Shown: positions 1 to 64,000 of the stretch, piece by piece
Numbering within the stretch: the first letter of the stretch is position 1
How the letters are laid out: every line of letters starts with the position of its first letter
Source of the DNA: a virus
Virus record (IMG/VR): IMGVR_UViG_3300017991_005548
Coordinates: 124,001-188,000 of that record
Reading direction: 5' to 3' (one strand)
DNA length: 64,000 nucleotides
The notes under the pieces: generated by a model
The model's input: the letters and a program-made list of their open reading frames with translations, nothing else
The model's database searches: none
What the model was told of the DNA's origin: nothing
Made by a program: the position numbers and the translations under genes

Positions 1-904
1 ACTCATTGGCAGACCCGATAAGCTGATGGAAGTTCCCGACATTTTTAATGAAGATGTTGCTGATCTCTTCAAAGGTCCAACCAAGTTTCAAAAACCTTTT
101 GATAGCAAAAAGAAAAGCGTCTCTATGTGCTTGTGGTGCATCTTCGGCATAATCGCCAAAAACAGAAGGGTCAAAGAAGTATTCCCGATAACCATTCAGG
201 ATATGCCATTCCTTTTCTGGGGCTGATGGTTGAGGATCGCTACCGATATTAATTAAAATAAAGGGAGCCTTCTGAGAGAGAAGATTCTCAGGCTTATCCC
301 GCTTACGTCCATCAATGTCTATCTCTTCATAAAAATTAATCCCTTTGGTATCATGTGGAGAGACATAGCCCCCAAGAACAGTACCTTCTCGATCATCCTG
401 GGTTCTCATTTTTAAGTGGGGAGGGAGGGCCTTCGCAACAGATGGCATACGATTGAGATTAACCTCAATGATTGGAATCCTGTCAACGTTTTCTCCACCA
501 AGATCTTTATGGATTAGATCCTTGATATTTTTGAAGCCATCAAGATACCGTACTCTTAAAGATGAGAAGGGCGATCCATAAATGATAGGTTCTTTTGAGT
601 AAGTTCCAAAAGTCTCAACGACCTTATCTTTGATCTTGTCAAAGAGTTCTTCAAACTGATAGTTAGTGAAATAATCTTTGTTGATAACATAGAACCTTCC
701 AGAGTCGATATCATAACAGACCTGTAGAAGGTGTTTGGCATCGAATCCCTTGAACTGCTCCTTAAGAAGCTCCAAGGCGGTTTTTGCATTCATGCTGACA
801 GGAGCACGAAAAATTCTGGATTTGTGGTTTTTAGTTGGTAATGACGCAAAATAACTAACGATTTGGTTTCTTAGATTCGAGGTAGTCTGTTGCTTCGATG
901 TCAT
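1..904 (-). CDS. Hypothetical phage protein, 3' end outside the window
   Basis: An open frame runs from an ATG at 904 to the window edge, giving 301 visible residues, so the C-terminus is missing. I recognise no family. The visible part looks like a folded soluble protein with mixed charge and no signal peptide or membrane segment; landmarks are DAKHLLQVCYDIDSGRFYVI near residue 60 and WHILNGYREYF near residue 230. The ATG at 904 would overlap the end of the upstream phosphoesterase gene by 50 nt and has a GAG-containing weak Shine-Dalgarno. A second in-frame ATG at 793 lies outside the overlap but has no visible ribosome binding site. The preceding residues (MTSKQQTTSNLRNQIVSYFA) read as plausible protein, so I prefer 904. 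The tight coupling suggests co-transcription with the phosphoesterase gene. Confidence 0.7.
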   Translation of the reverse strand, partial: MTSKQQTTSNLRNQIVSYFASLPTKNHKSRIFRAPVSMNAKTALELLKEQFKGFDAKHLLQVCYDIDSGRFYVINKDYFTNYQFEELFDKIKDKVVETFGTYSKEPIIYGSPFSSLRVRYLDGFKNIKDLIHKDLGGENVDRIPIIEVNLNRMPSVAKALPPHLKMRTQDDREGTVLGGYVSPHDTKGINFYEEIDIDGRKRDKPENLLSQKAPFILINIGSDPQPSAPEKEWHILNGYREYFFDPSVFGDYAEDAPQAHRDAFLFAIKRFLKLGWTFEEISNIFIKNVGNFHQLIGSANE

Positions 905-2966
905 ATTCAATTCTCGCTTTGAACTCGCCCAAATTCCACGAATCTGGATCAACGGGTTCGTATGTTTTGCCGTTAAGTATCAACTTATAGTTGAATATTG
1001 CTATCGTTGTTGGCCAACTCTTTCCATTGTACTGATTACACATTCCAAGACCATGAATCCAAGCGGAAGCTTCTGGTTCGTTGTATCCCTGGTCCATTAA
1101 ACCTGAGAATCCAACAGCATAACAGCCGAATCGGATTGATGGATAATGTATATGCCCAATAAATGTGTTATGACCTAACGATCTTGACGCTTTCTCCAAT
1201 TTGTTTCCATTTTGGTTGTAAAAGGTCATGTCGCCATGTATGAACTTGGCGCTACCTATTTCCAGTACATTCTTAAGATAAGTTATCTCGTATCCAGAAT
1301 TTGTCAAGTCGCAAATGAACTCAACATTGAGAATTGAGTTCAATTGAGGGTATTTTTTTATGAAATCCTGGGCAAATCGCTCATGGTTACCTGTAATCGC
1401 ATGGCGTTCCTTTGCCCATTTTGCCATTCGTTTCATAATATAGCTGGTTCTTGCCCCTTCGTTCAAATAATCACCAAAAATTACATGTCCTTTGTCCAGA
1501 TCATGGTGGTTAATTGCCTTGGCATCAAAAAAGTCTCCAACATTAACTAATACATCTGGTTTGTAATCTTTACATACTTGTTCCTGGAGATCAAGCACAT
1601 TAGCGTCATGACTTGGAGCATGCATGTCAGCCGTCACAAAAATCTTTTTACTTGGTTCATGTACGCCTTTTGAAGAAATGATTTTGTCGAAATACGAAGT
1701 GTAGTATTCGCCATTTATTTGCTGAACCAAACATGGTACAACAGTATGATCCCCATCTTCATTTACATGAACAATCAGAATCCCCTGATTCCAAATCTCA
1801 TATTTATGCTTTTGCTTTCTATACTTAGAAAACCCATCATGATAGGCGACTTTCACAGTCCTTCTGTCTTGAAAGTCAATCTGTTTGATAGTTCTAATTA
1901 TGTGTTTCTCGCATAATGATCCAGGAGACATGAAGAAATGGGAAGATCCATCAGATGCGGCTTTAGAAACAACCTCTTGTCGATGACAGTTCACAATCAT
2001 CTTGCCTGCAAAAATCTCGTTATCAAGGTTTTTAATAGAGGTTGAGACATAATCAGTGATCATATCCTGATTACTTACGGTCAGGTCATGTCCTAAATTA
2101 ATATCTTCTCTAATAATTTTATAGCTAAAGTTATGGGAGAACCTTTTCTTATGAACAAACTTGAGTTCTTCTGTTTTAGCAAGAACAATTAAGTTCTCCA
2201 CATCTCCCCACTTAAAGCTAATCTCATTATCGTCATCTAGAATATGACCTATGTGAATGACATTGTCTGCGTCAAAGAAATCGTTGACATTATTAATTAG
2301 ATCAAGCATCTTTCTCTTAGTATGCTTGCCATGAGAGTCACCAACAACGATATAGGTTCCTTCATCAAGTTGGATCGATTCCTCATTTCCCAACCCATAT
2401 TCATCAAGGTCTTGAGTTGCGAGGTCTTTAATCTCTGTAAAACAGATGGGAAGGTCTTTTTCTTGAAGGTTGATCCTTTCCAAAAAGTCGTCTTTTCTCA
2501 TCTCTTTAATTCGACAGTAATTATGTCTACTCAAAGAGACCATCGCATTAACTAGATGCTGAATCAGTTCTTCATTACTTTTGGCTTCCTCATCCTCACC
2601 TTTTTCATTAGCATGGAAAGTTGCCGCATGCCATGCTTTCCAGTCTGTATTCTGTGCTTTCCTTTCAACAGAAGAGACAGTTCTCTCCATCTTCTCTGCT
2701 ATAAAAGGGTATGATTTTTCAGAATCTAGATACGTATGGAGACGCAACATATCCTGTTGACTCCATACGCTTCGTCTATTTATGGGGTCGGTATTTTCTT
2801 CAGTATCATCGAAGAAATGTTTCCAATTTACTCTACTAAATTTTCTTCTGGCCGCATCACCACTACATCTCAGTTCCTCCCCGATCTCTGGCCATGTTTT
2901 TCCTTGATTAACTCTCAGTTCATACAATTGTTCGGTGTTGTCATTAGTCCAAAAAGACACGCTCAT
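855..2966 (-). CDS. Tandem calcineurin-like metallophosphoesterase with N-terminal Myb/SANT-like repeats
   Basis: This 703-residue protein has three parts. Residues 1-110 hold two Trp-containing helical repeats of Myb/SANT type (FWTNDNTEQLYELR, then WSQQDMLRLHTYL), which usually bind DNA or protein. Residues about 200-335 resemble a phosphoesterase fold with damaged motifs: GDSHG is kept, but GHILDDDNE stands where GDxxD is expected, KTEE replaces GNHE, and NCHR replaces GHxH. Residues about 440-640 hold a second copy with the full metallophosphoesterase set: D447-x-H449, GDFFD (D478, D481), GNHE (526-529), H577 in IHGD, and GHIH (604-607). The family binds two metal ions and hydrolyses phosphodiesters or phosphomonoesters; the substrate here is unknown. 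The start has a GGAG ribosome binding site and a TATAAT box 32 nt upstream, so it probably opens its own transcript. Confidence 0.85.
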   Translation of the reverse strand: MSVSFWTNDNTEQLYELRVNQGKTWPEIGEELRCSGDAARRKFSRVNWKHFFDDTEENTDPINRRSVWSQQDMLRLHTYLDSEKSYPFIAEKMERTVSSVERKAQNTDWKAWHAATFHANEKGEDEEAKSNEELIQHLVNAMVSLSRHNYCRIKEMRKDDFLERINLQEKDLPICFTEIKDLATQDLDEYGLGNEESIQLDEGTYIVVGDSHGKHTKRKMLDLINNVNDFFDADNVIHIGHILDDDNEISFKWGDVENLIVLAKTEELKFVHKKRFSHNFSYKIIREDINLGHDLTVSNQDMITDYVSTSIKNLDNEIFAGKMIVNCHRQEVVSKAASDGSSHFFMSPGSLCEKHIIRTIKQIDFQDRRTVKVAYHDGFSKYRKQKHKYEIWNQGILIVHVNEDGDHTVVPCLVQQINGEYYTSYFDKIISSKGVHEPSKKIFVTADMHAPSHDANVLDLQEQVCKDYKPDVLVNVGDFFDAKAINHHDLDKGHVIFGDYLNEGARTSYIMKRMAKWAKERHAITGNHERFAQDFIKKYPQLNSILNVEFICDLTNSGYEITYLKNVLEIGSAKFIHGDMTFYNQNGNKLEKASRSLGHNTFIGHIHYPSIRFGCYAVGFSGLMDQGYNEPEASAWIHGLGMCNQYNGKSWPTTIAIFNYKLILNGKTYEPVDPDSWNLGEFKARIEYDIEATDYLESKKPNR

Positions 2967-2998
2967 ATAAATTTCTCCACAAGAAATGATATACTATA

Positions 2999-3004
2999 AT
3001 TATA
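2999..3004 (-). promoter_or_regulatory. Candidate -10 promoter box (TATAAT) upstream of the phosphoesterase gene
   Basis: On the minus strand the short gap between the Ser-rich gene and the phosphoesterase gene reads GGCTATAATTATAG. The TATAAT box ends 32 nt before the ATG at 2966. Similar boxes lie 32-36 nt before the starts at 29348, 50571, 59297 and 61416. No convincing -35 element is visible here. Function is inferred from position and recurrence. Confidence 0.45.
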
Positions 3005-3020
3005 GCCAGCAATCCGCCGA

Positions 3021-3674
3021 CTACAAGCAAAAATACGAAAATTCAACAAAACCCATTTCCTCAGGTACATTTTCATATCTAACAACAAACCCATTTTCGA
3101 GCAATTCATAGACATAAAGTCTTGGAAAATCGAATGGGCCTGGATACTCGTTTGAAGTTGTGCTACTGTCACTACTTAAAGATTGGCTTGAACTACTGGA
3201 TGAGTCTTTTGAGCTAGAACTGGACGTACTGTCTGAACTAGGAGTATCTTCGCTACTGGTGCTGGAAGAATCTAATGAGCTTGAACTAGAGGAATACTCT
3301 TGTGAGCTTGAACTAGGAGATCCTAAGCTACTTGAAGAAGATTCGCTTGCCTCTGTTGAGCTACTACTGCTTGATGAGTCTTTTGAGCTTGAAGAACTGG
3401 ATTCAGTAGAAAGTGAAATTGAAGTAAGACTGGATTCAGAAGTTGGGCTTGATGAGCTTGATGAAGATATTCCCCCTATTGATAAACTTGATTCACTAGA
3501 AGAACTATATTCAATAGCTGGATTATAAATAGGTATAGAGGCCCATGTGATAATGGCACTCGTTATAGGATAACCAGTTATGATAGTAATATATCCATCT
3601 CCTGAACCAGCGTAAGCCTTCTTTCCTGTCAGGGGATAGTTATCAGATCTTCTTAAATCGTATCGTCTTATCAT
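3021..3674 (-). CDS. Ser-rich linker protein with short N- and C-terminal caps
   Basis: This 217-residue protein starts with about 50 ordinary residues containing GYITIITGYPITSAIITW, continues with a Ser-rich tract from about residue 56 to 175 broken by D, E, T and P, and ends in a 40-residue cap with aromatic residues (RLYVYELLENGFVVRYENV). The start overlaps the stop of the preceding giant gene as ATGA, so translation is probably coupled and the product should be made together with that protein. No catalytic motif or signal peptide is seen. It is probably a small virion or tail-fibre accessory protein, a role inferred only from its place and from the shared linker type. The Ser tract matches the linkers in the neighbouring giant proteins. 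Long open frames on the opposite strand are by-products of the repeat. Confidence 0.75.
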   Translation of the reverse strand: MIRRYDLRRSDNYPLTGKKAYAGSGDGYITIITGYPITSAIITWASIPIYNPAIEYSSSSESSLSIGGISSSSSSSPTSESSLTSISLSTESSSSSSKDSSSSSSSTEASESSSSSLGSPSSSSQEYSSSSSSLDSSSTSSEDTPSSDSTSSSSSKDSSSSSSQSLSSDSSTTSNEYPGPFDFPRLYVYELLENGFVVRYENVPEEMGFVEFSYFCL

Positions 3675-6600
3675 TCTGGTAGCCTTTTGCTTATTGGAAC
3701 GTTTATAATAGTTCCATCACTTGACCTCGGAATCCTTTTGGAAATATTATACATTACTCCAATATGATGGATAACTGCGACCTCATCAGTGAAATTTGTT
3801 ACTCTTGTTGCGACTCTGAATGATGACGCAAAGAACAAATCCATAAATATAGTTGTCGATGGGTCCTGTGGAGCCAAGAATGTAATCGTCCCTTCAATAT
3901 TATTGGCCGCGTATTCTGAAGAATCAATCAAAGTCCCTTGAGTCTCATCCAGTCCAAGTCTATAAACATTCAGTGTAAAGTTTGCATTCCATCGACCATT
4001 AACAGCCGTATAAGTTTTGAAATCTTCTGTTTGTAATAATTCATTAAACCTTGTGGGCAATATCGTATGTTGATCTGGAATGATGTTATAGTACTCTTCT
4101 GGTCTCAAGGATTCACTTTGAGTCATAAGGTATTCTACAGTAGAGTTCTCTGGGACATCTGCTTCGCTAGTTATATGAATTGAAGAAATGTATTCGTCAT
4201 CGTCCAAGTTCACTGAGATTGGTTTGAAGAAAATAACGAATTCTCTTGGGTTGTAATAATCAACTTCTACTCCACCGTTAATTACTGGGGTTTGGAAATC
4301 AGAGTTTCCAACGAGTTTGATCTCATATTGAATATATTTCTGCAAAGCATCAATTGACTTGTCATGTTCATAAGGAATTGAATAGTCAATGAAGTCAGTC
4401 CAGTCAGAATATGTAATCCCATCTACACTAGTTCTTATTCTGTAGGTTACTTCTGCTCCTGTAGGAACGGTAACTCCCGCTATTACAGTAGTGTCTGGGA
4501 TATTGGGATTCTCAAAGACAATCGTCCCAGTAAGAGTTGTTGTGTTAATTTGTAAATTATTCCCTGATGCGATCTCATTACAAATACTATTTATTTGGGC
4601 TGAAGTGCTGTTATCTAAGTAGAATACAGACGATCCTCCCTCCTCTCCATATTTCTCAAGCAAGATAGAGTCAGATGCATGGGGTTGCCCTAATTGAATC
4701 GGAATTATCTGAACTTCACCCTCTCCATCAACAAAGTTGACAGTTTGTACAGCTTGATTTAAAGAATTCTCGGATGTATTCTCGTCGCCATCTGTGACAA
4801 TGATTACAAATTTCTTATAGTCTTTGTAATCTTCGTTATTTGTTTGATATTGGACCAATTGCTCTGCGGCTCTTTTTACTGCATCATGCAATTGACTTGC
4901 ACCAAAGAAACCAAATGAATCGATTGCAGAGGCCAAGTAGATATCATCACTTGTTAACTCTGGGACTCTATGTCTAATGGATGGATACCATTGTTGAATA
5001 CTGGCCACATTGATGATGAATTGTCTTTCGGAAAGATAACCATCAGACGTTGCAGAAACTCTGGCCTTAATATGCATGTAATCTCTTTTTACTCCTGCTC
5101 CCATTACCAAGAATCCAGGATCAGTTCCTTCTTCGTCTTCTGGTGGTTTGTATGGAAGTAGTTCAACAGTAATACGAGATCCATCAGTTACAATCTCTTC
5201 TGGTACGACAATTACATTCCCGATATCGTCAACGTACTGATACTCAGGGAACTTCGCATAAACACGAATATCAAAACCTCTTTCAGTTTCTTCGATATCG
5301 GTAGCAGTATAGAATGTTGCGGACGTATCTTCACTTCCAGCAGGGCCAGCAACTCCTGATTGAGATGAAGCTTCTTCTTCGTCCTCATAATCTAATATAA
5401 AGATTGGTTCACCATTATTAAGGTCGTTCCCCAATTCTATCTTAGTAGCAAGTCGTCTTGCCAATTCAGTTCCAGCAGGCACTTCGAGCGTAGCAAACAT
5501 CATTCTGTTGCCTTCTGGATTCACAGGTTCATTTTCATATGGTTGCGAATTTGTGGGATCGTATCTAACTGTTCCATTTACAACAAAGTCTGTATCAATA
5601 TTCTTTGTTGGAAGAATGTTCGTCATGGCAACACATCTGACATTATGAGAGTGACTTAACTGCTCATCTGATTCATAGCTGGTAAACGTATGAGTATGAT
5701 TGCCAATTGAGCCGAACAAATTAATCGTACTTGTCGTAGTGCCATTCCCATTGATATCTAAGCTAATTACATGAGTGTGACTGCTTACTACTTCACCTCC
5801 GCTATCTTCGTCATATACGTCTGAACGAATTAAACCAGACTGAACAGAATAGTCAGACAAAGAAATGTCTTGGTTGGGACCGACAATCAAACAACCATCA
5901 ATCAGGTTTCTTGTATCCTTCATCTGAGGTAACTGTCCACCAGAAGCATTACTCTCTTCGCAAATTCCACTTTCAAATGTCACTTTTGGCAATGGATACT
6001 CTATTACTGACTCAAAATCGGTTCCCTCATTAATTGTGAGTTGATTGAGAATTGGTTGGCCTTTCCAAGTCAATTCAGCATAGATTCTTGCAGTAGTAAC
6101 TCCATCTCTGACAAAATTAGTCTCATATTTTAGCTCAATACCAAGGGGTTCCACATATTGTTGTAGTGGTTTTGGAATTCTAATGCCACCACCAGGAGTG
6201 GGGAGTGGCCTTCCATTGGCGATTTCTCCTCTTCTGTATCCCCCTTCTTCCTTTCTGTAAGAGGTATATGCTTCAACCTGACTTAACCAAGGCTCTCTAA
6301 AGATCTCACGTTCTCCAAGAGGTTGCTGATGTCCAATATTTTTGTTTTTAGGAATGGCTGTTAACTCAAGCCTATCTGTTTGCCAAGTGGACCTTCTAGG
6401 GTTTGAATTGAATGTTGTTAAAGTTCTTGGTAAATCATTCGGTTGTCCCAAACCTCTAAGCCTTTTTACACCATCCTCTCCAACGAAAATGTCAGTTGGG
6501 TTGAAGTCATCTTGTAAATCCACTACAATTTTTGCGTTTGGATTACTTTCTCCATCAGCGTAGATAGGTGTCAGAGCGTCTTTTGCATAAAAAATGAATG

Positions 6601-9600
6601 AATCATCCTCATCTCCAAAGTTCTGACCAGTCAAGCTAACGATCCTTCTAACTTTTCTTACATATCCAGATGGATGGAAAACTTCAATATCTACATTAAC
6701 ATCCACAATTGGAGGGCAAAGTTCTGCCGCCGCCGCACCCGCTTCCCTTGGTTCAACTGGCTCTATTGGCCCAATGAATACCCCTCCAGCCCAACCATTA
6801 TCAGTAACACTTGAGCTTGGCTCAACATTAAATTGTTTGGCTGATCTAAAAGAGAAGTTTACTTGGACGTTATCTTCAACAACTTCACTAGCGTCAAGAT
6901 ATTCCACGCCAGTCCCTATCTCATAAACTTCATTTTCAGCAGGGACCAAAACGCCTGGATTTACAGAAGTTATAGTAACTGGATTCGCTATGAAGAACAT
7001 ATCTGCTAATATTTGCTCATGTTGATCTCTGTCCCCAAACGATACAGAAGCTTCGATAAATAACAAGGAAACAATATCACTCGTTGGTATTGTTATAGAG
7101 GCTTTGCCATTAACTATTTCTAAAGAGAATTGATACTGCTCAAACTGTTTGGCATATGTCCATTCTGCTGGATCTTGATAGAAAAGTCCGCTTTCTTCCT
7201 CAGTATCTTGTTGAACAGATCCACCAACAAGTTCAATGTATTGATTAATGATGTCATTTGCGTTAGTAGATCTGAGTCCAGTTCCAGAACTTGCACTTGG
7301 TGCGCTATCCGTCTCATTAACAGATTCAAGAACTTCTTCGAACGGATTGTTTTGAACTATTTCTCTCCATTGATCGATAGCTGTTTTGGGTGTTTCCACA
7401 GGCTCCCCATTTTCATCAACAGCCACATTTTCCAATGGTCTTATATTAGCAAATTGTTGAGTTGTTGGATATGAAGAATCTTTATAAACAACATTTGATG
7501 CTGTTGCATCCAAATCAATCACTCTATTTGTATACAGAGTTATATTAATGAATTGATCGTTAGCTAAAACAAACTCATCAGCCACAATATAATTAAGAGT
7601 AATTGTACTGCCATCAGAAGCATGATATCCTCTAACATACCTTTTCTCATATCGTGGAAAACAATCTAAGCTATCTTCATCTTTTGGAGCGGCTAGATAA
7701 TATTGGACCCGATCTGATTCAACATAAGTACTGTCAATAACAATAGGGGAAATAAAAGAAACTTCAAATGGATCTAGATACAATCTAGCAAGAGTCCTCC
7801 CAGTTTCACCCATAAAATCGGCATATGCGAAAATCTCATAATCTTTCGAGAAGAATAAAGGATTTTCTATGCCAGGGATATTCAGCCCTTCAAAAGTTTT
7901 CTCCTCATATTCAGTGGCAAAACTCTGCATAGATGACGTAGCCAAACCATTAGAGGTATATATTGGAGTTTCGATTACATAATCGACATCTTCTTCTGTG
8001 GCATCAGTTTCTTCAGCAGTTGGTAATTCTGTGGCCGTTTCTTGATCCCCATCATTTTGCTCTAATTGAGCTACAATATCCGTTTCAGGAGAGTATCTGA
8101 GTAATCGACTTAAATCTTCTTCTTTGTCTTTTACTGTTTCCAATATATCTTCAACAATAGGAAGTACCCTTGCACAAACGTTACCATCAACAGTTGGCAT
8201 ATCAAGAGTTTGCCTCTGAGTAAATTTTTCTGCAAGATTCAAATCTTCATAAGGAGTTGATGGTGGAACTCTGTCGATATCATATGGTTTTAATAATGAT
8301 GGATCAACATCTTTGTCATTAACAATTGGAGTCACATCAACGCTAAGTATCTCTGTCGCAAGAATATTATCTGTTGGAGTTAACTTCTCATCTGACGATT
8401 CGTTAAGTCTTATGGTTGTTCCCAATTCAGCAGAAACATCAAACAAAAGTGGATCGACAATATCAATGTATGGCCCAAGATTTGGATCAGTTCCAATCTC
8501 ATCAATTTTGGTTGTTTGGATGTTACCTGATTTATCTAGAATATCAATAATACTTTCTCTGAAATACCCCTCAGTAGATTGTACATAAATTCTTTTTTGG
8601 CCAGCAAACGATGGGTATGTTACAAAGGCTGATTCTATTTTGTCTTTTGCAAAAATGTCTGGCTCTTTATCAACTAACAAATTGACTTCTGTTCCGTCAG
8701 GGAACGGAGTTCCATCTTTCTCAAAGAAACTCATTGGAAGAAGGGCTGTCTGCCCAAAGAAGAAGATGTTATAACTCACCCATTCACTAAATGCTTCGAA
8801 ATCCCACTCTAAATAGTAACCATCTGAATTCTGCAAATAAAAGACGACATCTCTTGAGACCTTAGTATCTCTAACAAGGATGTTTGCGGTTGATCCGTTA
8901 ATGTTTGTTATTTTGTTATAAGAACTGTCTTGAACAATACTGCCAGCTAAACTATTATTTGTGACAGCGAGGCGCACACCAGGATCGAAGGTTATTGTAT
9001 TACTATCAATCTCTGTGATTGTATGGCCAATATTAGCGGCATCCCCTTGTAAGATATCTATTACATCTCCAACTTCAAAATCAGAAGCGTCTTCAACTGT
9101 TACAGTTGTGTCTCCAACATACAAAATGCTAGTAATATTGCTTTGCGTTATTCCTGCATTTGTTAGTAGCTTTCTGGAGATAAGATTTGTAGATGCAACG
9201 ATATCTATGGACTCTTCATTATTTGGGGCATTATTCCCAAGAGTAATTGAAGGAGATTCACTGCCAGGATAAAATAACTGCCAATTAGTAAGATTTACAT
9301 CACTAATAACATTGAAGTCAACTTTGAAATCTCCAATATTGTATGTATGGTTATTTTCAAGAGTCTTAAATCCATAAGCAATCATGGGATCTTCAACAGA
9401 AACAGCAGTAACTGATGAGAAATCTATTGTCGCATCACCAGTTCCAGAAACCAGATTCAAAGTCCCACTATCAATTGGACTAGTGTTACCATATGTAATT
9501 AAAGAAATCTGATCACTTTTTAGCTTATGTTGAACCGTAAACTCAGCACCATTATTCTCATAAACAGCGTCAACATCAGCCTGAGAACCCGAAACATCAA

Positions 9601-11587
9601 AGATGTAAGTTGTTCTACTTGGGTTATTCAGGTCTAGGTTAATCGTTGCGAATGTCCCAAGTCCTGCTGTAATAGTGGATACATCAACATCAGAACCCCC
9701 GAAGGTGAACATATCAAACTTTATGTCAGACGGATAGTAGGTTTTAAATCTATTTACTAAGCACTCAACGATGTTTTGTCGGTTGTTGTATCTGTCCATC
9801 ATCCCCATACTTCCAGAACTATCTACAACAAATGAGAGTATTGCATCAGAGTACTCAATTTCACCATCAACAATGTCATCTTCAATGGTTATCGGGTCTG
9901 TGGCAGGAGGTGTTGTTATAGTACTGTTTCCTGGATCGAAAGGGTCAAAGTTACCAACAACTCTTAAAGCAAAAACGGAATTGTAAAGGTCTTCCCAAGT
10001 AGTCTCATCTTTACTTGTCCATGCAAAAGTGTCTGAATCAGCATTTTTCTCATCATATGCCCATAATACAAAATTATCTTCATCTCCATTGTGGCGCAAT
10101 GTGATGGAAAGATATCCATTACTAGGAGTTGTTTCATCCATTAAATCGAAATCGAACGCATACCAATCGTCTTTAACAATTGTTGAGGCATGAAGTGAGG
10201 CCAAATGGAGTTCGCTTTTAGGAGTCCCATCATCATAACAGTCAGATATGGACATCCTTATCCAATAATTTGATGTTCCTCTTGCCCTGTACAAGAATAC
10301 ATAAACCTTACCAATACTGTATTCCGAATCATAGACTTTGAATGTTTGTGCAAGTCTATTTCTTATGTTTGGGTTGGCCGCAGAAGACAAACCTAATAGC
10401 AATGGTTTTGTTTGGTTCCAAAAGAGACCCGAACTAGAAGAGCTTGAGGAAACATTTGCTTCACTTTCACTACTGGTACTGGAAGAATCAATACTTGAAC
10501 TACTAGAGGTTGAATTACTTGTTGGACTGGATGAAGAAGAGTTTGACTGTGAACTTTCCGATTGAGAACTATGCCCAAGGCTTGAAGAAGATGAGCTTGA
10601 ATCAAGAGAACTTGAACTAGAAGAGCTACTTGTTGTAACTGTGCTGGATGAGTAACCACCCGAATCAGAAGAGCTTGAATCAAGAGAACTTGAACTACTG
10701 CTAGAACTTGAGCTAAATTGGTTACAAGATAGGGCTAAGGTATTCGGAAATGGCAATAGGGTTCCATCCCAGTCAACTGTACCAGATAATCCACTATTGT
10801 TTTGTTCAATAAGAGTTATTGTTCCTGCGCCAGTCCTTTGACCGACAGCTATTAAGTTGATTAAGCCAACCTCCCTATAAACTCTGACCTGTTGAATTGC
10901 TCCTTGGACAAACAAACCAACATACATATTGCAATTGGTAGTGTTTCCATCTCCCATCCCTGAAAAAGTCCAGTTTGTGAAGTAAGCACAATTGCCCCCT
11001 TCGCAGAATGGACTTGTACAACATTGGGAGCTACTTGAGCTTGGAGATTGAGTCGATTGACTGCTTGTACTTGAAGAATCAATAGAGCTAGACGAACTAG
11101 AGGTGCTTCTGTCGATACAATATATTATGCCTGAATAAGAGAAGTCAAGTGGAGTCCCATCCCAATTTACTTGTCCAGTTATCCCGCTATTATCTCTTTC
11201 TTCAAGATCTATATCTGAGGCTACCAATGAAGTAACTTGCCCCAAAGCTATGATATTAAAATATGTTGGGTCTTGGTATAGTTCAACCTGCTGAGTGTTA
11301 GTTGCTGGGAAGAACACCGTTCTTACATAAATAATTTCATAATCAAGACTTACCCCAATAAGATTCCACCCAGTTAGATGAGCACAAGCAGTTCCTTCGC
11401 ATTCTGGGTATTGACAGTATCCCGAACTACTAGAGCTTGAGGAAGAGTCTATACTCGAAGATGAGCTACTAGAAGTAGAAGAAGAATCTATACTCGAAGA
11501 TGAGCTACTAGAAGTAGAAGAAGAATCTATGCTCGAACTCGAACTTGAACTTTCGCTATATTGAAAACTTGAACTTGAACTTGACAT
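3671..11587 (-). CDS. Giant tail-fibre/tail-tip protein with split von Willebrand A domain
   Basis: This 2638-residue protein is modular. Residues 1-55 are Ser-rich. Two copies of a roughly 105-residue Cys-containing domain (CEGTACAHLTGW, CEGGNCAYFTNW) follow at about 60-160 and 185-290, separated by Ser linkers. A lectin-like beta domain spans about 386-550. A von Willebrand A (vWA) domain begins near 580 with the metal site DSSGSMG (D589) and a strand KFDMFTFGG. Its other half (GASQLHDAV near 2227 and FVIIVTDGDENT near 2265) appears about 1,650 residues later. The insert is beta-rich and holds HTH/HSH pairs near residues 1940-1980. The C-terminal 350 residues look like further beta domains. 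vWA domains usually bind ligands through Mg2+ or Mn2+; the ligand here is unknown. The start directly follows the stop of the next large gene, with a weak ribosome binding site. Confidence 0.8.
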   Translation of the reverse strand: MSSSSSSFQYSESSSSSSSIDSSSTSSSSSSSIDSSSTSSSSSSSIDSSSSSSSSGYCQYPECEGTACAHLTGWNLIGVSLDYEIIYVRTVFFPATNTQQVELYQDPTYFNIIALGQVTSLVASDIDLEERDNSGITGQVNWDGTPLDFSYSGIIYCIDRSTSSSSSSIDSSSTSSQSTQSPSSSSSQCCTSPFCEGGNCAYFTNWTFSGMGDGNTTNCNMYVGLFVQGAIQQVRVYREVGLINLIAVGQRTGAGTITLIEQNNSGLSGTVDWDGTLLPFPNTLALSCNQFSSSSSSSSSSLDSSSSDSGGYSSSTVTTSSSSSSSSLDSSSSSSSLGHSSQSESSQSNSSSSSPTSNSTSSSSSIDSSSTSSESEANVSSSSSSSGLFWNQTKPLLLGLSSAANPNIRNRLAQTFKVYDSEYSIGKVYVFLYRARGTSNYWIRMSISDCYDDGTPKSELHLASLHASTIVKDDWYAFDFDLMDETTPSNGYLSITLRHNGDEDNFVLWAYDEKNADSDTFAWTSKDETTWEDLYNSVFALRVVGNFDPFDPGNSTITTPPATDPITIEDDIVDGEIEYSDAILSFVVDSSGSMGMMDRYNNRQNIVECLVNRFKTYYPSDIKFDMFTFGGSDVDVSTITAGLGTFATINLDLNNPSRTTYIFDVSGSQADVDAVYENNGAEFTVQHKLKSDQISLITYGNTSPIDSGTLNLVSGTGDATIDFSSVTAVSVEDPMIAYGFKTLENNHTYNIGDFKVDFNVISDVNLTNWQLFYPGSESPSITLGNNAPNNEESIDIVASTNLISRKLLTNAGITQSNITSILYVGDTTVTVEDASDFEVGDVIDILQGDAANIGHTITEIDSNTITFDPGVRLAVTNNSLAGSIVQDSSYNKITNINGSTANILVRDTKVSRDVVFYLQNSDGYYLEWDFEAFSEWVSYNIFFFGQTALLPMSFFEKDGTPFPDGTEVNLLVDKEPDIFAKDKIESAFVTYPSFAGQKRIYVQSTEGYFRESIIDILDKSGNIQTTKIDEIGTDPNLGPYIDIVDPLLFDVSAELGTTIRLNESSDEKLTPTDNILATEILSVDVTPIVNDKDVDPSLLKPYDIDRVPPSTPYEDLNLAEKFTQRQTLDMPTVDGNVCARVLPIVEDILETVKDKEEDLSRLLRYSPETDIVAQLEQNDGDQETATELPTAEETDATEEDVDYVIETPIYTSNGLATSSMQSFATEYEEKTFEGLNIPGIENPLFFSKDYEIFAYADFMGETGRTLARLYLDPFEVSFISPIVIDSTYVESDRVQYYLAAPKDEDSLDCFPRYEKRYVRGYHASDGSTITLNYIVADEFVLANDQFINITLYTNRVIDLDATASNVVYKDSSYPTTQQFANIRPLENVAVDENGEPVETPKTAIDQWREIVQNNPFEEVLESVNETDSAPSASSGTGLRSTNANDIINQYIELVGGSVQQDTEEESGLFYQDPAEWTYAKQFEQYQFSLEIVNGKASITIPTSDIVSLLFIEASVSFGDRDQHEQILADMFFIANPVTITSVNPGVLVPAENEVYEIGTGVEYLDASEVVEDNVQVNFSFRSAKQFNVEPSSSVTDNGWAGGVFIGPIEPVEPREAGAAAAELCPPIVDVNVDIEVFHPSGYVRKVRRIVSLTGQNFGDEDDSFIFYAKDALTPIYADGESNPNAKIVVDLQDDFNPTDIFVGEDGVKRLRGLGQPNDLPRTLTTFNSNPRRSTWQTDRLELTAIPKNKNIGHQQPLGEREIFREPWLSQVEAYTSYRKEEGGYRRGEIANGRPLPTPGGGIRIPKPLQQYVEPLGIELKYETNFVRDGVTTARIYAELTWKGQPILNQLTINEGTDFESVIEYPLPKVTFESGICEESNASGGQLPQMKDTRNLIDGCLIVGPNQDISLSDYSVQSGLIRSDVYDEDSGGEVVSSHTHVISLDINGNGTTTSTINLFGSIGNHTHTFTSYESDEQLSHSHNVRCVAMTNILPTKNIDTDFVVNGTVRYDPTNSQPYENEPVNPEGNRMMFATLEVPAGTELARRLATKIELGNDLNNGEPIFILDYEDEEEASSQSGVAGPAGSEDTSATFYTATDIEETERGFDIRVYAKFPEYQYVDDIGNVIVVPEEIVTDGSRITVELLPYKPPEDEEGTDPGFLVMGAGVKRDYMHIKARVSATSDGYLSERQFIINVASIQQWYPSIRHRVPELTSDDIYLASAIDSFGFFGASQLHDAVKRAAEQLVQYQTNNEDYKDYKKFVIIVTDGDENTSENSLNQAVQTVNFVDGEGEVQIIPIQLGQPHASDSILLEKYGEEGGSSVFYLDNSTSAQINSICNEIASGNNLQINTTTLTGTIVFENPNIPDTTVIAGVTVPTGAEVTYRIRTSVDGITYSDWTDFIDYSIPYEHDKSIDALQKYIQYEIKLVGNSDFQTPVINGGVEVDYYNPREFVIFFKPISVNLDDDEYISSIHITSEADVPENSTVEYLMTQSESLRPEEYYNIIPDQHTILPTRFNELLQTEDFKTYTAVNGRWNANFTLNVYRLGLDETQGTLIDSSEYAANNIEGTITFLAPQDPSTTIFMDLFFASSFRVATRVTNFTDEVAVIHHIGVMYNISKRIPRSSDGTIINVPISKRLPE
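11446..11531 (-). repeat. 39-bp tandem DNA repeat encoding a Ser linker
   Basis: Two near-identical 39-bp units plus a partial one sit at the 5' end of the giant vWA gene. They encode the 13-residue period SIDSSSTSSSSSS. Near-identity at DNA level, rather than only at protein level, suggests recent duplication. Confidence 0.8.
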
Positions 11588-11589
11588 CT

Positions 11590-14500
11590 TTAATTAACTT
11601 CTGGCTGAATCAGAGGTAAAATCTCTGAACTTCCTTTCTTTGTAGAGAAGATTTCTCCACCTGTTGTACCTGCTACTGTTTGTCCTGACGCAGATTCAAC
11701 TCTTACTATACCATTGACTTCTAAGTTGCCTTCAACGAAGTCATTTAGGTCAGCTATATTCTCCCAGGTATTCCCATCATCCTCACTATTATAAATGAAA
11801 CTGCTTGAACCCACGACCAGAATATTATTTTGGTCTTTTTTCATATCGGAAACGACATCGATTAATGCAGTGTTTCTGTGAGTATGTTGAGAAGGCAACC
11901 CTCTAATCAGATAATCTTCCACCTGGATTGTTTCAACTTGATTGTTGCGTACCATGTGCTCATGTGTATTCGAAAATTCGTCTCTCAAAACCTTTACCTG
12001 AACAGTATTCGCAACAAAATAAGCGTTACTTGCAACGATCTCTAGTTTTATGGTTGTCGAGTCGATTACTGATTTGATAAAATTGGTTTCTGATTTATTC
12101 GCAGAAGATATGATAGTAATCTTATCTCCATTAACCATATTAGTTGTATCCTCAACCTTAATCGTTGAGTCTCCCAACTCAATATCTTCTGTGACAACAT
12201 GTGTACTTGTTACAAAGTCATCATAATATATATTCTTTGTATAGCCATAATTAGTGGCGTTGATTTCCCAACTCCAAGTCTCAGAAATTTTGATATTGTT
12301 GTATTCGGTGAAGTCCCAATTAGTATTGTTGAGTAACTTAACGGTCATTGTTGTCGCTGTATGCTGAACTACCTCACTAAAATATTCAACTCCAATTTCC
12401 AATGGGTTCCAGAATCGAATTCTTGCATCTTTGAAAAGAGTTCCATCTTTTTGAACCAATGCATTGTTAAACAAGCTTGTATCAGAGACTTCAAACTTAA
12501 CAGTGGCATTTAGAACCTGTTCAAAAGAAGCTATCGATCCACTAACAAATCCACCAACCAAATCCAAATCATGATAATGGGATGAATCCGTAGAAGTAAT
12601 TTTGTTATTGAAAGAAGATAATGGTTGGTAAATCGGACCAGTTAATCTAAATACATCGTCAGACCCTATAATCAACCCCACAGGAGTTGTTATTATTTCA
12701 GTATTAATTAAGCTAGAGAAGTCATTTAGTATGATCTTATTCCTAGAATTCTGATAAACTGTCATGCCTTCTATCAACGCGGCATCACTATCACCATTGG
12801 TAACTTGGAAATCAAAATCAACCAAGAAATTATCAACAACATTTTGGGTAAAAACTACGTCAAGGTTAACTTTTCCACTACTGTCAATCCCTACGAATGA
12901 TTGCCCAGGTATGATATCTTCATTAGTAGAATCTGGAGTCTCAGCATTGTAGGGGGTGATAGTTCCGTCAATGATTATCTGATTTGACGTATTAGAAACA
13001 ACTGTGTACTCTTTGCCAAGATTTCCATTTTGATCAGTTGATACGTAAATTTTTCCGTTAGCCAATTGATTGTTTTGCGTGAGGAAGTCAAAATCAACAT
13101 CAAGAACTGACCTATCTCCAACAAATTTTATTCTCTTGCCAACATACGTTAACCAAATAGCTACGAATTCAGTTTCCAGTTCTACAGTTATTTCTCCACC
13201 AATTGTCCTAGAAGAGTTTTCCGCGATAGTGTACCCAGCTACAATAGGCAAGTCTACAACATAAAGTGTTCTTCCTTTGTATTGATTTGCTGAAATAGTA
13301 TCTGACGCTTCAATTGACAGAACTACCGCATTATTAACAGGGTTGACAGAAATCGATTTTATTAAGCCAGATACATCGATATTAGTTACCTGTCCTGGGA
13401 ATCCAACAGACCAAATCTGACCATCATAAGGGAACTCACCTGTTGTAGTTTGACTATCTTCGTAAACTCCGATATCTGTACCAAATAATATATTTCCATT
13501 GTCAGCTTCTACCATATCGTTTACAACAACTGGGTAAACTTCAAATGCCAAATTACCACTCTGGCTTTGGATAGTTTCATTAGCCTCTCTGCCAAGAACT
13601 ACAATAGATGAATCAAATCCTGAGTTGAAAATCACCCTACCACTGAAGATAGGAGTGTCGTTCCCTTCGGCAAAAATGGAGATGTTGCGTTTGTCCAATT
13701 CTCCGTCTGCATATCTAAAGTCATTTGGATATGTATAGGATACTGACATAATGGTATGTCCAAAGGTTGAAACTTTGGATGACTGAATTGTTCCCCTAAC
13801 TTCTTCAAACTTCCTATACGTACTCCATACCTTACCCAAGTCGGAACTTCTAAGAATATAGTGAATCACATTACTCAGGTCCGTTCCTGCGGCACTAGCG
13901 AGAATCCCACCAGTTGATATCGGCAAAAAGTTTACGATGTTTACGTTTTCAACTGTAGCATCAAACAATCCAGAGGTCCATACAAAATCACCAAGGTATG
14001 GGGTGTAAGCAATTTTATTCTTCCCTCCAACTAGCAAAGTATTGGTCAGGTCAACGTTACCAAGGTTTTCCTCTCCATCAAACTGTTGCCACCAAGACCC
14101 CATAGTTAATCTAACACTTGCGATTGTTTCTGGATCTTCTTCAAAAGGAGGAGAAACCTGGATAGAGTTTGGAGTAGCTTTTACAATAACATAACTTGTG
14201 TTATTTTTAGGGTTCGATGGATCACTTATAGTTTCTATCTTAACTGCTCTATTTGGTACTAACTCTGAGTAAATTCCCCCAGCCGCTTTGATAATACCAA
14301 CTGTTGGATCTCCCTCAATATTTTTAAATGAAGCTTCATGAGGTGGAATAACAACAAAACTATCTTCAGGCCATCTTAAGGACATAGAGAGTGCAGGGAA
14401 TCTGACGGCTTCCTGATCTTGAAGCGTCCATGTGATCATATCCTGAGTCAAATAAACCCCGTTATCAGTTGCAACTAACAGATTCTCATCCCCAAAGACA

Positions 14501-17500
14501 CTCATATCATAAACAGGTCTTTTCAACCCCCAAACATAGAACCAGTTCGCGTTTACATTGTCGTTTCTTCGCGCCCAGAAAACTCCGATATCAGTTCCAA
14601 CAATAATATTACCAGAGAATGTACCTGTTCCAATAAGGATCTTGTTGATTGACGTTGCTCCCTTAGCTTCAAATGGGCTTTGGAAGTTAACTAAACTGTA
14701 TGCTTCGCTATTCTCAATGTCTATGTAATTCCCATAATAGTTTTCATCCGCAGGATTTTCAGAATAATGGAAGTCATAGAAAAGGCTCTGAATCATCTCA
14801 GAATCGATTTCGGGGTAGACATACCTTACAGCTTGAGTCAACTGTAAAAGGTTGCTCAGATAGGCGTTATTTAGCTCATATGGCCTTTGATCGCTTTCAT
14901 ACGACAGCCGATCTTCTATTTCTTCATGAGTGTTGGTGCCAATGTTGGTTAAGAAACTATCATATATGTTCAATCGGATAGCCGAACTTGCATCTAAATT
15001 AGGCAATTTATAAACAGTGGCAGGAGTATCTATTTTTATTGTTGATCTCGGAGAGAATGAAATTATGTTATCTGAAACAGATGTGATTGTTCTATAAAGA
15101 TAAGATGTCTCAACTTCTCTCTCTTCAACCGATCTTTGAGCTTCAGCTTCTGCGGCTTGTTCCGCACTTGCGCCACTTTCTCCTCCAGCCACAACAGTTT
15201 CTGTTGGTGGAGGAAGCTCATCTTTCCGAATCGAAATGCGATCTCCAGCCTGAAACTGACTTGCGTCCTCAACTTCAATGAAATTATCATAAACAGATAA
15301 ACCGTTGGTCAAACTTGATGTTCCACTGAAGTCTACCAATCCTAATGTCGGATCAACTGTGAAACTCCATCCTCTAGATGCTCTATTATCGATATCTGTT
15401 TTGGTTGAGTAAATAAGTTTACTGTTAATATAGATATCATATGGCACATCTGTTGGCCATCCTCCACTCTCGGCATACCACTTATCGAAATTAACGAGAG
15501 TTGTAATAGTTTGATCAGTTACAGTAATCTCTTTTAAATAGAATGTTTTGCTTCTATTCCCATAAGCGTAATCGAAATATACATTTTCTCCGTTAAGAGT
15601 TAGTGATGGCAGTGGAGATCCAGAAAAACTAAACTTACTTGTAAACGATGAAGAATATTCATAGACTTCATTAACTGAGCCAACAAAGAATGATTCTAAA
15701 TCATATGACACTTGGAAAGAATATGCAACAATATCACTAATTTTATTCCACCCCCCAGAGTATCTATAAATGCCGTCTGGTTTAGAAAGATACATAATAC
15801 CATCATATGCAAAGAACTTGCCATTCTCACCTTCTTCTGGAAGATTGCAAATAAAATTCCATGTCTCTCCACTATCTTTTGATCTATAAACCTTTGTATT
15901 TGATACGGCATAGAGAGTTATGACTAAGCTATGGGTATGGCCATTGGCACTTTGAACAGTCCAATCGGTTACGTCATGAGTATGCCCATCTTCCAATTCA
16001 AGAGTTCCATTCCCATTAATGTTAACATCAAGAGTATGAGTGTGACCAAGCTTAGTTGTAACTTTCATAGACTTAAAATCTTGTTCAATCTGGTTGTAGT
16101 TACCTTCGAGTTTCTCAACCCAGGTCTTTCCTTGGTCTTCTGTTTTGAAAATTCCATCAGAGGCACAATATACGTTATTACTTGTGAAAACCAGTATGTC
16201 ATTAATGTTGGGAGATTCTCCTGGCCTTGTTGTATTAGAAAGTATTGTACTTCTATTGTGAGATCTGAGAACCAGAACTCCATTATTTGAAGCAACCCAA
16301 ACACTTCCTTCTTCATCTTGTTCTGCATTTTTGAACACCCCTACATTTGATGGAGTATTTGGGGCTTCCCAACTAAGATAGAAGTTATCTTGTAAGTTGA
16401 CATTTGTTGCAACGATATCTTTTCCCACAGTCAAGATTTTATCTGTTGTAACACCATTTCTTGTAATTTCTTGAACCTCGATTGATATCGCTGGGATACC
16501 ATCAAGATATCTCTCGACCTTGGCGACTGTTTTAACTGAGCCTGGATTCTCAGCAATCCTTTCTTGAACTTCTTCACTTTCTGGATCTAACAACTCATTT
16601 GTCTCTACGTCTCTAAGTTGAACCGCTATTAATGTCTCGTCATCTCCAACTTCATCAAAATCTTTAAGGTCAGTTATTTTGTAGTTTGGAACTGGAATAT
16701 ATGAAAGTTTTTGAATCATTGTTTGATCGGCATCACTATTTGATTCAGATTTCCCTACAATAAGATATGAATCTCCAGTTTCTGTAAGAGTTTCTTCCGC
16801 TAAAGCAATTTGCAGTGTGTAGATATCACTTGTAATCTTCAACGGAGTGCCAGTTTCTATCTCATAATTTTGCTTTGCTTTTTCGAACATTTCTAATAGA
16901 TCTGTTCCTGTCTCATAAAAAGGCAGATCGTTAATAACAAAAACAAACGCATCATCATTTGGGATCATGATTAAATCATCGGATGTTCCAACATATAGAT
17001 TACCGAATCGATCTTCAAACATAGAGTATGCAACTTTAACATCTCCAATAACTGATTGAATGATTTCATGAGTGTGAGAAGAATCCGTTTCAGTAGTTTC
17101 GTTTATGTCATTCTGCCAATCAAGCAATCCCTGACTCTCTGCATCCTCAACAACCCCATCTTGTACTGAGTGCAAATGGGCAACCAAATACGTTTCGTCA
17201 TCCTGCCCTACAGCATAGTATACAGGCTCGTCGTTGATGTATGTTTGTTCAGTAAGACCTGTATTCTCTTCATTTACCAATAAATTATGGTAATGGTCTA
17301 ATGTATTTTCTGTTACTGATGGTGTTACCAAGAAATTTATACCATCATTACTGATTACGGGATAGTTAAATGGTGAGAATGGTTCGTCTGTTCTTCCAAC
17401 ATGAGACAAGAATGGGATCTGAGAAATCTCAAATACTCCAGATGCGATTTTCTGAGCATTGACAAAAAAGATATTCTCATTCCTGATAACTCCTGTTACC

Positions 17501-19131
17501 TCTGAATTCCCAAGGATTTCAATCGTAACATGATCTGCCTCTAATCCTACCGTCTTTTGATAGTCGAGTAAAGTAACTTCAATATTTCTTGCCGCGTCAG
17601 GAGTGAAAACAAACGTGTCGTCTTTATCTCTTAACAATGCCTCGGCAGTTACACTTTGACTTTTCAAATCTGCAAATCCAGCAATGGACTGAGTTTCTTC
17701 ATCAAAGAATACAAATGGATTCGTGTTAATATCAACGCTTGCAAAAGAAGCATTGAATTCTGTTATCATGTTTAACATGAATCTATAAACACTACTTTGC
17801 TGTTCAGAATATTGGAATCTTGTTCCCTCATATTCAAAGTCAACACCATAAGTTTTGGTTATCCCTCCAATTATTCCTGTAAGAGAAATCGTCTTGGTTG
17901 TTGGGTCGGCAGTAATATCGTCAGATGTCTCGTCACCAACTGGGATGTTGTTTACATAAACTATGTATTGGCTTGATTCATCCCATACAAAATTTGAGAT
18001 ATCTGGGAGAACGTGAGTGTGGTCTTCAACAGTCCCAGTTGTAAACTCCTGAGTTTGCATTTCGTTCTCAACTATCTTATGATAGTGATTGTCAGCCGTT
18101 CCAACAATACCAACTGTTTGACCGTTACCATCAGTATCTATTGTAAATGTATGTCGATGTCCTTCGACAGTATCTGTTAGCTGACTTTCTGTTATGCTGA
18201 AATTTCCTCTTCTGCTTTCTGGGTTATAAGAGGTAAGAACTGCGTTTCTGAAATCTGTTTCAAGATTGATTCTTGCAGGATCGTATGATGCAGACCCACC
18301 ATGGTGATGGGCGGCAACAATTTGATTTGCATAACTGGTGATTGTAGATTCAAGATTCTTCAAAGTATTAACATCAGAAGTGTCAATAGAAACAACCTCA
18401 TTTCCTCTTGTTGTTACCAAACCTAAGAGTACTTTAGCTGGGGCCGCAGAAAAGTTTGGTGCTGAGTTAAAAGTAACTTCAGTAAAATGATTCGCAGAGT
18501 CATCTCTAAACTGATATGAGTATATCGCATCCATTTGAGTGTCGTAAGCTTCTTTTGCAACAATATAGTCATTAAAATCGTTGTAATCATTGACTGACGG
18601 TTCGGGGATCAAATATGGAGGGTAATCAGCCAAAGGCGGATAGAAATTAGAATATTTTCTAGTAACCCAAATATAAGTATCTGCATTGTTGTTTAAAGTT
18701 ATGACTTCTGGTATGACAACTTTTACGTAGGCATTTTCAATTGGTTTTGTTGGATTGAATGTTGGGTCATATTCTTGAACGACTGCGATATAGGCATCTG
18801 CTTCTGCATCAGTCATATCTTCTTCTGGGGCTTCTTGAAGTTTTACGACTTCAACTTCTCGATCTCCGCTAACCATACTTGATCTTTGTTTGACTGTATA
18901 TGGGCTTTCAGCGAAGTATCCATTAATAATTCCTCTACCTGGAAGTATTTGAACTGTTGTATCTGTTAGATGTTCTATTTCCCATCCTTCAATGACACCA
19001 ACACCAACGACTCCAACATATGACTCCATATTGTAGTCAACTGTGACGAATCTCTGGTATTCTGACTGAGCAGAATATGCTCCCCCTCTTGGGAAGTATT
19101 CTAATTTGAATCTTGGTGCAATTTTAGGCAT
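11590..19131 (-). CDS. Giant tail-tip/fibre protein with Asp-box propeller and many HxH motifs
   Basis: This 2513-residue protein opens with a module (EYQRFVTVDYNMESYVG, then IEGWEI and a GRG turn) that resembles the N-terminus of the 1455-residue protein at 39010-43377. Both then carry a His cluster followed by GG (AAHHHGG near residue 272) and an NLLQLxxAxxxVYPxID segment (near 1430). Asp-box motifs S-x-D-x-G-x-x-W typical of sialidase or Ycf48-like propellers occur near 997, 1080, 1759 and 2443. About a dozen His-x-His pairs are scattered through it, several in HTH...NGNG...HTH arrangements. In T4 gp37 such pairs bind iron along a trimeric fibre tip, so a trimeric metal-stapled fibre is possible here. 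A low-complexity Ala/Glu helix lies near residue 1300. A role in host binding is inferred. The start has a GGATAAATT ribosome binding site. Confidence 0.8.
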   Translation of the reverse strand: MPKIAPRFKLEYFPRGGAYSAQSEYQRFVTVDYNMESYVGVVGVGVIEGWEIEHLTDTTVQILPGRGIINGYFAESPYTVKQRSSMVSGDREVEVVKLQEAPEEDMTDAEADAYIAVVQEYDPTFNPTKPIENAYVKVVIPEVITLNNNADTYIWVTRKYSNFYPPLADYPPYLIPEPSVNDYNDFNDYIVAKEAYDTQMDAIYSYQFRDDSANHFTEVTFNSAPNFSAAPAKVLLGLVTTRGNEVVSIDTSDVNTLKNLESTITSYANQIVAAHHHGGSASYDPARINLETDFRNAVLTSYNPESRRGNFSITESQLTDTVEGHRHTFTIDTDGNGQTVGIVGTADNHYHKIVENEMQTQEFTTGTVEDHTHVLPDISNFVWDESSQYIVYVNNIPVGDETSDDITADPTTKTISLTGIIGGITKTYGVDFEYEGTRFQYSEQQSSVYRFMLNMITEFNASFASVDINTNPFVFFDEETQSIAGFADLKSQSVTAEALLRDKDDTFVFTPDAARNIEVTLLDYQKTVGLEADHVTIEILGNSEVTGVIRNENIFFVNAQKIASGVFEISQIPFLSHVGRTDEPFSPFNYPVISNDGINFLVTPSVTENTLDHYHNLLVNEENTGLTEQTYINDEPVYYAVGQDDETYLVAHLHSVQDGVVEDAESQGLLDWQNDINETTETDSSHTHEIIQSVIGDVKVAYSMFEDRFGNLYVGTSDDLIMIPNDDAFVFVINDLPFYETGTDLLEMFEKAKQNYEIETGTPLKITSDIYTLQIALAEETLTETGDSYLIVGKSESNSDADQTMIQKLSYIPVPNYKITDLKDFDEVGDDETLIAVQLRDVETNELLDPESEEVQERIAENPGSVKTVAKVERYLDGIPAISIEVQEITRNGVTTDKILTVGKDIVATNVNLQDNFYLSWEAPNTPSNVGVFKNAEQDEEGSVWVASNNGVLVLRSHNRSTILSNTTRPGESPNINDILVFTSNNVYCASDGIFKTEDQGKTWVEKLEGNYNQIEQDFKSMKVTTKLGHTHTLDVNINGNGTLELEDGHTHDVTDWTVQSANGHTHSLVITLYAVSNTKVYRSKDSGETWNFICNLPEEGENGKFFAYDGIMYLSKPDGIYRYSGGWNKISDIVAYSFQVSYDLESFFVGSVNEVYEYSSSFTSKFSFSGSPLPSLTLNGENVYFDYAYGNRSKTFYLKEITVTDQTITTLVNFDKWYAESGGWPTDVPYDIYINSKLIYSTKTDIDNRASRGWSFTVDPTLGLVDFSGTSSLTNGLSVYDNFIEVEDASQFQAGDRISIRKDELPPPTETVVAGGESGASAEQAAEAEAQRSVEEREVETSYLYRTITSVSDNIISFSPRSTIKIDTPATVYKLPNLDASSAIRLNIYDSFLTNIGTNTHEEIEDRLSYESDQRPYELNNAYLSNLLQLTQAVRYVYPEIDSEMIQSLFYDFHYSENPADENYYGNYIDIENSEAYSLVNFQSPFEAKGATSINKILIGTGTFSGNIIVGTDIGVFWARRNDNVNANWFYVWGLKRPVYDMSVFGDENLLVATDNGVYLTQDMITWTLQDQEAVRFPALSMSLRWPEDSFVVIPPHEASFKNIEGDPTVGIIKAAGGIYSELVPNRAVKIETISDPSNPKNNTSYVIVKATPNSIQVSPPFEEDPETIASVRLTMGSWWQQFDGEENLGNVDLTNTLLVGGKNKIAYTPYLGDFVWTSGLFDATVENVNIVNFLPISTGGILASAAGTDLSNVIHYILRSSDLGKVWSTYRKFEEVRGTIQSSKVSTFGHTIMSVSYTYPNDFRYADGELDKRNISIFAEGNDTPIFSGRVIFNSGFDSSIVVLGREANETIQSQSGNLAFEVYPVVVNDMVEADNGNILFGTDIGVYEDSQTTTGEFPYDGQIWSVGFPGQVTNIDVSGLIKSISVNPVNNAVVLSIEASDTISANQYKGRTLYVVDLPIVAGYTIAENSSRTIGGEITVELETEFVAIWLTYVGKRIKFVGDRSVLDVDFDFLTQNNQLANGKIYVSTDQNGNLGKEYTVVSNTSNQIIIDGTITPYNAETPDSTNEDIIPGQSFVGIDSSGKVNLDVVFTQNVVDNFLVDFDFQVTNGDSDAALIEGMTVYQNSRNKIILNDFSSLINTEIITTPVGLIIGSDDVFRLTGPIYQPLSSFNNKITSTDSSHYHDLDLVGGFVSGSIASFEQVLNATVKFEVSDTSLFNNALVQKDGTLFKDARIRFWNPLEIGVEYFSEVVQHTATTMTVKLLNNTNWDFTEYNNIKISETWSWEINATNYGYTKNIYYDDFVTSTHVVTEDIELGDSTIKVEDTTNMVNGDKITIISSANKSETNFIKSVIDSTTIKLEIVASNAYFVANTVQVKVLRDEFSNTHEHMVRNNQVETIQVEDYLIRGLPSQHTHRNTALIDVVSDMKKDQNNILVVGSSSFIYNSEDDGNTWENIADLNDFVEGNLEVNGIVRVESASGQTVAGTTGGEIFSTKKGSSEILPLIQPEVN

Positions 19132-19140
19132 AATTTATCC

Positions 19141-22100
19141 TTAATCGGTTGTTACTGTCCATCCTTTTCCTTGAAGGTTTGATTTTGCTGTTAGTCCTGC
19201 TCCAGTTGGGGCAGTATTCCCTAACGTATTAACGATTCCATTACTCAACCCATTCCCATCCAAGTCTATCAATATATTATTAACTGCTGTAGCAGAGAAA
19301 CTATTATTTCTACAGTCTACATCATCCAAGGATGTGTTACTTGACAAATCCAACGTTGTTAATGAGTTATTCCTACATTCCAAATCTTCTAGCACTGTGC
19401 AATTTGATACATCTAACGTTGTCAACGAATTATTTGAGCAATGGAGGATTTCCAAATCAACTAACAGAGATAAATCAAGCGAAGATATCGAATTGCTCCC
19501 ACAGTTTAATTGGAAAAGATCAGGGTGATCTTCAACAGCCAATGAAGTCAAACCATTAGACGGAACTGAAAGTACAAACAGACTTTGGTTAGTAAGATCA
19601 AGACTTGTTAGGAGAGGGTTGCTAGTGATACTAACATTATTTACACTAGTAAGTTGTGAAATGTCTATGGAAGTAATGTCTGAGTCATTTACAACAACCT
19701 GAGTTGGAGACGTTGGCGATATTCCTGAGGCAAATGCAGTATGAGATGGCTCACCATCCGTATAAGTGTGAGTTACGCTGGAAGTATCGAAGTATTTTGT
19801 CTCATCATCCATGTCCCAGTCAGTATTCCCCACTGCTCCACCACCTCCCAACGCGAAGAAGATACTATCTGGACTTGCAGATTCCGTAACAATCGTCATA
19901 ATTGGGTGACCAATGCCAGATGAAGAGCTAGAATATTCTTCGGAAGAAGTACTTGAACTTTCTGAATAACCTTCTGAACTTGAACTTTCGCTTTCTGAAC
20001 TACTTGATTCACTTTCTGAACTACTTGATTCACTTTCTGAACTACTTGATTCTGAATATTCTTCGGAACTACTACTTGATTCAGATTCTGAACTGCTTGA
20101 TTCGCTTTCTGAACTGCTTGATTCGCTTTCTGAACTGCTTGATTCGCTTTCTGAACTTTCACTCTGTGATGAGGACGATTCAGACTGAGAACTACTGGAT
20201 TCTGACTTGGACGAACTTGATTCACTTTGAGAACTAGAACTCTCTGACTGAGAACTAGAACTCTCTGACTGAGAACTACTAGATTCACTTTGAGAGCTTG
20301 AACTCTCTGAGTAGCCTGCCGAAGAAGTACTAGAACTTTCAGAGTATCCTCCTGAACTAGAAGAACTCTCTGATTGGGAACTACTAGATTCACTCTGAGA
20401 GCTTGAGCTTAAGCTTTGACTACTTTCTGATTGAGAGCTACTGGATTCACTCTGAGAGCTTGACGATTCAGAATATCCTTCTGAACTAGAAGAACTATCG
20501 GACTGTGAACTATTTGATTGACTACTGGAACTTTCTGAGACTCCTCCTGAACTGACAGAACTTTCTGAATAACCAAAAGAAGAGCTAGAGCTTGACGACT
20601 CCCCTAAACTCGAAGAACTACTTGAATCAAGAGAACTGGATGAACTATCGGAACTACTGGTATATTTAAGAACTGCGCTACAATCTTCGGTTCCTCGCCC
20701 CATGTTCCACATACCTTCCCTTTCGATGCTGTTAACAACTTTGTCAACAATCAGAAAGTTATCTAATACTCCATGGAACCAATTCCCTACACTTGATGAA
20801 CCCATATAAAATTCACTATTCGAATTGGCCATTGTTACATATCCAACGTCCACTTGAGAGCCAGAGATATCTACGTTCCTCAAATAAATTTTGATATCAG
20901 AAGTGTCATAAGTTACTACAAGATAGTTCCATTTGCCTTTTAGTAACGATTGGGAAGAACTTATTGATCTTGTGTTGATCCCATTGATCAAATCAAATTT
21001 TACTATTCCGTTCTCAACATATAAATCCCAAACCCCATCTTTAGAAGCGATATACTGTGTTCCTGTAATACTGTATGGCTTTACCCAACAAACTATTGAG
21101 AAGCTTTGATCACTGACTCCATCAGTAAAGTTTAGTTTGGTTCCAGCAGGAACCTCAATGTTCTGTTGAAGTAAGTTATCAAGAACAATAGCGTTGTTTA
21201 CTTTTCCAACAACAGACCTGGTTGAAGTATTTATTGCCACTCCATTCTGTTGCAAAGTTCCAATTTGAGAAAAGTCACCAGAAGAGTCCCACAAAAATGA
21301 GTTCCCATAATTCTCATTCAATTTCCAATATCCAACAATATTGTCACAGAGATCCCATTCTGTCTCCTCTATGGTACTGGATGAACTAGATGAAGATGAA
21401 GAACTGGAACTGAATAAGACGTTTTCTCCTTCTACTAGAGTAACCAACCCATCTTTCATACCAACAACAAAACTCATTCCAAATTCTTGAATAGAACTAT
21501 TGTCATAATCAAATTGAGCTAAGGTGTCTTCATCATCGACAGGAATAGTTATCGTTTCGATATTGGATTTCAAAATCTCCCAAGTTGATGGAACGTTTGC
21601 TTGTTCAATCTCCATCATAAAAGATGAGGAGAAGTTAGCTGTGTAAAGATCGCTATTGAAACCAGCCGCTGTCCAGAATGCAAGATCATATGTTGGTCTT
21701 TGGACCGAAGAAACTTCAATTGAGTCAATTGATGACAGAATCTCTATTTCTCCTTCTTCATCTGGAGATTCAAGAATCAATCCACCTCCATCAGCAACAT
21801 GCTCTTCTAAAATGTCAGGAATCTCTTCTGCGAAATCATCTGGAAGACCAATAAAATAGATAACATCAAATTCGTCAGCCCCAAATGTTTTAATATACTC
21901 TGTATCTATTTCTCTATAGGTTACTCCTTCAATTGAATCTATGTAGTTTTCGTAATATGTTTCAATGCTTTTAACAACACCAACATGCACTACTTCTCTT
22001 GGCAATTTCTGCCCAGCCCACTTGAGGAATGTTCTCCAAAAAGTTATTGGAGTTGTTCCATGGCCTGTTCGGAAACCTCCCAAACGGTCAGTAGTTATGG

Positions 22101-22146
22101 CAACTCTGCCATTAATATGTTCTTTTGTTATTAATGCTACATACAT
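19141..22146 (-). CDS. Modular adhesin: Rossmann-like N-domain, LamG-like domain, Ser linker, leucine-rich repeats
   Basis: This 1001-residue protein has four parts. Residues 1-240 look like an alpha/beta (class I glutamine amidotransferase or flavodoxin-like) domain with DVIYFIGLPDDF and ADGGGLILES; no catalytic Cys-His-Glu set is evident, so it is probably non-enzymatic. A short poly-Ser tract (about 245-257) leads to a LamG/concanavalin-like domain (about 260-495) with VGYWKLNE, SFSIVCWVKP and KWNYLVVTYD motifs, a fold that often binds glycans. A long Ser-rich linker with SESSSSQ and SESESSS periods covers about 496-740. The C-terminus holds leucine-rich repeats of the type SLTTLDVSNCTxLEDLECRNN. 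The layout strongly suggests a surface adhesin. It directly follows the upstream gene (TAA then ATG), consistent with translational coupling. Confidence 0.8.
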   Translation of the reverse strand: MYVALITKEHINGRVAITTDRLGGFRTGHGTTPITFWRTFLKWAGQKLPREVVHVGVVKSIETYYENYIDSIEGVTYREIDTEYIKTFGADEFDVIYFIGLPDDFAEEIPDILEEHVADGGGLILESPDEEGEIEILSSIDSIEVSSVQRPTYDLAFWTAAGFNSDLYTANFSSSFMMEIEQANVPSTWEILKSNIETITIPVDDEDTLAQFDYDNSSIQEFGMSFVVGMKDGLVTLVEGENVLFSSSSSSSSSSSSTIEETEWDLCDNIVGYWKLNENYGNSFLWDSSGDFSQIGTLQQNGVAINTSTRSVVGKVNNAIVLDNLLQQNIEVPAGTKLNFTDGVSDQSFSIVCWVKPYSITGTQYIASKDGVWDLYVENGIVKFDLINGINTRSISSSQSLLKGKWNYLVVTYDTSDIKIYLRNVDISGSQVDVGYVTMANSNSEFYMGSSSVGNWFHGVLDNFLIVDKVVNSIEREGMWNMGRGTEDCSAVLKYTSSSDSSSSSLDSSSSSSLGESSSSSSSFGYSESSVSSGGVSESSSSQSNSSQSDSSSSSEGYSESSSSQSESSSSQSESSQSLSSSSQSESSSSQSESSSSSGGYSESSSTSSAGYSESSSSQSESSSSQSESSSSQSESSSSQSESSSSKSESSSSQSESSSSQSESSESESSSSESESSSSESESSSSESESSSSSEEYSESSSSESESSSSESESSSSESESSSSEGYSESSSTSSEEYSSSSSGIGHPIMTIVTESASPDSIFFALGGGGAVGNTDWDMDDETKYFDTSSVTHTYTDGEPSHTAFASGISPTSPTQVVVNDSDITSIDISQLTSVNNVSITSNPLLTSLDLTNQSLFVLSVPSNGLTSLAVEDHPDLFQLNCGSNSISSLDLSLLVDLEILHCSNNSLTTLDVSNCTVLEDLECRNNSLTTLDLSSNTSLDDVDCRNNSFSATAVNNILIDLDGNGLSNGIVNTLGNTAPTGAGLTAKSNLQGKGWTVTTD
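19965..20160 (-). repeat. 21-bp tandem repeats encoding SESESSS periods
   Basis: Two clusters of at least three near-identical 21-bp units encode a seven-residue Ser/Glu period in the linker of the LamG/leucine-rich-repeat protein. In-frame gain or loss of units would change linker length without breaking the gene. Confidence 0.75.
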
Positions 22147-24585
22147 TTATTGATTTACCAAATTGATTTTATCACCACTAAACATCAAAGCAAACTCATC
22201 CACAACAGGTAAGCTTGTATCATATGAAACCATCCTGATACCAACTCTTATATTGTCAATTTCTGGCATTTCGAAAAACTCATCAGGATTTATAATTGTG
22301 TAATCATCCCAGTCAGTTGAATTATCTGCATTATACCCAAATGTTATCTCAGTATTTGTTGGTTGAGTAATTGTCCCTGTCAACAAACCTTTCTTGATAT
22401 CAGATTCATTCTCAAGTGAGAACTTAACGGTATAGAAGTACTGTGCTCTTTTGGTTGAATATACCAAATTCACACTTGTAACTTTTGGAGTGAGGTCGTT
22501 GGAATTTGTTTCCATTAGAACCTGGAATTGAGCAAACTGCCCTTCAAGACGAACGTTGTTTAAATCCCTTACAATTGGATTAGCTTCACCATTATTTGAA
22601 TTGTAACAAGTTCCCCAAGGTGTTTGGCGCATCTCAGAGATAGAGTTTCCAGTTCTTATACATATCGTTATTTTAGTATTGTCTGGTTTATCTTCAGACC
22701 AAATGAGTTGCTTCCAGAAACCAATGTCTTCTTGAACTTGAAGGACGGGACTAACAAAAACAGCGGTCACCCTCTCAACTGGAATTGCAGTTGCGTCTTC
22801 CATATATTTCCATTTTTCTATCTCTTTGTCCTCATTGATTTCAATAATTCTTTTATATAAAGCATACATAAAGGTTTCAGCGGTTGTTTCGGAAGGATTG
22901 CCAAACCCATTTGTGACATCAGCATAAACCAACCTTTCCCCCGTTCTGTAGGCATTTAAAGTAGCCTCATCTGCATATAAGATTCTGCCGAAAGATGTTG
23001 CAAACAACACTCCACCATTTTGGGTATCTTTGGTCATGAAAGTAATCTCTTCACCATTATTAAAATGTATTATTGGAATTCCTCTGCTTTGACTGGTATC
23101 TGGTACACCTTCAGGCTCTGGTTCTGCTTCTGTATCAGTTGTTTCTGGTATACTAAACAACAATGAGAAGTCAGCATCACTTAAATCATAATCAGTCTCT
23201 GCTGGGGTTTCAGAAGCTGACAACCATTCGATGTACATTTGATAGTCCGTTCCATCCGCTAGTGACAATGGTATGTTCCACTCAAAAGTACCATCATTAG
23301 AAGTTTTCGGAGTTATTTCCAAGACCTCTGCTCCACTTTTATACAAAGCGAGTTTGACAGCATCGTTTACTCCTCTTGTTGAAGACCAAGTAATATCAAC
23401 AGTATCTCCAATTAGCCAAACCTCACCGCCATTTGGAGATGTCATGACTACTGTTTTCCCTGCATTAGGATCTTCCTCTGGTTCAGTTGGAGTCTCCTCT
23501 TCTGCTGGAGTAATATCTCCACAATGAACTAGATACAGTTTGTCTCCCATGGCCGCTAAATTGGCTCCTGTGTCAATATTCAGGAGTTGTTGTACCCCTT
23601 CTGCGTCAGTATCGAAGATGGGAGTGAGATTTCCTTGATAGTAGTTAAAAACTCTACCCCAGTTTCCACCCCCCACAGTGACTGTAGAACCATCTTGAGC
23701 AAAACTACCGATCCCAACCAATCTGTTATATGGGAATATATCAAGGATATCTTCATTTGACAACCCATCGGTTTTTATGATATCTTTTGTATTTATAAAT
23801 TCGTATGTTGTATGAGAGAAGACATTCTTAGAAACCCTTCTGGTTGTTGCAACATTATCTGGCTGTGATATTTCAATCTGCCAATTACTTCCGTCATATG
23901 AAACTACATTTTGAGCGTCCATTGCCAGGTAGATTTTGTTATCAAATGACGACATCTGGTTAATTGACGTTCCATAAGGTCTATAGAAAACAACCCATGC
24001 TTGATTTACAGCATCAAACCTATAGACAATTGCAGGTCTAGACGTTGCCGCATAAATTTCCCCATTATAGGATACAAAATTAACTACTTCTCCATTGGAA
24101 GTTTGATCAAGTGTAACCGCATTTGTTGTTAGATTTATCCTATAAATTAAACCATTAGGAGAAGTCCCTGCGAAAAGAGTTGATCCATTGACAAGCAATG
24201 CTGTGACAAGCTGATCGTCTAGTTGATAAAAGTTCTCCCATATGTATCTATCTTTACTCCTAATGATCATTCCGTCATTGCTGGTTCCAGCATAAGCATA
24301 TGTCGAATCGAATGTGATTGACCAAATAGATTTCTCAGAACTCTTTTCATAGATGAATGGCAATAGTCTCTCATCTTGGTAGTCGAGATAAGAAGAGCTA
24401 GAACTAGAACTGGAATCGATAGAACTACTAGATGAGCTAGATTCGGATTGAGAACTAGAACTAATGCCAAAACTCGAACTAGATGAACTACTAGTTGAGC
24501 TTGTACTCGATTCAGAAGAATACAAGTAACTAGAGCTAGAACTAGAGTCTAGTGAACTTGATGAACTAGATGAGTTATTGGCCAT
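22147..24585 (-). CDS. Tail-fibre protein: Ser linker, beta-propeller, Kre9-like domain
   Basis: This 812-residue protein starts with a Ser-rich stretch (about residues 5-70). A beta-propeller region follows (about 75-355), with blade-like repeats such as YAYAGTSNDGMIIRSKD and TLFAGTSPNGLIYRI. Residues about 377-478 form a Kre9/Knh1-like beta-sandwich: SPNGGEVWLIGDTVDITW, then GTFEWNIP and DADFSLL. A near relative of this domain is found in the protein at 30610-33663. The last 300 residues are beta-rich and unrecognised. No enzyme motif is seen. The start codon overlaps the stop of the small upstream gene (TAATG) and has an AAAGG ribosome binding site. A structural and adhesive role is inferred from architecture and place. 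Confidence 0.78.
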   Translation of the reverse strand: MANNSSSSSSSLDSSSSSSYLYSSESSTSSTSSSSSSSFGISSSSQSESSSSSSSIDSSSSSSSSYLDYQDERLLPFIYEKSSEKSIWSITFDSTYAYAGTSNDGMIIRSKDRYIWENFYQLDDQLVTALLVNGSTLFAGTSPNGLIYRINLTTNAVTLDQTSNGEVVNFVSYNGEIYAATSRPAIVYRFDAVNQAWVVFYRPYGTSINQMSSFDNKIYLAMDAQNVVSYDGSNWQIEISQPDNVATTRRVSKNVFSHTTYEFINTKDIIKTDGLSNEDILDIFPYNRLVGIGSFAQDGSTVTVGGGNWGRVFNYYQGNLTPIFDTDAEGVQQLLNIDTGANLAAMGDKLYLVHCGDITPAEEETPTEPEEDPNAGKTVVMTSPNGGEVWLIGDTVDITWSSTRGVNDAVKLALYKSGAEVLEITPKTSNDGTFEWNIPLSLADGTDYQMYIEWLSASETPAETDYDLSDADFSLLFSIPETTDTEAEPEPEGVPDTSQSRGIPIIHFNNGEEITFMTKDTQNGGVLFATSFGRILYADEATLNAYRTGERLVYADVTNGFGNPSETTAETFMYALYKRIIEINEDKEIEKWKYMEDATAIPVERVTAVFVSPVLQVQEDIGFWKQLIWSEDKPDNTKITICIRTGNSISEMRQTPWGTCYNSNNGEANPIVRDLNNVRLEGQFAQFQVLMETNSNDLTPKVTSVNLVYSTKRAQYFYTVKFSLENESDIKKGLLTGTITQPTNTEITFGYNADNSTDWDDYTIINPDEFFEMPEIDNIRVGIRMVSYDTSLPVVDEFALMFSGDKINLVNQ

Positions 24586-24932
24586 TATTCTTTACCTTTT
24601 AATTCTACGAAACCTGGAGGGAGATCGACAGGAACACTAGGTTTATGATCCTTAAAATCTTTATTCCCCGAATCCTGTTCTCTATCCTTGATCATAACGT
24701 CATTTGGTCCTTGAGCAGTCATATCAACTTTTTCTCTTATGACAACACAAAAATCAAGATCTTCTATCTCTGGGATTTGACAATTTGTTCCAGAAATGAC
24801 AAACTCGATTTCCCCCTCATCTGTTTTAATAACATCTGCAAAATGATCAATTGTCATTGCTTCAGAAACCTCAACCTCTTCTGAATCAATTAATGATAGA
24901 GATTTATTAAATTTTATGATAGTTATCGCCAT
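24585..24932 (-). CDS. Small hypothetical virion-block protein
   Basis: This 115-residue protein is not recognised. Its first 75 residues look like a compact acidic beta/alpha domain (MAITIIKFNKSLSLID, then GEIEFVISGTNCQIP and LDFCVVIREKVD). The C-terminal 40 residues are charged, Pro-rich and probably disordered. I chose the ATG at 24932 because TTTGGAGATAATT gives an ideal ribosome binding site six bases upstream. A TTG 12 nt further upstream is in frame but lacks such a site. The stop overlaps the next start (TAATG) and the upstream stop is only two bases away, so it belongs to the same tail-fibre operon. It could be a chaperone or capping protein for a neighbour, but nothing in the sequence proves it. 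Confidence 0.7.
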   Translation of the reverse strand: MAITIIKFNKSLSLIDSEEVEVSEAMTIDHFADVIKTDEGEIEFVISGTNCQIPEIEDLDFCVVIREKVDMTAQGPNDVMIKDREQDSGNKDFKDHKPSVPVDLPPGFVELKGKE

Positions 24933-24934
24933 AA

Positions 24935-27900
24935 TTATCTCCAAACATCTCCATTTGAATCATGTGCCCTGATATATTTTAAGCTACCCTCACTTTGATA
25001 TGCAATTGCTGGACGACCATTGGTTTCTCTTAAAGTGAGATAAGAAGCGTTTGTATCTATTATTTGAGGCGTATCTGTCCAACTAGTTCCTCCAGTATTG
25101 TCTGCTCTAATGTACTTAAGTATCCCCCCAGTTATGATATATGCTATAGCTGGGCGACCATTTATTGAGTAGACAGATACTTGTTCAATATCCACTAAAG
25201 ATCCTTCGTCACTAGCGTCATATGTATTCCATGATAAAGACCCTATAGAAAATTTCAAGATATTATTCCCAATAGATGGGTGATATCCGAAAGCGACACC
25301 ATAAGATGCCCCAATTATTGCCACAGAAACAGAGTTATTATATCCAGTTGATGGGAAGCTATATACAGTGCTATATGGATTCCAAAAGCCAGCAGTTCCC
25401 CCAGTTACAGTCCCAATCTCATCCTTATTCGGATTAAAATATACCATCCTGGTACTTCCAATGGCATCCATATATTGAGTCACTTCTGATGTAACTAATA
25501 AAGGGGATTCTGCCCCCCAGCTAGACCCATCTGCATTATCAGCTTGTAATGAGTACATGGAAAATCCGCCTTGTGAGTATACCGCTATTGGTTTTGAACC
25601 ATAAGTTAACTTAAGTGGATATTCATAAAGTGCGCCACCTCCACTTAAAATATCAGCAGGAGTATCCGTCCAAGAAGTACCGAAAGCATCGTCTGATTGG
25701 ATATATTGTGTAACATAAGGGAAGCTGTCTCCTTTACAATATAAAACGGCTGGCTTAAAGTTTACTTCAGCTAATGAAGGTGGATAGGTTTCATCTTCTA
25801 TTCCAAATGTGCCAATTGTAGCTGGGTTATCCCATTCATCCCCTGAAGTATCTGATGCCATAAGGAATCTCATCTCACCAGAGTTGTTGTCATAATAGGC
25901 AATTGCAGGTCTACTATTTATTATTTCCATAGAAGCATATTTTGCGTCTTGAGCCAAGACTTCATATGGAGCACTGCTAGATGATGAGCTTTCTGAATAT
26001 CCCCCCGAACTTAAACTGCTGGAGCTATCACTAGACTCAGAACTAGAACTGGAACTGGAATTCTCAGAGTACATCTCGGAACTGGAGCTTTCACTAAAAG
26101 AATCTGAACTCTCTGACCAAAACTCATTATCGCAATTATAAATATATACAAATGTTCCGTCAGAAGCGGCAACCTGACTATTGTTTAAATCAACCCCCTG
26201 CCAGAAGGAAAATGTTGGTACAAACAATATCTGGATATTTTCCCAATTCTCATCAATTTTTGTGTTTACATAAATAGGAAAAGAAACGCCTACAACATGA
26301 CTGTCTTTGTAAAGTCTTGATATGTTACCTGTATTTGTTCCAAATGAACCTTGATATACCCATGATGTTCCATTAAATTCATAGACAAGACCACCATTAA
26401 CAATCAAAGTATTATCATATATTGCAACAGTCAATCCGAATTGTGTTGTAAGGCTGGGCAAAGTCTGGAACTCTGACCAAGATGAACCATTCCACCGATA
26501 AATATAAACGACTCCATTATTTGAATCGTAGCTCTTGTCTCCAACCACAATCCAGTTTCCAAAAACATCAACGCCATCTCTGTTACCATAAGAAGGAGTG
26601 GCAGTAGTTGATCCTAAAGATGGAGTGATTTTCTGTATGAAATTCCAGCCACTAGAATAATGGTAAATATATATAGCGCCAAGAAATGAGCTATATACAG
26701 GTGCTCCGACCACTAATCTTCCGTTATGAAGCTTTATTGCAGAGCCAAAATAATCCCCGACATTTTCTCCTGCAAAAAGTGCTGTGCTGGACCAAGAGGC
26801 CCCAGTATTACGATAAACATAAACTAATCCAGTAGTTGAGAGAGACAACTGAGAAGAGCATGCTAAGTCTTTTTGTCCAGATTGACTGTCGTCTAAAGCA
26901 ACAATTCCACCAAACAAATCTCCATCCCCAGATCCATTAATTTGAGTGTCATAGCTCCATGAACCACCAGCATACTCATACAAATAAACACATCCTCTGT
27001 TGTTATTCCCAGACGTGTCATACGTTGGATTGCCAATAGCCATGTAATCATCTGTCATTGAAATGTCATCAACATTACCTCCCCCAGGATTTGGTGGTTC
27101 AAGTGTTTGGATGATTTCGCAACCAAAAGAGGAACTGGAACTTTCTGAGTCGGATTGAGAACTAGAACTGTTGGAATAATTCTCAGAACTTGAGGATTCT
27201 GAGAACCCCCCACTATCAGAACTTGAAGATTCTGAGAATCCCGCAGAACTAGGGCTAGATGTACTTGACGGATCTGAAAACATCTCTGAACTTGTTGAAC
27301 TGGAACTCTCAACAAAGAAGTATTTATTCTCATCCGATATTACATAAAATGTGTCAGAGGATGGATGCTGACTTGCTCTTAAAATATATGGGAAACTATC
27401 ACTTGTTGATAAAACACCCAAATAGGTTCCACTTGAATCGAATTTAACAATTCGGAGGCTTGACTGAGTACCTCCACCAACATAAAGATAATCTGTTGAG
27501 GTGTCAATATCAAAACAGCTAACTGATTTACCTGAGAAATATGAAGTAATATTATAGTCAATAGTTTTAACTAAATTCCCATTTATATCTGCAAACTTAA
27601 AGAGCTTATTCTCAGTTAAGATGAATAGATCCCCTTTTGAATTCGATAATGCTCCAAGAACATTACTATCAGTAAAAGATCCTGTTGCAATCATATCCCC
27701 ATCAGAATTAAAGCTTAGAAGACCCAGTATCTCGTCAACTACATAACAACCTCCACTATCATGGTTAGTACAAGCTATAGTTGGGGAACTTAAGTTGATT
27801 ATCTCAATGTCAATATTAAGATCTTTGTCTGTTTTGTAAACAGATGTTCCATCAACAACCCAACACCCTAAACATTCATTATTTGTAGGGTTCTCGTCTT

Positions 27901-28210
27901 CCATGGGAACTTGATACTGAATAACAGAGATGGAGTAAGGATAAGAAAGAGACAATGAATTTAGCTCATTACCTTCATAGTCCGACTTAATAACTAATCC
28001 ATTATTGGTATCTACTCTAAATATGTTCCCACTAGACCAGCAAGAGTCTACGGCCTGTTGAATGGAGAATTTAACAGGGGTATCATAAGATATTAAGGAC
28101 GAAACAAATGTAAATGAAGAATTGTATTGACTATATATCTGTTGATACCCGTCAAACCCAAAAGCCGTAACCCCTCTACTGCGTGATGTTTGTTGATTCG
28201 CAATATTCAC
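24935..28210 (-). CDS. Adhesin with three beta-propeller regions joined by Ser linkers
   Basis: This 1091-residue protein begins at a GTG; there is no in-frame ATG upstream and a stop lies two codons before it. Residues 1-300 read as an NHL or quinoprotein-like propeller. A Ser linker (about 303-363) leads to a second domain (about 365-690) with seven FG-GAP-like repeats ending in motifs such as GAIYIYHYSSGW and GVVYIYRWNGSSW. A second Ser linker (about 698-747) leads to a third domain (748-1091) with seven repeats, the clearest being SRPAIAYYD and NGRPAIAY, each followed about 20 residues later by SDxxGxxW. Seven repeats match a seven-bladed propeller. The second and third domains have close relatives at 34494-36632 and 30610-33663. 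Receptor binding is inferred. Confidence 0.8.
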   Translation of the reverse strand: MNIANQQTSRSRGVTAFGFDGYQQIYSQYNSSFTFVSSLISYDTPVKFSIQQAVDSCWSSGNIFRVDTNNGLVIKSDYEGNELNSLSLSYPYSISVIQYQVPMEDENPTNNECLGCWVVDGTSVYKTDKDLNIDIEIINLSSPTIACTNHDSGGCYVVDEILGLLSFNSDGDMIATGSFTDSNVLGALSNSKGDLFILTENKLFKFADINGNLVKTIDYNITSYFSGKSVSCFDIDTSTDYLYVGGGTQSSLRIVKFDSSGTYLGVLSTSDSFPYILRASQHPSSDTFYVISDENKYFFVESSSSTSSEMFSDPSSTSSPSSAGFSESSSSDSGGFSESSSSENYSNSSSSQSDSESSSSSFGCEIIQTLEPPNPGGGNVDDISMTDDYMAIGNPTYDTSGNNNRGCVYLYEYAGGSWSYDTQINGSGDGDLFGGIVALDDSQSGQKDLACSSQLSLSTTGLVYVYRNTGASWSSTALFAGENVGDYFGSAIKLHNGRLVVGAPVYSSFLGAIYIYHYSSGWNFIQKITPSLGSTTATPSYGNRDGVDVFGNWIVVGDKSYDSNNGVVYIYRWNGSSWSEFQTLPSLTTQFGLTVAIYDNTLIVNGGLVYEFNGTSWVYQGSFGTNTGNISRLYKDSHVVGVSFPIYVNTKIDENWENIQILFVPTFSFWQGVDLNNSQVAASDGTFVYIYNCDNEFWSESSDSFSESSSSEMYSENSSSSSSSESSDSSSSLSSGGYSESSSSSSAPYEVLAQDAKYASMEIINSRPAIAYYDNNSGEMRFLMASDTSGDEWDNPATIGTFGIEDETYPPSLAEVNFKPAVLYCKGDSFPYVTQYIQSDDAFGTSWTDTPADILSGGGALYEYPLKLTYGSKPIAVYSQGGFSMYSLQADNADGSSWGAESPLLVTSEVTQYMDAIGSTRMVYFNPNKDEIGTVTGGTAGFWNPYSTVYSFPSTGYNNSVSVAIIGASYGVAFGYHPSIGNNILKFSIGSLSWNTYDASDEGSLVDIEQVSVYSINGRPAIAYIITGGILKYIRADNTGGTSWTDTPQIIDTNASYLTLRETNGRPAIAYQSEGSLKYIRAHDSNGDVWR

Positions 28211-28256
28211 AAGTTACACTCATATGATCATAGAATATCTAAACATTCTTCAATTT

Positions 28257-29348
28257 TTACTGCTCGTTTTCCTCTAACCATTTTTTAGCAAGCAAAGCCT
28301 TCCAATGATTATTCTTGACACTTTCTTGTATAGAAATGTGATCTTCTAGAGGATTTGTTAAGCAATCAAACATACATGGTTCAAATTCCCATGCGATTTT
28401 CTTCTCTTCTGCCCTTTTCCGAAGGTTGTTAACAAGATCGCATGACTTTTTGCAGTTTATGCATTCATTGTATACCATTTGCTCCCTCAACCTAGTGCAG
28501 AAAGTTCTGACATTATCCCTAAAAATCATTTTTGCATTTTCTTCGTAGTAATCAATGATTTTCTGGTATTCTTGTTTTTTCATGAACTCATAAATTGTAT
28601 CAGCATATTCCCAAAGATGATTACCTATCTCTTCTGGATAACTCCTTTTGAGTTTCGGATCAATTTGATGTCGAGAGAAGTCCCCTTCTTCCAAGAAATT
28701 TTGAACCTTGCCTAATGTTTCATCAGGATACATGATAAGATCATCAAACGAAATAACCAGAATAGGTATGTCTGGGTTCGCTAAAAGCCATTTGCATGCC
28801 TGATATGTTACGTTAATAAACATTTCGGGAGTATGAATCCTTAACCCTGACTCAACTTCTTCTTCATGAGTCATAAAAGGAAATCGTTTTAATCTTTCCT
28901 GAGATTTAGCAACTTGCCTTGGATCTCTAAGCATATAGATGATTTTGTCAATATATTCAGGATTACTGTTAAAAAGACCCTGGCTAACGATCTTGCATAT
29001 TTGGCCATCAAGCTTAGGCATATTCATGTGCCACTTGATGCCTCTAACTGAGTATCGGCATTCCCAGAATCCGTTAGGATTCATGTCTTTGCTAATCTTA
29101 AAATCTCTTTCGGCATTTGGGGCAACTATTTCTCTTATATATTGCCTGGCCTCAAACTCTTCATCTGTTTCTTCATCGTGTTTTTGTAGTCCAATCGCGA
29201 TTCTTTGTTCCTGAGGAAATTTATGACCAATTATACGATCATCTCCAAAGGCTATGCGCAAGCAATCCATCATTAATGATGTGCCAGAACGAGGACACCC
29301 AGAAACAGTAATCAGACCTTTATTTTGTTGGTCAGAAGGAACATCCAT
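28257..29348 (-). CDS. Sulfotransferase family protein
   Basis: This 363-residue protein carries the two hallmarks of PAPS-dependent sulfotransferases: the 5'-phosphosulfate loop GCPRSGTS at residues 17-24, and a 3'-phosphate motif YMLRDPRQVAKSQ near residues 148-160, where the conserved Arg and Ser sit. ILVISFDDLIMYPDETLGKVQNFL near 210 is the usual helix-capping region of the family. The C-terminal 90 residues contain several Cys (CINCKKSC, then CMFDC), which may bind a metal. The reaction would move sulfate from PAPS to a hydroxyl, typically on a glycan, tyrosine or small molecule; the acceptor is unknown. It has a GGAG ribosome binding site and its own TATAAT box 36 nt upstream. It sits between fibre genes, which suggests action on tail proteins or on the host surface. 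No PAPS synthesis gene is visible here. Confidence 0.85.
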   Translation of the reverse strand: MDVPSDQQNKGLITVSGCPRSGTSLMMDCLRIAFGDDRIIGHKFPQEQRIAIGLQKHDEETDEEFEARQYIREIVAPNAERDFKISKDMNPNGFWECRYSVRGIKWHMNMPKLDGQICKIVSQGLFNSNPEYIDKIIYMLRDPRQVAKSQERLKRFPFMTHEEEVESGLRIHTPEMFINVTYQACKWLLANPDIPILVISFDDLIMYPDETLGKVQNFLEEGDFSRHQIDPKLKRSYPEEIGNHLWEYADTIYEFMKKQEYQKIIDYYEENAKMIFRDNVRTFCTRLREQMVYNECINCKKSCDLVNNLRKRAEEKKIAWEFEPCMFDCLTNPLEDHISIQESVKNNHWKALLAKKWLEENEQ

Positions 29349-29384
29349 AATAATTCTCCATGTTATGCTAATAAATCCTTAAAC

Positions 29385-29390
29385 ATTATA
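29385..29390 (-). promoter_or_regulatory. Candidate -10 promoter box (TGTATAAT) upstream of the sulfotransferase gene
   Basis: The minus strand reads CATGTATAATG in the 61-nt gap upstream of the sulfotransferase gene, 36 nt before its ATG. The TGTATAAT core is identical to those at 50605-50612 and 59330-59337. No clear -35 element is visible. Confidence 0.5.
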
Positions 29391-29409
29391 CATGAAGGGC
29401 TAGGTCAGA

Positions 29410-30147
29410 TTAATCAAAATAAGCAGGAATTGAGTTTTCTATCATAATCCTGCTTACTGAACACTGGAGGTTGTTTAGATTATAAACATTGTCCAGTATC
29501 TGGAAAGGGATATCTTCAAAAACACTTGAACCTGAAGGGGCAGTTTGGCCAATGGCTGTATAGAAGGCGCTATTGACATCAAGATCATCAATAATTGGAA
29601 CCCCACCACCAACAATATCTTGATCGTCAACTCGAATAACCATAGTTACATCATTACCTATATAAGAAATCTCATCTTTATCCCAGAAAAATTCAATTTC
29701 AAAGCTAGTGTTTTTTGATATTGTGGTTTCGTCGTCTATCAATGAGTAACTGCCAGCGGAAGTTTTGACTCTAAATTCTATTCCATCTTTTGTAAAAAAC
29801 GCTCCAATCCCTGGAGATTCAATATCTGTTTCGCCCATATTGACTCCCCAAAGCATATATTCCTTTTCTGAAAATCTAGCTGGGTGGATGACTCCATTCT
29901 GCAAATTAAATGGGAAAGACATGATTAATCCGACATATCCAGTTGATATAGAGAAAAGCTTGGATGCATCATCACAGAAGATTCTACCCTGATTATGCAA
30001 AGTTTTCTTTATTGATGACGCGAAATGAGGGGTTTCGTTATCCTCCACGACCTCAAAGAAACCAGAATGACGCATTTCAGCCGCATTATCAATCAAAGGG
30101 TTGTGAATGCTTTTTAGGTCTTTTGTGTCGCTATAGTAAGTGATCAT
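29410..30147 (-). CDS. Hypothetical beta-rich tail protein, possibly lectin-like
   Basis: This 245-residue protein is not confidently assigned. Motifs such as GYVGLIMSFPFNLQNG, EYMLWGVNMGE, GIEFRVKTSAGSY and SFEIEFFWDKDEISY alternate strands in the way of concanavalin/LamG-like sandwich domains, so a glycan-binding module is possible. It has no Ser linker and would be a stand-alone subunit. The N-terminal 40 residues look like a connecting segment. The stop lies 61 nt before the sulfotransferase start, in a gap that carries a candidate promoter. The upstream neighbour ends 11 nt before its start, so it is the last gene of that operon segment. No catalytic residues can be named. Confidence 0.65.
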   Translation of the reverse strand: MITYYSDTKDLKSIHNPLIDNAAEMRHSGFFEVVEDNETPHFASSIKKTLHNQGRIFCDDASKLFSISTGYVGLIMSFPFNLQNGVIHPARFSEKEYMLWGVNMGETDIESPGIGAFFTKDGIEFRVKTSAGSYSLIDDETTISKNTSFEIEFFWDKDEISYIGNDVTMVIRVDDQDIVGGGVPIIDDLDVNSAFYTAIGQTAPSGSSVFEDIPFQILDNVYNLNNLQCSVSRIMIENSIPAYFD

Positions 30148-30158
30148 TTGATTACTCC

Positions 30159-30599
30159 TTATGAATAGTCAAAGAACACCTTATATGCTCCATTTCCCGT
30201 TTCAAGATTAGTCGATCCAATCTCAATATCAAGATAGATGTAGTCAGATACAGCAGAACTTTTGTTCCCTATATCTTCATTGTTTGCGTCTCCAGATGTT
30301 CCTGTCGTGTTGAGTCCAGAAAAGTGGTTAGACAATGGGGAAGATGCTACTGAGGAACTAAAATCTGGTGATGTTTCGATACCGAAATGGCCATCGTCCC
30401 CAGAAGTTACACTAATTCCGCCATTTGATATGACCCCCAGTTTGATATTTCCTACTGCGGAAACATCATCAAACGCTATGTCGATGACCTTAACTCTACT
30501 ATGAGTTCCAGAAGTTATTCTCCCAAAATCCAAAATAGAGACGTTGCCTAACAGAGCGCCACTCTCATTATGATACTCCCTAACTGTAATACTAGGCAT
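30159..30599 (-). CDS. Hypothetical small beta-rich tail protein
   Basis: This 146-residue protein is unrecognised. I chose the ATG at 30599 because AAGGAGAAAACT gives an excellent ribosome binding site; a longer in-frame reading to 30659 would start inside the previous gene. The sequence is beta-rich with Gly/Ser/Thr-rich loops (ITVREYHNESGALLGNVSIL, VKVIDIAFDDV, YIYLDIEIGSTN) and ends in YKVFFDYS. Such short all-beta proteins are common as fibre tips, capping proteins or decoration subunits. It lies 10 nt after the 1017-residue propeller protein and 11 nt before the lectin-like gene, so all three should be co-transcribed. Confidence 0.65.
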   Translation of the reverse strand: MPSITVREYHNESGALLGNVSILDFGRITSGTHSRVKVIDIAFDDVSAVGNIKLGVISNGGISVTSGDDGHFGIETSPDFSSSVASSPLSNHFSGLNTTGTSGDANNEDIGNKSSAVSDYIYLDIEIGSTNLETGNGAYKVFFDYS

Positions 30600-30609
30600 A
30601 GTTTTCTCC

Positions 30610-33600
30610 TTATTTTTTAGGCATAATCCATTTTTTGGTTTGGACTTCGCTCCAGCCACTATCGGCTGAGTAAACCTGAATATTTACATAATATAGTTCT
30701 CCAGGAGTCAAGTTATCTCCTCCACCATAATAGATTGAGTTCAAGTCTGTTTCAATTATACCAGAGTCCCACTTGTCGCTCAAATATGGCTGAGAACCAA
30801 CAAAAATTCTTACTTTTTCAACTGTTCCGATTTCTTTGATATGTTCGTTTTTAACAACCATGGCCGTATATTCAGTGACCCCACTGTCTACCCAACCTTG
30901 GAAAGTAAAGTCTTCGAAACTCAAGAACCCAACTAACCCACTTTGAAGAACGATAACCATTTGATTATTCTGCTCGTCATAATCAACTCCAATTGATCCA
31001 AAGAAATCGATCTCCGTTTCACTTGAAGAAGGATAAATATCAACCATACTAAAATCAGCATCTGAGAAATCTTCGTTCGCATCATTGACTTCTGCGGCAA
31101 GCCATTCCATTCTTATTTTGTAATCTGAAGCTATTTCCAAGGTTGCTGGAACATTCCAAGCAAACACTCCAGTGTTCGGAGTTGATGAAGTTATGGTTCT
31201 CAAAAATACATCTTCTTTATATAACTCAATCTTGACAGAATCATTAATGGACTTGTTAGATTTCCATAATATCTCGACTTCTCCACCAATTAAAACATTC
31301 TCACCACCATTAGGATATTCAATCTCTACAGGTTGTGTTGCTGGAGTCGGATTATCTTCCTCATCGGGCTTAAACAAAACATTAGGAGACGTTGTAACAT
31401 TGTATTCTCCGTTCAATGTATTGTAAGCGTGATGTTGAGCGACAAACTGATCTCCCCCAGCATCAATCTCAGACAATCCATATAAGAAGTTGTTAGAACA
31501 GAACTTACAATATCTAGCCTGACCGTTGGTGAATCTTTCATTAATCAATAATCTAAAGAAGTCTCTATCAAGAACTCTCAAATAACTATCATCGGACCCA
31601 TTTAATGCAATCATAAGTTGACCGTTACTTGAAATGTCGAAATCTGAGATTTCATATCCCTCAATTCCATAGATTGCTGTGATTGATCCGTCATACTTCC
31701 AAAGAACATTCGTCCCAGCAACAAATGTTGAATTGTAATAATCGGATTGTACGATTTTAAACGGAGCATCGAACCCATCAACTTCACTAACAGTTGTCAA
31801 AGCATCTGGGTCGAGTTCTTGAATCTTTCCTAACTCTGGCAGTGCTGTCCATATGTTAGTATCATACCACGACATAATTTGATAAACATTATCAACAGAT
31901 GTATTCTCAGTTACAAAAAGTTGAGGTTGATCAGAGTTGTCAATGAAATGTTCAATTGTATATTTCTTAAGTTTCTCATCTGTAGTGACATACATTTGTT
32001 GCCCTTCAGGATTAACAATAATGTTCTTAATTGTACCGTCCTCAGAGGTACTAAATGCTGATGCGGCTACATTTGAGTTATATTCGATTTTATAAAGTCT
32101 GTCGTCCGAAGTTCCAGCCCAAAATGATCCTGTTGAATCTTCTAATGGATTGTAAGAAACATTTGATGAAATTGCATCAGTAATTAAGTCTTGATTCCAA
32201 GTGAATTTAGGTATGATAAATGAGTATTTTACTTGTTCGTCTTTATATTTTTCTTCCTGAATCCTAACACTGATATTTTTAACAGGAGAGTCTTTGACAA
32301 TTAGATCCACATAAAAAATGGGTTCATGTTTAATGTTGACATCATCATCTTCTGGAACATAACAATTGCTTGCTCCAGCGATTTCCTCAACATCTGGAGG
32401 ATTCAGTAGATTGTCGTAATTGAAAAATTCATTATTAACAGTTCTAAACGAGAATTGTATTTGTTGAGTGTCGTCATCTGAATCAAATCCACTTTGTGGA
32501 GTATAGGTAAATGGAATTAAGTTGTCTGGGTTATTTCCAGCAATGATCTGGTTTAATACTTCTGTGAACTCATCTGGTAAGCTTGAAAAAGAAGATTCAG
32601 AAGAGGAGTTCACATCCCATTCGTCTCCGTCAACATCCTCGGATATTGCAAACATTAAAGAGCCATTATAAGCAATCGCTGGTCTTCCATCTACAACAGT
32701 TAAAGAAGTCCCCTCAGTATTGTTTGTCAATGAAGAGACAACCACTGGTGTTGGCCAATTCGTGCCATTTATATCTTCAGAACGAATATATCTTAATTGA
32801 GTGTCTACAGAAGCTTGATAACTAATCGCAGGATGTCCATTCACAATGGCTAGGGAGTTCCAAACCCCGACATAGCCACTATCAACATCTTTTATGTTCC
32901 CCGCCGACCAATTTAACCCATCAGCATCGTCTGCGATAGTGTATTTTAGCTTAAAGCCATGGACATCATAATAGCTTACACAAGGCTTGCCATTGGTGAT
33001 GGCTATAGACATATATCTATAACTTCCCGAATCAATTAAAAATCTATTTGTAGAGGTCCAGCTAGACCCATTAGCATCATCTGCCTGAAGATAAGATAAA
33101 AATGAGCTTTTTCTGTATACTACTGCTGGCTTGCCATTTACCTCTGCTAAAGAAGATTCCCTAATGAAGTCTGGAGTATTGTCAACTTGCTTGACATTTC
33201 CTGCTGACCAATTTGATCCATCAGCGTCATCTGCTATTGCATATTTGATATATTGATTAGTCTCATCCCAATATGATATTGCTGGCTTACCATTAATTAT
33301 TGCCAAAGATGGATTGTGCCCCACGTCACCAAATGAATCTACTGTTTGGTAATTCGACCAACTTGAACCATCAGCATCATCTGATTGAATATAAATGAGG
33401 TTTTCTACAACAGAGTCATAATATGCTATCGCAGGTTTTCCGTTTACAGAGGATAATGAAACCTCAAAACTAGAAGCCCCACCAGAAGAAATAGTTTTTA
33501 TATTGCTGGATGGCCAGAAAAGGCCCTCTATATCACTGGCAATGACATACTTTAATTGTGAATTGTCATCATCATAATATGCAATAGCTGGCTTGCCATT

Positions 33601-33663
33601 AATAACCGACAAGCTGGAGCTTGTCATGGTTGTTCCGCCAGAATCTACTGTTATAATTGCCAT
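30610..33663 (-). CDS. Adhesin with seven-repeat NGKPAIAYYD propeller, second propeller and Kre9-like domain
   Basis: This 1017-residue protein opens with seven tandem repeats of about 48 residues (about 1-350). Each has a core such as NGKPAIAYYD, a strand (LxYxxADD), and a D-G-x-x-W end. Seven copies fit a single seven-bladed beta-propeller. After a short Ser tract (about 355) and a linking beta domain, residues about 500-770 form a second propeller-like region (FWAGTSDDRLYKIEY). A Kre9-like sandwich lies at about 776-880 (YPNGGENVLIGGEVEILW, FAWNVP), close to the one in the protein at 22147-24585. The C-terminus is fibronectin-III-like (TPGELYYVNIQVYSADSGW). It has a GAGG ribosome binding site. 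A role as a tail-tip adhesin is inferred from the architecture. Confidence 0.8.
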   Translation of the reverse strand: MAIITVDSGGTTMTSSSLSVINGKPAIAYYDDDNSQLKYVIASDIEGLFWPSSNIKTISSGGASSFEVSLSSVNGKPAIAYYDSVVENLIYIQSDDADGSSWSNYQTVDSFGDVGHNPSLAIINGKPAISYWDETNQYIKYAIADDADGSNWSAGNVKQVDNTPDFIRESSLAEVNGKPAVVYRKSSFLSYLQADDANGSSWTSTNRFLIDSGSYRYMSIAITNGKPCVSYYDVHGFKLKYTIADDADGLNWSAGNIKDVDSGYVGVWNSLAIVNGHPAISYQASVDTQLRYIRSEDINGTNWPTPVVVSSLTNNTEGTSLTVVDGRPAIAYNGSLMFAISEDVDGDEWDVNSSSESSFSSLPDEFTEVLNQIIAGNNPDNLIPFTYTPQSGFDSDDDTQQIQFSFRTVNNEFFNYDNLLNPPDVEEIAGASNCYVPEDDDVNIKHEPIFYVDLIVKDSPVKNISVRIQEEKYKDEQVKYSFIIPKFTWNQDLITDAISSNVSYNPLEDSTGSFWAGTSDDRLYKIEYNSNVAASAFSTSEDGTIKNIIVNPEGQQMYVTTDEKLKKYTIEHFIDNSDQPQLFVTENTSVDNVYQIMSWYDTNIWTALPELGKIQELDPDALTTVSEVDGFDAPFKIVQSDYYNSTFVAGTNVLWKYDGSITAIYGIEGYEISDFDISSNGQLMIALNGSDDSYLRVLDRDFFRLLINERFTNGQARYCKFCSNNFLYGLSEIDAGGDQFVAQHHAYNTLNGEYNVTTSPNVLFKPDEEDNPTPATQPVEIEYPNGGENVLIGGEVEILWKSNKSINDSVKIELYKEDVFLRTITSSTPNTGVFAWNVPATLEIASDYKIRMEWLAAEVNDANEDFSDADFSMVDIYPSSSETEIDFFGSIGVDYDEQNNQMVIVLQSGLVGFLSFEDFTFQGWVDSGVTEYTAMVVKNEHIKEIGTVEKVRIFVGSQPYLSDKWDSGIIETDLNSIYYGGGDNLTPGELYYVNIQVYSADSGWSEVQTKKWIMPKK

Positions 33664-33671
33664 TCTTTACC

Positions 33672-34493
33672 TCAAGGAATCGGCTGTTCTTCTAAGTAAG
33701 CCGTACCTAATAATTTATTATTATCTCTAAAAATCTGTTGTATGTAGTAATTGACAGTATCATTTATTATAACAAAAGCATTCCCAGAACTTCTATCTAT
33801 ACTGACACAAGTTAAATTCTCTAATCTCTCGTCCTTCAAATCGTTCTCAATGATCTGCTGAGTATCAAAATCAACCATATAAAGAACCGAATCTGCGACA
33901 AACCATAAACGATTCAAATTAGTGTCATAATCCATCGTGAAATTCTTAGGAAGCGTTGATAGATACGGCTTCTCATATTCAATTGTGGTTGAAGGGATTG
34001 TTCCAGGAAATTCAAACTCAAACAACGTTTCGCCAATATTATTTAATTGAGTCACTTTCTGAGTTGAAGCGTCAACAAAACTCTTTACAAAAATCGTTCG
34101 ATTATTCCTGTTAAGAATAATTGAATGTGGCAAAGTGAATCCTTCAATTGAACGAATAAAAGAATTGTCAACAGAACTTAAAGACAAAACATTCCCATTA
34201 CCCGCATCGGCTATCCAATATCTTCTATTAAATGGATTCCAAGCCGTATCTAGAGGAAAATTAAGGTCCCCATAGTCCGTTATGGATTTGATCGTTGTTG
34301 CGCTATAATCATCGTTATTTGGGTTCTGAGGGTATAGTATGACGGTTCCATCATCTAACAATGGGTAACAGGTCAAAAACGTTCCATTAATAGGGTGAAT
34401 TTTAATAGATTGAACTTCATCAATATTCTCGACTGTTCTAGTTTCGAGAAGACTGATTTCTCCTAAATTAATTGTATTGATTCTATCTGACAT
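33672..34493 (-). CDS. Six/seven-bladed propeller-like tail protein
   Basis: This 273-residue protein reads as a stand-alone beta-propeller of NHL or SMP-30 type. Repeating elements include IKIHPINGTFLTCYPLLDDG, WNPFNRRYWIADAGNGNV, ILNRNNRTIFVKSF and DYDTNLNRLWFVADSVLYMVD. The length is about right for one propeller. It has no Ser linker, no signal peptide and no visible catalytic residues. The start immediately follows the stop of the upstream Cys-containing adhesin (TAA then ATG), and its own stop is nine bases before the next start, so translation is probably coupled. It resembles the first domain of the protein at 24935-28210 in style, but I cannot prove homology by eye. Confidence 0.65.
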   Translation of the reverse strand: MSDRINTINLGEISLLETRTVENIDEVQSIKIHPINGTFLTCYPLLDDGTVILYPQNPNNDDYSATTIKSITDYGDLNFPLDTAWNPFNRRYWIADAGNGNVLSLSSVDNSFIRSIEGFTLPHSIILNRNNRTIFVKSFVDASTQKVTQLNNIGETLFEFEFPGTIPSTTIEYEKPYLSTLPKNFTMDYDTNLNRLWFVADSVLYMVDFDTQQIIENDLKDERLENLTCVSIDRSSGNAFVIINDTVNYYIQQIFRDNNKLLGTAYLEEQPIP

Positions 34494-36632
34494 TTAGCAC
34501 CCCCAATCTCCATTTCCTCTTTCCCATTTAATAGTTACTCCATCAGTTGTCAGAATATATCCAAATTGCCCATTAGCTATCTCTGATCCTAATGTCCATG
34601 TAGCAGGGTTTATATTGTCATTAGATAAGTTTATTGGATTTTGCCAAGTTCCTGAGTAATATCCAACGTATCTATTCCAGTCACCTCCATGACCATTGTT
34701 ATCATAACGAACATTAAGGTACATCCATGTACTAGTATATCCAGTATAATATATTGACACAAAGGCATTCATATTAATTCTGTCGTCACCTTCAGTTTGC
34801 CGCCAATATTCTCCACCAGGAGGGCCAGGATTACAATTATAATTATCTGGGCAAACTTCCTGAGGTTTCCCATTTGCAAATTGGCATCCAAGGAAACTTC
34901 TTTCTGTAGGTGTCTCTCCAGACCAAGATAAAGTAACAAATATTGTTGGACCTGTATCTCCAGGACAATTGCACTGAGGAAGTCCAGACGAACTTGAGCT
35001 AGAGGTAATTCCGAGAGAGCTATCACTACTTGAGGAATCCAAAGAACTAGAAGAACTACTTGATGTACTAGAGGAACTACCCTCTCTTGCACCAGTACAT
35101 TCATACATATATGCTTTCCCAGGATTTCCATCATTATAGATATATGAACCAATCCCTATATAATCTCCATTAACTGCAACCTCATTATATGTTTGGTTAC
35201 TTGGGTTTGGTTCTGTAAAATTCTGATAAAATATCCAAGAATCATCAATCCATCTATATAGATTTTGTCCGATTAATAGTTGATCTCCATCTATAGAAGT
35301 CTGAAATGAAGTGGAACCTAAAGAAAATCCCTGAACATAATCCCATGAATCTCCATTCCACTCATATGCATAAACATATCTTGGATTGTTTTGGGAAATT
35401 GTCATTCTATCCCCATTAATCCTTACGAGATAACCAAGCCCATCATTTGGAGTTGGCCCAGTGAAAGTTTGAATATGTTTCCATTTGCCATTTATTCTTT
35501 CATAAGCGTATGCCCTACCCCTTTCGCCATATTCTCTACGAGCACCAACAATTGCATGATCTCCATAAATAGATACTGCGTTTCCAAAATACCCATTAGA
35601 TTCTGCGTTGGGAGATGAGAGTCTTTTCTCTAGATACCATGTGCTCCCACTTCTTGCATAAATATAAGCCAACCCACCATTTGTTTCATAAGTACCTTGA
35701 TATGCTCCAATAATAATCCTATCCCCACTCATATAGCATGATACGCCAAAATAATCATCAATATTAGGATCTTGTATAATTTGATGCTGAACCCATGATG
35801 ATCCATTCCATCTATAAATAAATAGATATCCCTCTTCCCTTTCTGTGGTTATAGCACAATAATTTCCTCCATCATATGCAACCTGCCATCCGAAATGCCG
35901 ATACAGAGAACTATCTGCTTCGATCATTTGCTTTTGAGTCCAAGAACCATTTTCCAATTCATAATAAAAAACTTTCCCATATGAGTCCAAACTGTCATAA
36001 TGACTAGCCCCAACAAACATTTTTTTACCAGAGATCTTTATTTGTGTACCATATCTGTCACCGTTTATTGGCCCCTCAATGGCTTGTTTGTATTCGAAAC
36101 ACCCATCATTAAAACTTGATGACGAACTATTTGGAAGACAGGCATGTTCACAAACTTCAATTGTTTGCCCCTTCTCGTATTTAGAACTTGCGCTGAGATT
36201 GTCAAGGGTAATAACATCCTCTGCACCTTTGTTTACATAAGTTCCTTGATCAACTCCATCTATACAAACAGTTCCTTCAGGTATTACCCCCAAAAATGGA
36301 GGTGGAGAGAACCACATAGTGCCGTGAGATTGCGAAATGTTTCCGATTGCTGTTGTTACACAAATAAGAGAGCTAGAAGAAGAAATATTCTCCAAAGATT
36401 CCGAAGATGAAGATTCCCCACCAATAGATTCAGAGCTTTCTGAAATTGAGCTTGGCATGAAGCTATCAGATGACGAACTAACAAGTTCACATTCCAAACA
36501 GGTTGAGAAAGTTCCCTCAATACTTAATGGATCAGTATCGACAGGGTCATAGGTTCTCTCAGTGTACGTATAGCACGTCCCCTCTATCCTAACTGTCTTC
36601 CCCTGATATTCTTCAAATACTATATGTCCCAT
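34494..36632 (-). CDS. Adhesin with seven FG-GAP-like repeats and a Cys-containing C-terminal domain
   Basis: This 712-residue protein has a short N-terminal Cys domain (residues 1-50), a Ser linker (about 51-90), a second Cys-containing domain (about 91-170), then seven FG-GAP-like repeats (about 180-512). The repeats have cores such as GDRYGTQIKISGKKMFVGA and YGKVFYYELENGSW; such repeats build integrin-type propellers. A Ser linker (about 517-553) leads to a C-terminal domain of about 155 residues (FVTLSWSGE, ICP/VCP-DNY, GVTIKWERGNG) that also closes the next upstream protein at 36646-39003. The C-terminal domain is the likely distal binding head, which is an inference. The start has a GGAG ribosome binding site (GGAGTGAATA). 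No enzyme motifs were seen. Confidence 0.8.
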   Translation of the reverse strand: MGHIVFEEYQGKTVRIEGTCYTYTERTYDPVDTDPLSIEGTFSTCLECELVSSSSDSFMPSSISESSESIGGESSSSESLENISSSSSLICVTTAIGNISQSHGTMWFSPPPFLGVIPEGTVCIDGVDQGTYVNKGAEDVITLDNLSASSKYEKGQTIEVCEHACLPNSSSSSFNDGCFEYKQAIEGPINGDRYGTQIKISGKKMFVGASHYDSLDSYGKVFYYELENGSWTQKQMIEADSSLYRHFGWQVAYDGGNYCAITTEREEGYLFIYRWNGSSWVQHQIIQDPNIDDYFGVSCYMSGDRIIIGAYQGTYETNGGLAYIYARSGSTWYLEKRLSSPNAESNGYFGNAVSIYGDHAIVGARREYGERGRAYAYERINGKWKHIQTFTGPTPNDGLGYLVRINGDRMTISQNNPRYVYAYEWNGDSWDYVQGFSLGSTSFQTSIDGDQLLIGQNLYRWIDDSWIFYQNFTEPNPSNQTYNEVAVNGDYIGIGSYIYNDGNPGKAYMYECTGAREGSSSSTSSSSSSSLDSSSSDSSLGITSSSSSSGLPQCNCPGDTGPTIFVTLSWSGETPTERSFLGCQFANGKPQEVCPDNYNCNPGPPGGEYWRQTEGDDRINMNAFVSIYYTGYTSTWMYLNVRYDNNGHGGDWNRYVGYYSGTWQNPINLSNDNINPATWTLGSEIANGQFGYILTTDGVTIKWERGNGDWGC

Positions 36633-36645
36633 TATTCACTCCTAC

Positions 36646-39003
36646 TTATGGACAGTTCTCATTTCCTGTTGTTGGAACGTAATTCAAAGAGCCATTTTTC
36701 CAACTACCCCAAGGTTGTCCTGATCCCGAAATTGGCTCCCACTTAATAGTAACTCCCTCTAAGTGACCCGACGTAACAGTACATTTCCCAAACATGATGT
36801 CTCTAATGTCAGTGTAAGCCGAAGCGCTACTCCCCCAAACCCCACACAATGTTGTTGGAGATACGTTAATCATATTGTCTACATTAAAGTGAGGATTGCA
36901 ACCAGTTGTTGTACCATATCCTCCACCTTCATTATAGTTCAAACCTACATAAAACTGGGCTTGGTTATTTCTTATTATAACTGCTATGTCTGCTTCTCCT
37001 GGGCTATATCCACTTCCTTGGTCTACACTGAGTCGAACTGAGTCATCTATGGCTATTCTCCAAACTTCTCTGCCTGAAGTCCAGTAATTGCTTGGACAAA
37101 TTATTTTACTCTCCCCATTTTCCCACTCTTCTCTTAAGAAAACCCTAAGACCTGGACCACTCCAACAAAGTGTCATTTTTACTCTTGGATCGGAATTCCC
37201 CTCACAATTTATCTGATCTAACGCATCGCTTTCAGAACTAGAAGAGCTAATAGAACTACTGCCCAAACTGCTCTCACTTGAGTCAGAACTGAACAAGAGA
37301 CTGCTTTTACTTGATTCAGATGAAGATGTATTTCCAATACTTTCTGAGGAACTACTAATTGATTCACTAATTGAACTGATACTTTCAGTAAATAGCTCGC
37401 ATGCATCATATCGCCAATTTAAGAAACCTGATGAATCTGATGAAGAAGACGGAGGATCAAAACTAGAACTCGATTCAGAAATGGTTATACTTGATTCACT
37501 TGAACTTGAATCAGATCCGACAACCCCAGAACTTGACGACTCAGAATTTCCTAAGGAACTTGACTCGGATTGTGAACTGGAAGATTGTGAAATCGAACTT
37601 GATGACTCAGAATAATTCTCACTTGAGGAGCTAGACGAAGGACTAGATAAACTTGAACCACTCAGAGTTGACTCACTTTGGGTTGACTGACTTTGGGTTG
37701 ACTGGCTTGTGGAAGATACAGCGCTTACTTCTGATATACTACTAGTAGAATATCTATCACTAGAGCTACTGGATGAGTCAAGAGATGATGAACTTGACGA
37801 TTGAGAACTCGAACTTGAGCTTTGATCTAGGTCAGCCTCTCCATAAACGGCTCGATACCTGAAAGCTGTATGAGAGGGCATTGTTTGACTAGCAAGATCA
37901 ATGGCAATTGTGTCATCATTTATCGGCAATCTTTTGAATTCAACTCCTTCGTCTCTCAAACAAGTAACTAAACCTCCACCAGAATAAATTACAGAAGAAT
38001 CGTTTCCTCTAGCCTTCAAAAAACCTTGATTCCCAGGAATAATTCTTGCTGACCACTCTTCAGTATAGGGAATAGAAAACTTAACTGCATCGTCCAAACC
38101 TTCGTCTATTAGATAAAAAACATCCATATCACCACTAATATTGGTGACATTAGTTCTGCCAGTCGCCAAATATGTCTCATCTAATGTCCCTGAATCAAAC
38201 CTGCCAAGATATTGATTTCCGAACACAACAAAATAACCGGAATTGCCTTTGCCTATATCTAGAATAAGATTGGCAGACGTATCAGATGATACAGAGTCAG
38301 AGTAATAATCCAATTCAAAAATTTCATACCCTGATAAAGTTTGAGCAGAAATGACTACATTACCATTTCTTTTGTTTAAGAACTTTCTAACATTACCCGA
38401 GATAGAAGATCCTAATAAATACTTCTCCAATACCTTGGCATTCTCTAAAGACCTCTTGAGTACTTGGGTCTTCTGAACCTGCCAGAAAACGCCTCGACTC
38501 CCATCAACGATAATCTCTAAGGCTTCAGATCCCAGATTAAATGATTTCTTGATTCGAATAGTGTCGGCAGTACCAAAGCAAAATAGTGTTTTGTCATAAT
38601 AAGAATAGACATTGTTGGTTTTATTGTCTACTGAGAGCATTGACAGGTCAACACCTGTATCAAATCTCTCAATAATATGGGTGCAATCTCCTGTTAAACG
38701 ATAAATAATTCCATCGCTAACAGCGAAAACATTCTCACGCATCGCGTTAACTATTTTAACGCGCATTGTGTAGTCAGTATAGAATTTTACGCCTTCTTCG
38801 CCTAAAGGAAAATCAATAAAATTAACGCCATCAAAGCTGTAAAATATTGACCCTTTTACTGCATTCTCCCTAAAAGTCGAGAGATTGTACAGCACAGAGC
38901 CTTCATTGAGTCTGTAGAACTCAAATTCATAACCAACTGGAACCCCAACTTGATCTGGATTTATATTGACATCCCATTCGAAAAATTTTGCTTTGTATGA
39001 CAT
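36646..39003 (-). CDS. Adhesin: propeller-like N-domain, long Ser linker, Cys-containing C-terminal domain
   Basis: This 785-residue protein starts with a region of about 390 residues that reads as a beta-propeller (VFAVSDGIIYRLTGD, NVYSYYDKTLFCFG, GVFWQVQKTQVLKRS). The Ser-rich linker (about 391-590) is unusually varied (STQSQSTQSEST, SESSSSFDPPSSSS) and is interrupted near residue 522 by a short ordered motif, FLNWRYDACELFTE. The C-terminal domain (about 596-785) shares KMTLCWSG, ICPSNY, FYVGLNYN and GVTIKWEP elements with the C-terminus of the downstream neighbour. The two proteins thus look like siblings with different middle modules. The start follows seven bases after the upstream stop, with a weak GGAAT ribosome binding site. 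Confidence 0.78.
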   Translation of the reverse strand: MSYKAKFFEWDVNINPDQVGVPVGYEFEFYRLNEGSVLYNLSTFRENAVKGSIFYSFDGVNFIDFPLGEEGVKFYTDYTMRVKIVNAMRENVFAVSDGIIYRLTGDCTHIIERFDTGVDLSMLSVDNKTNNVYSYYDKTLFCFGTADTIRIKKSFNLGSEALEIIVDGSRGVFWQVQKTQVLKRSLENAKVLEKYLLGSSISGNVRKFLNKRNGNVVISAQTLSGYEIFELDYYSDSVSSDTSANLILDIGKGNSGYFVVFGNQYLGRFDSGTLDETYLATGRTNVTNISGDMDVFYLIDEGLDDAVKFSIPYTEEWSARIIPGNQGFLKARGNDSSVIYSGGGLVTCLRDEGVEFKRLPINDDTIAIDLASQTMPSHTAFRYRAVYGEADLDQSSSSSSQSSSSSSLDSSSSSSDRYSTSSISEVSAVSSTSQSTQSQSTQSESTLSGSSLSSPSSSSSSENYSESSSSISQSSSSQSESSSLGNSESSSSGVVGSDSSSSESSITISESSSSFDPPSSSSDSSGFLNWRYDACELFTESISSISESISSSSESIGNTSSSESSKSSLLFSSDSSESSLGSSSISSSSSESDALDQINCEGNSDPRVKMTLCWSGPGLRVFLREEWENGESKIICPSNYWTSGREVWRIAIDDSVRLSVDQGSGYSPGEADIAVIIRNNQAQFYVGLNYNEGGGYGTTTGCNPHFNVDNMINVSPTTLCGVWGSSASAYTDIRDIMFGKCTVTSGHLEGVTIKWEPISGSGQPWGSWKNGSLNYVPTTGNENCP

Positions 39004-39009
39004 ATTCCA

Positions 39010-42000
39010 TTATGTACTTAGTAAGACATTACCACTTATCATTGGTCTAACATCTCTTGGCTTAACCAAGTAATTCTCTCCGAAAGACCATAATATATTT
39101 CCCCAAGAATCGACTTTTATCAATCTACTGGTAAAAGGTGACTCCAACCCATCGCTCTCCAATATATAATACAAATCTCTTGACGATAATCTTTGTCTTG
39201 TGACGTTTATTTTGCCAGTCAGGATATCTGGATATACAAACCAGTCAAATTCTCCATCATCAATGAACTCAAACGAGTAAGTTTCTCCTGGGTCTAATAC
39301 AGGAGATGTAAACACCGTACCATACAAAGTGAGGTCTGGGTCTTGTTGGAATAAATCATAGGTAGTTGTTCCAGAATAAATGGTAATAGGAGAAGAACTG
39401 CTATTTCTCCAAACAACAGTAGTACCCTGTCTGACAAATATGTTATTCTCACTAACAGAATCATTGTATATGTCGATAACTCTTTGCTCCTGAGGAACTA
39501 TATGGAAATCTGGTATGTATTTATCTGAGTCAAACTGCCATTCAATTTCTGGAGTCTGAGTTTCTAGGTCAGTATAAATAATAATGGCTCTCTGCCTTAT
39601 CGAATCACCAATCAACAACTCATATGCTCCGATCTTTTCGGCACTACCCAAGATTACTTTGGCCCTTTCCTTGCTTTCTGCAAATCTTGCGGCATTATTT
39701 GAGAATACTGTGTCTCCACTCTCATCTAACTGAACAACACTATGGCCATTCAAATATTTCGTTCCGAAAATTAACTGATTCGTTGGGACATCTGCCAAAT
39801 CTGGGTTAGGAGTTAAAAGATCTAGCCCACTCGCTTCTCTTGCAATATTTTCTAATCGTAAGGCGAATTCGTCTGCGTTTTCTTGTCCTGCAAGTCCATC
39901 AAGCCAAGAAGGAGATCTTAGTTTAGCAACAAGTATAGATAATTCCCCTCCTGCTAAACCACTTGTATCATCTGGAATGATTTGCAAATCTATTGGAGAA
40001 TAGATATTCTGTATGAATACATTTGCGACATCAGTATTTGTTCTAGAAGTTTCAACACTCCTGTCGTCTTCACTAACGATAGCTCCCCTGTTCATATAAA
40101 GTTTCAGAAGAGCATTGGAATTTAACCCAACAATAAACTCAGAAGTTATATCACCATGGTCATAAACCAATTGGTTTCCATCAGCATCAACAGTATAGAT
40201 TCTGATTGTATGTTTACCTGGGTCTAAATCTTCAAGAGTAATTGGTTCTGTAGAATAATAATCGATTGCTGGATCACTATCAATTTGATATTGAACATGC
40301 TGACCCGTTGGAACAACAGGAAAATTCTCAGATGTGAATTCGACAACGACAGGGTTATTAGAGTAAGTTTGATTTGGTCGGGGGTATTGTATGCTTAGAT
40401 ATGGGTTGGTGTATGTAGATCTACGAACGAAATTTAATGTTGCAGATGCCTCGTCATTTGTTTGCTCAACATCATTATAATCCACCAAGATAATATCAAC
40501 TTCATGATCTCCAGTACTCAATCCAGAAAATGTATAATTATCCTCATAGATAATAAAACTAGTACCACCATCAATAGACAACTTAATTCCATACTCCCCT
40601 TCATCACTCCCTAATTCTGCATTTCTCAATAAAAAATTCACCTTAACAGAACTGCTAGACGTTCTGAAGTTCTGATATGGTGCTCCAACAGCAATTGCTG
40701 GATCTGTTTGACTCAAAACGTTATTAAGAGCCGTTTTGTCTGCTCCCTGTAGTGTGATTTTCAGAACATGAGACTTGAACGAGAAATGACTTGAGAATAT
40801 CGCTTCTTCATCTGTTGACGTTGATAAATCTCCCCAAATTTCATATTTCGCTTGAGGGATGCCAACCAATTCAGTTGTAGAGTCCGATAAATTGAATCTG
40901 TGCGCTCCAACCTTTAAATAGATCTTGTCCATGTCAAATGTTGCCGAAGCGTTATAGATATTCGTTAAATTACTGTCAAATACTATGTAAAGTATCCCCT
41001 GCTCTTCATTATATATACTATGAAGAACTGTCATGTCATCTTCAGTCGTTTCTGCTGTCTCTTCAGTTTCTTCAGTTGTCTCTGTTGTATTAGATCCTGG
41101 GCCGTTCTCTTCAAATCCATAAGGATCATTTGGAGCTTCCAAGAAACTTCCATAAAAACCAATTTCCAAATTTCCATATCTATCCACTTTCACAATTCTA
41201 TCGTTGTCAGTATCTGCCAACCATAATGAACCTGCGTCCCCTCTTGCAACTCCAGATAAATAGCCGAATGAAGGAGTAATGTCGTTCATTGCTTGATAAG
41301 TCGTTGTTGGTAATGTTGATCCTCCAAAGGCGAAAGCAACATCAAAATCACTCTCTAGCTGACCTGCACTTCCATCTGTCGCAAAGTAATAGGTCCCGAT
41401 ATCATCGACATCTGCAACCTGTATTGATCCTGGATCTGTAGTTGTGTCTATGTTGAAGAGCTTGCCCGTTTCCCAATCTGTTTGAGAAGTAAACTCAAAT
41501 TCAGCATCTTCATCACTAACATAGAAGTCTAGATAAAGCTTCTTCATACAAGCGGTCCTACTATTTGTAATAGAGGACTCAAAATATGCTTCGATCTCAA
41601 TATACTTATAAAGTGTTCCGCTTGTAGGGATAGTTGTTCCGCTAACAGTCGTATATTCTGACCATTCAGCTACAGCCAACCCAGCTTCTGTATTAGAAAC
41701 TCTACTTCTAACTTTGAAGGCCACTCCAGTTGACGATGTGTCTGTAGGAATTACTGTATTCCATCTCAGTCTCCAGTAATCGACTAGCAAATCGTTCCCG
41801 TAAATAACTCTTACATAACCATCATCTTCATAGAAATTTCCAGTACTTAAGATAAAGTCATCAATATTAAGGTCGAATGGTTTTGAATTATCCCAACCAA
41901 GTTGGGTAGAGGTATATATTGCCATTTGATTTACAGATGATCGAATATACCCTCTTAAATCAACTCTAACTTCCTGCCAACCATTTTCTAAAGTATCAAC

Positions 42001-43377
42001 ATTAATGGTTGGAGTGTTTCTTTCAAGAGCCAAGAAATAAGAATTCTGAATACCTGCAACTGAATCGCTAAAGTAGAAAACCCAGTCTCCATGTTCAACA
42101 TCTTCTGTCTTCAAATAGAAGGTAAGGAAATCGTAGTCACTCCAGTCTTGAGCATCGAAATCTTTTCTAATAACCAAAGCCATCTCGGTTTCTTCATTAG
42201 TAACGTCTATTTTCCCACTTGTTGGAGCAGAGACATACTCTGAACTATCCAGAGACAAATTCCCAGTTGTAGTTGAGCTAAGATCTTCTGTGAATACGGT
42301 CCATTCATCAATATTATTAAATTCATCTAGGACTAACTCATTGTTAGTTGTGGCAAGACAAACTGAATCTCCGTCAATAAATACATTACTGTTGGTACTG
42401 TCACTAAAATCATCTTCAGTATCCCAAATTCTTGTGTATGTAGTGAATCCAGCGATTGGAGTCATCGTTATAGTGTGTTCACCACCCTCGGAAAATGTTC
42501 TATAATCAACTTCAGCAGTTGTATTGATCATGTCAACGAAATCATCTGGGCTGATACCTGGAATAAAAGCAATCTCATTTACCAAATACTCATCAATATC
42601 TGGATAAACGTGTTTCAGAGCCAATATGAGTTGCAACAAATTGATTGTGGAGACCTCTCCCATCTTTTTGTTGTCAGTAATATTAAGAGTCTCTACAAAC
42701 GCATCTAATTGAGCATGAGTTAATGTTCCCTGTTCTGTTAATCCTTCGATATGGTCAATCTTTGGTATTCTATTCTCATCAAGAACCCCAGTTTTGATTT
42801 TACTTGCGTCTAAATCTGGAATGTTTTGTTGATTTAAAACTCCTTGGACTTCACTTGAAAGATCAATTGGAGATGGATTACCAGTACCACCGATATGCCT
42901 ATGTTCTTCAACAGCTTGATTGATTAGGGCTTGGAATCCAAGAACTTCTCGTCCATCTGTTGATATAGCTGTTACAGAAACATCATCAGTTGTGACAGAT
43001 CCAAGGTAAAGACTTTCATCATCTGTCTCATGGAAGGACAAATATGCAGAAAAGTTAACATTTTGACTCCAATAACTATCTTCTTGAATCTCAGCGTAGA
43101 CATACATTGTTGTATTTTGATTCAATCCTTCAATAGTAAATGAATCAGTTGATTCTACAGCTACAAAAGCCACATGTCCTGATCCTGGGCCAACTGTAAT
43201 ATTAAGACCCTCGGATACGGTAAGGCCCCATCCTGTTTTTATTCCGTTACCCAGTACATCGAACACTGCAAAAAGCTGAGCATCTAGAGATTCCCATCTC
43301 TGCATCTCAGTTGCGGCATCGGTAGTATCATCTTGTTCGAAATACGATAACTGATATTTATTAGTTCTTCTACTCAT
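39010..43377 (-). CDS. Large tail-tip protein with Ig-like and cupredoxin-like domains
   Basis: This 1455-residue protein shares its N-terminal plan with the 2513-residue protein at 11590-19131: an EMQRWESLDAQLFAV segment, a GWGLTVSEG turn, EEHRHIGG near 157 and NLLQLILALKHVYPDID near 245. Beta domains follow. An NHL-like motif (SLWLADTDNDRIVKVDRYGN) lies near 720, and a Thr/Glu-rich linker near 765-785. Two Ig-like domains span about 900-1085. Residues about 1305-1390 resemble a cupredoxin (FVRQGTTVVWRN, LDPGETYSFEF, FDWFVYPDILTGKINV) but lack the His, Cys and Met copper ligands. The C-terminus has a propeller-like end (LIKVDSWGNILWSFGEN). The start overlaps the upstream stop (ATGA). It probably links the baseplate or hub to the adhesins; this is an inference from gene order. 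Confidence 0.75.
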   Translation of the reverse strand: MSRRTNKYQLSYFEQDDTTDAATEMQRWESLDAQLFAVFDVLGNGIKTGWGLTVSEGLNITVGPGSGHVAFVAVESTDSFTIEGLNQNTTMYVYAEIQEDSYWSQNVNFSAYLSFHETDDESLYLGSVTTDDVSVTAISTDGREVLGFQALINQAVEEHRHIGGTGNPSPIDLSSEVQGVLNQQNIPDLDASKIKTGVLDENRIPKIDHIEGLTEQGTLTHAQLDAFVETLNITDNKKMGEVSTINLLQLILALKHVYPDIDEYLVNEIAFIPGISPDDFVDMINTTAEVDYRTFSEGGEHTITMTPIAGFTTYTRIWDTEDDFSDSTNSNVFIDGDSVCLATTNNELVLDEFNNIDEWTVFTEDLSSTTTGNLSLDSSEYVSAPTSGKIDVTNEETEMALVIRKDFDAQDWSDYDFLTFYLKTEDVEHGDWVFYFSDSVAGIQNSYFLALERNTPTINVDTLENGWQEVRVDLRGYIRSSVNQMAIYTSTQLGWDNSKPFDLNIDDFILSTGNFYEDDGYVRVIYGNDLLVDYWRLRWNTVIPTDTSSTGVAFKVRSRVSNTEAGLAVAEWSEYTTVSGTTIPTSGTLYKYIEIEAYFESSITNSRTACMKKLYLDFYVSDEDAEFEFTSQTDWETGKLFNIDTTTDPGSIQVADVDDIGTYYFATDGSAGQLESDFDVAFAFGGSTLPTTTYQAMNDITPSFGYLSGVARGDAGSLWLADTDNDRIVKVDRYGNLEIGFYGSFLEAPNDPYGFEENGPGSNTTETTEETEETAETTEDDMTVLHSIYNEEQGILYIVFDSNLTNIYNASATFDMDKIYLKVGAHRFNLSDSTTELVGIPQAKYEIWGDLSTSTDEEAIFSSHFSFKSHVLKITLQGADKTALNNVLSQTDPAIAVGAPYQNFRTSSSSVKVNFLLRNAELGSDEGEYGIKLSIDGGTSFIIYEDNYTFSGLSTGDHEVDIILVDYNDVEQTNDEASATLNFVRRSTYTNPYLSIQYPRPNQTYSNNPVVVEFTSENFPVVPTGQHVQYQIDSDPAIDYYSTEPITLEDLDPGKHTIRIYTVDADGNQLVYDHGDITSEFIVGLNSNALLKLYMNRGAIVSEDDRSVETSRTNTDVANVFIQNIYSPIDLQIIPDDTSGLAGGELSILVAKLRSPSWLDGLAGQENADEFALRLENIAREASGLDLLTPNPDLADVPTNQLIFGTKYLNGHSVVQLDESGDTVFSNNAARFAESKERAKVILGSAEKIGAYELLIGDSIRQRAIIIYTDLETQTPEIEWQFDSDKYIPDFHIVPQEQRVIDIYNDSVSENNIFVRQGTTVVWRNSSSSPITIYSGTTTYDLFQQDPDLTLYGTVFTSPVLDPGETYSFEFIDDGEFDWFVYPDILTGKINVTRQRLSSRDLYYILESDGLESPFTSRLIKVDSWGNILWSFGENYLVKPRDVRPMISGNVLLST

Positions 43378-43595
43378 TCTGCAACCACATCATTTTGTCC
43401 CCATTGACTTGCGCCAATGATAAAGACATCTTCATTAAGTTTAGCGTCCGTTACATTACCTTGTGATAAATCAGATATAGGGTGATCATAAAAAGTCAAT
43501 GAGCCAGTATCAATGGTCTGTCCAAAGCCACCACCATCGAATGCTTGTTGCCCTTGCCTGATTGTAGTTACTAAATTTTGCCAATTAACATTCAT
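43374..43595 (-). CDS. Small hypothetical tail protein
   Basis: This 73-residue protein (MNVNWQNLVTTIRQGQQAFD...) is unrecognised. It has a short amphipathic N-terminal helix followed by Gly-rich and Asp-rich segments (GGGFGQTIDTGSL, HPISDLSQGNVTDAKL). It lies three bases after the stop of the hub-like gene and overlaps the next start as ATGA, so it is clearly embedded in the tail operon. Small proteins here often join the hub to the next tail-tip subunit, but nothing in its sequence proves such a role. No Cys, membrane segment or signal peptide is seen. Confidence 0.65.
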   Translation of the reverse strand: MNVNWQNLVTTIRQGQQAFDGGGFGQTIDTGSLTFYDHPISDLSQGNVTDAKLNEDVFIIGASQWGQNDVVAE

Positions 43596-43598
43596 AAT

Positions 43599-46301
43599 TT
43601 AACCATTTAACCATCTTGCTTCATATTCTTGTGAGAAGTCATTGCTATCTGCATTGTAGTTTCTTCTCACTGATGTCAACCTATAAGGTAGATCATCCAC
43701 ATCTATAAACTGCAATGGGGTCGCTATTTCTTGCTGAACTCCAACAGTCTTAAAACTTATTCCTCGAATTGGTTGAAAAACTCTTTCTGCCAATCGATAC
43801 ATATGTGCTCTTGCAACATCAATATCCCCATACGCAGGCTGATCTATCATAATTGGTTTCTTAAATAAGATCTTATTGTCTTTGTTCTTAGGTATAGTTG
43901 AAACCGCTATAAGATTTCTGGTATCTCTGTCCAAAGTAAATATACTAATTAAGTTCGCCGTACTATCAAAAGTAACCTCAATATCTCTTTGGTCTAGAAT
44001 TGTCGTTTTGTTAACATCTGTAGGATCAGAAGAGAAGTAATGATCTATCACACCAGGTCCAAATGTGGCCTTATCATATCCGAGTAACCCTCCAGGCAAT
44101 CTATCAATATGCATTGTACCATCAGCGTCAAAATATGTAAAAGCCTCAAATCTTTTCACGATTGTCATTATGCAGTCGAAAATTTTATCAGTTGATTTAA
44201 ACCTCATCCTTGGGCTAGTAAAAGAATACCCTGAGGGTAAAAAGTATTCTTCAATATTAGGAACCCAATCTTTTTGAAAGGAGCCGATCCCTGCTCTTTT
44301 AGCGAGATCTCTAACTGCATGATACCCAACCATTCCATCATAAAATGGACTGTTAACAACTGGAGTGTTTTGCAAAATATAGTTATAATCCTCACAAACA
44401 AGTGTTATTGTCTCTTTTCCTGGAACTTCATTTGTGCTAGTAGATACAATAACCCCAGTAAATGTTTTTGTGAAATCTTTTGCCGTAGATGTATTGTCAG
44501 CATTCCACGTCCATCTTATATCTATGCCATACTGCCTTTGTTTTAAAGCATCATATTTTCCATTCTCATTATAGAGAACAACAGTAGCACTTTTCTTTAT
44601 GTGGAAGAAGTCTGGTGCGGATGCTTCTTCTGTAATGTCTATTAAATCTTCAGTAACTCCAACTGGGGAAAGTTTTCTAGGTTTCCTTGCTTGGACATCA
44701 ACTCCTTTAAGTCTGAAGAAATATGGGGTTGCAGAATATCTAAGAGTTGTATTGTCCCAAACTTTATCATCTGGACGCATAAACAGAAGAAAGAAGTCAG
44801 TACCTTTCAAATTACCAATTGCTGGATCACCATATTTCTTAGCAAATTCTTTCACGCTAATAAACAATGCACGACCTTCACGATGTAATCCAAATGCCGT
44901 AGGTGGTATATTATTGACAGTTTTGTTTATTCCCTCATCTCGGAAAGACTCTGCATCAATGCCATATTGCTGTTCTTTAGTTATATTTTGTGGACCAGAT
45001 GGCAGAAGACTTGTCGCCTCGCCAGTTGGATCACCAGTTTCATCTGCGGCTGAATATTGAATAATTTCAATTTTGGGATTGTTGGGATCGCCAAGAACAG
45101 GAGTCTCTTTTCTATCAACTATTGGGAAGGCCATCGCACTAAGTCTGGCAAAAGTCATTGGATAAGCGTAAACACTTGCCCTCATATTAGATCCATAAAC
45201 TCTAATTTTGCCTTTGGCAATATTACATGGTTTTAATTTCCCCTTGTCATCCTTATTGCCAGTTCTAACAATTCTGGTGTAAATATAGTTGAAGTTATTT
45301 ATTGTGACTACTAACCTCCCACCAATAGTCATAAACCCAACGTCGATTCTCTTGTCGGTTGTTACCAAACGAGTAGACTCATGATCAATTACTCTACCTT
45401 GAACAGGAAACGCATTATTCCCGTAGTAGTCCATTAATCTAGGCAGTTCGTTAAGGCTCAAAACTAAATCAAATCGATCTTGATTGTTGTTCGAATCCAC
45501 TCCCAAACTAATAATCCAGAATGTTTCATATTGAGCAGGATATGGGGGCCTTTCGCTCGTCTCTATTGTCACCCAGAATGGCATATTTTCTGTAAGGAAG
45601 TCGTCTGACTCCAACCCCCACCACAAACCATCTTGCACTTTACTTTGATGGGGACAATCAAGAGTTCTTTTCTCTGGGGGTTGTTCATCAGTGCCAGTTT
45701 CGTCTGGTTGGCCAGGAGGTATGGGTTTAGCTGGAAATGAAGCGCCAAAATTTTGTAGGAATTCTTTGATTTCTGCGTCATCTGTTGTTCCATCTGTTTT
45801 CGCTTCTTTGTAGTTAGACATATTCCAGATTGGACCAACATATGTTGACCCAGGCTCTGTATCTGGATCAATAGGCTCTCTATAAAGTGTATTATTTTTA
45901 TTAGTGATATCTGTATAGTATGATGGAAAGTTTTGAGAATCCAATTTTTCTTCAATCGCCCCTGGAGTTTTTACTCCTTTTAAACTACATGGAGTCCAAC
46001 TGATACGTCCATCTGCACTTGGAAGTGATGACCCAGCACTTGATGAACCTGGAGTAATGTTGCTAAGATAATTGTCCACAAAGAATTTCTTTCTAGCTGG
46101 GAAACAAGCGGCAAAATCACTATTGTTGTCTTGAACCTGTTCCGTCAACAATGGCTCAACATAAGGAGATTTATTAATAGCAGGCCAATGACGAGCAGTA
46201 ATGTCAAAATTATACACTTGAGATTCCTGCACGACTTTGGGAAGCCTATGCAATATTCTTACTAGTGGTGTTGCTATACCATAATTTTTGTTGTCAGCCA
46301 T
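43599..46301 (-). CDS. Tail hub-like protein (gp27/gpD-like C-terminal part)
   Basis: This 900-residue protein has an N-terminal half of beta domains specific to this phage. Its C-terminal part (about 560-900) has the style of the tail hub fold seen in T4 gp27 and Mu/P2 gpD: TFTGVIVSTSTNEVPGKETITLVCEDYNYIL, then VRDLAKRAGI, then a helix FDCIMTIVKRFEAFTYFDADGTMHIDR, and a final section DLPYRLTSVRRNYNADSNDFSQEYEARW. In these families the hub is a trimeric ring at the tail tip that closes the tube and carries fibre or lysis modules. The position downstream of the tape measure gene agrees. No lysozyme or peptidase domain was recognised in it. The start has an excellent AGGAG ribosome binding site. 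Confidence 0.6.
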   Translation of the reverse strand: MADNKNYGIATPLVRILHRLPKVVQESQVYNFDITARHWPAINKSPYVEPLLTEQVQDNNSDFAACFPARKKFFVDNYLSNITPGSSSAGSSLPSADGRISWTPCSLKGVKTPGAIEEKLDSQNFPSYYTDITNKNNTLYREPIDPDTEPGSTYVGPIWNMSNYKEAKTDGTTDDAEIKEFLQNFGASFPAKPIPPGQPDETGTDEQPPEKRTLDCPHQSKVQDGLWWGLESDDFLTENMPFWVTIETSERPPYPAQYETFWIISLGVDSNNNQDRFDLVLSLNELPRLMDYYGNNAFPVQGRVIDHESTRLVTTDKRIDVGFMTIGGRLVVTINNFNYIYTRIVRTGNKDDKGKLKPCNIAKGKIRVYGSNMRASVYAYPMTFARLSAMAFPIVDRKETPVLGDPNNPKIEIIQYSAADETGDPTGEATSLLPSGPQNITKEQQYGIDAESFRDEGINKTVNNIPPTAFGLHREGRALFISVKEFAKKYGDPAIGNLKGTDFFLLFMRPDDKVWDNTTLRYSATPYFFRLKGVDVQARKPRKLSPVGVTEDLIDITEEASAPDFFHIKKSATVVLYNENGKYDALKQRQYGIDIRWTWNADNTSTAKDFTKTFTGVIVSTSTNEVPGKETITLVCEDYNYILQNTPVVNSPFYDGMVGYHAVRDLAKRAGIGSFQKDWVPNIEEYFLPSGYSFTSPRMRFKSTDKIFDCIMTIVKRFEAFTYFDADGTMHIDRLPGGLLGYDKATFGPGVIDHYFSSDPTDVNKTTILDQRDIEVTFDSTANLISIFTLDRDTRNLIAVSTIPKNKDNKILFKKPIMIDQPAYGDIDVARAHMYRLAERVFQPIRGISFKTVGVQQEIATPLQFIDVDDLPYRLTSVRRNYNADSNDFSQEYEARWLNG

Positions 46302-46309
46302 AATAACTC

Positions 46310-49033
46310 CTAGAAATTGTTACTCACCATCCAAGTTTGATTTGTGCCTTCGGATGAGCAAATCTTTCCATCATCGTCGTAATAAAAAATTCGGAAAACA
46401 CCTGTATCATCTTCGTGAGCAGTTAATTTCTGCTTCTGTACTGGACCTGTATTTAGAGGTGTTGTTATTTGAGTATCAAACGTCTCTTGGATTAATTCTA
46501 TAAAATTAGCGTCACTACCTGCTGTCGCACTCATAGCTTCATTTAATAATGTCTCTGTTACAATCTTTGCTTGTATCCCTGTTTCAGTAATATAAAACAA
46601 CAATCCGCCATCATATATCGCCGCCTCTCCATCTTTAGCAACAATTATCTCAGATGAACCCCACTCTTCACCAGAAACCCTTGAAAAAATCATCCTTACT
46701 CCATCTAAAGAGTCGTAGAAAACGACGATAGAACCATCAGCAAGACGTTTCGAAGAAACAACACCAAAGTCCTCAATATTGTCTACAGTAAATTGAGCGA
46801 CTCCAGTTGATTCTGAAACTATTGGGATGATCTTGTCTTCAAAGAACCAATCAGAAAACTTAAAAGTAAAATTATCAACTACAGGATTTGGGTTGTAAGT
46901 TGGATTTTCAATTGCTGGTGGCCTCCAAAGAAAATCTTGCCTACTATCTTCAGGAACACATGCAAAATTCTGATAACTCAAAGTCAATATATTAACAATA
47001 AAGACCCCAAGATATCGGCTTCCATTATCATAGCTAACGAAGAAAATATACATCTTCTCAGAAAGTTCGTCGTAAATAGAACAACAATATAGAGCGTTAT
47101 CTAAAATCAATAATCCATATTGGTTATCTTTGTTAGTTTCGACTTTATCGCTCAACTGTGGATTCCCCCAAAAATATCCACCATTCTTTGATCCAATAAC
47201 GAATACTCCATTTTTTTCTGGCCACTCGGTTGCTCCAGAGTTACTAACTGTTGATACAGAATTCTGAACAGTAAACCCCCTAAAACCCCTGCCCATAAAA
47301 ATCATAAGCTCTTCATCACTAATAGAAAAGATATCAAAGAGTCTAGCATTATCAATCACTTGGTTATTGTTGATATAGTCTATGTTAGCAGAATTAATTA
47401 ATGGTCCCACATTTACATTAGGATTACTTATAATAATTGGGCCATCTCCTGTAGCGGCACTAATCATTACTCTTCTAGAATCAGTTCTTGAATATCTGCC
47501 AGTCATATATTCGTAAATAGGAGAAACAAGATTACCATCATAAGTATATAAATCTTTATTTTGTGTAACTCCTCCACCTCTCTCAAATCCTATGAGATTC
47601 ATTTCACCATCTCCACATATGGTAGTCCCATAGTATTCTCCTTGAGATCCCAAAGAAAATAATAACACATCATTTCCAGGAGGAATCTCTACCTCTAATA
47701 ACTTTACTCTATCTTGCCCTGTGTCGAGAGCTATTGTAGAGTTAGTACCTTTCGAGATAGAAGCTGTTGCAACCCAAGCAGATTCTCCAATAGAAATGTC
47801 ATAATGTTTGGGGTATTCAGTATAACCTAAAGTTCCTCGTCTTATCGCTACATTTTTGCTCTCATAATCATAATAGAGAAGTAAATCTTCATTCGATAGG
47901 TAATAGTATGCTGATGAAATTCCAAAGATACCCTCAACAGTTCTCATGAATATGATCGCGTTATCATTATCTGGGGCTTGATCTCCCAGCCCCCAATATC
48001 TACCCCCACATAATCCGAGTCTAGTTCCACTAGGGATATCTACTTTAAATTCAGGGGCCAACCAATAACCATCCAAACAAATTCTTACGTTGGTATCTCC
48101 TGGAGGAGGTGGTATGTCACTAACGTCAACAGAGTATATTCCATTTAGCGCCGTCCTTCTCTCTACAGGAGTTCTACTAAAAGTGGCGTAAACAGTATCT
48201 CCTACGTTAAAGTTTGTAGGCTCTTCAGTAAATCGGATTATTGCTTCATATGACTCACCCTGAGTCCTATTTTGCACTCCAATCCTCTCAATTGGATAAC
48301 TATCTCCATTTGAATTATGTATATACCAACCTTTATATTTGGAATAGAGTTTCCTGGGGTTACTATTTATGTCATGGGAATATTGATTCATAAACCTGTC
48401 ATAGAAACTAATAAATTCTCTAGATCCCATGTTAAAATAACCTTGTCCATAAGTGGTTGCTATGTTTTCTCCAGTAACCTGAATTCTGATGGATTTTGAG
48501 CTTAGGTTTATTGCATTAATCTCTCCACCAAGGAACTGGGTCCGACTGTCTGACATGTACCACTCAACCGCTTTCCATGCCTTTTGTTGAGGGATTATAT
48601 AATCTGGATCAGCATCTGGGTTGAATACATATGTCTTAGTAATATCATTAATGTACACATCTATAATATGCCCTCCCTCCTGACCTATGATCTCAAAATA
48701 TCTGTTATTTTGAACCACAAAACTACCAACCAATGCATCATCATGGAAGTTCGTTCTTGTTGATCTGCCACCTTGACTTATTTCCATTTTTATGTAAGAA
48801 GTATCTTCATCAAGCAGAAATTCATTATAGTCAGACTTATCTGCCGTATCCATTGGAACCTCTTCTAAGGAAACAGTTCCCTCATCAACAGTCCTAACAA
48901 TGACATATCGATTATTGTCACTATATATTTCACTCTGACTTGTTCCTGTTGTAATTGGATAGAACTCCCAATAATGACTCTCAGTAACGGCCATATCTGT
49001 ATCAGGACTAGGCATGTCAATTGGATTTGGCAT
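46310..49033 (-). CDS. Large tail-tip protein with propeller-like C-terminal part
   Basis: This 907-residue protein is not assigned to a known family. The first 330 residues are beta-rich and unique (YWEFYPITTGTSQSEIY, YFEIIGQEGGHIIDVYIND, EAIIRFTEEPTNFNVGDTVYA). From about 340 on, repeated strands such as GDQAPDNDNAIIFMRTVEG, LFDIFSISDEELMIFMGRG, YFWGNPQLSDKV and DGSIVVFYDSLDGVRMIFSR suggest a propeller. No Ser linker is present. The start overlaps the stop of the upstream gene (TAATG) and the gene precedes the hub-like gene by eight bases. In siphoviruses this place between the tape measure and the hub usually holds distal tail and tail-associated proteins. That assignment is positional only. 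Confidence 0.6.
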   Translation of the reverse strand: MPNPIDMPSPDTDMAVTESHYWEFYPITTGTSQSEIYSDNNRYVIVRTVDEGTVSLEEVPMDTADKSDYNEFLLDEDTSYIKMEISQGGRSTRTNFHDDALVGSFVVQNNRYFEIIGQEGGHIIDVYINDITKTYVFNPDADPDYIIPQQKAWKAVEWYMSDSRTQFLGGEINAINLSSKSIRIQVTGENIATTYGQGYFNMGSREFISFYDRFMNQYSHDINSNPRKLYSKYKGWYIHNSNGDSYPIERIGVQNRTQGESYEAIIRFTEEPTNFNVGDTVYATFSRTPVERRTALNGIYSVDVSDIPPPPGDTNVRICLDGYWLAPEFKVDIPSGTRLGLCGGRYWGLGDQAPDNDNAIIFMRTVEGIFGISSAYYYLSNEDLLLYYDYESKNVAIRRGTLGYTEYPKHYDISIGESAWVATASISKGTNSTIALDTGQDRVKLLEVEIPPGNDVLLFSLGSQGEYYGTTICGDGEMNLIGFERGGGVTQNKDLYTYDGNLVSPIYEYMTGRYSRTDSRRVMISAATGDGPIIISNPNVNVGPLINSANIDYINNNQVIDNARLFDIFSISDEELMIFMGRGFRGFTVQNSVSTVSNSGATEWPEKNGVFVIGSKNGGYFWGNPQLSDKVETNKDNQYGLLILDNALYCCSIYDELSEKMYIFFVSYDNGSRYLGVFIVNILTLSYQNFACVPEDSRQDFLWRPPAIENPTYNPNPVVDNFTFKFSDWFFEDKIIPIVSESTGVAQFTVDNIEDFGVVSSKRLADGSIVVFYDSLDGVRMIFSRVSGEEWGSSEIIVAKDGEAAIYDGGLLFYITETGIQAKIVTETLLNEAMSATAGSDANFIELIQETFDTQITTPLNTGPVQKQKLTAHEDDTGVFRIFYYDDDGKICSSEGTNQTWMVSNNF

Positions 49034-50571
49034 TATTGTAAATCCTCTTCTATTCTATCAATTGGATCATTAGGTGTTGTTCCAATAGGATCGTCAACAG
49101 GAATAGTTGGTGTTGTTCCAATAGGATCGTCAACAGGAGTAGTATTTGCAGGAGGATCAAATACTGCATCTGGGTTATTTGGGGAGAAGTATTCATCGTT
49201 TATTTGGTCAAAATCAAATGGATCATCACTAATCGGATCTTGTTCAAAGTCCGACCTTCTATTTGGAGAGTCAATAGTCTCAGAGATAACTCTTATTGGA
49301 TCTATTACTTGGACTTCATCAGGTTGATCTTCCTGCTGTCTATCATCAACAACAAACACCTCATCAACAGATATATTTCTGCCAACTTCACCATTATTGA
49401 ACTCAATATCTACAACTTCCACTACAAAAAACTGTGGTGGCTGAGTTTCCTCTTCAGGAGCATCGGGATTTTCGGGACTATCTTGGTTTGGAACATCTTC
49501 GTCATTACCTGACTGATCAGTTGCATTTGAGGTAGATGCCGCACTCGAAGCTGTTGTATTTGAGCTAGATGGGCTTGATCCATTAACCGCCGTAACTGTG
49601 CCAGTTTTCCCACTTGACACAACACTATCTCCAACAGCTATATTTCTTCTTCTAATATATACTCCTGTTGCAGAACCCTCTGATAATTGAGAGTTTTGAT
49701 CAGTTCGGAATATGGTTTGAGAACCTGTTGGTAAAGCTCCAGTTGAGATTCTATTCATCACTCCATCTAACAAATATGGATCTTGTATCCACCAAGATCT
49801 TGACAAAACAAAAAAATCACTTGCTTGAAAGTTTGGGTCTGCTGTCCCTTGGAACTCTACGTCGATTTCTATAGATCCAGTTACTCCCCTTACTTCATTA
49901 ATGGAAAATGCCATAGAGCTACCATCGTTTCTACTATAGAGAGTAATAGTATCGTTTACACTAGAGAAATTTATGGTCCCAACAGATGTCGTTTCTGCTT
50001 TAGTGTCGATTGTAACTGTATAGGTTTTCTTAGCCGCATCCAGAACAGTAAATGATCTAATGATCCCATGATTTAAGTAAAACTGTTCGAATTTCGATCT
50101 AAAGATTAGATCTTCTGTGCTCGAACCTAAGAAATCTATGTTGAGGATATTTTGGGCGGTTATTTCAGAGTAGACTTTTTCCTTAAAAAGCGTCCCTACA
50201 CAATATCCCAATTCAGGCCCTACATACTCTCGTCCAAGTCCATAATTTGCAGAAGACTTTTGAGCGAATGCTTGTTCGACCTGATTTATGCCACTTAAGG
50301 CTCCAATGACACTTCCAGGGGCTGAATTGGCTGTTCGTATAAAGTCGGTCCAAGGGTCGTTAAAACCGCCCCAAGGGGCTATTATGGTACATGTAGTTGT
50401 TTCTGCGGCATACTGAGACAGAGATGCAGGAAGAAGTTCGTCTGGCATTTCTGCATAAGGAATTGAACGAGCAGTATCTAGGACATCACTTCTTAGTAGA
50501 GGAACCCACCTCCATCTTGAATATCCGAGGTCGTTTTCAACTTGTGTTGCAGTAATAACATTAATAGCCAT
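49033..50571 (-). CDS. Tail protein with acidic, repeat-containing C-terminal tail
   Basis: This 512-residue protein has an ordered N-terminal part (about 1-330) with WRWVPLLRSDVLDTARSIPY, IIAPWGGFNDPW and FVLSRSWWIQDPYLLDG. A Ser/Thr/Asn-rich segment follows (SSPSSSNTTASSAAST near 335). The last 130 residues are acidic and Pro-rich, with two copies of VDDPIGTTP, and are probably disordered. It lies directly after the tape measure gene in transcription order, where many siphoviruses encode the distal tail protein, but I see no diagnostic motif. A TGTATAAT box lies 33 nt before the start, so this gene may open a transcription unit. The ribosome binding site is weak. Confidence 0.6.
   Translation of the reverse strand: MAINVITATQVENDLGYSRWRWVPLLRSDVLDTARSIPYAEMPDELLPASLSQYAAETTTCTIIAPWGGFNDPWTDFIRTANSAPGSVIGALSGINQVEQAFAQKSSANYGLGREYVGPELGYCVGTLFKEKVYSEITAQNILNIDFLGSSTEDLIFRSKFEQFYLNHGIIRSFTVLDAAKKTYTVTIDTKAETTSVGTINFSSVNDTITLYSRNDGSSMAFSINEVRGVTGSIEIDVEFQGTADPNFQASDFFVLSRSWWIQDPYLLDGVMNRISTGALPTGSQTIFRTDQNSQLSEGSATGVYIRRRNIAVGDSVVSSGKTGTVTAVNGSSPSSSNTTASSAASTSNATDQSGNDEDVPNQDSPENPDAPEEETQPPQFFVVEVVDIEFNNGEVGRNISVDEVFVVDDRQQEDQPDEVQVIDPIRVISETIDSPNRRSDFEQDPISDDPFDFDQINDEYFSPNNPDAVFDPPANTTPVDDPIGTTPTIPVDDPIGTTPNDPIDRIEEDLQ
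49073..49138 (-). repeat. Two 30-bp identical repeats, 36-bp period, in the acidic tail
   Basis: The identical copies are 49073-49102 and 49109-49138. They encode the VDDPIGTTP motif twice near the C-terminus of the 512-residue tail protein. Confidence 0.85.
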
Positions 50572-50604
50572 GACATTTGTTCTGTGTTATTGGTTGGTAA
50601 AAGT

Positions 50605-50610
50605 ATTATA
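50605..50610 (-). promoter_or_regulatory. Candidate -10 promoter box (TGTATAAT) upstream of the 512-residue tail gene
   Basis: The minus strand reads GAATGTATAATACTTT in the 55-nt gap after the tape measure gene, 33 nt before the ATG at 50571. The TGTATAATAC core is the same as that at 59328-59337. No -35 hexamer is evident. Confidence 0.5.
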
Positions 50611-50626
50611 CATTCGAACAGAAGGA

Positions 50627-53600
50627 TTAGGCCATTTTTTCGAAAGACATTCTTAGCCTACTATTCTTTGTCATTTCGGCATCAATTTTATCACTGAGTG
50701 TTATTTTAAGCTCACCTAAAACTTCTTTCCCGCCACTTTCACTTGGGCCTCCATCGAGTCCAGCCATCTCTCTTCCCGAAGATCTTCTGTATTCTGCTTG
50801 TGTTGCCGCATCTGATACAATATCGCTTCTTACAACGCCACCCTTCCCTTTGCCTACTGCTCTAGGAGTTTGGGGTTTAGCTTTACCCCCTCTGTGAACA
50901 ATAATACCTTGATTTCCACCAAGTGCTGTTGGGACTCTACCTCCAGTACTTTCTGGGGCATTCGCTCTAGCATCGGCATAAGCCTTTTCTCTTTCTTTTA
51001 CTCTAGCGGCTTCGGCTTCGGCTTCAGCTTGTCGATCTGGGTCATATCGCACATGTCCACCTAGTGCAGTTGAACCCCACTTAAGTGCAGATTTATCTGC
51101 CCCTTTCAATTTTTCTAATTCGGATCTAGCGGCGGCTCTCTCTGCTGATGTAGCATCACGATCAAGAGCTTTGCTTTGGAGTTCTTTCATTCGAGTTATG
51201 TTTTGGCTATATGGTGTTGCAGGCAGTTTTTTATTAACCTTTGGCATACTAAGATAGTTAACACCTTCTCCCGCTGGCCTTGTATCTCGTCCTGCCCTAC
51301 TTTTTGCAAGTCCCTTTCTAGCAATTTCTCTTGCTTCCTCATCCGACATTACTTTTTGGCCAATTGACGCTGTTGGGATTTTTGGAACACCCATCTTTTC
51401 GATTGGTCCTGTAAGATCCACTGTCCCAATGTCTTCTGGAACTGAAGCGTATCTGTCCAATACTGGAGTAGGTGTTGGAGTAGGTGTTGGAGTAGGTGTT
51501 GGAGCTTTGGAAGAAGGTCTAGTGGCTTTAGTGGATTTAGGTAAAACGTTCTTCTTGACTTCTTCTGGAATCGCTTCCTTTCCCATTTGCCTGGCAGTTG
51601 CAAGTCTAATCCCTTTTGAACGAGAAAGTTTCCCTTTTTCAGCTTTGGTCAGGAAGTCCTCCCATTCTATTCCTTTCTTGAATTGAGGTCCTTGAGCCTG
51701 TTTGGCAGGTTCCTTCTTAACCCTTCTAGATTGTTGACTTCCTGGCTCTGGAATGCCTTTTCGTTTTCTATATTCGGCATCCACCTTATCCATATACTCT
51801 TCCTCTCTTCTTATGGCTTCAGCACTAGCTTTCTTCCTTTTTTCGGCTCGATCTTGTCTGTTTTTTCGGATAATTTTCGACACTTTGGCTTTCCCATGAG
51901 CGATAGCTTCTTTATCATCAGTATATCCCATAACAGATGCCATTATGTCTCTAAATTCAGCTTCCTGTTCTTTAAGGCTTTTACTTCTGAAAACCTCTTC
52001 TTTCATCAATTCTTCAAAGACATACTCAGCTTGTGCCGCAATAGCGCTTCTTTTATCTTGTCCTTCTCCTTTTTGTAGGAGAACATGCATCCTTTCTTGT
52101 GCCGTGCCAACAAGCGATCCTCTTTTTATAGATAGTGCCTCCCCCATGCGAATAGCTTTGCTCATATCCTCTTGTTTCTTAGAACCAGAGGACATACTTA
52201 CTGCAACCTCTTTATGGGCTTTCATCAACTCTGTCGCATTTTCACTTACGGCATGGACTTTTTTAATAATTTCATCCTCTGTCATCCCTAAAGATTTGGC
52301 AAGTCTTTCTGTACTTTTCGATATTGTGTAAGCATTAAGGTTACCTTCTTTAATTAAATTGTCAAGGTGATTCATCTCCTCCTTGACTATTTGAGATTGT
52401 ATTGTCTCTGCCATTCTACTATCACGTTTGCGCAATTCTTTTATAGCAGTTCCCATACTATATTCAAGTCCCATCATCTCATAAGAATTTTCTTCAGCAT
52501 TCTTCATGGAGCTTTGGATATTCATGGCCAAACTAGCAATGGCTTGAGCCTCTACCCCCTTAAATTCGTTCATCCTTGCATCAAGTTGATTCCACGACTC
52601 AATCTGAGTACTCATTATGTATTCCTGCTCTCTGGAAAGCTTCTTTATTTCTGATGTCGCAGTAGCAGTTCCCCCTTTAGGAGTGGCTCCTCCAGTTACA
52701 GGTTTTGCGGCTGGTTTTCTAGTAGGTCCTGTCGCAGGTGCAGGAGCGCCTTCCATTGGTCCTCTATGTCCTCCCCATGACAAGAATTGTTTTACATCTA
52801 CTCCCCAATGCATTGATCCATCTGAAAGCGTTTGACTCGCGCCAGAAAATCCTTTAGCAATATCTCTTTGCCTTCTAACAATTGCCTTGCTAACTTTGAC
52901 CTGTTCCTTCTGAAGAGATTTGAGTGTTTTAGAATCGTTTCTCCCAGAATCGTTAAGCTCTGTCATCTTATTGGAGATCTCTTGGCTATATTTGAGAAGT
53001 CCCTGCATTTTTGGATCTTTCTGCATCTGTCTCAACATAACTGGAGGTATGCCCATTGGACCTGGAGCGGCAGATGGCGCAAAAACATTTGTAGCTTCTG
53101 GAGTCGTTCCACGAGATCCACCTGCGACCGCTCCTGCAAAAGCAGTTACCGTATTTGCCCCTCTTCTAGTCCTTCTTTCTTGACCTGGAGCACCTTTACC
53201 ACCTTCTCCTGTTCTTACATCGATCTTAACGGATTGGAGGTTATTGCCACCACCAGACCAAGTATGAAGTGCTCGACTGAACTCACTTTCCATAAACCCT
53301 TGTTTATTGATGTTTTGTTCTAAAATTGCTCCTTTTGTATTCTCATGCTCTCTATTATCACCTATGTATCCAGCAGTTGGAGCGGCACCTTTGCCCATCA
53401 TATGTTGTTGGAAAGCCTGGGCAGATCTTCCATAACCAAAGATGTCATCAACTTGAGCACCAGCAAATGCTCCCGCTTGGAATCCGCCAATGGTGTATTT
53501 TGAAGGTGCGGCCATTCTAGCTTTTGAAGCCTCAGACCCTTGAATAGTATATCCACCAAGAGCCATCGTATTAAGAAAGTCAATCCCTGTTACGCCTTTT

Positions 53601-56600
53601 ACAGAATCCATTAACTGAGTTACACCCATCTCCTGGGTTCCGATGATAGCCTCAAACTCCCCAGCACCGAACGACATCTCTCTCAAAGCGTCAAGATAAC
53701 CTTCACGTATATCTTTTGTTAGTTCATAGATTTTATTTTGAGCGCTTAAAGATTTTTGTTGCAAGTCATTGAAGTCACCTATTTGTTTATTAAGGATACC
53801 ATGAATCATTCGACGTTTATTATCTGTGACACCCATTTCTTTAAGAGTAGCCAGCCCTTGGCCAAGAGCCGCTTGTATACCTTCTGTGGTGTCTTGATTC
53901 TTTGCGGCATTAAACGTAGAGAGCATGATCATCTTAGCCCTTTCTCGCTCTTCCTTCGTTAAGCCTTTCATGATCTTTTCATCTGAGACTTCGATGGCAA
54001 CTCGTTGATCCTGAAGCTGTATTTGTTCTTGAATCGCTTTAATATTATCGTATGACAAATTTACTTGTTTCTGCATCATCTGAATTGATGCACCCATACC
54101 AAATTGAGCATTTTCCATCAAAGTTCTTTCAGTATCCAACCTGGATTCCAATACTGAATTCATTTTCAAATGCTCGTCAACCGCTCCTCTAATAACTTTA
54201 CTAACTGCGTCTGCCGCTGTTTTCTGATTATCGATAACTGTCTTCTGTTGCTCTGCTATTTTAAGAACTTCTGTTGTTAGACTTCGACGCATGAGTTCGT
54301 TAGCATTCAACTCATCCATCTTCTTCTTGACAGCATCTAAGTCATTAATCTGTTTCGCCGCTTGAACATCAAGCTCTAACTGAATACCTTCTTCTCCAAG
54401 TTGTCGGATTCTATCCTCGATAGCTGAAACAGCTTCATCCAGAGTCCCTAGACGATTTTTATCAACTCCAAGGCCAATCATAATTTCTCTTCTGGCCCCT
54501 AATACTTCATCCAAGTATCTCTGTGCTTCTTCTGTTTCTTTTAAAATAACTTGGAATGCTTCACTATATGCCTCTGATGCTTGTTTGGAAGTCATAACAA
54601 ACATTTCGTTTAATGCGTCGATTTGTGAGTAAATAACATCCCTCTGAGAAGCTAACAATTTGAGGTTTGCTTCATGAGTTTTCTTAATTCTTTCCCATCT
54701 TTTGAGCATTTCTCCAAGAGTATCTGACTCATCTTTGATCCCTGTGAGTGAACCAGTTCTGAATTTTTTTCTACTTCGTTGATCAGCCTCCTCATTCTTC
54801 TTTTTTTCTAGTTCTTCTCTATTAATGGCTTCTGAAATCTTTTGACCAACAATACCGCCAATAGTAGCTCCAATCATTGTCCCCGCTGGGCCAGCCAAAG
54901 ATCCAAGCAATCCACCAACAATAGCCCCACCGCCAGCGCCGACACCAGAAACAGCACTTCTTCTTAAGGAATCCCCTTTGTCAAACCCTGCACTTCTAGA
55001 TCTTGAATATTCCCCCATCCCACTCATGACAGCCCCAATCACTGCCATTGGGATGGCCATCTTCATTCCTGCCATCATTTGAGAGCCTGCACCCCCTGCG
55101 CTTCCCGCTCTCATTCCAGCGCCTGCTTCTTGCCCACCTCTTCTTAGAGCGGATCTGACATATTCCGAATTTCTTCTATCTGCGATCCTTCTGCCTCTAT
55201 TGGCAATTTGATCACCCCTTATTCGTCTATTGGCCCCTTGCTCAATGGTGTCTGTCCATCTTCTTGCAGACTCTTCAAAGGCATCTGCTCTACTTCTAGT
55301 TGCAGAGGCTACCGCAGAAGCGGCTCTCCCAGCCCCTCCTCTTCCTCTACCAGCAGAAGCGACACCTTCACCAGCCCTTCCTATGGCATCACTTACATCT
55401 TCTGTCTTATCTCTTATTTTTTCTAATGAATCAAGCCAAATCTCAAATCTTTTGGGCACTTTACCAATCTGACTAGCGATGCCTGTTCCCATAAGTGTGG
55501 TCAATGCTTGGAACGCACCAACAACCAGAAATACCTTTTCTGGCAGACTATTCATATATTCCAGTACTTTGGACATACCCTCTGCAATGGTTTTTATATG
55601 AGGTTCAAGAGCTTGCCCCATCTTCAATACAGCATCTGCACTTTGTTGTTGTACTTTGGCTACTGACTTATTGGTTTGTAGAAGATCTTGCTCTTTTTGG
55701 TTGGTTTCTGTAGTATATTTTAAGAGACGTTCTCTTTGTTGAGCACTCATGTTCCCATATTCACCAGCAACCGCCAATGACGTTCTTAGAACCTTCAACC
55801 TTTCTCTTGCTCCTGCGGCCTCATCTTTATCACCAGTTCTGATCTCCTCCATAACCTTACTGACTTCCATCATAGCATCTAAAGCAGGAGGATAGCTCTC
55901 AAAAACACCTAACAAATCTTGAGCGACTTCTTTGGCAACTTTTACATTAGGTCCGAACTGTGTTTGAAGGATCTTCGCGAATTGAGCTATCTGTTGAACA
56001 GTAGGAGTCATTCCAACATAACCAGAAGCAACACTTTGAGCAAAATCAACGAATTCTTTTTTGGAGAAACTTGTCTCTTTGCTGACATATCGCATGGTGT
56101 CGGCCATATTTTTATTGCCAACCCCGAATACTTTATATGTCCTTTCCAAATCATAAAGAGACTGGTTGTACTCAAGAACACTATTCATTGCATTCCCGAT
56201 AGAGAATGTCTGAGCGCCAAATGCTCCAAGGAATTTATTAAACTCCGCGCCAGCGGCCCTCATTGCACTTTGCATTTTGTGAAGTGCTTTTATGTTGTCT
56301 TTAATTTTCTCAGAATAAGTTCTAGATTCTTTGGCTATTTTTTCTTTTGCTAAGGCATGCCTTTTTTCTTCAATCCTTGCTTCTTTGGTTTTCTTAATGC
56401 TTTCTTTGATAGCATTGAGTTCTTTTATAATACTTTCCCGACTTCTATCAGTGAGTTGGCTATTTCTTCCTTTTTCTTCAGCCTCTTTTCTTATAGCTTT
56501 GATAGCTTTGTCAATATTACCAGACATACGTCCGTAACTAATCAAAGTGTCTTCAACAGTCTTGTGTAATTCATTTTGAGCTTCGGCACTTTTCTTGGAT

Positions 56601-56860
56601 TGAGATCTAATAGACTCCAGGGCTTCTTTGTATTTTTTGAAAGCACTATCTACATCTTTTACGGACTTGATGAAGTCTTTGAGTTTATCTTCACTCATAC
56701 CGAGAGATTTTGCAAAATCCTTAAGATTTTTTTCGGCCTCTTTAGTGTTTAAGGAAAGACTGGCGGCTCTTTTAAGAGCTTCAATAAAGTTATTCAACTG
56801 AGTCATTTGCTCAGGAGTAACAACCAAATCTTCTATAAAATCTCGTGAAATGTCTGCCAT
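50627..56860 (-). CDS. Tail tape measure protein
   Basis: This 2077-residue protein has the hallmarks of tape measure proteins: great length, long charged helical stretches, and a central hydrophobic Gly-rich segment. The N-terminal 380 residues are mostly coiled-coil-like (KAIRKEAEEKGRNSQ, ESIRSQSKKSAEAQNELHK). A Gly-zipper stretch lies near residues 630-670 (GGGAIVGGLLGSLAGPAG). The C-terminal third is basic and includes a TPTPTPTPTP stretch near residue 1790. Such proteins fill the tail tube, set tail length and take part in DNA delivery. At about 0.15 nm per residue, the length suggests a tail near 300 nm. No lysozyme or peptidase motif was recognised. It is separated by three bases from the upstream 367-residue gene and lies downstream of the chaperones, as expected. 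Confidence 0.9.
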   Translation of the reverse strand: MADISRDFIEDLVVTPEQMTQLNNFIEALKRAASLSLNTKEAEKNLKDFAKSLGMSEDKLKDFIKSVKDVDSAFKKYKEALESIRSQSKKSAEAQNELHKTVEDTLISYGRMSGNIDKAIKAIRKEAEEKGRNSQLTDRSRESIIKELNAIKESIKKTKEARIEEKRHALAKEKIAKESRTYSEKIKDNIKALHKMQSAMRAAGAEFNKFLGAFGAQTFSIGNAMNSVLEYNQSLYDLERTYKVFGVGNKNMADTMRYVSKETSFSKKEFVDFAQSVASGYVGMTPTVQQIAQFAKILQTQFGPNVKVAKEVAQDLLGVFESYPPALDAMMEVSKVMEEIRTGDKDEAAGARERLKVLRTSLAVAGEYGNMSAQQRERLLKYTTETNQKEQDLLQTNKSVAKVQQQSADAVLKMGQALEPHIKTIAEGMSKVLEYMNSLPEKVFLVVGAFQALTTLMGTGIASQIGKVPKRFEIWLDSLEKIRDKTEDVSDAIGRAGEGVASAGRGRGGAGRAASAVASATRSRADAFEESARRWTDTIEQGANRRIRGDQIANRGRRIADRRNSEYVRSALRRGGQEAGAGMRAGSAGGAGSQMMAGMKMAIPMAVIGAVMSGMGEYSRSRSAGFDKGDSLRRSAVSGVGAGGGAIVGGLLGSLAGPAGTMIGATIGGIVGQKISEAINREELEKKKNEEADQRSRKKFRTGSLTGIKDESDTLGEMLKRWERIKKTHEANLKLLASQRDVIYSQIDALNEMFVMTSKQASEAYSEAFQVILKETEEAQRYLDEVLGARREIMIGLGVDKNRLGTLDEAVSAIEDRIRQLGEEGIQLELDVQAAKQINDLDAVKKKMDELNANELMRRSLTTEVLKIAEQQKTVIDNQKTAADAVSKVIRGAVDEHLKMNSVLESRLDTERTLMENAQFGMGASIQMMQKQVNLSYDNIKAIQEQIQLQDQRVAIEVSDEKIMKGLTKEERERAKMIMLSTFNAAKNQDTTEGIQAALGQGLATLKEMGVTDNKRRMIHGILNKQIGDFNDLQQKSLSAQNKIYELTKDIREGYLDALREMSFGAGEFEAIIGTQEMGVTQLMDSVKGVTGIDFLNTMALGGYTIQGSEASKARMAAPSKYTIGGFQAGAFAGAQVDDIFGYGRSAQAFQQHMMGKGAAPTAGYIGDNREHENTKGAILEQNINKQGFMESEFSRALHTWSGGGNNLQSVKIDVRTGEGGKGAPGQERRTRRGANTVTAFAGAVAGGSRGTTPEATNVFAPSAAPGPMGIPPVMLRQMQKDPKMQGLLKYSQEISNKMTELNDSGRNDSKTLKSLQKEQVKVSKAIVRRQRDIAKGFSGASQTLSDGSMHWGVDVKQFLSWGGHRGPMEGAPAPATGPTRKPAAKPVTGGATPKGGTATATSEIKKLSREQEYIMSTQIESWNQLDARMNEFKGVEAQAIASLAMNIQSSMKNAEENSYEMMGLEYSMGTAIKELRKRDSRMAETIQSQIVKEEMNHLDNLIKEGNLNAYTISKSTERLAKSLGMTEDEIIKKVHAVSENATELMKAHKEVAVSMSSGSKKQEDMSKAIRMGEALSIKRGSLVGTAQERMHVLLQKGEGQDKRSAIAAQAEYVFEELMKEEVFRSKSLKEQEAEFRDIMASVMGYTDDKEAIAHGKAKVSKIIRKNRQDRAEKRKKASAEAIRREEEYMDKVDAEYRKRKGIPEPGSQQSRRVKKEPAKQAQGPQFKKGIEWEDFLTKAEKGKLSRSKGIRLATARQMGKEAIPEEVKKNVLPKSTKATRPSSKAPTPTPTPTPTPTPVLDRYASVPEDIGTVDLTGPIEKMGVPKIPTASIGQKVMSDEEAREIARKGLAKSRAGRDTRPAGEGVNYLSMPKVNKKLPATPYSQNITRMKELQSKALDRDATSAERAAARSELEKLKGADKSALKWGSTALGGHVRYDPDRQAEAEAEAARVKEREKAYADARANAPESTGGRVPTALGGNQGIIVHRGGKAKPQTPRAVGKGKGGVVRSDIVSDAATQAEYRRSSGREMAGLDGGPSESGGKEVLGELKITLSDKIDAEMTKNSRLRMSFEKMA
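51465..51504 (-). repeat. 12-bp tandem repeat (three copies) in the tape measure gene
   Basis: Three identical 12-bp units plus a partial copy encode the TPTP stretch near the C-terminus of the tape measure protein. Copy number could vary by slippage in steps of four residues. Confidence 0.85.
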
Positions 56861-56863
56861 TTA

Positions 56864-57967
56864 TTAAACCGTACTTTTTTCCAAAATACCTTGCTCTAAT
56901 TTTGCCAATAAGAGTGATACTGATAATATGTATCCTGCATGGACGATAGAATTCTCACTAAATTCCATCATTACATTTGGAGGTTCTTCTGTTTCTGGGA
57001 TTTCAGGATATCCCATATCCCCAAACTCACCTTTTGCTTTATTGTAAGCATCATAATCCAGTTTTGTTCGTTCGTATTCCATCTCAGAATCTGTCTTTGA
57101 AAAGGTTGACAAGTCTAAATTCTCAAGAATCTCTCTTCTGGCATTATTAAATGCCCCAACAAGCCCCCCTTTGTTTAGATAAGTTCCACTAATAACACCA
57201 TTGTATATCTTGTAAACTACTTGATCGACTTTATTCAAACGTGGTATATAAGGTAACGCATTCAGCATTTCCGCATAATCAGAGAGTTCGTTCGATCTTA
57301 TCAATGCTTTTGTTTTGTCCCAATATTCTTGGTCTCCTAATGCACCTAGAATCTCGTTTGAGAAATGATGCAGGAAGAAACTAAATGTGTTATGAAGTCT
57401 TTCTCTTCTTTCTTTCTCTCTCTTGCCCTTCTCTTTTTGTAAGAATTCTTTAGCTCCCCAATGACTTTCTAAATCTTTTGTCTCTTGAACATATTTGCTT
57501 TCATAAGCATTTACCATTTTTCCCATAGACGTTGCTATGGCATTCTCTTCTGCTTCTGAAGATTCGACTGAGTCAAATGCTGATAGATATGTTGCGTAAT
57601 TAGATAGATATTCGCGATATTGCCCTCTAGCTAATAATGTAGACAATGTTTTATAAATGAAGGGATATTGCCTGAATTTTGCCGTGTTATTCATTAATGA
57701 ACCCAACACACTAGAATAAAATTCTGAGACATTGTCAGATCGAGGGTTCGGTCTTCTAGAGAAAGATTTCCCTGCATTTTCAAAAAGGTAAACTAAAGCT
57801 TGAGGGACTTCTTTGACAGACAACTCTCTTGTAGGAAACGTCTTTACAAAGTCATGGAAATCTTTTTCTTGACCTTCTGCCAATTTGAGAAAAAGATCTT
57901 CAATTTTCTTATTCTTGGAGGTACAAGCTAACTTATTTAGGTCCTGGAGTAATTCATAGGGGATCAT
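56864..57967 (-). CDS. Hypothetical helical protein upstream of the tape measure gene
   Basis: This 367-residue protein is unrecognised. It reads as almost wholly alpha-helical, with charged and Tyr-rich helices (LLQDLNKLACTSKNKKIEDLFLKLAEGQ, AFDSVESSEAEENAIATSMGKM, KEKGKREKERRERLHNTFSFFLHHF). The C-terminus ends in a moderately hydrophobic helix (SIVHAGYILSVSLLLAKLEQGIL), which is probably soluble or peripheral rather than a clear membrane anchor. It sits between the chaperone region and the tape measure gene, with three bases to the latter. It may be an additional tape measure chaperone or a tail-tube-internal protein. That idea rests only on place and helical content. The ribosome binding site is weak. 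Confidence 0.6.
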   Translation of the reverse strand: MIPYELLQDLNKLACTSKNKKIEDLFLKLAEGQEKDFHDFVKTFPTRELSVKEVPQALVYLFENAGKSFSRRPNPRSDNVSEFYSSVLGSLMNNTAKFRQYPFIYKTLSTLLARGQYREYLSNYATYLSAFDSVESSEAEENAIATSMGKMVNAYESKYVQETKDLESHWGAKEFLQKEKGKREKERRERLHNTFSFFLHHFSNEILGALGDQEYWDKTKALIRSNELSDYAEMLNALPYIPRLNKVDQVVYKIYNGVISGTYLNKGGLVGAFNNARREILENLDLSTFSKTDSEMEYERTKLDYDAYNKAKGEFGDMGYPEIPETEEPPNVMMEFSENSIVHAGYILSVSLLLAKLEQGILEKSTV

Positions 57968-57981
57968 AACACAACACCGAC

Positions 57982-58001
57982 AAAAGATTATTTAATCTTT
58001 T
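57982..58001. other. AT-rich perfect inverted repeat between genes
   Basis: Nine bases (AAAAGATTA) face their reverse complement across two central bases in the 60-nt gap upstream of the 367-residue gene. No U-run follows on the minus strand, so it does not look like an intrinsic terminator. It could be an operator or a weak hairpin; function is unknown. Confidence 0.4.
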
Positions 58002-58027
58002 ATTCAAATAAATGAATCACAAGACCT

Positions 58028-58594
58028 TTAGAAAAGTCCGTTGCCAGCGATTTTTTCAGATACCTTTGCTCTCAAAGCCTTGACAATTTTCGGATGTAGT
58101 TGAGCCATATCTGTAAGTGGTCTCTCCATAGTCCATGATCTAACCAATGTCATGAGCCTAACATTTTCAAGCTCTATGAAGTCAGCAAATTGAGCATCTT
58201 CAATACTTTGAATGGGCCTGGAGTTCATGATATACTCAGTGTCTTTTTGACTAGGGTATTTAAAAGTCATATTGAAAGAATGAGTTTTCTTGTCAGTACC
58301 TTCATACTCTTCGTCAAAATCTTTGATCACTGGTTCTCTTAGATCATCAAGATAATACTCAACATCTATCTCGAAAGTGTCACTTTCTGTAATGAAGATG
58401 TCGTCATTGTTATCAACCTTAGGCTTTTCAACTTTTGGCTTTTCGGCCTTAACTTCCTCGACCTTTGGTTCTTCAACCTTTGGTTCTTCAACTTTAACTT
58501 CCTCAACCTTTGGTTCTTCAACCTTTGGCTTTTCAACTGTAGGTTTTTGCTCGTCCATTTTTTTCTTTCCTTTTTGTCTTCTGCGCCTTCTCAT
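58028..58594 (-). CDS. PKVEE-repeat protein of the tail chaperone region
   Basis: This 188-residue protein has three parts: a very basic start (MRRRRRQKGKKK), a repeat of the type EEPKVEEVKV over about residues 17-62, and a folded acidic C-terminal domain (about 65-188). The domain has TFEIDVEYYLDDLREPVI, FNMTFKYPSQKDTEYI and VRLMTLVRSWTMERPLTDMAQLHPKIVKALRAKV. That last segment resembles in style the end of the upstream chaperone (LIHSWDATAT...LAPEIAETILNAY), so it may be another tape-measure chaperone. The ATG at 58594 overlaps the previous stop (ATGA). A second in-frame ATG at 58558 has an AAAGG box and would remove the Arg/Lys start. Confidence 0.65.
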   Translation of the reverse strand: MRRRRRQKGKKKMDEQKPTVEKPKVEEPKVEEVKVEEPKVEEPKVEEVKAEKPKVEKPKVDNNDDIFITESDTFEIDVEYYLDDLREPVIKDFDEEYEGTDKKTHSFNMTFKYPSQKDTEYIMNSRPIQSIEDAQFADFIELENVRLMTLVRSWTMERPLTDMAQLHPKIVKALRAKVSEKIAGNGLF

Positions 58595-58869
58595 ATTTCT
58601 CTCATCATTTTTGTTCCAGGCTTCATTGTTGACCTGGCCTCAGATTTGAATTTTTGTGCTTGCGCCTTAGCGTCCAATGCGGCATTCTTTACCCTTTTCA
58701 TGTAATTATGTTTTTGAATCCATTTATAAGGTAAAGATGCAATATACGTGGGAGTCCAGCCATATTCTTCAATAAAGCTGAGTTCCACAAGGTCTCTCAT
58801 AATATCAGGATCTACAGCAGTTGTTATGGACCCCGTGCTCATAAAATAGCCTAACAACTGCTCATCTAT
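58591..58869 (-). CDS. T-like extension of the tail assembly chaperone, reached by -1 frameshift
   Basis: This frame encodes 92 residues after the slip site at the end of the upstream chaperone gene (ID EQLLGYFMSTG... to ...KMMREI). It has no good start of its own: the first candidates are a TTG at 58857 and an ATG at 58842, neither with a ribosome binding site. The frame is open back through the A8 slip site, and a -1 slip of the 143-residue protein would add it, giving a fusion of about 235 residues. This matches the G/GT pair of lambda-like tails, where the fusion binds the tape measure protein and tube subunits during assembly. The C-terminal half is basic (HNYMKRVKNAALDAKAQAQK). Confidence 0.75.
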   Translation of the reverse strand: MDEQLLGYFMSTGSITTAVDPDIMRDLVELSFIEEYGWTPTYIASLPYKWIQKHNYMKRVKNAALDAKAQAQKFKSEARSTMKPGTKMMREI

Positions 58870-58877
58870 TTTTTTTC
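58866..58877 (-). promoter_or_regulatory. Programmed -1 ribosomal frameshift site
   Basis: On the minus strand the sequence is GAAAAAAAATAG: a run of eight A ending one base before the TAG stop codon of the chaperone gene. The heptamer A AAA AAA allows two tRNA-Lys to re-pair one base back, after which the -1 frame reads on for 92 codons. The downstream frame lacks a good start. A stem-loop immediately downstream was not confirmed by eye. Confidence 0.8.
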
Positions 58878-59297
58878 CTCTTCCTCGCTCAAATAAGTTA
58901 TCTCATCATAGGCGTTGAGGATAGTTTCGGCAATCTCTGGAGCCAAACTTTTAATAGATTTCTCTGTCACTCTAACAGGGACTTGATTACCTTTGTTGTC
59001 GGTTGCTGTCGCATCCCAACTATGAATCAATTGGACAAGTCGGTTCTCTTTGTATAACTTATAATTGAATCGACGGTTTCCTTCCCCGTCCAATTCAATC
59101 CCACCTTCTTGTAAGTCATTGTAAAGCCCCCAAGTCAACTGTTTCATTTTAACAGTAATCTTCTTCAGCTTTTCCTTATCTTCATCTGTTAGGTCTTCAG
59201 AAGTTTTGAACTCTTGTTCTGAGTAGGATTGATAATGCAGTCCTATTTTTTTGTAGTAGATAATGACATCTACTGTGCTGTCTTCTTTGATAAACAT
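58866..59297 (-). CDS. Tail assembly chaperone (G-like)
   Basis: This 143-residue acidic protein lies directly downstream of the tail tube gene and upstream of the tape measure gene, the standard place for the tail assembly chaperone. It starts with VDVIIYYKKIGLHYQSYSEQEF, has helical segments (EDKEKLKKITVKMKQLTWGLYNDL, then LVQLIHSWDAT) and ends in a Glu/Lys tail. The last codons are GAA AAA AAA followed at once by TAG, which is a slip site for -1 frameshifting into the next frame. The start has AGGAGAAAG about seven bases upstream, and a TATAAT box 32 nt upstream. An intrinsic terminator separates it from the tail tube gene. Gene order and the slip site together make the call firm, although the family sequence itself is divergent. 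Confidence 0.8.
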   Translation of the reverse strand: MFIKEDSTVDVIIYYKKIGLHYQSYSEQEFKTSEDLTDEDKEKLKKITVKMKQLTWGLYNDLQEGGIELDGEGNRRFNYKLYKENRLVQLIHSWDATATDNKGNQVPVRVTEKSIKSLAPEIAETILNAYDEITYLSEEEEKK

Positions 59298-59329
59298 AGC
59301 ACAACTTTCTCCTATTGTTATGTGTTGGT

Positions 59330-59335
59330 ATTATA
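59330..59335 (-). promoter_or_regulatory. Candidate -10 promoter box (TGTATAAT) for the chaperone/tape measure operon
   Basis: The box follows directly after the U-run of the terminator at 59339-59366 and ends 32 nt before the ATG of the chaperone gene. This would restart transcription after the tail tube gene. Confidence 0.5.
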
Positions 59336-59338
59336 CAG

Positions 59339-59366
59339 AAAAAAGCCCTCTAAAAGATAGAGGGCT
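59339..59366 (-). terminator. Intrinsic terminator after the tail tube gene
   Basis: On the minus strand AGCCCTCTA pairs with TAGAGGGCT across a short loop (59344-59366) and is followed by TTTTTT (59344-59339). It lies 68-95 nt after the tail tube stop. A stronger transcript for the tube than for the chaperones would result. Confidence 0.85.
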
Positions 59367-59379
59367 AGAAATAGAAGGT

Positions 59380-59402
59380 GGTCCCTTTTTATTAAAGGGA
59401 CC
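59380..59402. other. Second hairpin after the tail tube gene
   Basis: A perfect 9-bp stem (GGTCCCTTT with AAAGGGACC) encloses a five-base loop. No U-run follows, so it is more likely to stabilise the 3' end of the tube mRNA or assist the nearby terminator than to terminate alone. Confidence 0.55.
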
Positions 59403-59433
59403 TTGATAAATTGTGCAAATGAGTAACTTGGTA

Positions 59434-60363
59434 TTATGGGGAAGCAGAAAGATCCCAAGGGAATCCAGTCTGATGGGTAACTCCCGTAAATCCAACTGTT
59501 GAAATGACAGGACCCGTATTCAAGGTAGGTTCTACCCTGTGGAATCTAACTTTCATTTCGGTTGTTGAAGATCCACCCGTACAATTACTGCTCAATCCAA
59601 ACTGGAGGGTATGTACTCCGTCTGCACAATAATCTTCGAATGTTTCAGCCCCGTTAAAGTCTGGTGCATTGTAAACAGAAAGCGTTCCAGAGATCTGTCT
59701 GATACCAGGAACAATATCGAATGGGAACAAGTCAGCTTGACCCAAACCATATACTGTTTCAATGTTGTTGTTCACGGTGAATTCGAAATTACTGAATTTA
59801 ATATCAGTCAAAACGGCAGGGATGTCGTTATTTACTGGGTCAGTTGCACCGCCAGCAATGATTGTGACGTTGACTTTATCCCAAGTAAGCAACTTTTCCG
59901 CATCAGTGAAGTGAGGTGGAGGATTGGAACCAAACGCATTTGCGCTTGTACCAATAACATCCAAAGAAAACTGAGCAACTTCACCAGCCGCTACTGAAAA
60001 ATTGAAAGTATTTACAAAGAGGTTTTCAAACAATCTGTCTCTGCTACAGAAGTAATAAAGCTGGATATCTTTAGTACTGAGACCACCACAAGCATCGCCT
60101 GCGTCATCTCTACCAGCGGCCCATTGGATCACGCTGTCTGTTCCAGATAGAAATGTTTCGGTGACGGGTCCGCTAATGCTTCCGCCAACCTCGATTTTAC
60201 CGTATACGTAGGCATCCCTGTCCCAGTCACCTGAAACAAGGTCGGGTGCCTCGATTTCTTGTCTTGCAGTGATATTAGCATCGGAGAATCGGAGTTGAGT
60301 ACCACCGATATCTGCAATACCTCTATAACCTGCATTTACTAAACCATTAGCTCCTATTGACAT
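59434..60363 (-). CDS. Tail tube protein candidate
   Basis: This 309-residue protein has the expected size, place and composition of a major tail tube protein. It starts MSIGANGLVNAGYRGIADIGGTQLRFSDANITARQ, and alternates beta strands (AYVYGKIEVGGSISGPVTETFL, LFENLFVNTFNFSVAAGEVAQFSLDVIG, FSNFEFTVNNNIETVYGLG, IRQISGTLSVYNAPDF) in the style of siphovirus tube subunits that form hexameric rings. It has four or five Cys residues, unusual for a virion tube. The ribosome binding site AAGGAGATAA is near-perfect and a terminator follows the gene, both fitting high expression. Downstream come the chaperones and the tape measure protein. A sheath or other structural role cannot be excluded by eye, but no separate sheath gene was found. 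Confidence 0.65.
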   Translation of the reverse strand: MSIGANGLVNAGYRGIADIGGTQLRFSDANITARQEIEAPDLVSGDWDRDAYVYGKIEVGGSISGPVTETFLSGTDSVIQWAAGRDDAGDACGGLSTKDIQLYYFCSRDRLFENLFVNTFNFSVAAGEVAQFSLDVIGTSANAFGSNPPPHFTDAEKLLTWDKVNVTIIAGGATDPVNNDIPAVLTDIKFSNFEFTVNNNIETVYGLGQADLFPFDIVPGIRQISGTLSVYNAPDFNGAETFEDYCADGVHTLQFGLSSNCTGGSSTTEMKVRFHRVEPTLNTGPVISTVGFTGVTHQTGFPWDLSASP

Positions 60364-60426
60364 ATCATTTATCTCCTTCTTGTCGCAATTGATTTAAGGT
60401 TTCTCCCTAAATCTGCACCAATATTA

Positions 60427-60432
60427 ATTATA
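60427..60432 (-). promoter_or_regulatory. Weak candidate -10 box upstream of the tail tube gene
   Basis: The minus strand reads GAATATAATTAAT in the 105-nt gap before the tail tube gene. It lies 63 nt upstream of the ATG, further than the other boxes, and has no clear -35. A tube promoter at this place would be sensible, but the evidence is thin. Nothing else is seen in this gap apart from the ribosome binding site. Confidence 0.3.
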
Positions 60433-60468
60433 TTCTCTAACTTTTTACAAAATCCCTTTGTTACGATA

Positions 60469-60822
60469 CTAAAATGCCATAGGTGCCCTGTACGACACTC
60501 CACTGCTGTATAAATCGGCGGCGTGACCATTGACATAATCGTACAAATAGTCCTCTATCATATCATTAATATCTGTATACGCAGAGGCCGTATCGGTTCT
60601 TCTCTGCTTAACACCATTCAAGACCAATTCATCCAAACTCATAACCAAAAGTTCAGGAAGATTAACTCCATCAGTATCTCTTGCGCTTGTTCTAATCCTG
60701 AAGTAATAGCTTACCTCAGAAATAAAAGTACCAGCACTTTGTGCGAGAATATTACCTAAGAAATCAACATTAATCGTTCTGGTGTTGTTAGCTGTCTCAT
60801 CATATATTCTAAATGTGGCCAT
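60469..60822 (-). CDS. Small virion protein, paralog of the Ser-tailed neighbour
   Basis: This 117-residue protein is unrecognised, but it is clearly related to the first 95 residues of the next upstream protein. Both start MAT, followed by an FRIYDE or VQIFHEE element, a TINVDF/TVSVNL strand, a segment FRIRTSARDTDGVNLPELLV matched by STSIRKVDGSTFPTYLI, and a helical end (MIEDYLYDYVNG with LVNGWIEYFVDQ). It ends without the Ser tail (SSGVSYRAPMAF). The ribosome binding site AAGGAGGAAAGAGA is excellent, so expression should be high. Its place between neck genes and tail tube suggests a tail completion, tube-capping or decoration role; this is an inference. Confidence 0.75.
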   Translation of the reverse strand: MATFRIYDETANNTRTINVDFLGNILAQSAGTFISEVSYYFRIRTSARDTDGVNLPELLVMSLDELVLNGVKQRRTDTASAYTDINDMIEDYLYDYVNGHAADLYSSGVSYRAPMAF

Positions 60823-60834
60823 TCTCTTTCCTCC

Positions 60835-61416
60835 TTAAGCAGACGAACTGCTTGACTCAGATTGAGAACTCATACTCTGAGAACTCATACTCTGAGAACT
60901 ATCACTTTGAGAACTATCAGACTGAGAACTCATACTCTGAGAGCTACTAGATTCACTTTGTGAACTTTCAGATTTTGAACTCATACTCTGCGAACTCATA
61001 CTCTGCGAACTCATGCTTTGAGTACTTGAGCTATTACTTTGTGAGCTTCCAGATACTCCACCAGAACTACTTGAACTTTCTGAGTAATTTTCAGATGAAG
61101 TCGAGCTTTCTGATTGACTGGATGAACTATCACTTGAAGACTGACCATATTCTGCTTGATCAACAAAATATTCAATCCAACCATTAACCAACTCTGTGAA
61201 GTCAGCGGCAGGTGAGGAGGCTCCAGGAGCCACATCAGCCAAATCTTTAATTAAATAGGTAGGAAACGTAGATCCATCAACCTTCCTGATACTCGTAGAT
61301 ATAAGAAGATATGAATCTCTCGTCATCAAACCATCAGACAATATGGCAGTCTGCAAATTTACAGATACTGTCGAAGTACTGCCATCTTCTTCATGAAATA
61401 TTTGAACAGTTGCCAT
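60835..61416 (-). CDS. Small virion protein with Ser-rich C-terminal tail
   Basis: This 193-residue protein joins a folded domain of about 95 residues, paralogous to the next downstream protein, to a Ser-rich tail of about 98 residues (QSMSSQSMSSQSM and SQSESSSSS types). The tail is of the same type as the linkers in the adhesin block 20-55 kb away. Unlike those linkers it ends the protein, with nothing folded after it. The tail could be a flexible surface brush or a target for modification such as glycosylation or sulfation; no direct evidence exists. The start at 61416 has a sigma70-like promoter upstream (TTGAAA, 17 bases, TATAGA) and a weak GGGG ribosome binding site. Confidence 0.8.
   Translation of the reverse strand: MATVQIFHEEDGSTSTVSVNLQTAILSDGLMTRDSYLLISTSIRKVDGSTFPTYLIKDLADVAPGASSPAADFTELVNGWIEYFVDQAEYGQSSSDSSSSQSESSTSSENYSESSSSSGGVSGSSQSNSSSTQSMSSQSMSSQSMSSKSESSQSESSSSQSMSSQSDSSQSDSSQSMSSQSMSSQSESSSSSA
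60850..61020 (-). repeat. 15-bp imperfect tandem repeats encoding QSMSS and QSDSS periods
   Basis: Units of 15 bp encode five-residue Ser periods in the C-terminal tail of the Ser-tailed small protein. The DNA copies are close to identical in blocks, for example around 60970-61020. Confidence 0.7.
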
Positions 61417-61452
61417 GTTTACAACCCCTAAATATAAAGTTTTAAGTCTTAT

Positions 61453-61481
61453 TCTATATCAAATTGCCGAAACCCTTTCAA
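61453..61481 (-). promoter_or_regulatory. Sigma70-like promoter upstream of the Ser-tailed small protein
   Basis: On the minus strand TTGAAA (61481-61476) is followed by 17 bases and TATAGA (61458-61453). The -10 box ends 36 nt before the ATG at 61416. Spacing and hexamers are near consensus for host RNA polymerase, unlike the other boxes in this window, which lack a -35. Confidence 0.55.
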
Positions 61482-61501
61482 CAATTTGTTATTTTTCCCC
61501 T

Positions 61502-62524
61502 TTAATCACTTGAGCTAGAACATTCGCAATCATCGTCAGGATCAAAGCAAATAACCTTACGATCATGCTGTGGAAATTCAAGTTCGTTGACTTCCTTACC
61601 GAACCAACTAAGTTCTGATGCCCTAAGGACTGCGCTACCCTTTTGCTTAACCCCAAATGTGACATTGTCTACACGGGCATCATAATAATATCTCTTCATC
61701 CTGATTGCTACAGCAAATTCAGACAAAGAAAAATCTGCTTCAAATTCATGATCAACTTCCAAACGGATCTCACAATCTATGATATCCCTGTTGATAATCT
61801 CGTATCGAGAACACCTTGGAGTCTCATTATCTTGAAAAGAATAATTCTGACTTTCTGTAGTAATGACAAAGTTCTCTCGATTCTCTTCTGTATCACATAC
61901 ATAAAAGTAAACGTCACCCTCCGATACTGGCCTAGTCATAGGTGCTTGATAATCATTTATGTTAATGTGCAAACTATAATTGAGTACATCATATACTGCT
62001 TTTGAATATTTACTGAGGATTCTCATGCCCTCTTCCGTTTCAACTGATTGCCCATAAACAGTAACTGTTATTCTGGACTCTTCTGATAATCCACCTTGAA
62101 GGTAAATCCATTCATTCGAAATACTGACAGGTTCAACAGTAATTGCTACAGCATCTGTTGGAATAACTTCTCTATCCCCAAAAAGAACATTCTCTTCATA
62201 AAGAGGATCATGACCTATTGTCTTCTGTATAAAAGCTCCATCAGAAACCAACCAATTATCGATAACATCAGTTGTTAACGTAATCGTTGTCGTATCAACA
62301 ATCTCTTTAATAACCGCATACTCAAATCTTTGATAATGAGGAGATGTTTCGTCATTGTAACCATAGTCAATAAGAACTATCTCTTGATTAGGATGGAAGT
62401 GAAAAGAGTTCTCTACACTAAGAGTAGTATCGCCAGTTGTCGCATCTGTTGTTAACTTAGTTTTGGCGATCAATTCTTCTTTGATCAAATCAATTATAGC
62501 ATCAACTACTCCAGTAATTTCCAT
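61502..62524 (-). CDS. Neck or tail-completion protein candidate
   Basis: This 340-residue protein starts MEITGVVDAIIDLIKEELI, an N-terminal helix common in tail-terminator and neck proteins. A beta module DTTLSVENSFHFHPNQEIVLIDYGY...ITLTTDVI follows. The middle is beta/alpha (ISNEWIYLQGGLSEESRITVTVYG, ILSKYSKAVYDVLNY) and the end is Cys-rich with a short Ser tail (DPDDDCECSSSSD). I chose the ATG at 62524 because it overlaps the previous stop as TAATG and has a GGA-type ribosome binding site; a TTG 36 nt upstream is in frame but lies inside the previous gene. Position between the connector and the tail tube supports a neck or completion role. No family match is certain. Confidence 0.65.
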   Translation of the reverse strand: MEITGVVDAIIDLIKEELIAKTKLTTDATTGDTTLSVENSFHFHPNQEIVLIDYGYNDETSPHYQRFEYAVIKEIVDTTTITLTTDVIDNWLVSDGAFIQKTIGHDPLYEENVLFGDREVIPTDAVAITVEPVSISNEWIYLQGGLSEESRITVTVYGQSVETEEGMRILSKYSKAVYDVLNYSLHININDYQAPMTRPVSEGDVYFYVCDTEENRENFVITTESQNYSFQDNETPRCSRYEIINRDIIDCEIRLEVDHEFEADFSLSEFAVAIRMKRYYYDARVDNVTFGVKQKGSAVLRASELSWFGKEVNELEFPQHDRKVICFDPDDDCECSSSSD

Positions 62525-62739
62525 TATCCAGAATATCCCGTTTTTATATCGCGATACCAATCGCCAAGTCGCAATTCCATATCACCACTTTTCTCTTTTT
62601 CAATCTCTTCCATGTTTTTTCTAAGTCTAGACATTGGTTTCAAACGCCCCTGATCCAATGTATCAAAAGATCCATTGACACAAGATTTGTAAATTTCCAT
62701 TTTTCTAGCATATCTAGCGAATCTGTTCTTTATCCTCAT
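62524..62739 (-). CDS. Small basic head-tail region protein
   Basis: This 71-residue protein (MRIKNRFARYARKMEIYKSC...) is basic and probably helical in its first half. It is unrecognised. It overlaps the stop of the connector gene (ATGA) and the start of the next gene (TAATG), so the three genes form one coupled translational unit. Head-closure or minor neck proteins often sit here, but at 71 residues it is shorter than typical ones. No Zn or catalytic motif is seen. Confidence 0.65.
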   Translation of the reverse strand: MRIKNRFARYARKMEIYKSCVNGSFDTLDQGRLKPMSRLRKNMEEIEKEKSGDMELRLGDWYRDIKTGYSG

Positions 62740-63434
62740 GGAGACTCCCTTCCAAATTGAATATCATCAGTAGGTGTTTTGTAAGAATCAAATAAACTAT
62801 GTCTTGCGAATCTCTTGCCAACATGTTCTTGACCCATCAAGATCACATTTCCAGTAATAATACTGTCCATAGAAAACATAGCAAGCTTTCTTTGCTCTGT
62901 TCCGTACTGAGAGACATCTGGAGACTGTTCTGCGGCAAATAGGCGGTCATACGCATACGATACGGCCAATCTAGCTGTAACCAAAGGAATAGGATCTGGA
63001 TATTCCAATATGCTGATTAAACTATCAGCGTCATAACTGGAAGTAACTGAGTTCAGAATCAATTGATCTAAATTAGGAATTGATTCAATAACCGCTTCTT
63101 CATAATCACATTCACTTTGAAGTCTAACTAACTGACCTTTGGCGAATGGCCCAGTATCATGAACTGAAACTTTTACATTTGTTCCAGAAGAAACATTATT
63201 GAGGATCTCTGTTTCATGGATTTTGATTCGCCTCAATGGACATACATATATTGGGCGAAGTCTTGCGTCAACTTCCTGTTGGGCAAACTTAATGAATTCG
63301 CAAATCTGATCTGGAGTAAATTTACTCCTATTTGTATTATCACATTTGCCAGGAACAGGAGTTCCTATGTTTCTGTCGCCAACTGTAACATTCTCAGGTA
63401 GTAATGTGATGGCATTTTGAACTGTACAATACAT
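62736..63434 (-). CDS. Head-tail connector protein (gp6-like)
   Basis: This 232-residue protein opens with a helical connector-like part: SKFTPDQICEFIKFAQQEVDARLRPIY, then a beta module GTNVKVSVHDTGPFAKGQLVRLQSECDYEEAVIESI, then a long helix IPLVTARLAVSYAYDRLFAAE. This arrangement is typical of HK97 gp6-like adaptors, which form a ring under the portal. The start has a GGAG ribosome binding site. It directly follows a terminator hairpin, so its mRNA must come from read-through or a promoter that I could not see. The next genes overlap it. The assignment is by motif style and place; a database comparison was not possible. Confidence 0.6.
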   Translation of the reverse strand: MYCTVQNAITLLPENVTVGDRNIGTPVPGKCDNTNRSKFTPDQICEFIKFAQQEVDARLRPIYVCPLRRIKIHETEILNNVSSGTNVKVSVHDTGPFAKGQLVRLQSECDYEEAVIESIPNLDQLILNSVTSSYDADSLISILEYPDPIPLVTARLAVSYAYDRLFAAEQSPDVSQYGTEQRKLAMFSMDSIITGNVILMGQEHVGKRFARHSLFDSYKTPTDDIQFGRESP

Positions 63435-63444
63435 ACTTCACTCC

Positions 63445-63490
63445 AAAAAAAAGCACTCTTGTTATTTATTTCAATAACAGGAGTGCTTTT
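63445..63490 (-). terminator. Strong intrinsic terminator upstream of the connector gene
   Basis: A 10-bp stem (AAAAGCACTC with GAGTGCTTTT) continues after one mismatch into a 7-bp stem (TGTTATT with AATAACA) around a six-base loop. On the minus strand it is followed by eight T (63452-63445), partly shared with the stem. It ends one base before the GGAG ribosome binding site of the connector gene. The plus strand also has TTTT, so weak bidirectional action is possible. Confidence 0.85.
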
Positions 63491-63514
63491 CCCTATGGAG
63501 CTAGGTCTATAGTT

Positions 63515-63730
63515 TTATAGATCGTACAGATAATCCCCGATATTTATGAACTCAAAAGCTACATCATTTACTCTGTTCACTTTATCGGTTGTTTCTGAAT
63601 TCCTTTCACTACATTCACAAATTCCATCATACCAAGGAAAAGTACATTGCGTACATAATCCATTCGCTTTTGCCCAAGCGATATGATCTTTAAGATACTT
63701 TCGTTTCTCTTTCCGTTCTTGTTTAGTCAT
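63515..63730 (-). CDS. Small Cys-rich, probably zinc-binding protein
   Basis: This 71-residue protein starts with a basic helix (MTKQERKEKRKYLKDHIAWAKANG) followed by CTQCTFPWYDGICEC, four Cys in a CxxC-CxC pattern that suggests one zinc site. Its C-terminal half is acidic. It is similar in style to small phage zinc-ribbon proteins of unknown function, and I cannot name it. It overlaps the stop of the actin-like gene (TAATG) and is followed by a strong terminator, so it closes that operon. A role in regulation or in DNA handling is possible but unproven. Confidence 0.65.
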   Translation of the reverse strand: MTKQERKEKRKYLKDHIAWAKANGLCTQCTFPWYDGICECSERNSETTDKVNRVNDVAFEFINIGDYLYDL

Positions 63731-64000
63731 TATTTGTTTTTCTTTTGGAAATCTGCTTGCGCTCTAATGCAAGAACCCTGAGAAACAGAATAAAATGGAC
63801 TTTTGGAATGCCTTACTTGCCAGACATCAAATGGAAACTCAGAATCGTCCAAGCATTCCTTAAACATCTTACAATATCCCTTAGGCATCGAAGTCCCCCC
63901 AGAAATTACAATTTCAATTTCACCATCAATCTCTGCGTCTTTGGACCTAAATTCCTGAGACATATGATGGATAATACGATTGATTGTCTCTTGGTAGTAA
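63730..64000 (-). CDS. C-terminal end of an actin-like ATPase, 5' end outside the window
   Basis: The frame is open to the window edge, so only the last 89 or so residues are seen; the internal ATG at 63963 is unlikely to be the true start. The sequence IEIVISGGTSMPKGYCKMFKECL is the adenosine-binding motif of the actin/Hsp70 superfamily, as in ParM- and MreB-like proteins, where GG contacts the nucleotide. It continues with FPFDVWQVRHSKSPFYSVSQGSCIRAQA, matching the final helix region of such proteins (P-x-x-x-V-x-x-G). In phages, actin-like ATPases can move or segregate DNA or organise replication; this one's task cannot be told from its end. The downstream gene overlaps its stop. Confidence 0.75.
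   Translation of the reverse strand, partial: YYQETINRIIHHMSQEFRSKDAEIDGEIEIVISGGTSMPKGYCKMFKECLDDSEFPFDVWQVRHSKSPFYSVSQGSCIRAQADFQKKNK

Follow-up and report, generated by a model that had tools for sequence, protein, structure and literature searches.

A possible polyserine-decorating system shared by Planctomycetes, Verrucomicrobia and phage-G-like megaphages with modular tail adhesins

What purpose do long Ser-rich strings serve in the tail proteins of a very large phage, and how have the domains that they join come together? These questions are raised by a 64,000-nt stretch of the 296-kb record IMGVR_UViG_3300017991_005548, called the window below. Bare coordinates refer to the window, while those with the prefix G000 refer to the enclosing record. 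A second IMG/VR record of 476 kb overlaps the first one almost base for base, and the two combined give a genome of at least 508.7 kb. Since portal-like, maturation-protease-like and tail-tube-like genes are present, and since the major head protein is homologous to gp27 of Bacillus phage G (Donellivirus gee) with 55% identity, the virus is, judged by its gene content, a large tailed phage, namely a phage-G-like megaphage. At the limits used, tblastn searches with the window genes 3671, 22147 and 39010 gave zero matches to phage G, and the same three gave zero matches to isolated phages. IMG/VR contains 80 related loci.

A sequence-only reading of the locus had proposed seven proteins with long Ser-rich stretches placed between or beside folded beta domains. 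All seven open reading frames are indeed there (Table 1), with one to three strings each. The Ser content of these strings is 63–75%, that of the non-string proteins of the genome 6.5%, and 20 random proteomes of equal lengths and composition contained no Ser-string blocks. The placement of the strings between or beside folded domains also holds, but the modules are not all beta. Pfam assigns LamG and LRR to 19141, FG-GAP repeats to 24935 and 34494, and a Kre9/Ig-like domain to 22147; the LRR fold is not purely beta. Structure prediction gave an all-beta model with low confidence for one C-terminal module (pLDDT 48.6), and both this model and that of the anchor module described below (65.8) are too weak for a fold search. 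No glycoside hydrolase or CBM domains were found by Pfam in the Ser-string proteins of the window.

Table 1. Tail-region genes of the window, with the residues occupied by Ser strings
Gene product	Position (strand)	Ser strings (residues)	Description
217-aa Ser-string protein	3021..3674 (-)	57-174	[56]-118-aa Ser string-[43]; 4-nt overlap with next gene
2638-aa tail protein	3671..11587 (-)	2-55, 161-187, 287-386	N-terminal ~386 aa contain three Ser strings and a pair of modules with 40% mutual identity; conserved core begins directly after last Ser string
2513-aa tail protein	11590..19131 (-)		Conserved frame; without Ser string, G013 homologue has one
1001-aa adhesin candidate	19141..22146 (-)	246-257, 497-743	N-terminal domain-Ser12-LamG-Ser247-LRR-like C-terminal module
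812-aa protein	22147..24585 (-)	5-65	Ser string at the N-terminus, then Kre9/Ig-like domain; C-terminal domain also conserved in relatives G016, G038 and G034
1091-aa protein	24935..28210 (-)	302-361, 699-746	Three modules joined by two Ser strings, FG-GAP in the middle
Sulfotransferase	28257..29348 (-)		Pfam Sulfotransfer_1/3; both nucleotide-binding motifs, PRSGTS at 19 and RDPRQVAKS at 141
1017-aa protein	30610..33663 (-)		Without Ser string; repeat module and Kre9/Ig common to Ser-string proteins
712-aa protein	34494..36632 (-)	52-88, 519-549	~50-aa N-terminal anchor-Ser-FG-GAP propeller-Ser-C-terminal module; in 17-gene anchor family
785-aa protein	36646..39003 (-)	395-424, 443-525, 541-592	N- and C-terminal modules with Ser strings in between; C-terminal one homologous to its counterpart in 34494-36632
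1455-aa tail protein	39010..43377 (-)		Bounds cassette; same-place homologues in G013, G016, G034 and G038
900-aa tail protein	43599..46301 (-)		Hub/baseplate candidate, conserved in lineage
Tail-tube-like protein	59434..60363 (-)		phrog_290, tail
Eighth Ser-string protein	60835..61416 (-)	93-192	92-aa domain and 100-aa C-terminal Ser string
Head-tail protein	61502..62560 (-)		Last residues CECSSSSD; G005 homologue ends in short Ser run

The strings extend far beyond this block. About 35 Ser-string reading frames with 7,006 string residues are present in the 296-kb record, and further ones in the overlapping 476-kb contig. The 68 strings lie between modules, are 67% Ser and acidic (14% D+E), and have a median length of 43.5 residues, with the longest reaching 1,224. 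Outside the block they occur, among others, in the protein at 60835-61416, encoded beside the tail-tube gene, in one from the head-tail region (G000 193154-194653) and in adhesin arrays distant from the block. For this reason, the proposal that the seven proteins are host-binding adhesins of one tail tip had to be reduced: the tail region stands, the single tip is not supported. The seven genes lie downstream of the tail-tube-like gene, and the FG-GAP module has matches among structural virion proteins from isolated phages; we infer that the Ser-string proteins are part of the virion and bind the host. A single continuous reading frame at G000:C1:261791-274621, within which the 476-kb contig terminates, encodes 4,276 aa with 52% Ser and strings of 1,224, 973 and 558 residues.

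Most members of a 17-gene anchor family (G000:C1:11787-25516 and 78407-88307, G001 203921-205453 and window 34494-36632) also carry Ser strings. Their layout is a conserved N-terminal anchor of ~50 aa (YQGxSIKIxGxCY...CLxC), with a Ser string immediately behind it and then a variable module. Within IMG/VR the anchor module was found in this phage only, and no PHROG corresponds to it. A second paralogue array (SDYVGDSLxKLLLNENT) is located at G000:C1:82776-85746, and its relatives lie within the tail cassette of G013.

It is important to consider whether the strings could be DNA-level repeat expansions caused by slippage, or assembly artefacts, without any function at the protein level. Some of them do contain internal DNA duplications, with 153 repeated 36-mers within strings compared to 0 in the codon-shuffle null. 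However, serine is encoded here by six codons from two unconnected boxes, in roughly background proportions. In 33 of 34 genes, adjacent Ser codons switch between TCN and AGY above the shuffle level, in 30 of 34 identical neighbours are rarer than in the shuffles, and no such bias is seen outside the strings. The mixed and alternating codons speak for selection on the serines of the protein rather than for simple DNA repeats, and a microsatellite origin is rejected on these grounds. In addition, the reading frames remain open, the two overlapping records differ at only 1–2 bases in 24–27 kb, and strings are found at the same place in relatives, all of which makes slippage or artefact a highly improbable explanation. 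The codon alternation also shows how a genome can keep a highly repetitive protein without fully repetitive DNA.

The comparison with relatives reveals a conserved tail frame, consisting of 39010-43377, 11590-19131 and the core of 3671-11587, which encloses a replaced Ser-rich cassette. In the 255-kb relative G013, matches to 43599, 39010, 11590, 3671 and 855 occur in conserved order, but the genes lying between those for 39010 and 11590 are without a match to the cassette of this phage. The homologues of 39010, 43599, 11590 and 3671 are collinear in G013 and partly in G016, G034 and G038, so that the tail-module gene order is shared with members of the lineage. The cassette between 39010 and 11590, by contrast, is replaced as a whole in relatives. 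The alignment of 3671-11587 to its G013 homologue begins at residue 390, four residues past the last Ser string, which means that its N-terminal Ser region, ~386 aa that are absent from G013, is an add-on. G013 has Ser strings elsewhere, for example in the homologue of 11590-19131. In two other structural proteins, 60835-61416 and G000 193154-194653, the string position is kept in the divergent relatives G003 and G005, while the insert around the string of the latter protein is absent from G013 and most other relatives. The tail blocks of G016, G034 and G038 are Ser-poor, yet glycosyltransferases are encoded in these blocks too. Another lineage relative, L227 (IMGVR_UViG_3300033145_003233, 548 kb), combines a Ser-poor tail block with Ser-string proteins elsewhere in its genome. 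The gene at 855-2966 encodes a 703-aa protein with a metallophosphoesterase domain, which is conserved beside the tail module in G013.

Within the phage itself, modules are reused. When the proteins are cut at the strings, the modules form families, and the same families occur with differing partners in different proteins. Thus 34494 and 36646 have homologous C-terminal modules, and 24935 and 34494 homologous FG-GAP modules; the LRR-like C-terminal module of 19141-22146 has a counterpart in G000 277873-282324, and the last module of 24935-28210 has one in G000 282335-285766. Alignments end at string edges in 37.6% of the cases compared to an expected 5.9%, a difference that the masking of the strings favours. 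Outside the anchor array and family, 34 pairs of neighbours across a string differ and 4 are homologous, the pairs being non-independent. In the anchor family, pairs with anchors that are 82–92% identical mostly have modules of only 21–41% identity behind the string (one pair has 80%), and the variable modules reject the grouping given by the anchors, in which two groups are well supported (pAU 0.0175). These comparisons support exchange, or very unequal evolution, across the strings. The earlier suggestion of domain exchange through the linkers thus gains support from module reuse and cassette replacement, and modular adhesins with exchange across linkers would account for the sequences. Ongoing recombination via matching linker DNA, on the other hand, finds no such backing: shared exact stretches of at least 36 bases between strings of different genes are limited to two gene pairs, and matching linker DNA is therefore not a general recombination substrate now. 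A diversity-generating retroelement was also considered and rejected, as G000 and G001 contain no match to the reverse transcriptase family PF00078.

The genes that could modify the strings lie mostly outside the window and were not covered by the sequence-only reading. About 3 kb past one Ser-string array there is a sugar cluster with glycosyltransferases, methyltransferases, a sulfotransferase, NeuB/PseI-like and PseF-like genes, and a GT42/Maf-like enzyme. The gene of the latter (G000 28937-30247), which has a Planctomycete homologue at L381 9887-10831, is ~3.4 kb from that other array and ~97 kb from the block in the window. Inside the adhesin cassette, the sulfotransferase at 28257..29348 is a candidate modifier enzyme. 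The GT42/Maf-like enzyme scores 25.5 bits against the MptE-like family PF01973, which we take to be Maf-related, where the Pfam cut-off is 34.6. With the family profile, 8 of 9 PDB matches are Cst/sialyltransferases (weak, E 0.03–0.08, over a short core segment), and the best solved structures among the matches, again weak, are Campylobacter-type CMP-sialic-acid transferases. The NeuB/PseI-like and PseF-like genes are short, diverged and below the curated cut-offs, so that the sugar could differ from a nonulosonic acid.

The sequence-only reading knew of no described phage with this whole arrangement. Uniqueness is not supported, because Ser strings also turn up in numerous environmental viral contigs besides this one, as well as in Planctomycetes and Verrucomicrobia. 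Three further viral contigs, L350 and L351/L352, which represent two independent phages, have related transferases encoded next to Ser-string proteins; in the examined portion of a fourth viral contig with a related transferase no Ser string was found. The bacterial members of the family come almost exclusively from Planctomycetes or Verrucomicrobia records; the best 80 loci come from ~51 assemblies. Of 77 bacterial loci, 60 carry a Ser-string gene immediately downstream of the transferase gene, compared to 10 of 831 other reading frames, an association whose p-value is inflated because the bacterial loci are related to each other. Reading all three frames excludes a shadow-frame artefact in these high-GC loci, and the gene pairs are real. 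In most loci the downstream genes have a common in-frame start, MSDGPTRYYLYIPVWATG, and one Verrucomicrobial Ser-string partner begins with MSESSSSESSSSESSSIDSSSS, which is the phage motif. A pattern scan for SSSSSIDSSS gave 26 matches, of which one is a true Ser-string protein. The transferase and the Ser-string gene form a two-gene unit in L353-L432 (Planctomycetes, Verrucomicrobia), with several copies per genome. The Phycisphaerae partners have a weak Hint-domain match, and Verrucomicrobial RHS/YD-repeat-type proteins with Ser strings are found at L354 11839-19080, L356 5088-7337 and L357 12094-19323, and in L354 and L357 a gene of this transferase family precedes them immediately or at a short distance. 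Sulfation was considered as a further shared association but is not counted, because the piece of the window sulfotransferase that matches L236 lies in a Cys-rich C-terminal stretch outside the catalytic motifs.

From this gene association we infer O-glycosylation of the strings and the kind of sugar attached. The main rival is that the strings are plain polyserine linkers, merely flexible and unmodified, with the sugar genes serving another purpose. It has a precedent in the polyserine linkers of Saccharophagus, Teredinibacter and Cellvibrio carbohydrases, which consist of ~40 residues, a length close to the median found here, have ~80% Ser, and join modules with a function that is unexplained (PMC2699552). 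The phage strings resemble these in that Ser-dominated segments join folded modules, carbohydrate-binding or other, in many proteins per genome. They differ in being located in structural or tail proteins rather than carbohydrases, in their lower Ser content and acidity, and in that the genome also carries genes for sugar transfer. With up to 1,224 residues, the strings far exceed what a linker needs, and the GT42/Maf-like family adjoins Ser-string genes in bacteria and phages alike, so that unmodified linkers appear unlikely, although they deserve serious attention. A second option is that the cluster changes the host surface or the phage DNA instead of virion proteins and has nothing to do with the strings, in line with the fact that phage glycosyltransferases commonly act on DNA or on host serotype (PMC12619734). 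This is a good deal less probable still, considering that the transferase family is paired directly with Ser-string proteins in the bacterial loci and adjoins them in viral contigs.

We favour, with moderate confidence, the explanation that a phage-G-like megaphage has modular tail adhesins whose Ser strings serve as glycosylated spacers resembling mucin. The window would then be a tail module in which a frame of giant proteins encloses a fast-changing cassette of multi-domain adhesins, whose lectin-like, propeller, Ig-like and LRR modules are linked by Ser strings acting as extended, acidic spacers. In the infected cell, the strings would probably be O-glycosylated by the phage-encoded GT42/Maf-like transferase, perhaps with CMP-nonulosonic acids from the NeuB/PseI-like and PseF-like enzymes as donors and with subsequent sulfation. 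The resulting mucin-like bristles could keep the binding modules off the virion and shield them. Over long times, new adhesins may form by the joining of modules across strings, and modules may be exchanged or replaced as hosts change. A broader proposal, which we can put forward only tentatively, is that Planctomycetes and Verrucomicrobia have a dedicated polyserine-decorating system, composed of a GT42/Maf-like transferase and Ser-string acceptors, in common with megaphages, probably viruses of these very bacteria, and that the megaphages employ it to make tail adhesins with mucin-like glycosylation and exchangeable binding modules.

Taken singly, modular adhesins of phages, polyserine linkers and glycosylation of virions are nothing new. 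Among open-licence papers we found no description of their combination in one megaphage or of the pairing of GT42/Maf-like transferases with Ser-string proteins, which is no proof of novelty. The SRR glycoprotein adhesins of Gram-positive bacteria present a binding module on a long, Ser-rich, glycosylated stalk. The phage proteins would share the long Ser-rich stalk and the binding module, with glycosylation suggested by the genes, but they are virus-encoded, and a crude test by pattern only gave no LPxTG anchor or signal peptide in any of the 35 Ser-string reading frames. In mycobacteriophages, virion glycosylation concerns the C-termini of capsid and tail-tube proteins (Freeman et al. 2023, as described in PMC12619734 and PMC11256854). 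Going by these descriptions, in both cases the phage encodes glycosyltransferases and has structural proteins with candidate acceptor tails, one of these proteins being encoded next to the tail-tube gene; the cases differ in that the candidate transferase here is GT42/Maf-like and in that the putative acceptors are long adhesin Ser strings. Maf enzymes glycosylate Ser/Thr of flagellins with nonulosonic acids, as outlined in PMC11339370. The MptE-like/GT42 signal of the present enzyme is weak but consistent, and nonulosonic-acid genes are nearby; however, its partner is a Ser-string protein and not flagellin, its scores are below the curated cut-offs, and it belongs to a family of its own in Planctomycetes and Verrucomicrobia.

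If the favoured explanation is correct, the phage makes its own glycoprotein adhesins, with serine stalks that are long and carry sugars, and tail fibres would here be built and protected in a new way. The explanation would also provide a function for a widespread gene pair of Planctomycetes and Verrucomicrobia, and point to these bacteria as a host lead for environmental phage-G-like megaphages. Finally, among the head-tail genes there is a 362-aa protein (G000:C1:187730-188818) with an actin-like GVDVGTSN motif, recognized by eye, which is 56–67% identical in relatives.

Follow-up and report, generated by a model that had tools for sequence, protein, structure and literature searches.

A Phage Sulfotransferase Subfamily Kept in Tail Gene Blocks and Coupled to APS Kinase: A Candidate System for Virion Sulfation

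Introduction

A giant uncultured phage with a genome of more than 500 kb carries within its tail gene block a gene for a PAPS-type sulfotransferase (ST), and this protein belongs to a phage subfamily that is kept among structural genes, bears its own four-cysteine module and, in some of its members, is coupled to the gene for APS kinase. The fold and family of the protein, the conservation of its PAPS contacts, its tail-block site in 18 phages and the gene coupling to APS kinase were all computed directly. On balance, we favor the view that ST forms part of a sulfation module which is dedicated to the tail and modifies the fibers of the phage itself or their glycans. A phage-specific subfamily that is placed in tail blocks, has its own module and is coupled to APS kinase leads to a concrete and testable function, which is virion sulfation. 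If this holds, sulfation would join the post-translational modifications of phage virions as a possible way to tune fiber adhesion, charge or stability, and the occurrence of cysC in some phages, where it is usually taken as a gene of general sulfur metabolism, would find an explanation. To our knowledge, sulfation of fibers or virions is not described for any phage.

The window, meaning the whole stretch of 64,000 nucleotides that was analyzed, comprises bases 124001-188000 of the 296,327-base virus record IMGVR_UViG_3300017991_005548 (G000). The record IMGVR_UViG_3300018080_008436 (G001; 476,248 bases) represents the same phage, with at least 99.99% identity to the window and positions shifted uniformly by 212,353 bases. 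As the record of the window extends approximately 32 kb beyond the end of G001, the genome has a size of at least about 508 kb.

The Sulfotransferase Gene and Its PAPS-Binding Motifs

The ST gene is located at 28257..29348 on the minus strand of the window, starts with ATG and encodes 363 amino acids; it is supported by its open reading frame, by Pfam, by 17 phage relatives and by an AlphaFold model. The sequence GGAG, which resembles a ribosome-binding site, can be read 7 nt before the ATG (29356..29359, minus strand). The initial annotation had furthermore assigned to the gene a TATAAT box of its own. This hexamer is present 37-42 bp upstream of the ATG (29385..29390, minus strand), but TATAAT is no commoner in the window than expected by chance (52 observed vs. 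63.7 expected) and the search for promoter-like sites that include a -35 box gave none at this hexamer and 15 in the whole region vs. 13.8 expected, so that the claim of an own promoter is unsupported.

In Pfam, ST scores 27.3 bits against PF00685 (cut-off 22; E 2.9e-6) and 26.6 bits against PF13469 (cut-off 27), the latter value being 27.1 when the whole frame is searched. Searches of PHROGs and NCBIfam yielded no model matching ST. The alignment of 19 phage sequences, to which one phage contributes two STs, shows how strictly the PAPS contacts are retained. The 5'-phosphosulfate-binding loop SGCPRSGTS covers residues 16-24 (29277..29303, minus strand), and the motif GCPRSGTS, reported earlier near residue 20, lies at residues 17-24; G17, R20, S21, G22, T23, and S24 are invariant. 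The 3'-phosphate-binding motif RDPRQVAKS likewise exists, but it is found at residues 141-149 (28902..28928, minus strand) and not near residue 155, where it had been placed. Its residues R141 and S149 (RxxxxVAxS) are invariant as well, and the stretch aligns with its counterpart in PDB sulfotransferases in a profile search (E 2e-6). The alignment additionally defines the motif NPNGFWE at residues 90-96 (29061..29081, minus strand), in which N90, P91, G93, F94, and E96 are invariant (pattern NPxGFxE) and in which E96 is a candidate for the catalytic base. K119 is also invariant across the 19 sequences.

Predicted Structure and Fold

The AlphaFold model built on the 19 alignment rows reached a mean pLDDT of 86.8, compared to 77 for an earlier model built on nine rows. 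Among 22 PDB fold matches at E <= 0.001, 17 are PAPS sulfotransferases, including all of the 14 best; these comprise TPST1/2, 3-OST3, the olefin-synthase and CurM STs, Teg12 and others. The remaining matches are three of retinol dehydratase, which has the sulfotransferase fold with PAP bound, and two of deoxycytidine kinase. The global TM-scores against solved sulfotransferases are low (~0.25-0.35), which indicates that the agreement in fold is local and lies within the PAPS-binding core. While a single-sequence search of the PDB with ST gave nothing useful, the profile of the 19 phage members matched 30 distinct sequences of the PDB at E <= 0.01, and every one is a sulfotransferase or a protein of the sulfotransferase fold such as retinol dehydratase. 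No TPST is present among these profile matches; SULT-type and other STs were found instead.

The sulfotransferase identity proposed in the initial annotation is thereby borne out, since PF00685 is matched above its cut-off, the PAPS residues are invariant in 19 homologues and both profile and fold searches rank PAPS sulfotransferases first. We are highly confident that ST uses PAPS chemistry.

A Phage Subfamily With a Four-Cysteine Module

Profile scans detected the same ST subfamily in 17 other IMG/VR phages, the proteins being 30-49% identical along most of their length. Bacterial homologues in GTDB genomes show 22-34% identity, mostly in the catalytic part only, and tblastn of ST against 50,697 GenBank phage records gave no match. 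In a quick tree the phage STs fall on one side of a branch; the support of this branch is only 74, so that their monophyly is not established. All phage members have in common a C-terminal four-cysteine module at residues 277-350 (28299..28520, minus strand), whose residues C284, C296, C299, and C325 are invariant in the 19 phage sequences. The profile of the module detects 17/17 phage relatives, 0/77 bacterial homologues and 0/897 ORFs around viral APS kinases. The module is probably metal-binding. Two ST variants with extra C-terminal parts were observed, L048 8001-9245 and L052 149-1660, one carrying the cysteine module twice and the other with an added domain of ~150 amino acids; the duplicated module occurs in one phage (L048/L059).

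The STs of the relatives are surrounded by tape-measure or baseplate-type genes, collagen-like proteins, Ser- or Thr-rich fibers and small fiber-tip proteins, and the neighboring families include tail fiber, baseplate wedge, Tail_P2_I, collagen-like and Laminin_G. This conserved placement in structural blocks supports a dedication of the ST subfamily to the tail; tail blocks of large phages also gather unrelated cargo genes, so that the position of ST by itself is suggestive only. Genes of glycosyltransferase type lie beside or near ST in five relatives (L058, L065, L066, L067, and L071).

Fiber Proteins in the Tail Block

ST is embedded in a long run of structural genes on the minus strand. 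In agreement with the initial annotation, which had placed it between fiber genes, ST does lie between structural genes, with a Ser-rich, fiber-like protein directly downstream (24935..28210, minus strand) that has 1091 amino acids, 17% Ser and FG-GAP repeats and is a candidate substrate. Directly upstream a protein of 245 amino acids without family match is encoded (29410..30147, minus strand), and a Ser-rich structural protein of 812 amino acids is found at 22147..24585 (minus strand). The fiber protein at 34494..36632 (minus strand) consists of an N-terminal DYxG/CxxC module, a Ser-rich linker, FG-GAP repeats and a C-terminal tip domain (E 9e-37). The protein next to it at 36646..39003 (minus strand; 785 amino acids, 21% Ser) is the second tip-domain protein of the window. 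The tip domain has ~160 amino acids, ends with ...GITYSWAxGNGW and is encoded near ST in 9 of the 17 relatives (L059 and L061-L068), whereas 80 viral APS-kinase loci and 80 bacterial ST loci all lack it. It is common to otherwise unrelated large phages and had no Pfam match in the proteins scanned.

The phage furthermore encodes at least 12 paralogous fiber proteins in which the N-terminal module DDYQG..IKINGVCYK...CLEC is followed by Ser-rich linkers and by varied C-termini. Arrays of such paralogues are found on both strands, in the window at 34494-36632 and in G001 at 202-237 kb and 290-300 kb, and they look like a fiber repertoire.

The initial annotation had emphasized the position of ST beside Ser-rich fibers. 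Across the relatives, tail and fiber neighbors are indeed general, but proteins with Ser/Thr runs lie within two genes of ST in only 5 of 18 loci. This frequency is far above the viral background; compared with genes further off in the same loci, the odds ratio is 2.2 with P 0.15. A general link between ST and Ser-rich fibers was therefore rejected, and Ser-rich neighbors, which are not significantly commoner beside ST than further off, are a trait of some of these tails rather than of the ST family.

Coupling to APS Kinase and Supply of PAPS

Seven of the 18 ST phages have an APS kinase, which in four of them is encoded by the gene adjacent to ST (expected 0.27; P 5.5e-5), whereas the records of the other 11, which are possibly partial, contain none. 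These four cases make APS kinase the most frequent Pfam family in the set of 77 ST neighbors. In L059 the stop codon of the APS kinase gene overlaps the start codon of ST (TAATG), and in L002 both genes overlap. The coupling is also seen in the reverse direction, for which STs near viral APS kinases were counted with Pfam: an ST is present in 17 of the 50 viral records that contain an APS kinase, and in 10 of these 17 it lies at most 3 kb away (expected 1.7; P <= 5e-5), the P values of both directions being approximate as some records may be close kin of each other. Leaving aside two sub-threshold records, an ST lies within 3 kb in 8 of 15 vs. 1.5 expected. ThyX, chosen as a neighborhood control, was found at only one locus. 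In the viral contig L170 (G030), three consecutive sulfotransferase genes come after an APS kinase gene (1116-3694).

The phage of the window has an APS kinase gene itself (G001:97610-98155), which passes the apsK equivalog model TIGR00455 with 150.8 (cut-off 138.7); it is contained in G001 and absent from the shorter 296,327-base record, and a gene for GDP-mannose 4,6-dehydratase is close to it. Neither PF01747 nor PF01507, the families of ATP sulfurylase and PAPS reductase, was matched in G000 and G001, which together may form an incomplete genome. The expectation that PAPS synthesis might be encoded elsewhere in the genome is supported by the APS kinase; an ATP sulfurylase was not found, so that the phage would depend on its host for APS. 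The DHH-family protein encoded at G001:280005-281108 resembles NrnA and might serve to clear PAP, which sulfotransfer leaves as a by-product, or short RNA. The gene products of G001:249028-249834 and 308888-309760 are two P-loop proteins in which a GxxRxGQH motif resembles those of sulfotransferases; they have no Pfam match.

A second ST, which is a more ordinary member of PF13469 (77 bits), is encoded at G000:39671-40612, where it is clustered with genes for NeuB/PseI-like and NeuA/PseF-like enzymes and GT2 glycosyltransferases and with methyltransferase-like genes. This large glycan-biosynthesis cluster extends over G000:34.6-46 kb (G001 about 239-266 kb) and has several GT2s. It also encodes a glycosyltransferase-like protein of 616 amino acids that is a homologue of the ST-adjacent gene product in L071.

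Proposed Function and Alternative Explanations

From these data we infer the enzymatic activity, the substrate, the expression timing and the biological purpose of ST in the following way. ST would be a cytoplasmic, PAPS-dependent enzyme of a phage-specific subfamily dedicated to the tail, and it would probably be expressed together with the late structural genes. PAPS would be supplied by the phage APS kinase acting on host-made APS, and the sulfate would be transferred from PAPS to the phage's own tail fibers. The likeliest acceptors would be glycans on Ser/Thr-rich or tip regions of the fibers, with a direct modification of side chains as an alternative. The glycosyltransferase-type genes near ST in five relatives and the glycan enzymes of the phage itself, including the NeuB/NeuA-like proteins, the GT2s, the GDP-mannose dehydratase and the second ST, speak for this reading. 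The four-cysteine module may dock ST to its substrate or may stabilize it, and the modification could serve, for example, to alter receptor binding, charge or stability. That the virion is the target of ST is a view we hold with modest confidence. The complete system, in which a tail ST docked by its four-cysteine module would use phage-made PAPS to sulfate the side chains or glycans of receptor-binding fibers during assembly, is put forward more tentatively and has in our estimate slightly less than an even chance. The distance of 267 kb between ST and the phage's own APS kinase gene counts against tail sulfation, as do the 11 phages whose records contain no APS kinase, the occurrence of Ser-rich neighbors in only 5 of 18 phages and the low global TM-scores.

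The strongest alternative is that ST modifies the host surface, i.e., capsule, O-antigen or lipid glycans, causing a change of receptors or a block of superinfection, and that its site in the tail block is incidental. The chemistry would be the same, and bacterial STs that are paired with cysC modify surface polysaccharide (PMC11641403). The phage also has the second ST together with nonulosonic-acid and glycosyltransferase genes, but the subfamily studied here remains among structural genes in 18 phages and the glycan cluster already has its separate ST. As the subfamily stays in structural blocks and the second ST serves the glycan cluster, fiber glycans or side chains are favored over the host surface. 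Moreover, genes for superinfection exclusion are as a rule active early or from prophages, which also speaks against this alternative, and we regard it as rather unlikely.

Still less probable is that ST sulfates side chains directly in the manner of TPSTs, as a tyrosine (or Ser/Thr) sulfotransferase of tail fibers. The TPSTs head the lists of both fold searches of the PDB (E 3e-6 and 5.5e-5), ST shares an RSGT-type 5' loop, and Tyr residues near acidic residues can be seen in the sequences of the adjacent fibers. However, the best PDB matches by sequence profile are cytosolic SULTs rather than TPSTs, and the glycosyltransferases near ST in several relatives also argue against it; with low TM-scores and an agreement confined to the PAPS-binding core, ST is not classified as a TPST. 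It is very improbable that ST, as a P-loop protein that has degenerated or been repurposed, lacks sulfotransferase activity and acts, for instance, in tail assembly as a structural or nucleotide-binding factor: the Pfam scores are barely over or at the cut-off and no close solved structure exists, but the PAPS-contact residues are invariant in 19 divergent phage homologues and some members show coupling to APS kinase, both of which argue for selection for PAPS use.

Comparison With Known Systems

Phage STs as such are already known, and the statement of the initial annotation that they are uncommon is not supported, since they appear among auxiliary genes in several publications: ST genes were reported in OM43 phage genomes and in Synechococcus phage S-SRM01, where their function was called unclear (PMC10580990), in glacier viruses (PMC8290583) and in estuary viruses (PMC10829341). 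In the passages considered, tail-block placement, APS kinase coupling and a cysteine module are not described. ST resembles the families Sulfotransfer_1 and Sulfotransfer_3 (PF00685, PF13469) in both PAPS motifs, in the Arg and Ser of the 3'-phosphate site and in its fold matches, and it differs from them in that the phage group forms a set of 30-49% identity with the NPNGFWE motif and a cysteine module that is absent in 77 bacterial homologues. TPST1 and TPST2 rank first by E-value in the fold search with TM-scores of 0.25-0.29; they are only ~15% identical (TM about 0.25-0.3), and the phage ST has no visible signal or membrane segment. In bacteria, genes for PAPS synthesis together with ST genes are, by a published rule, a hallmark of clusters for sulfated polysaccharides (PMC11641403). 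Compared with bacterial clusters for sulfated capsules, which contain cysC, cysND, a sulfotransferase and glycosyltransferases, the phage system likewise joins a PAPS synthesis gene with an ST and glycosyltransferases, but of PAPS synthesis the phage has the APS kinase only, ATP sulfurylase not being found, and the setting is a tail block (PMC11641403).
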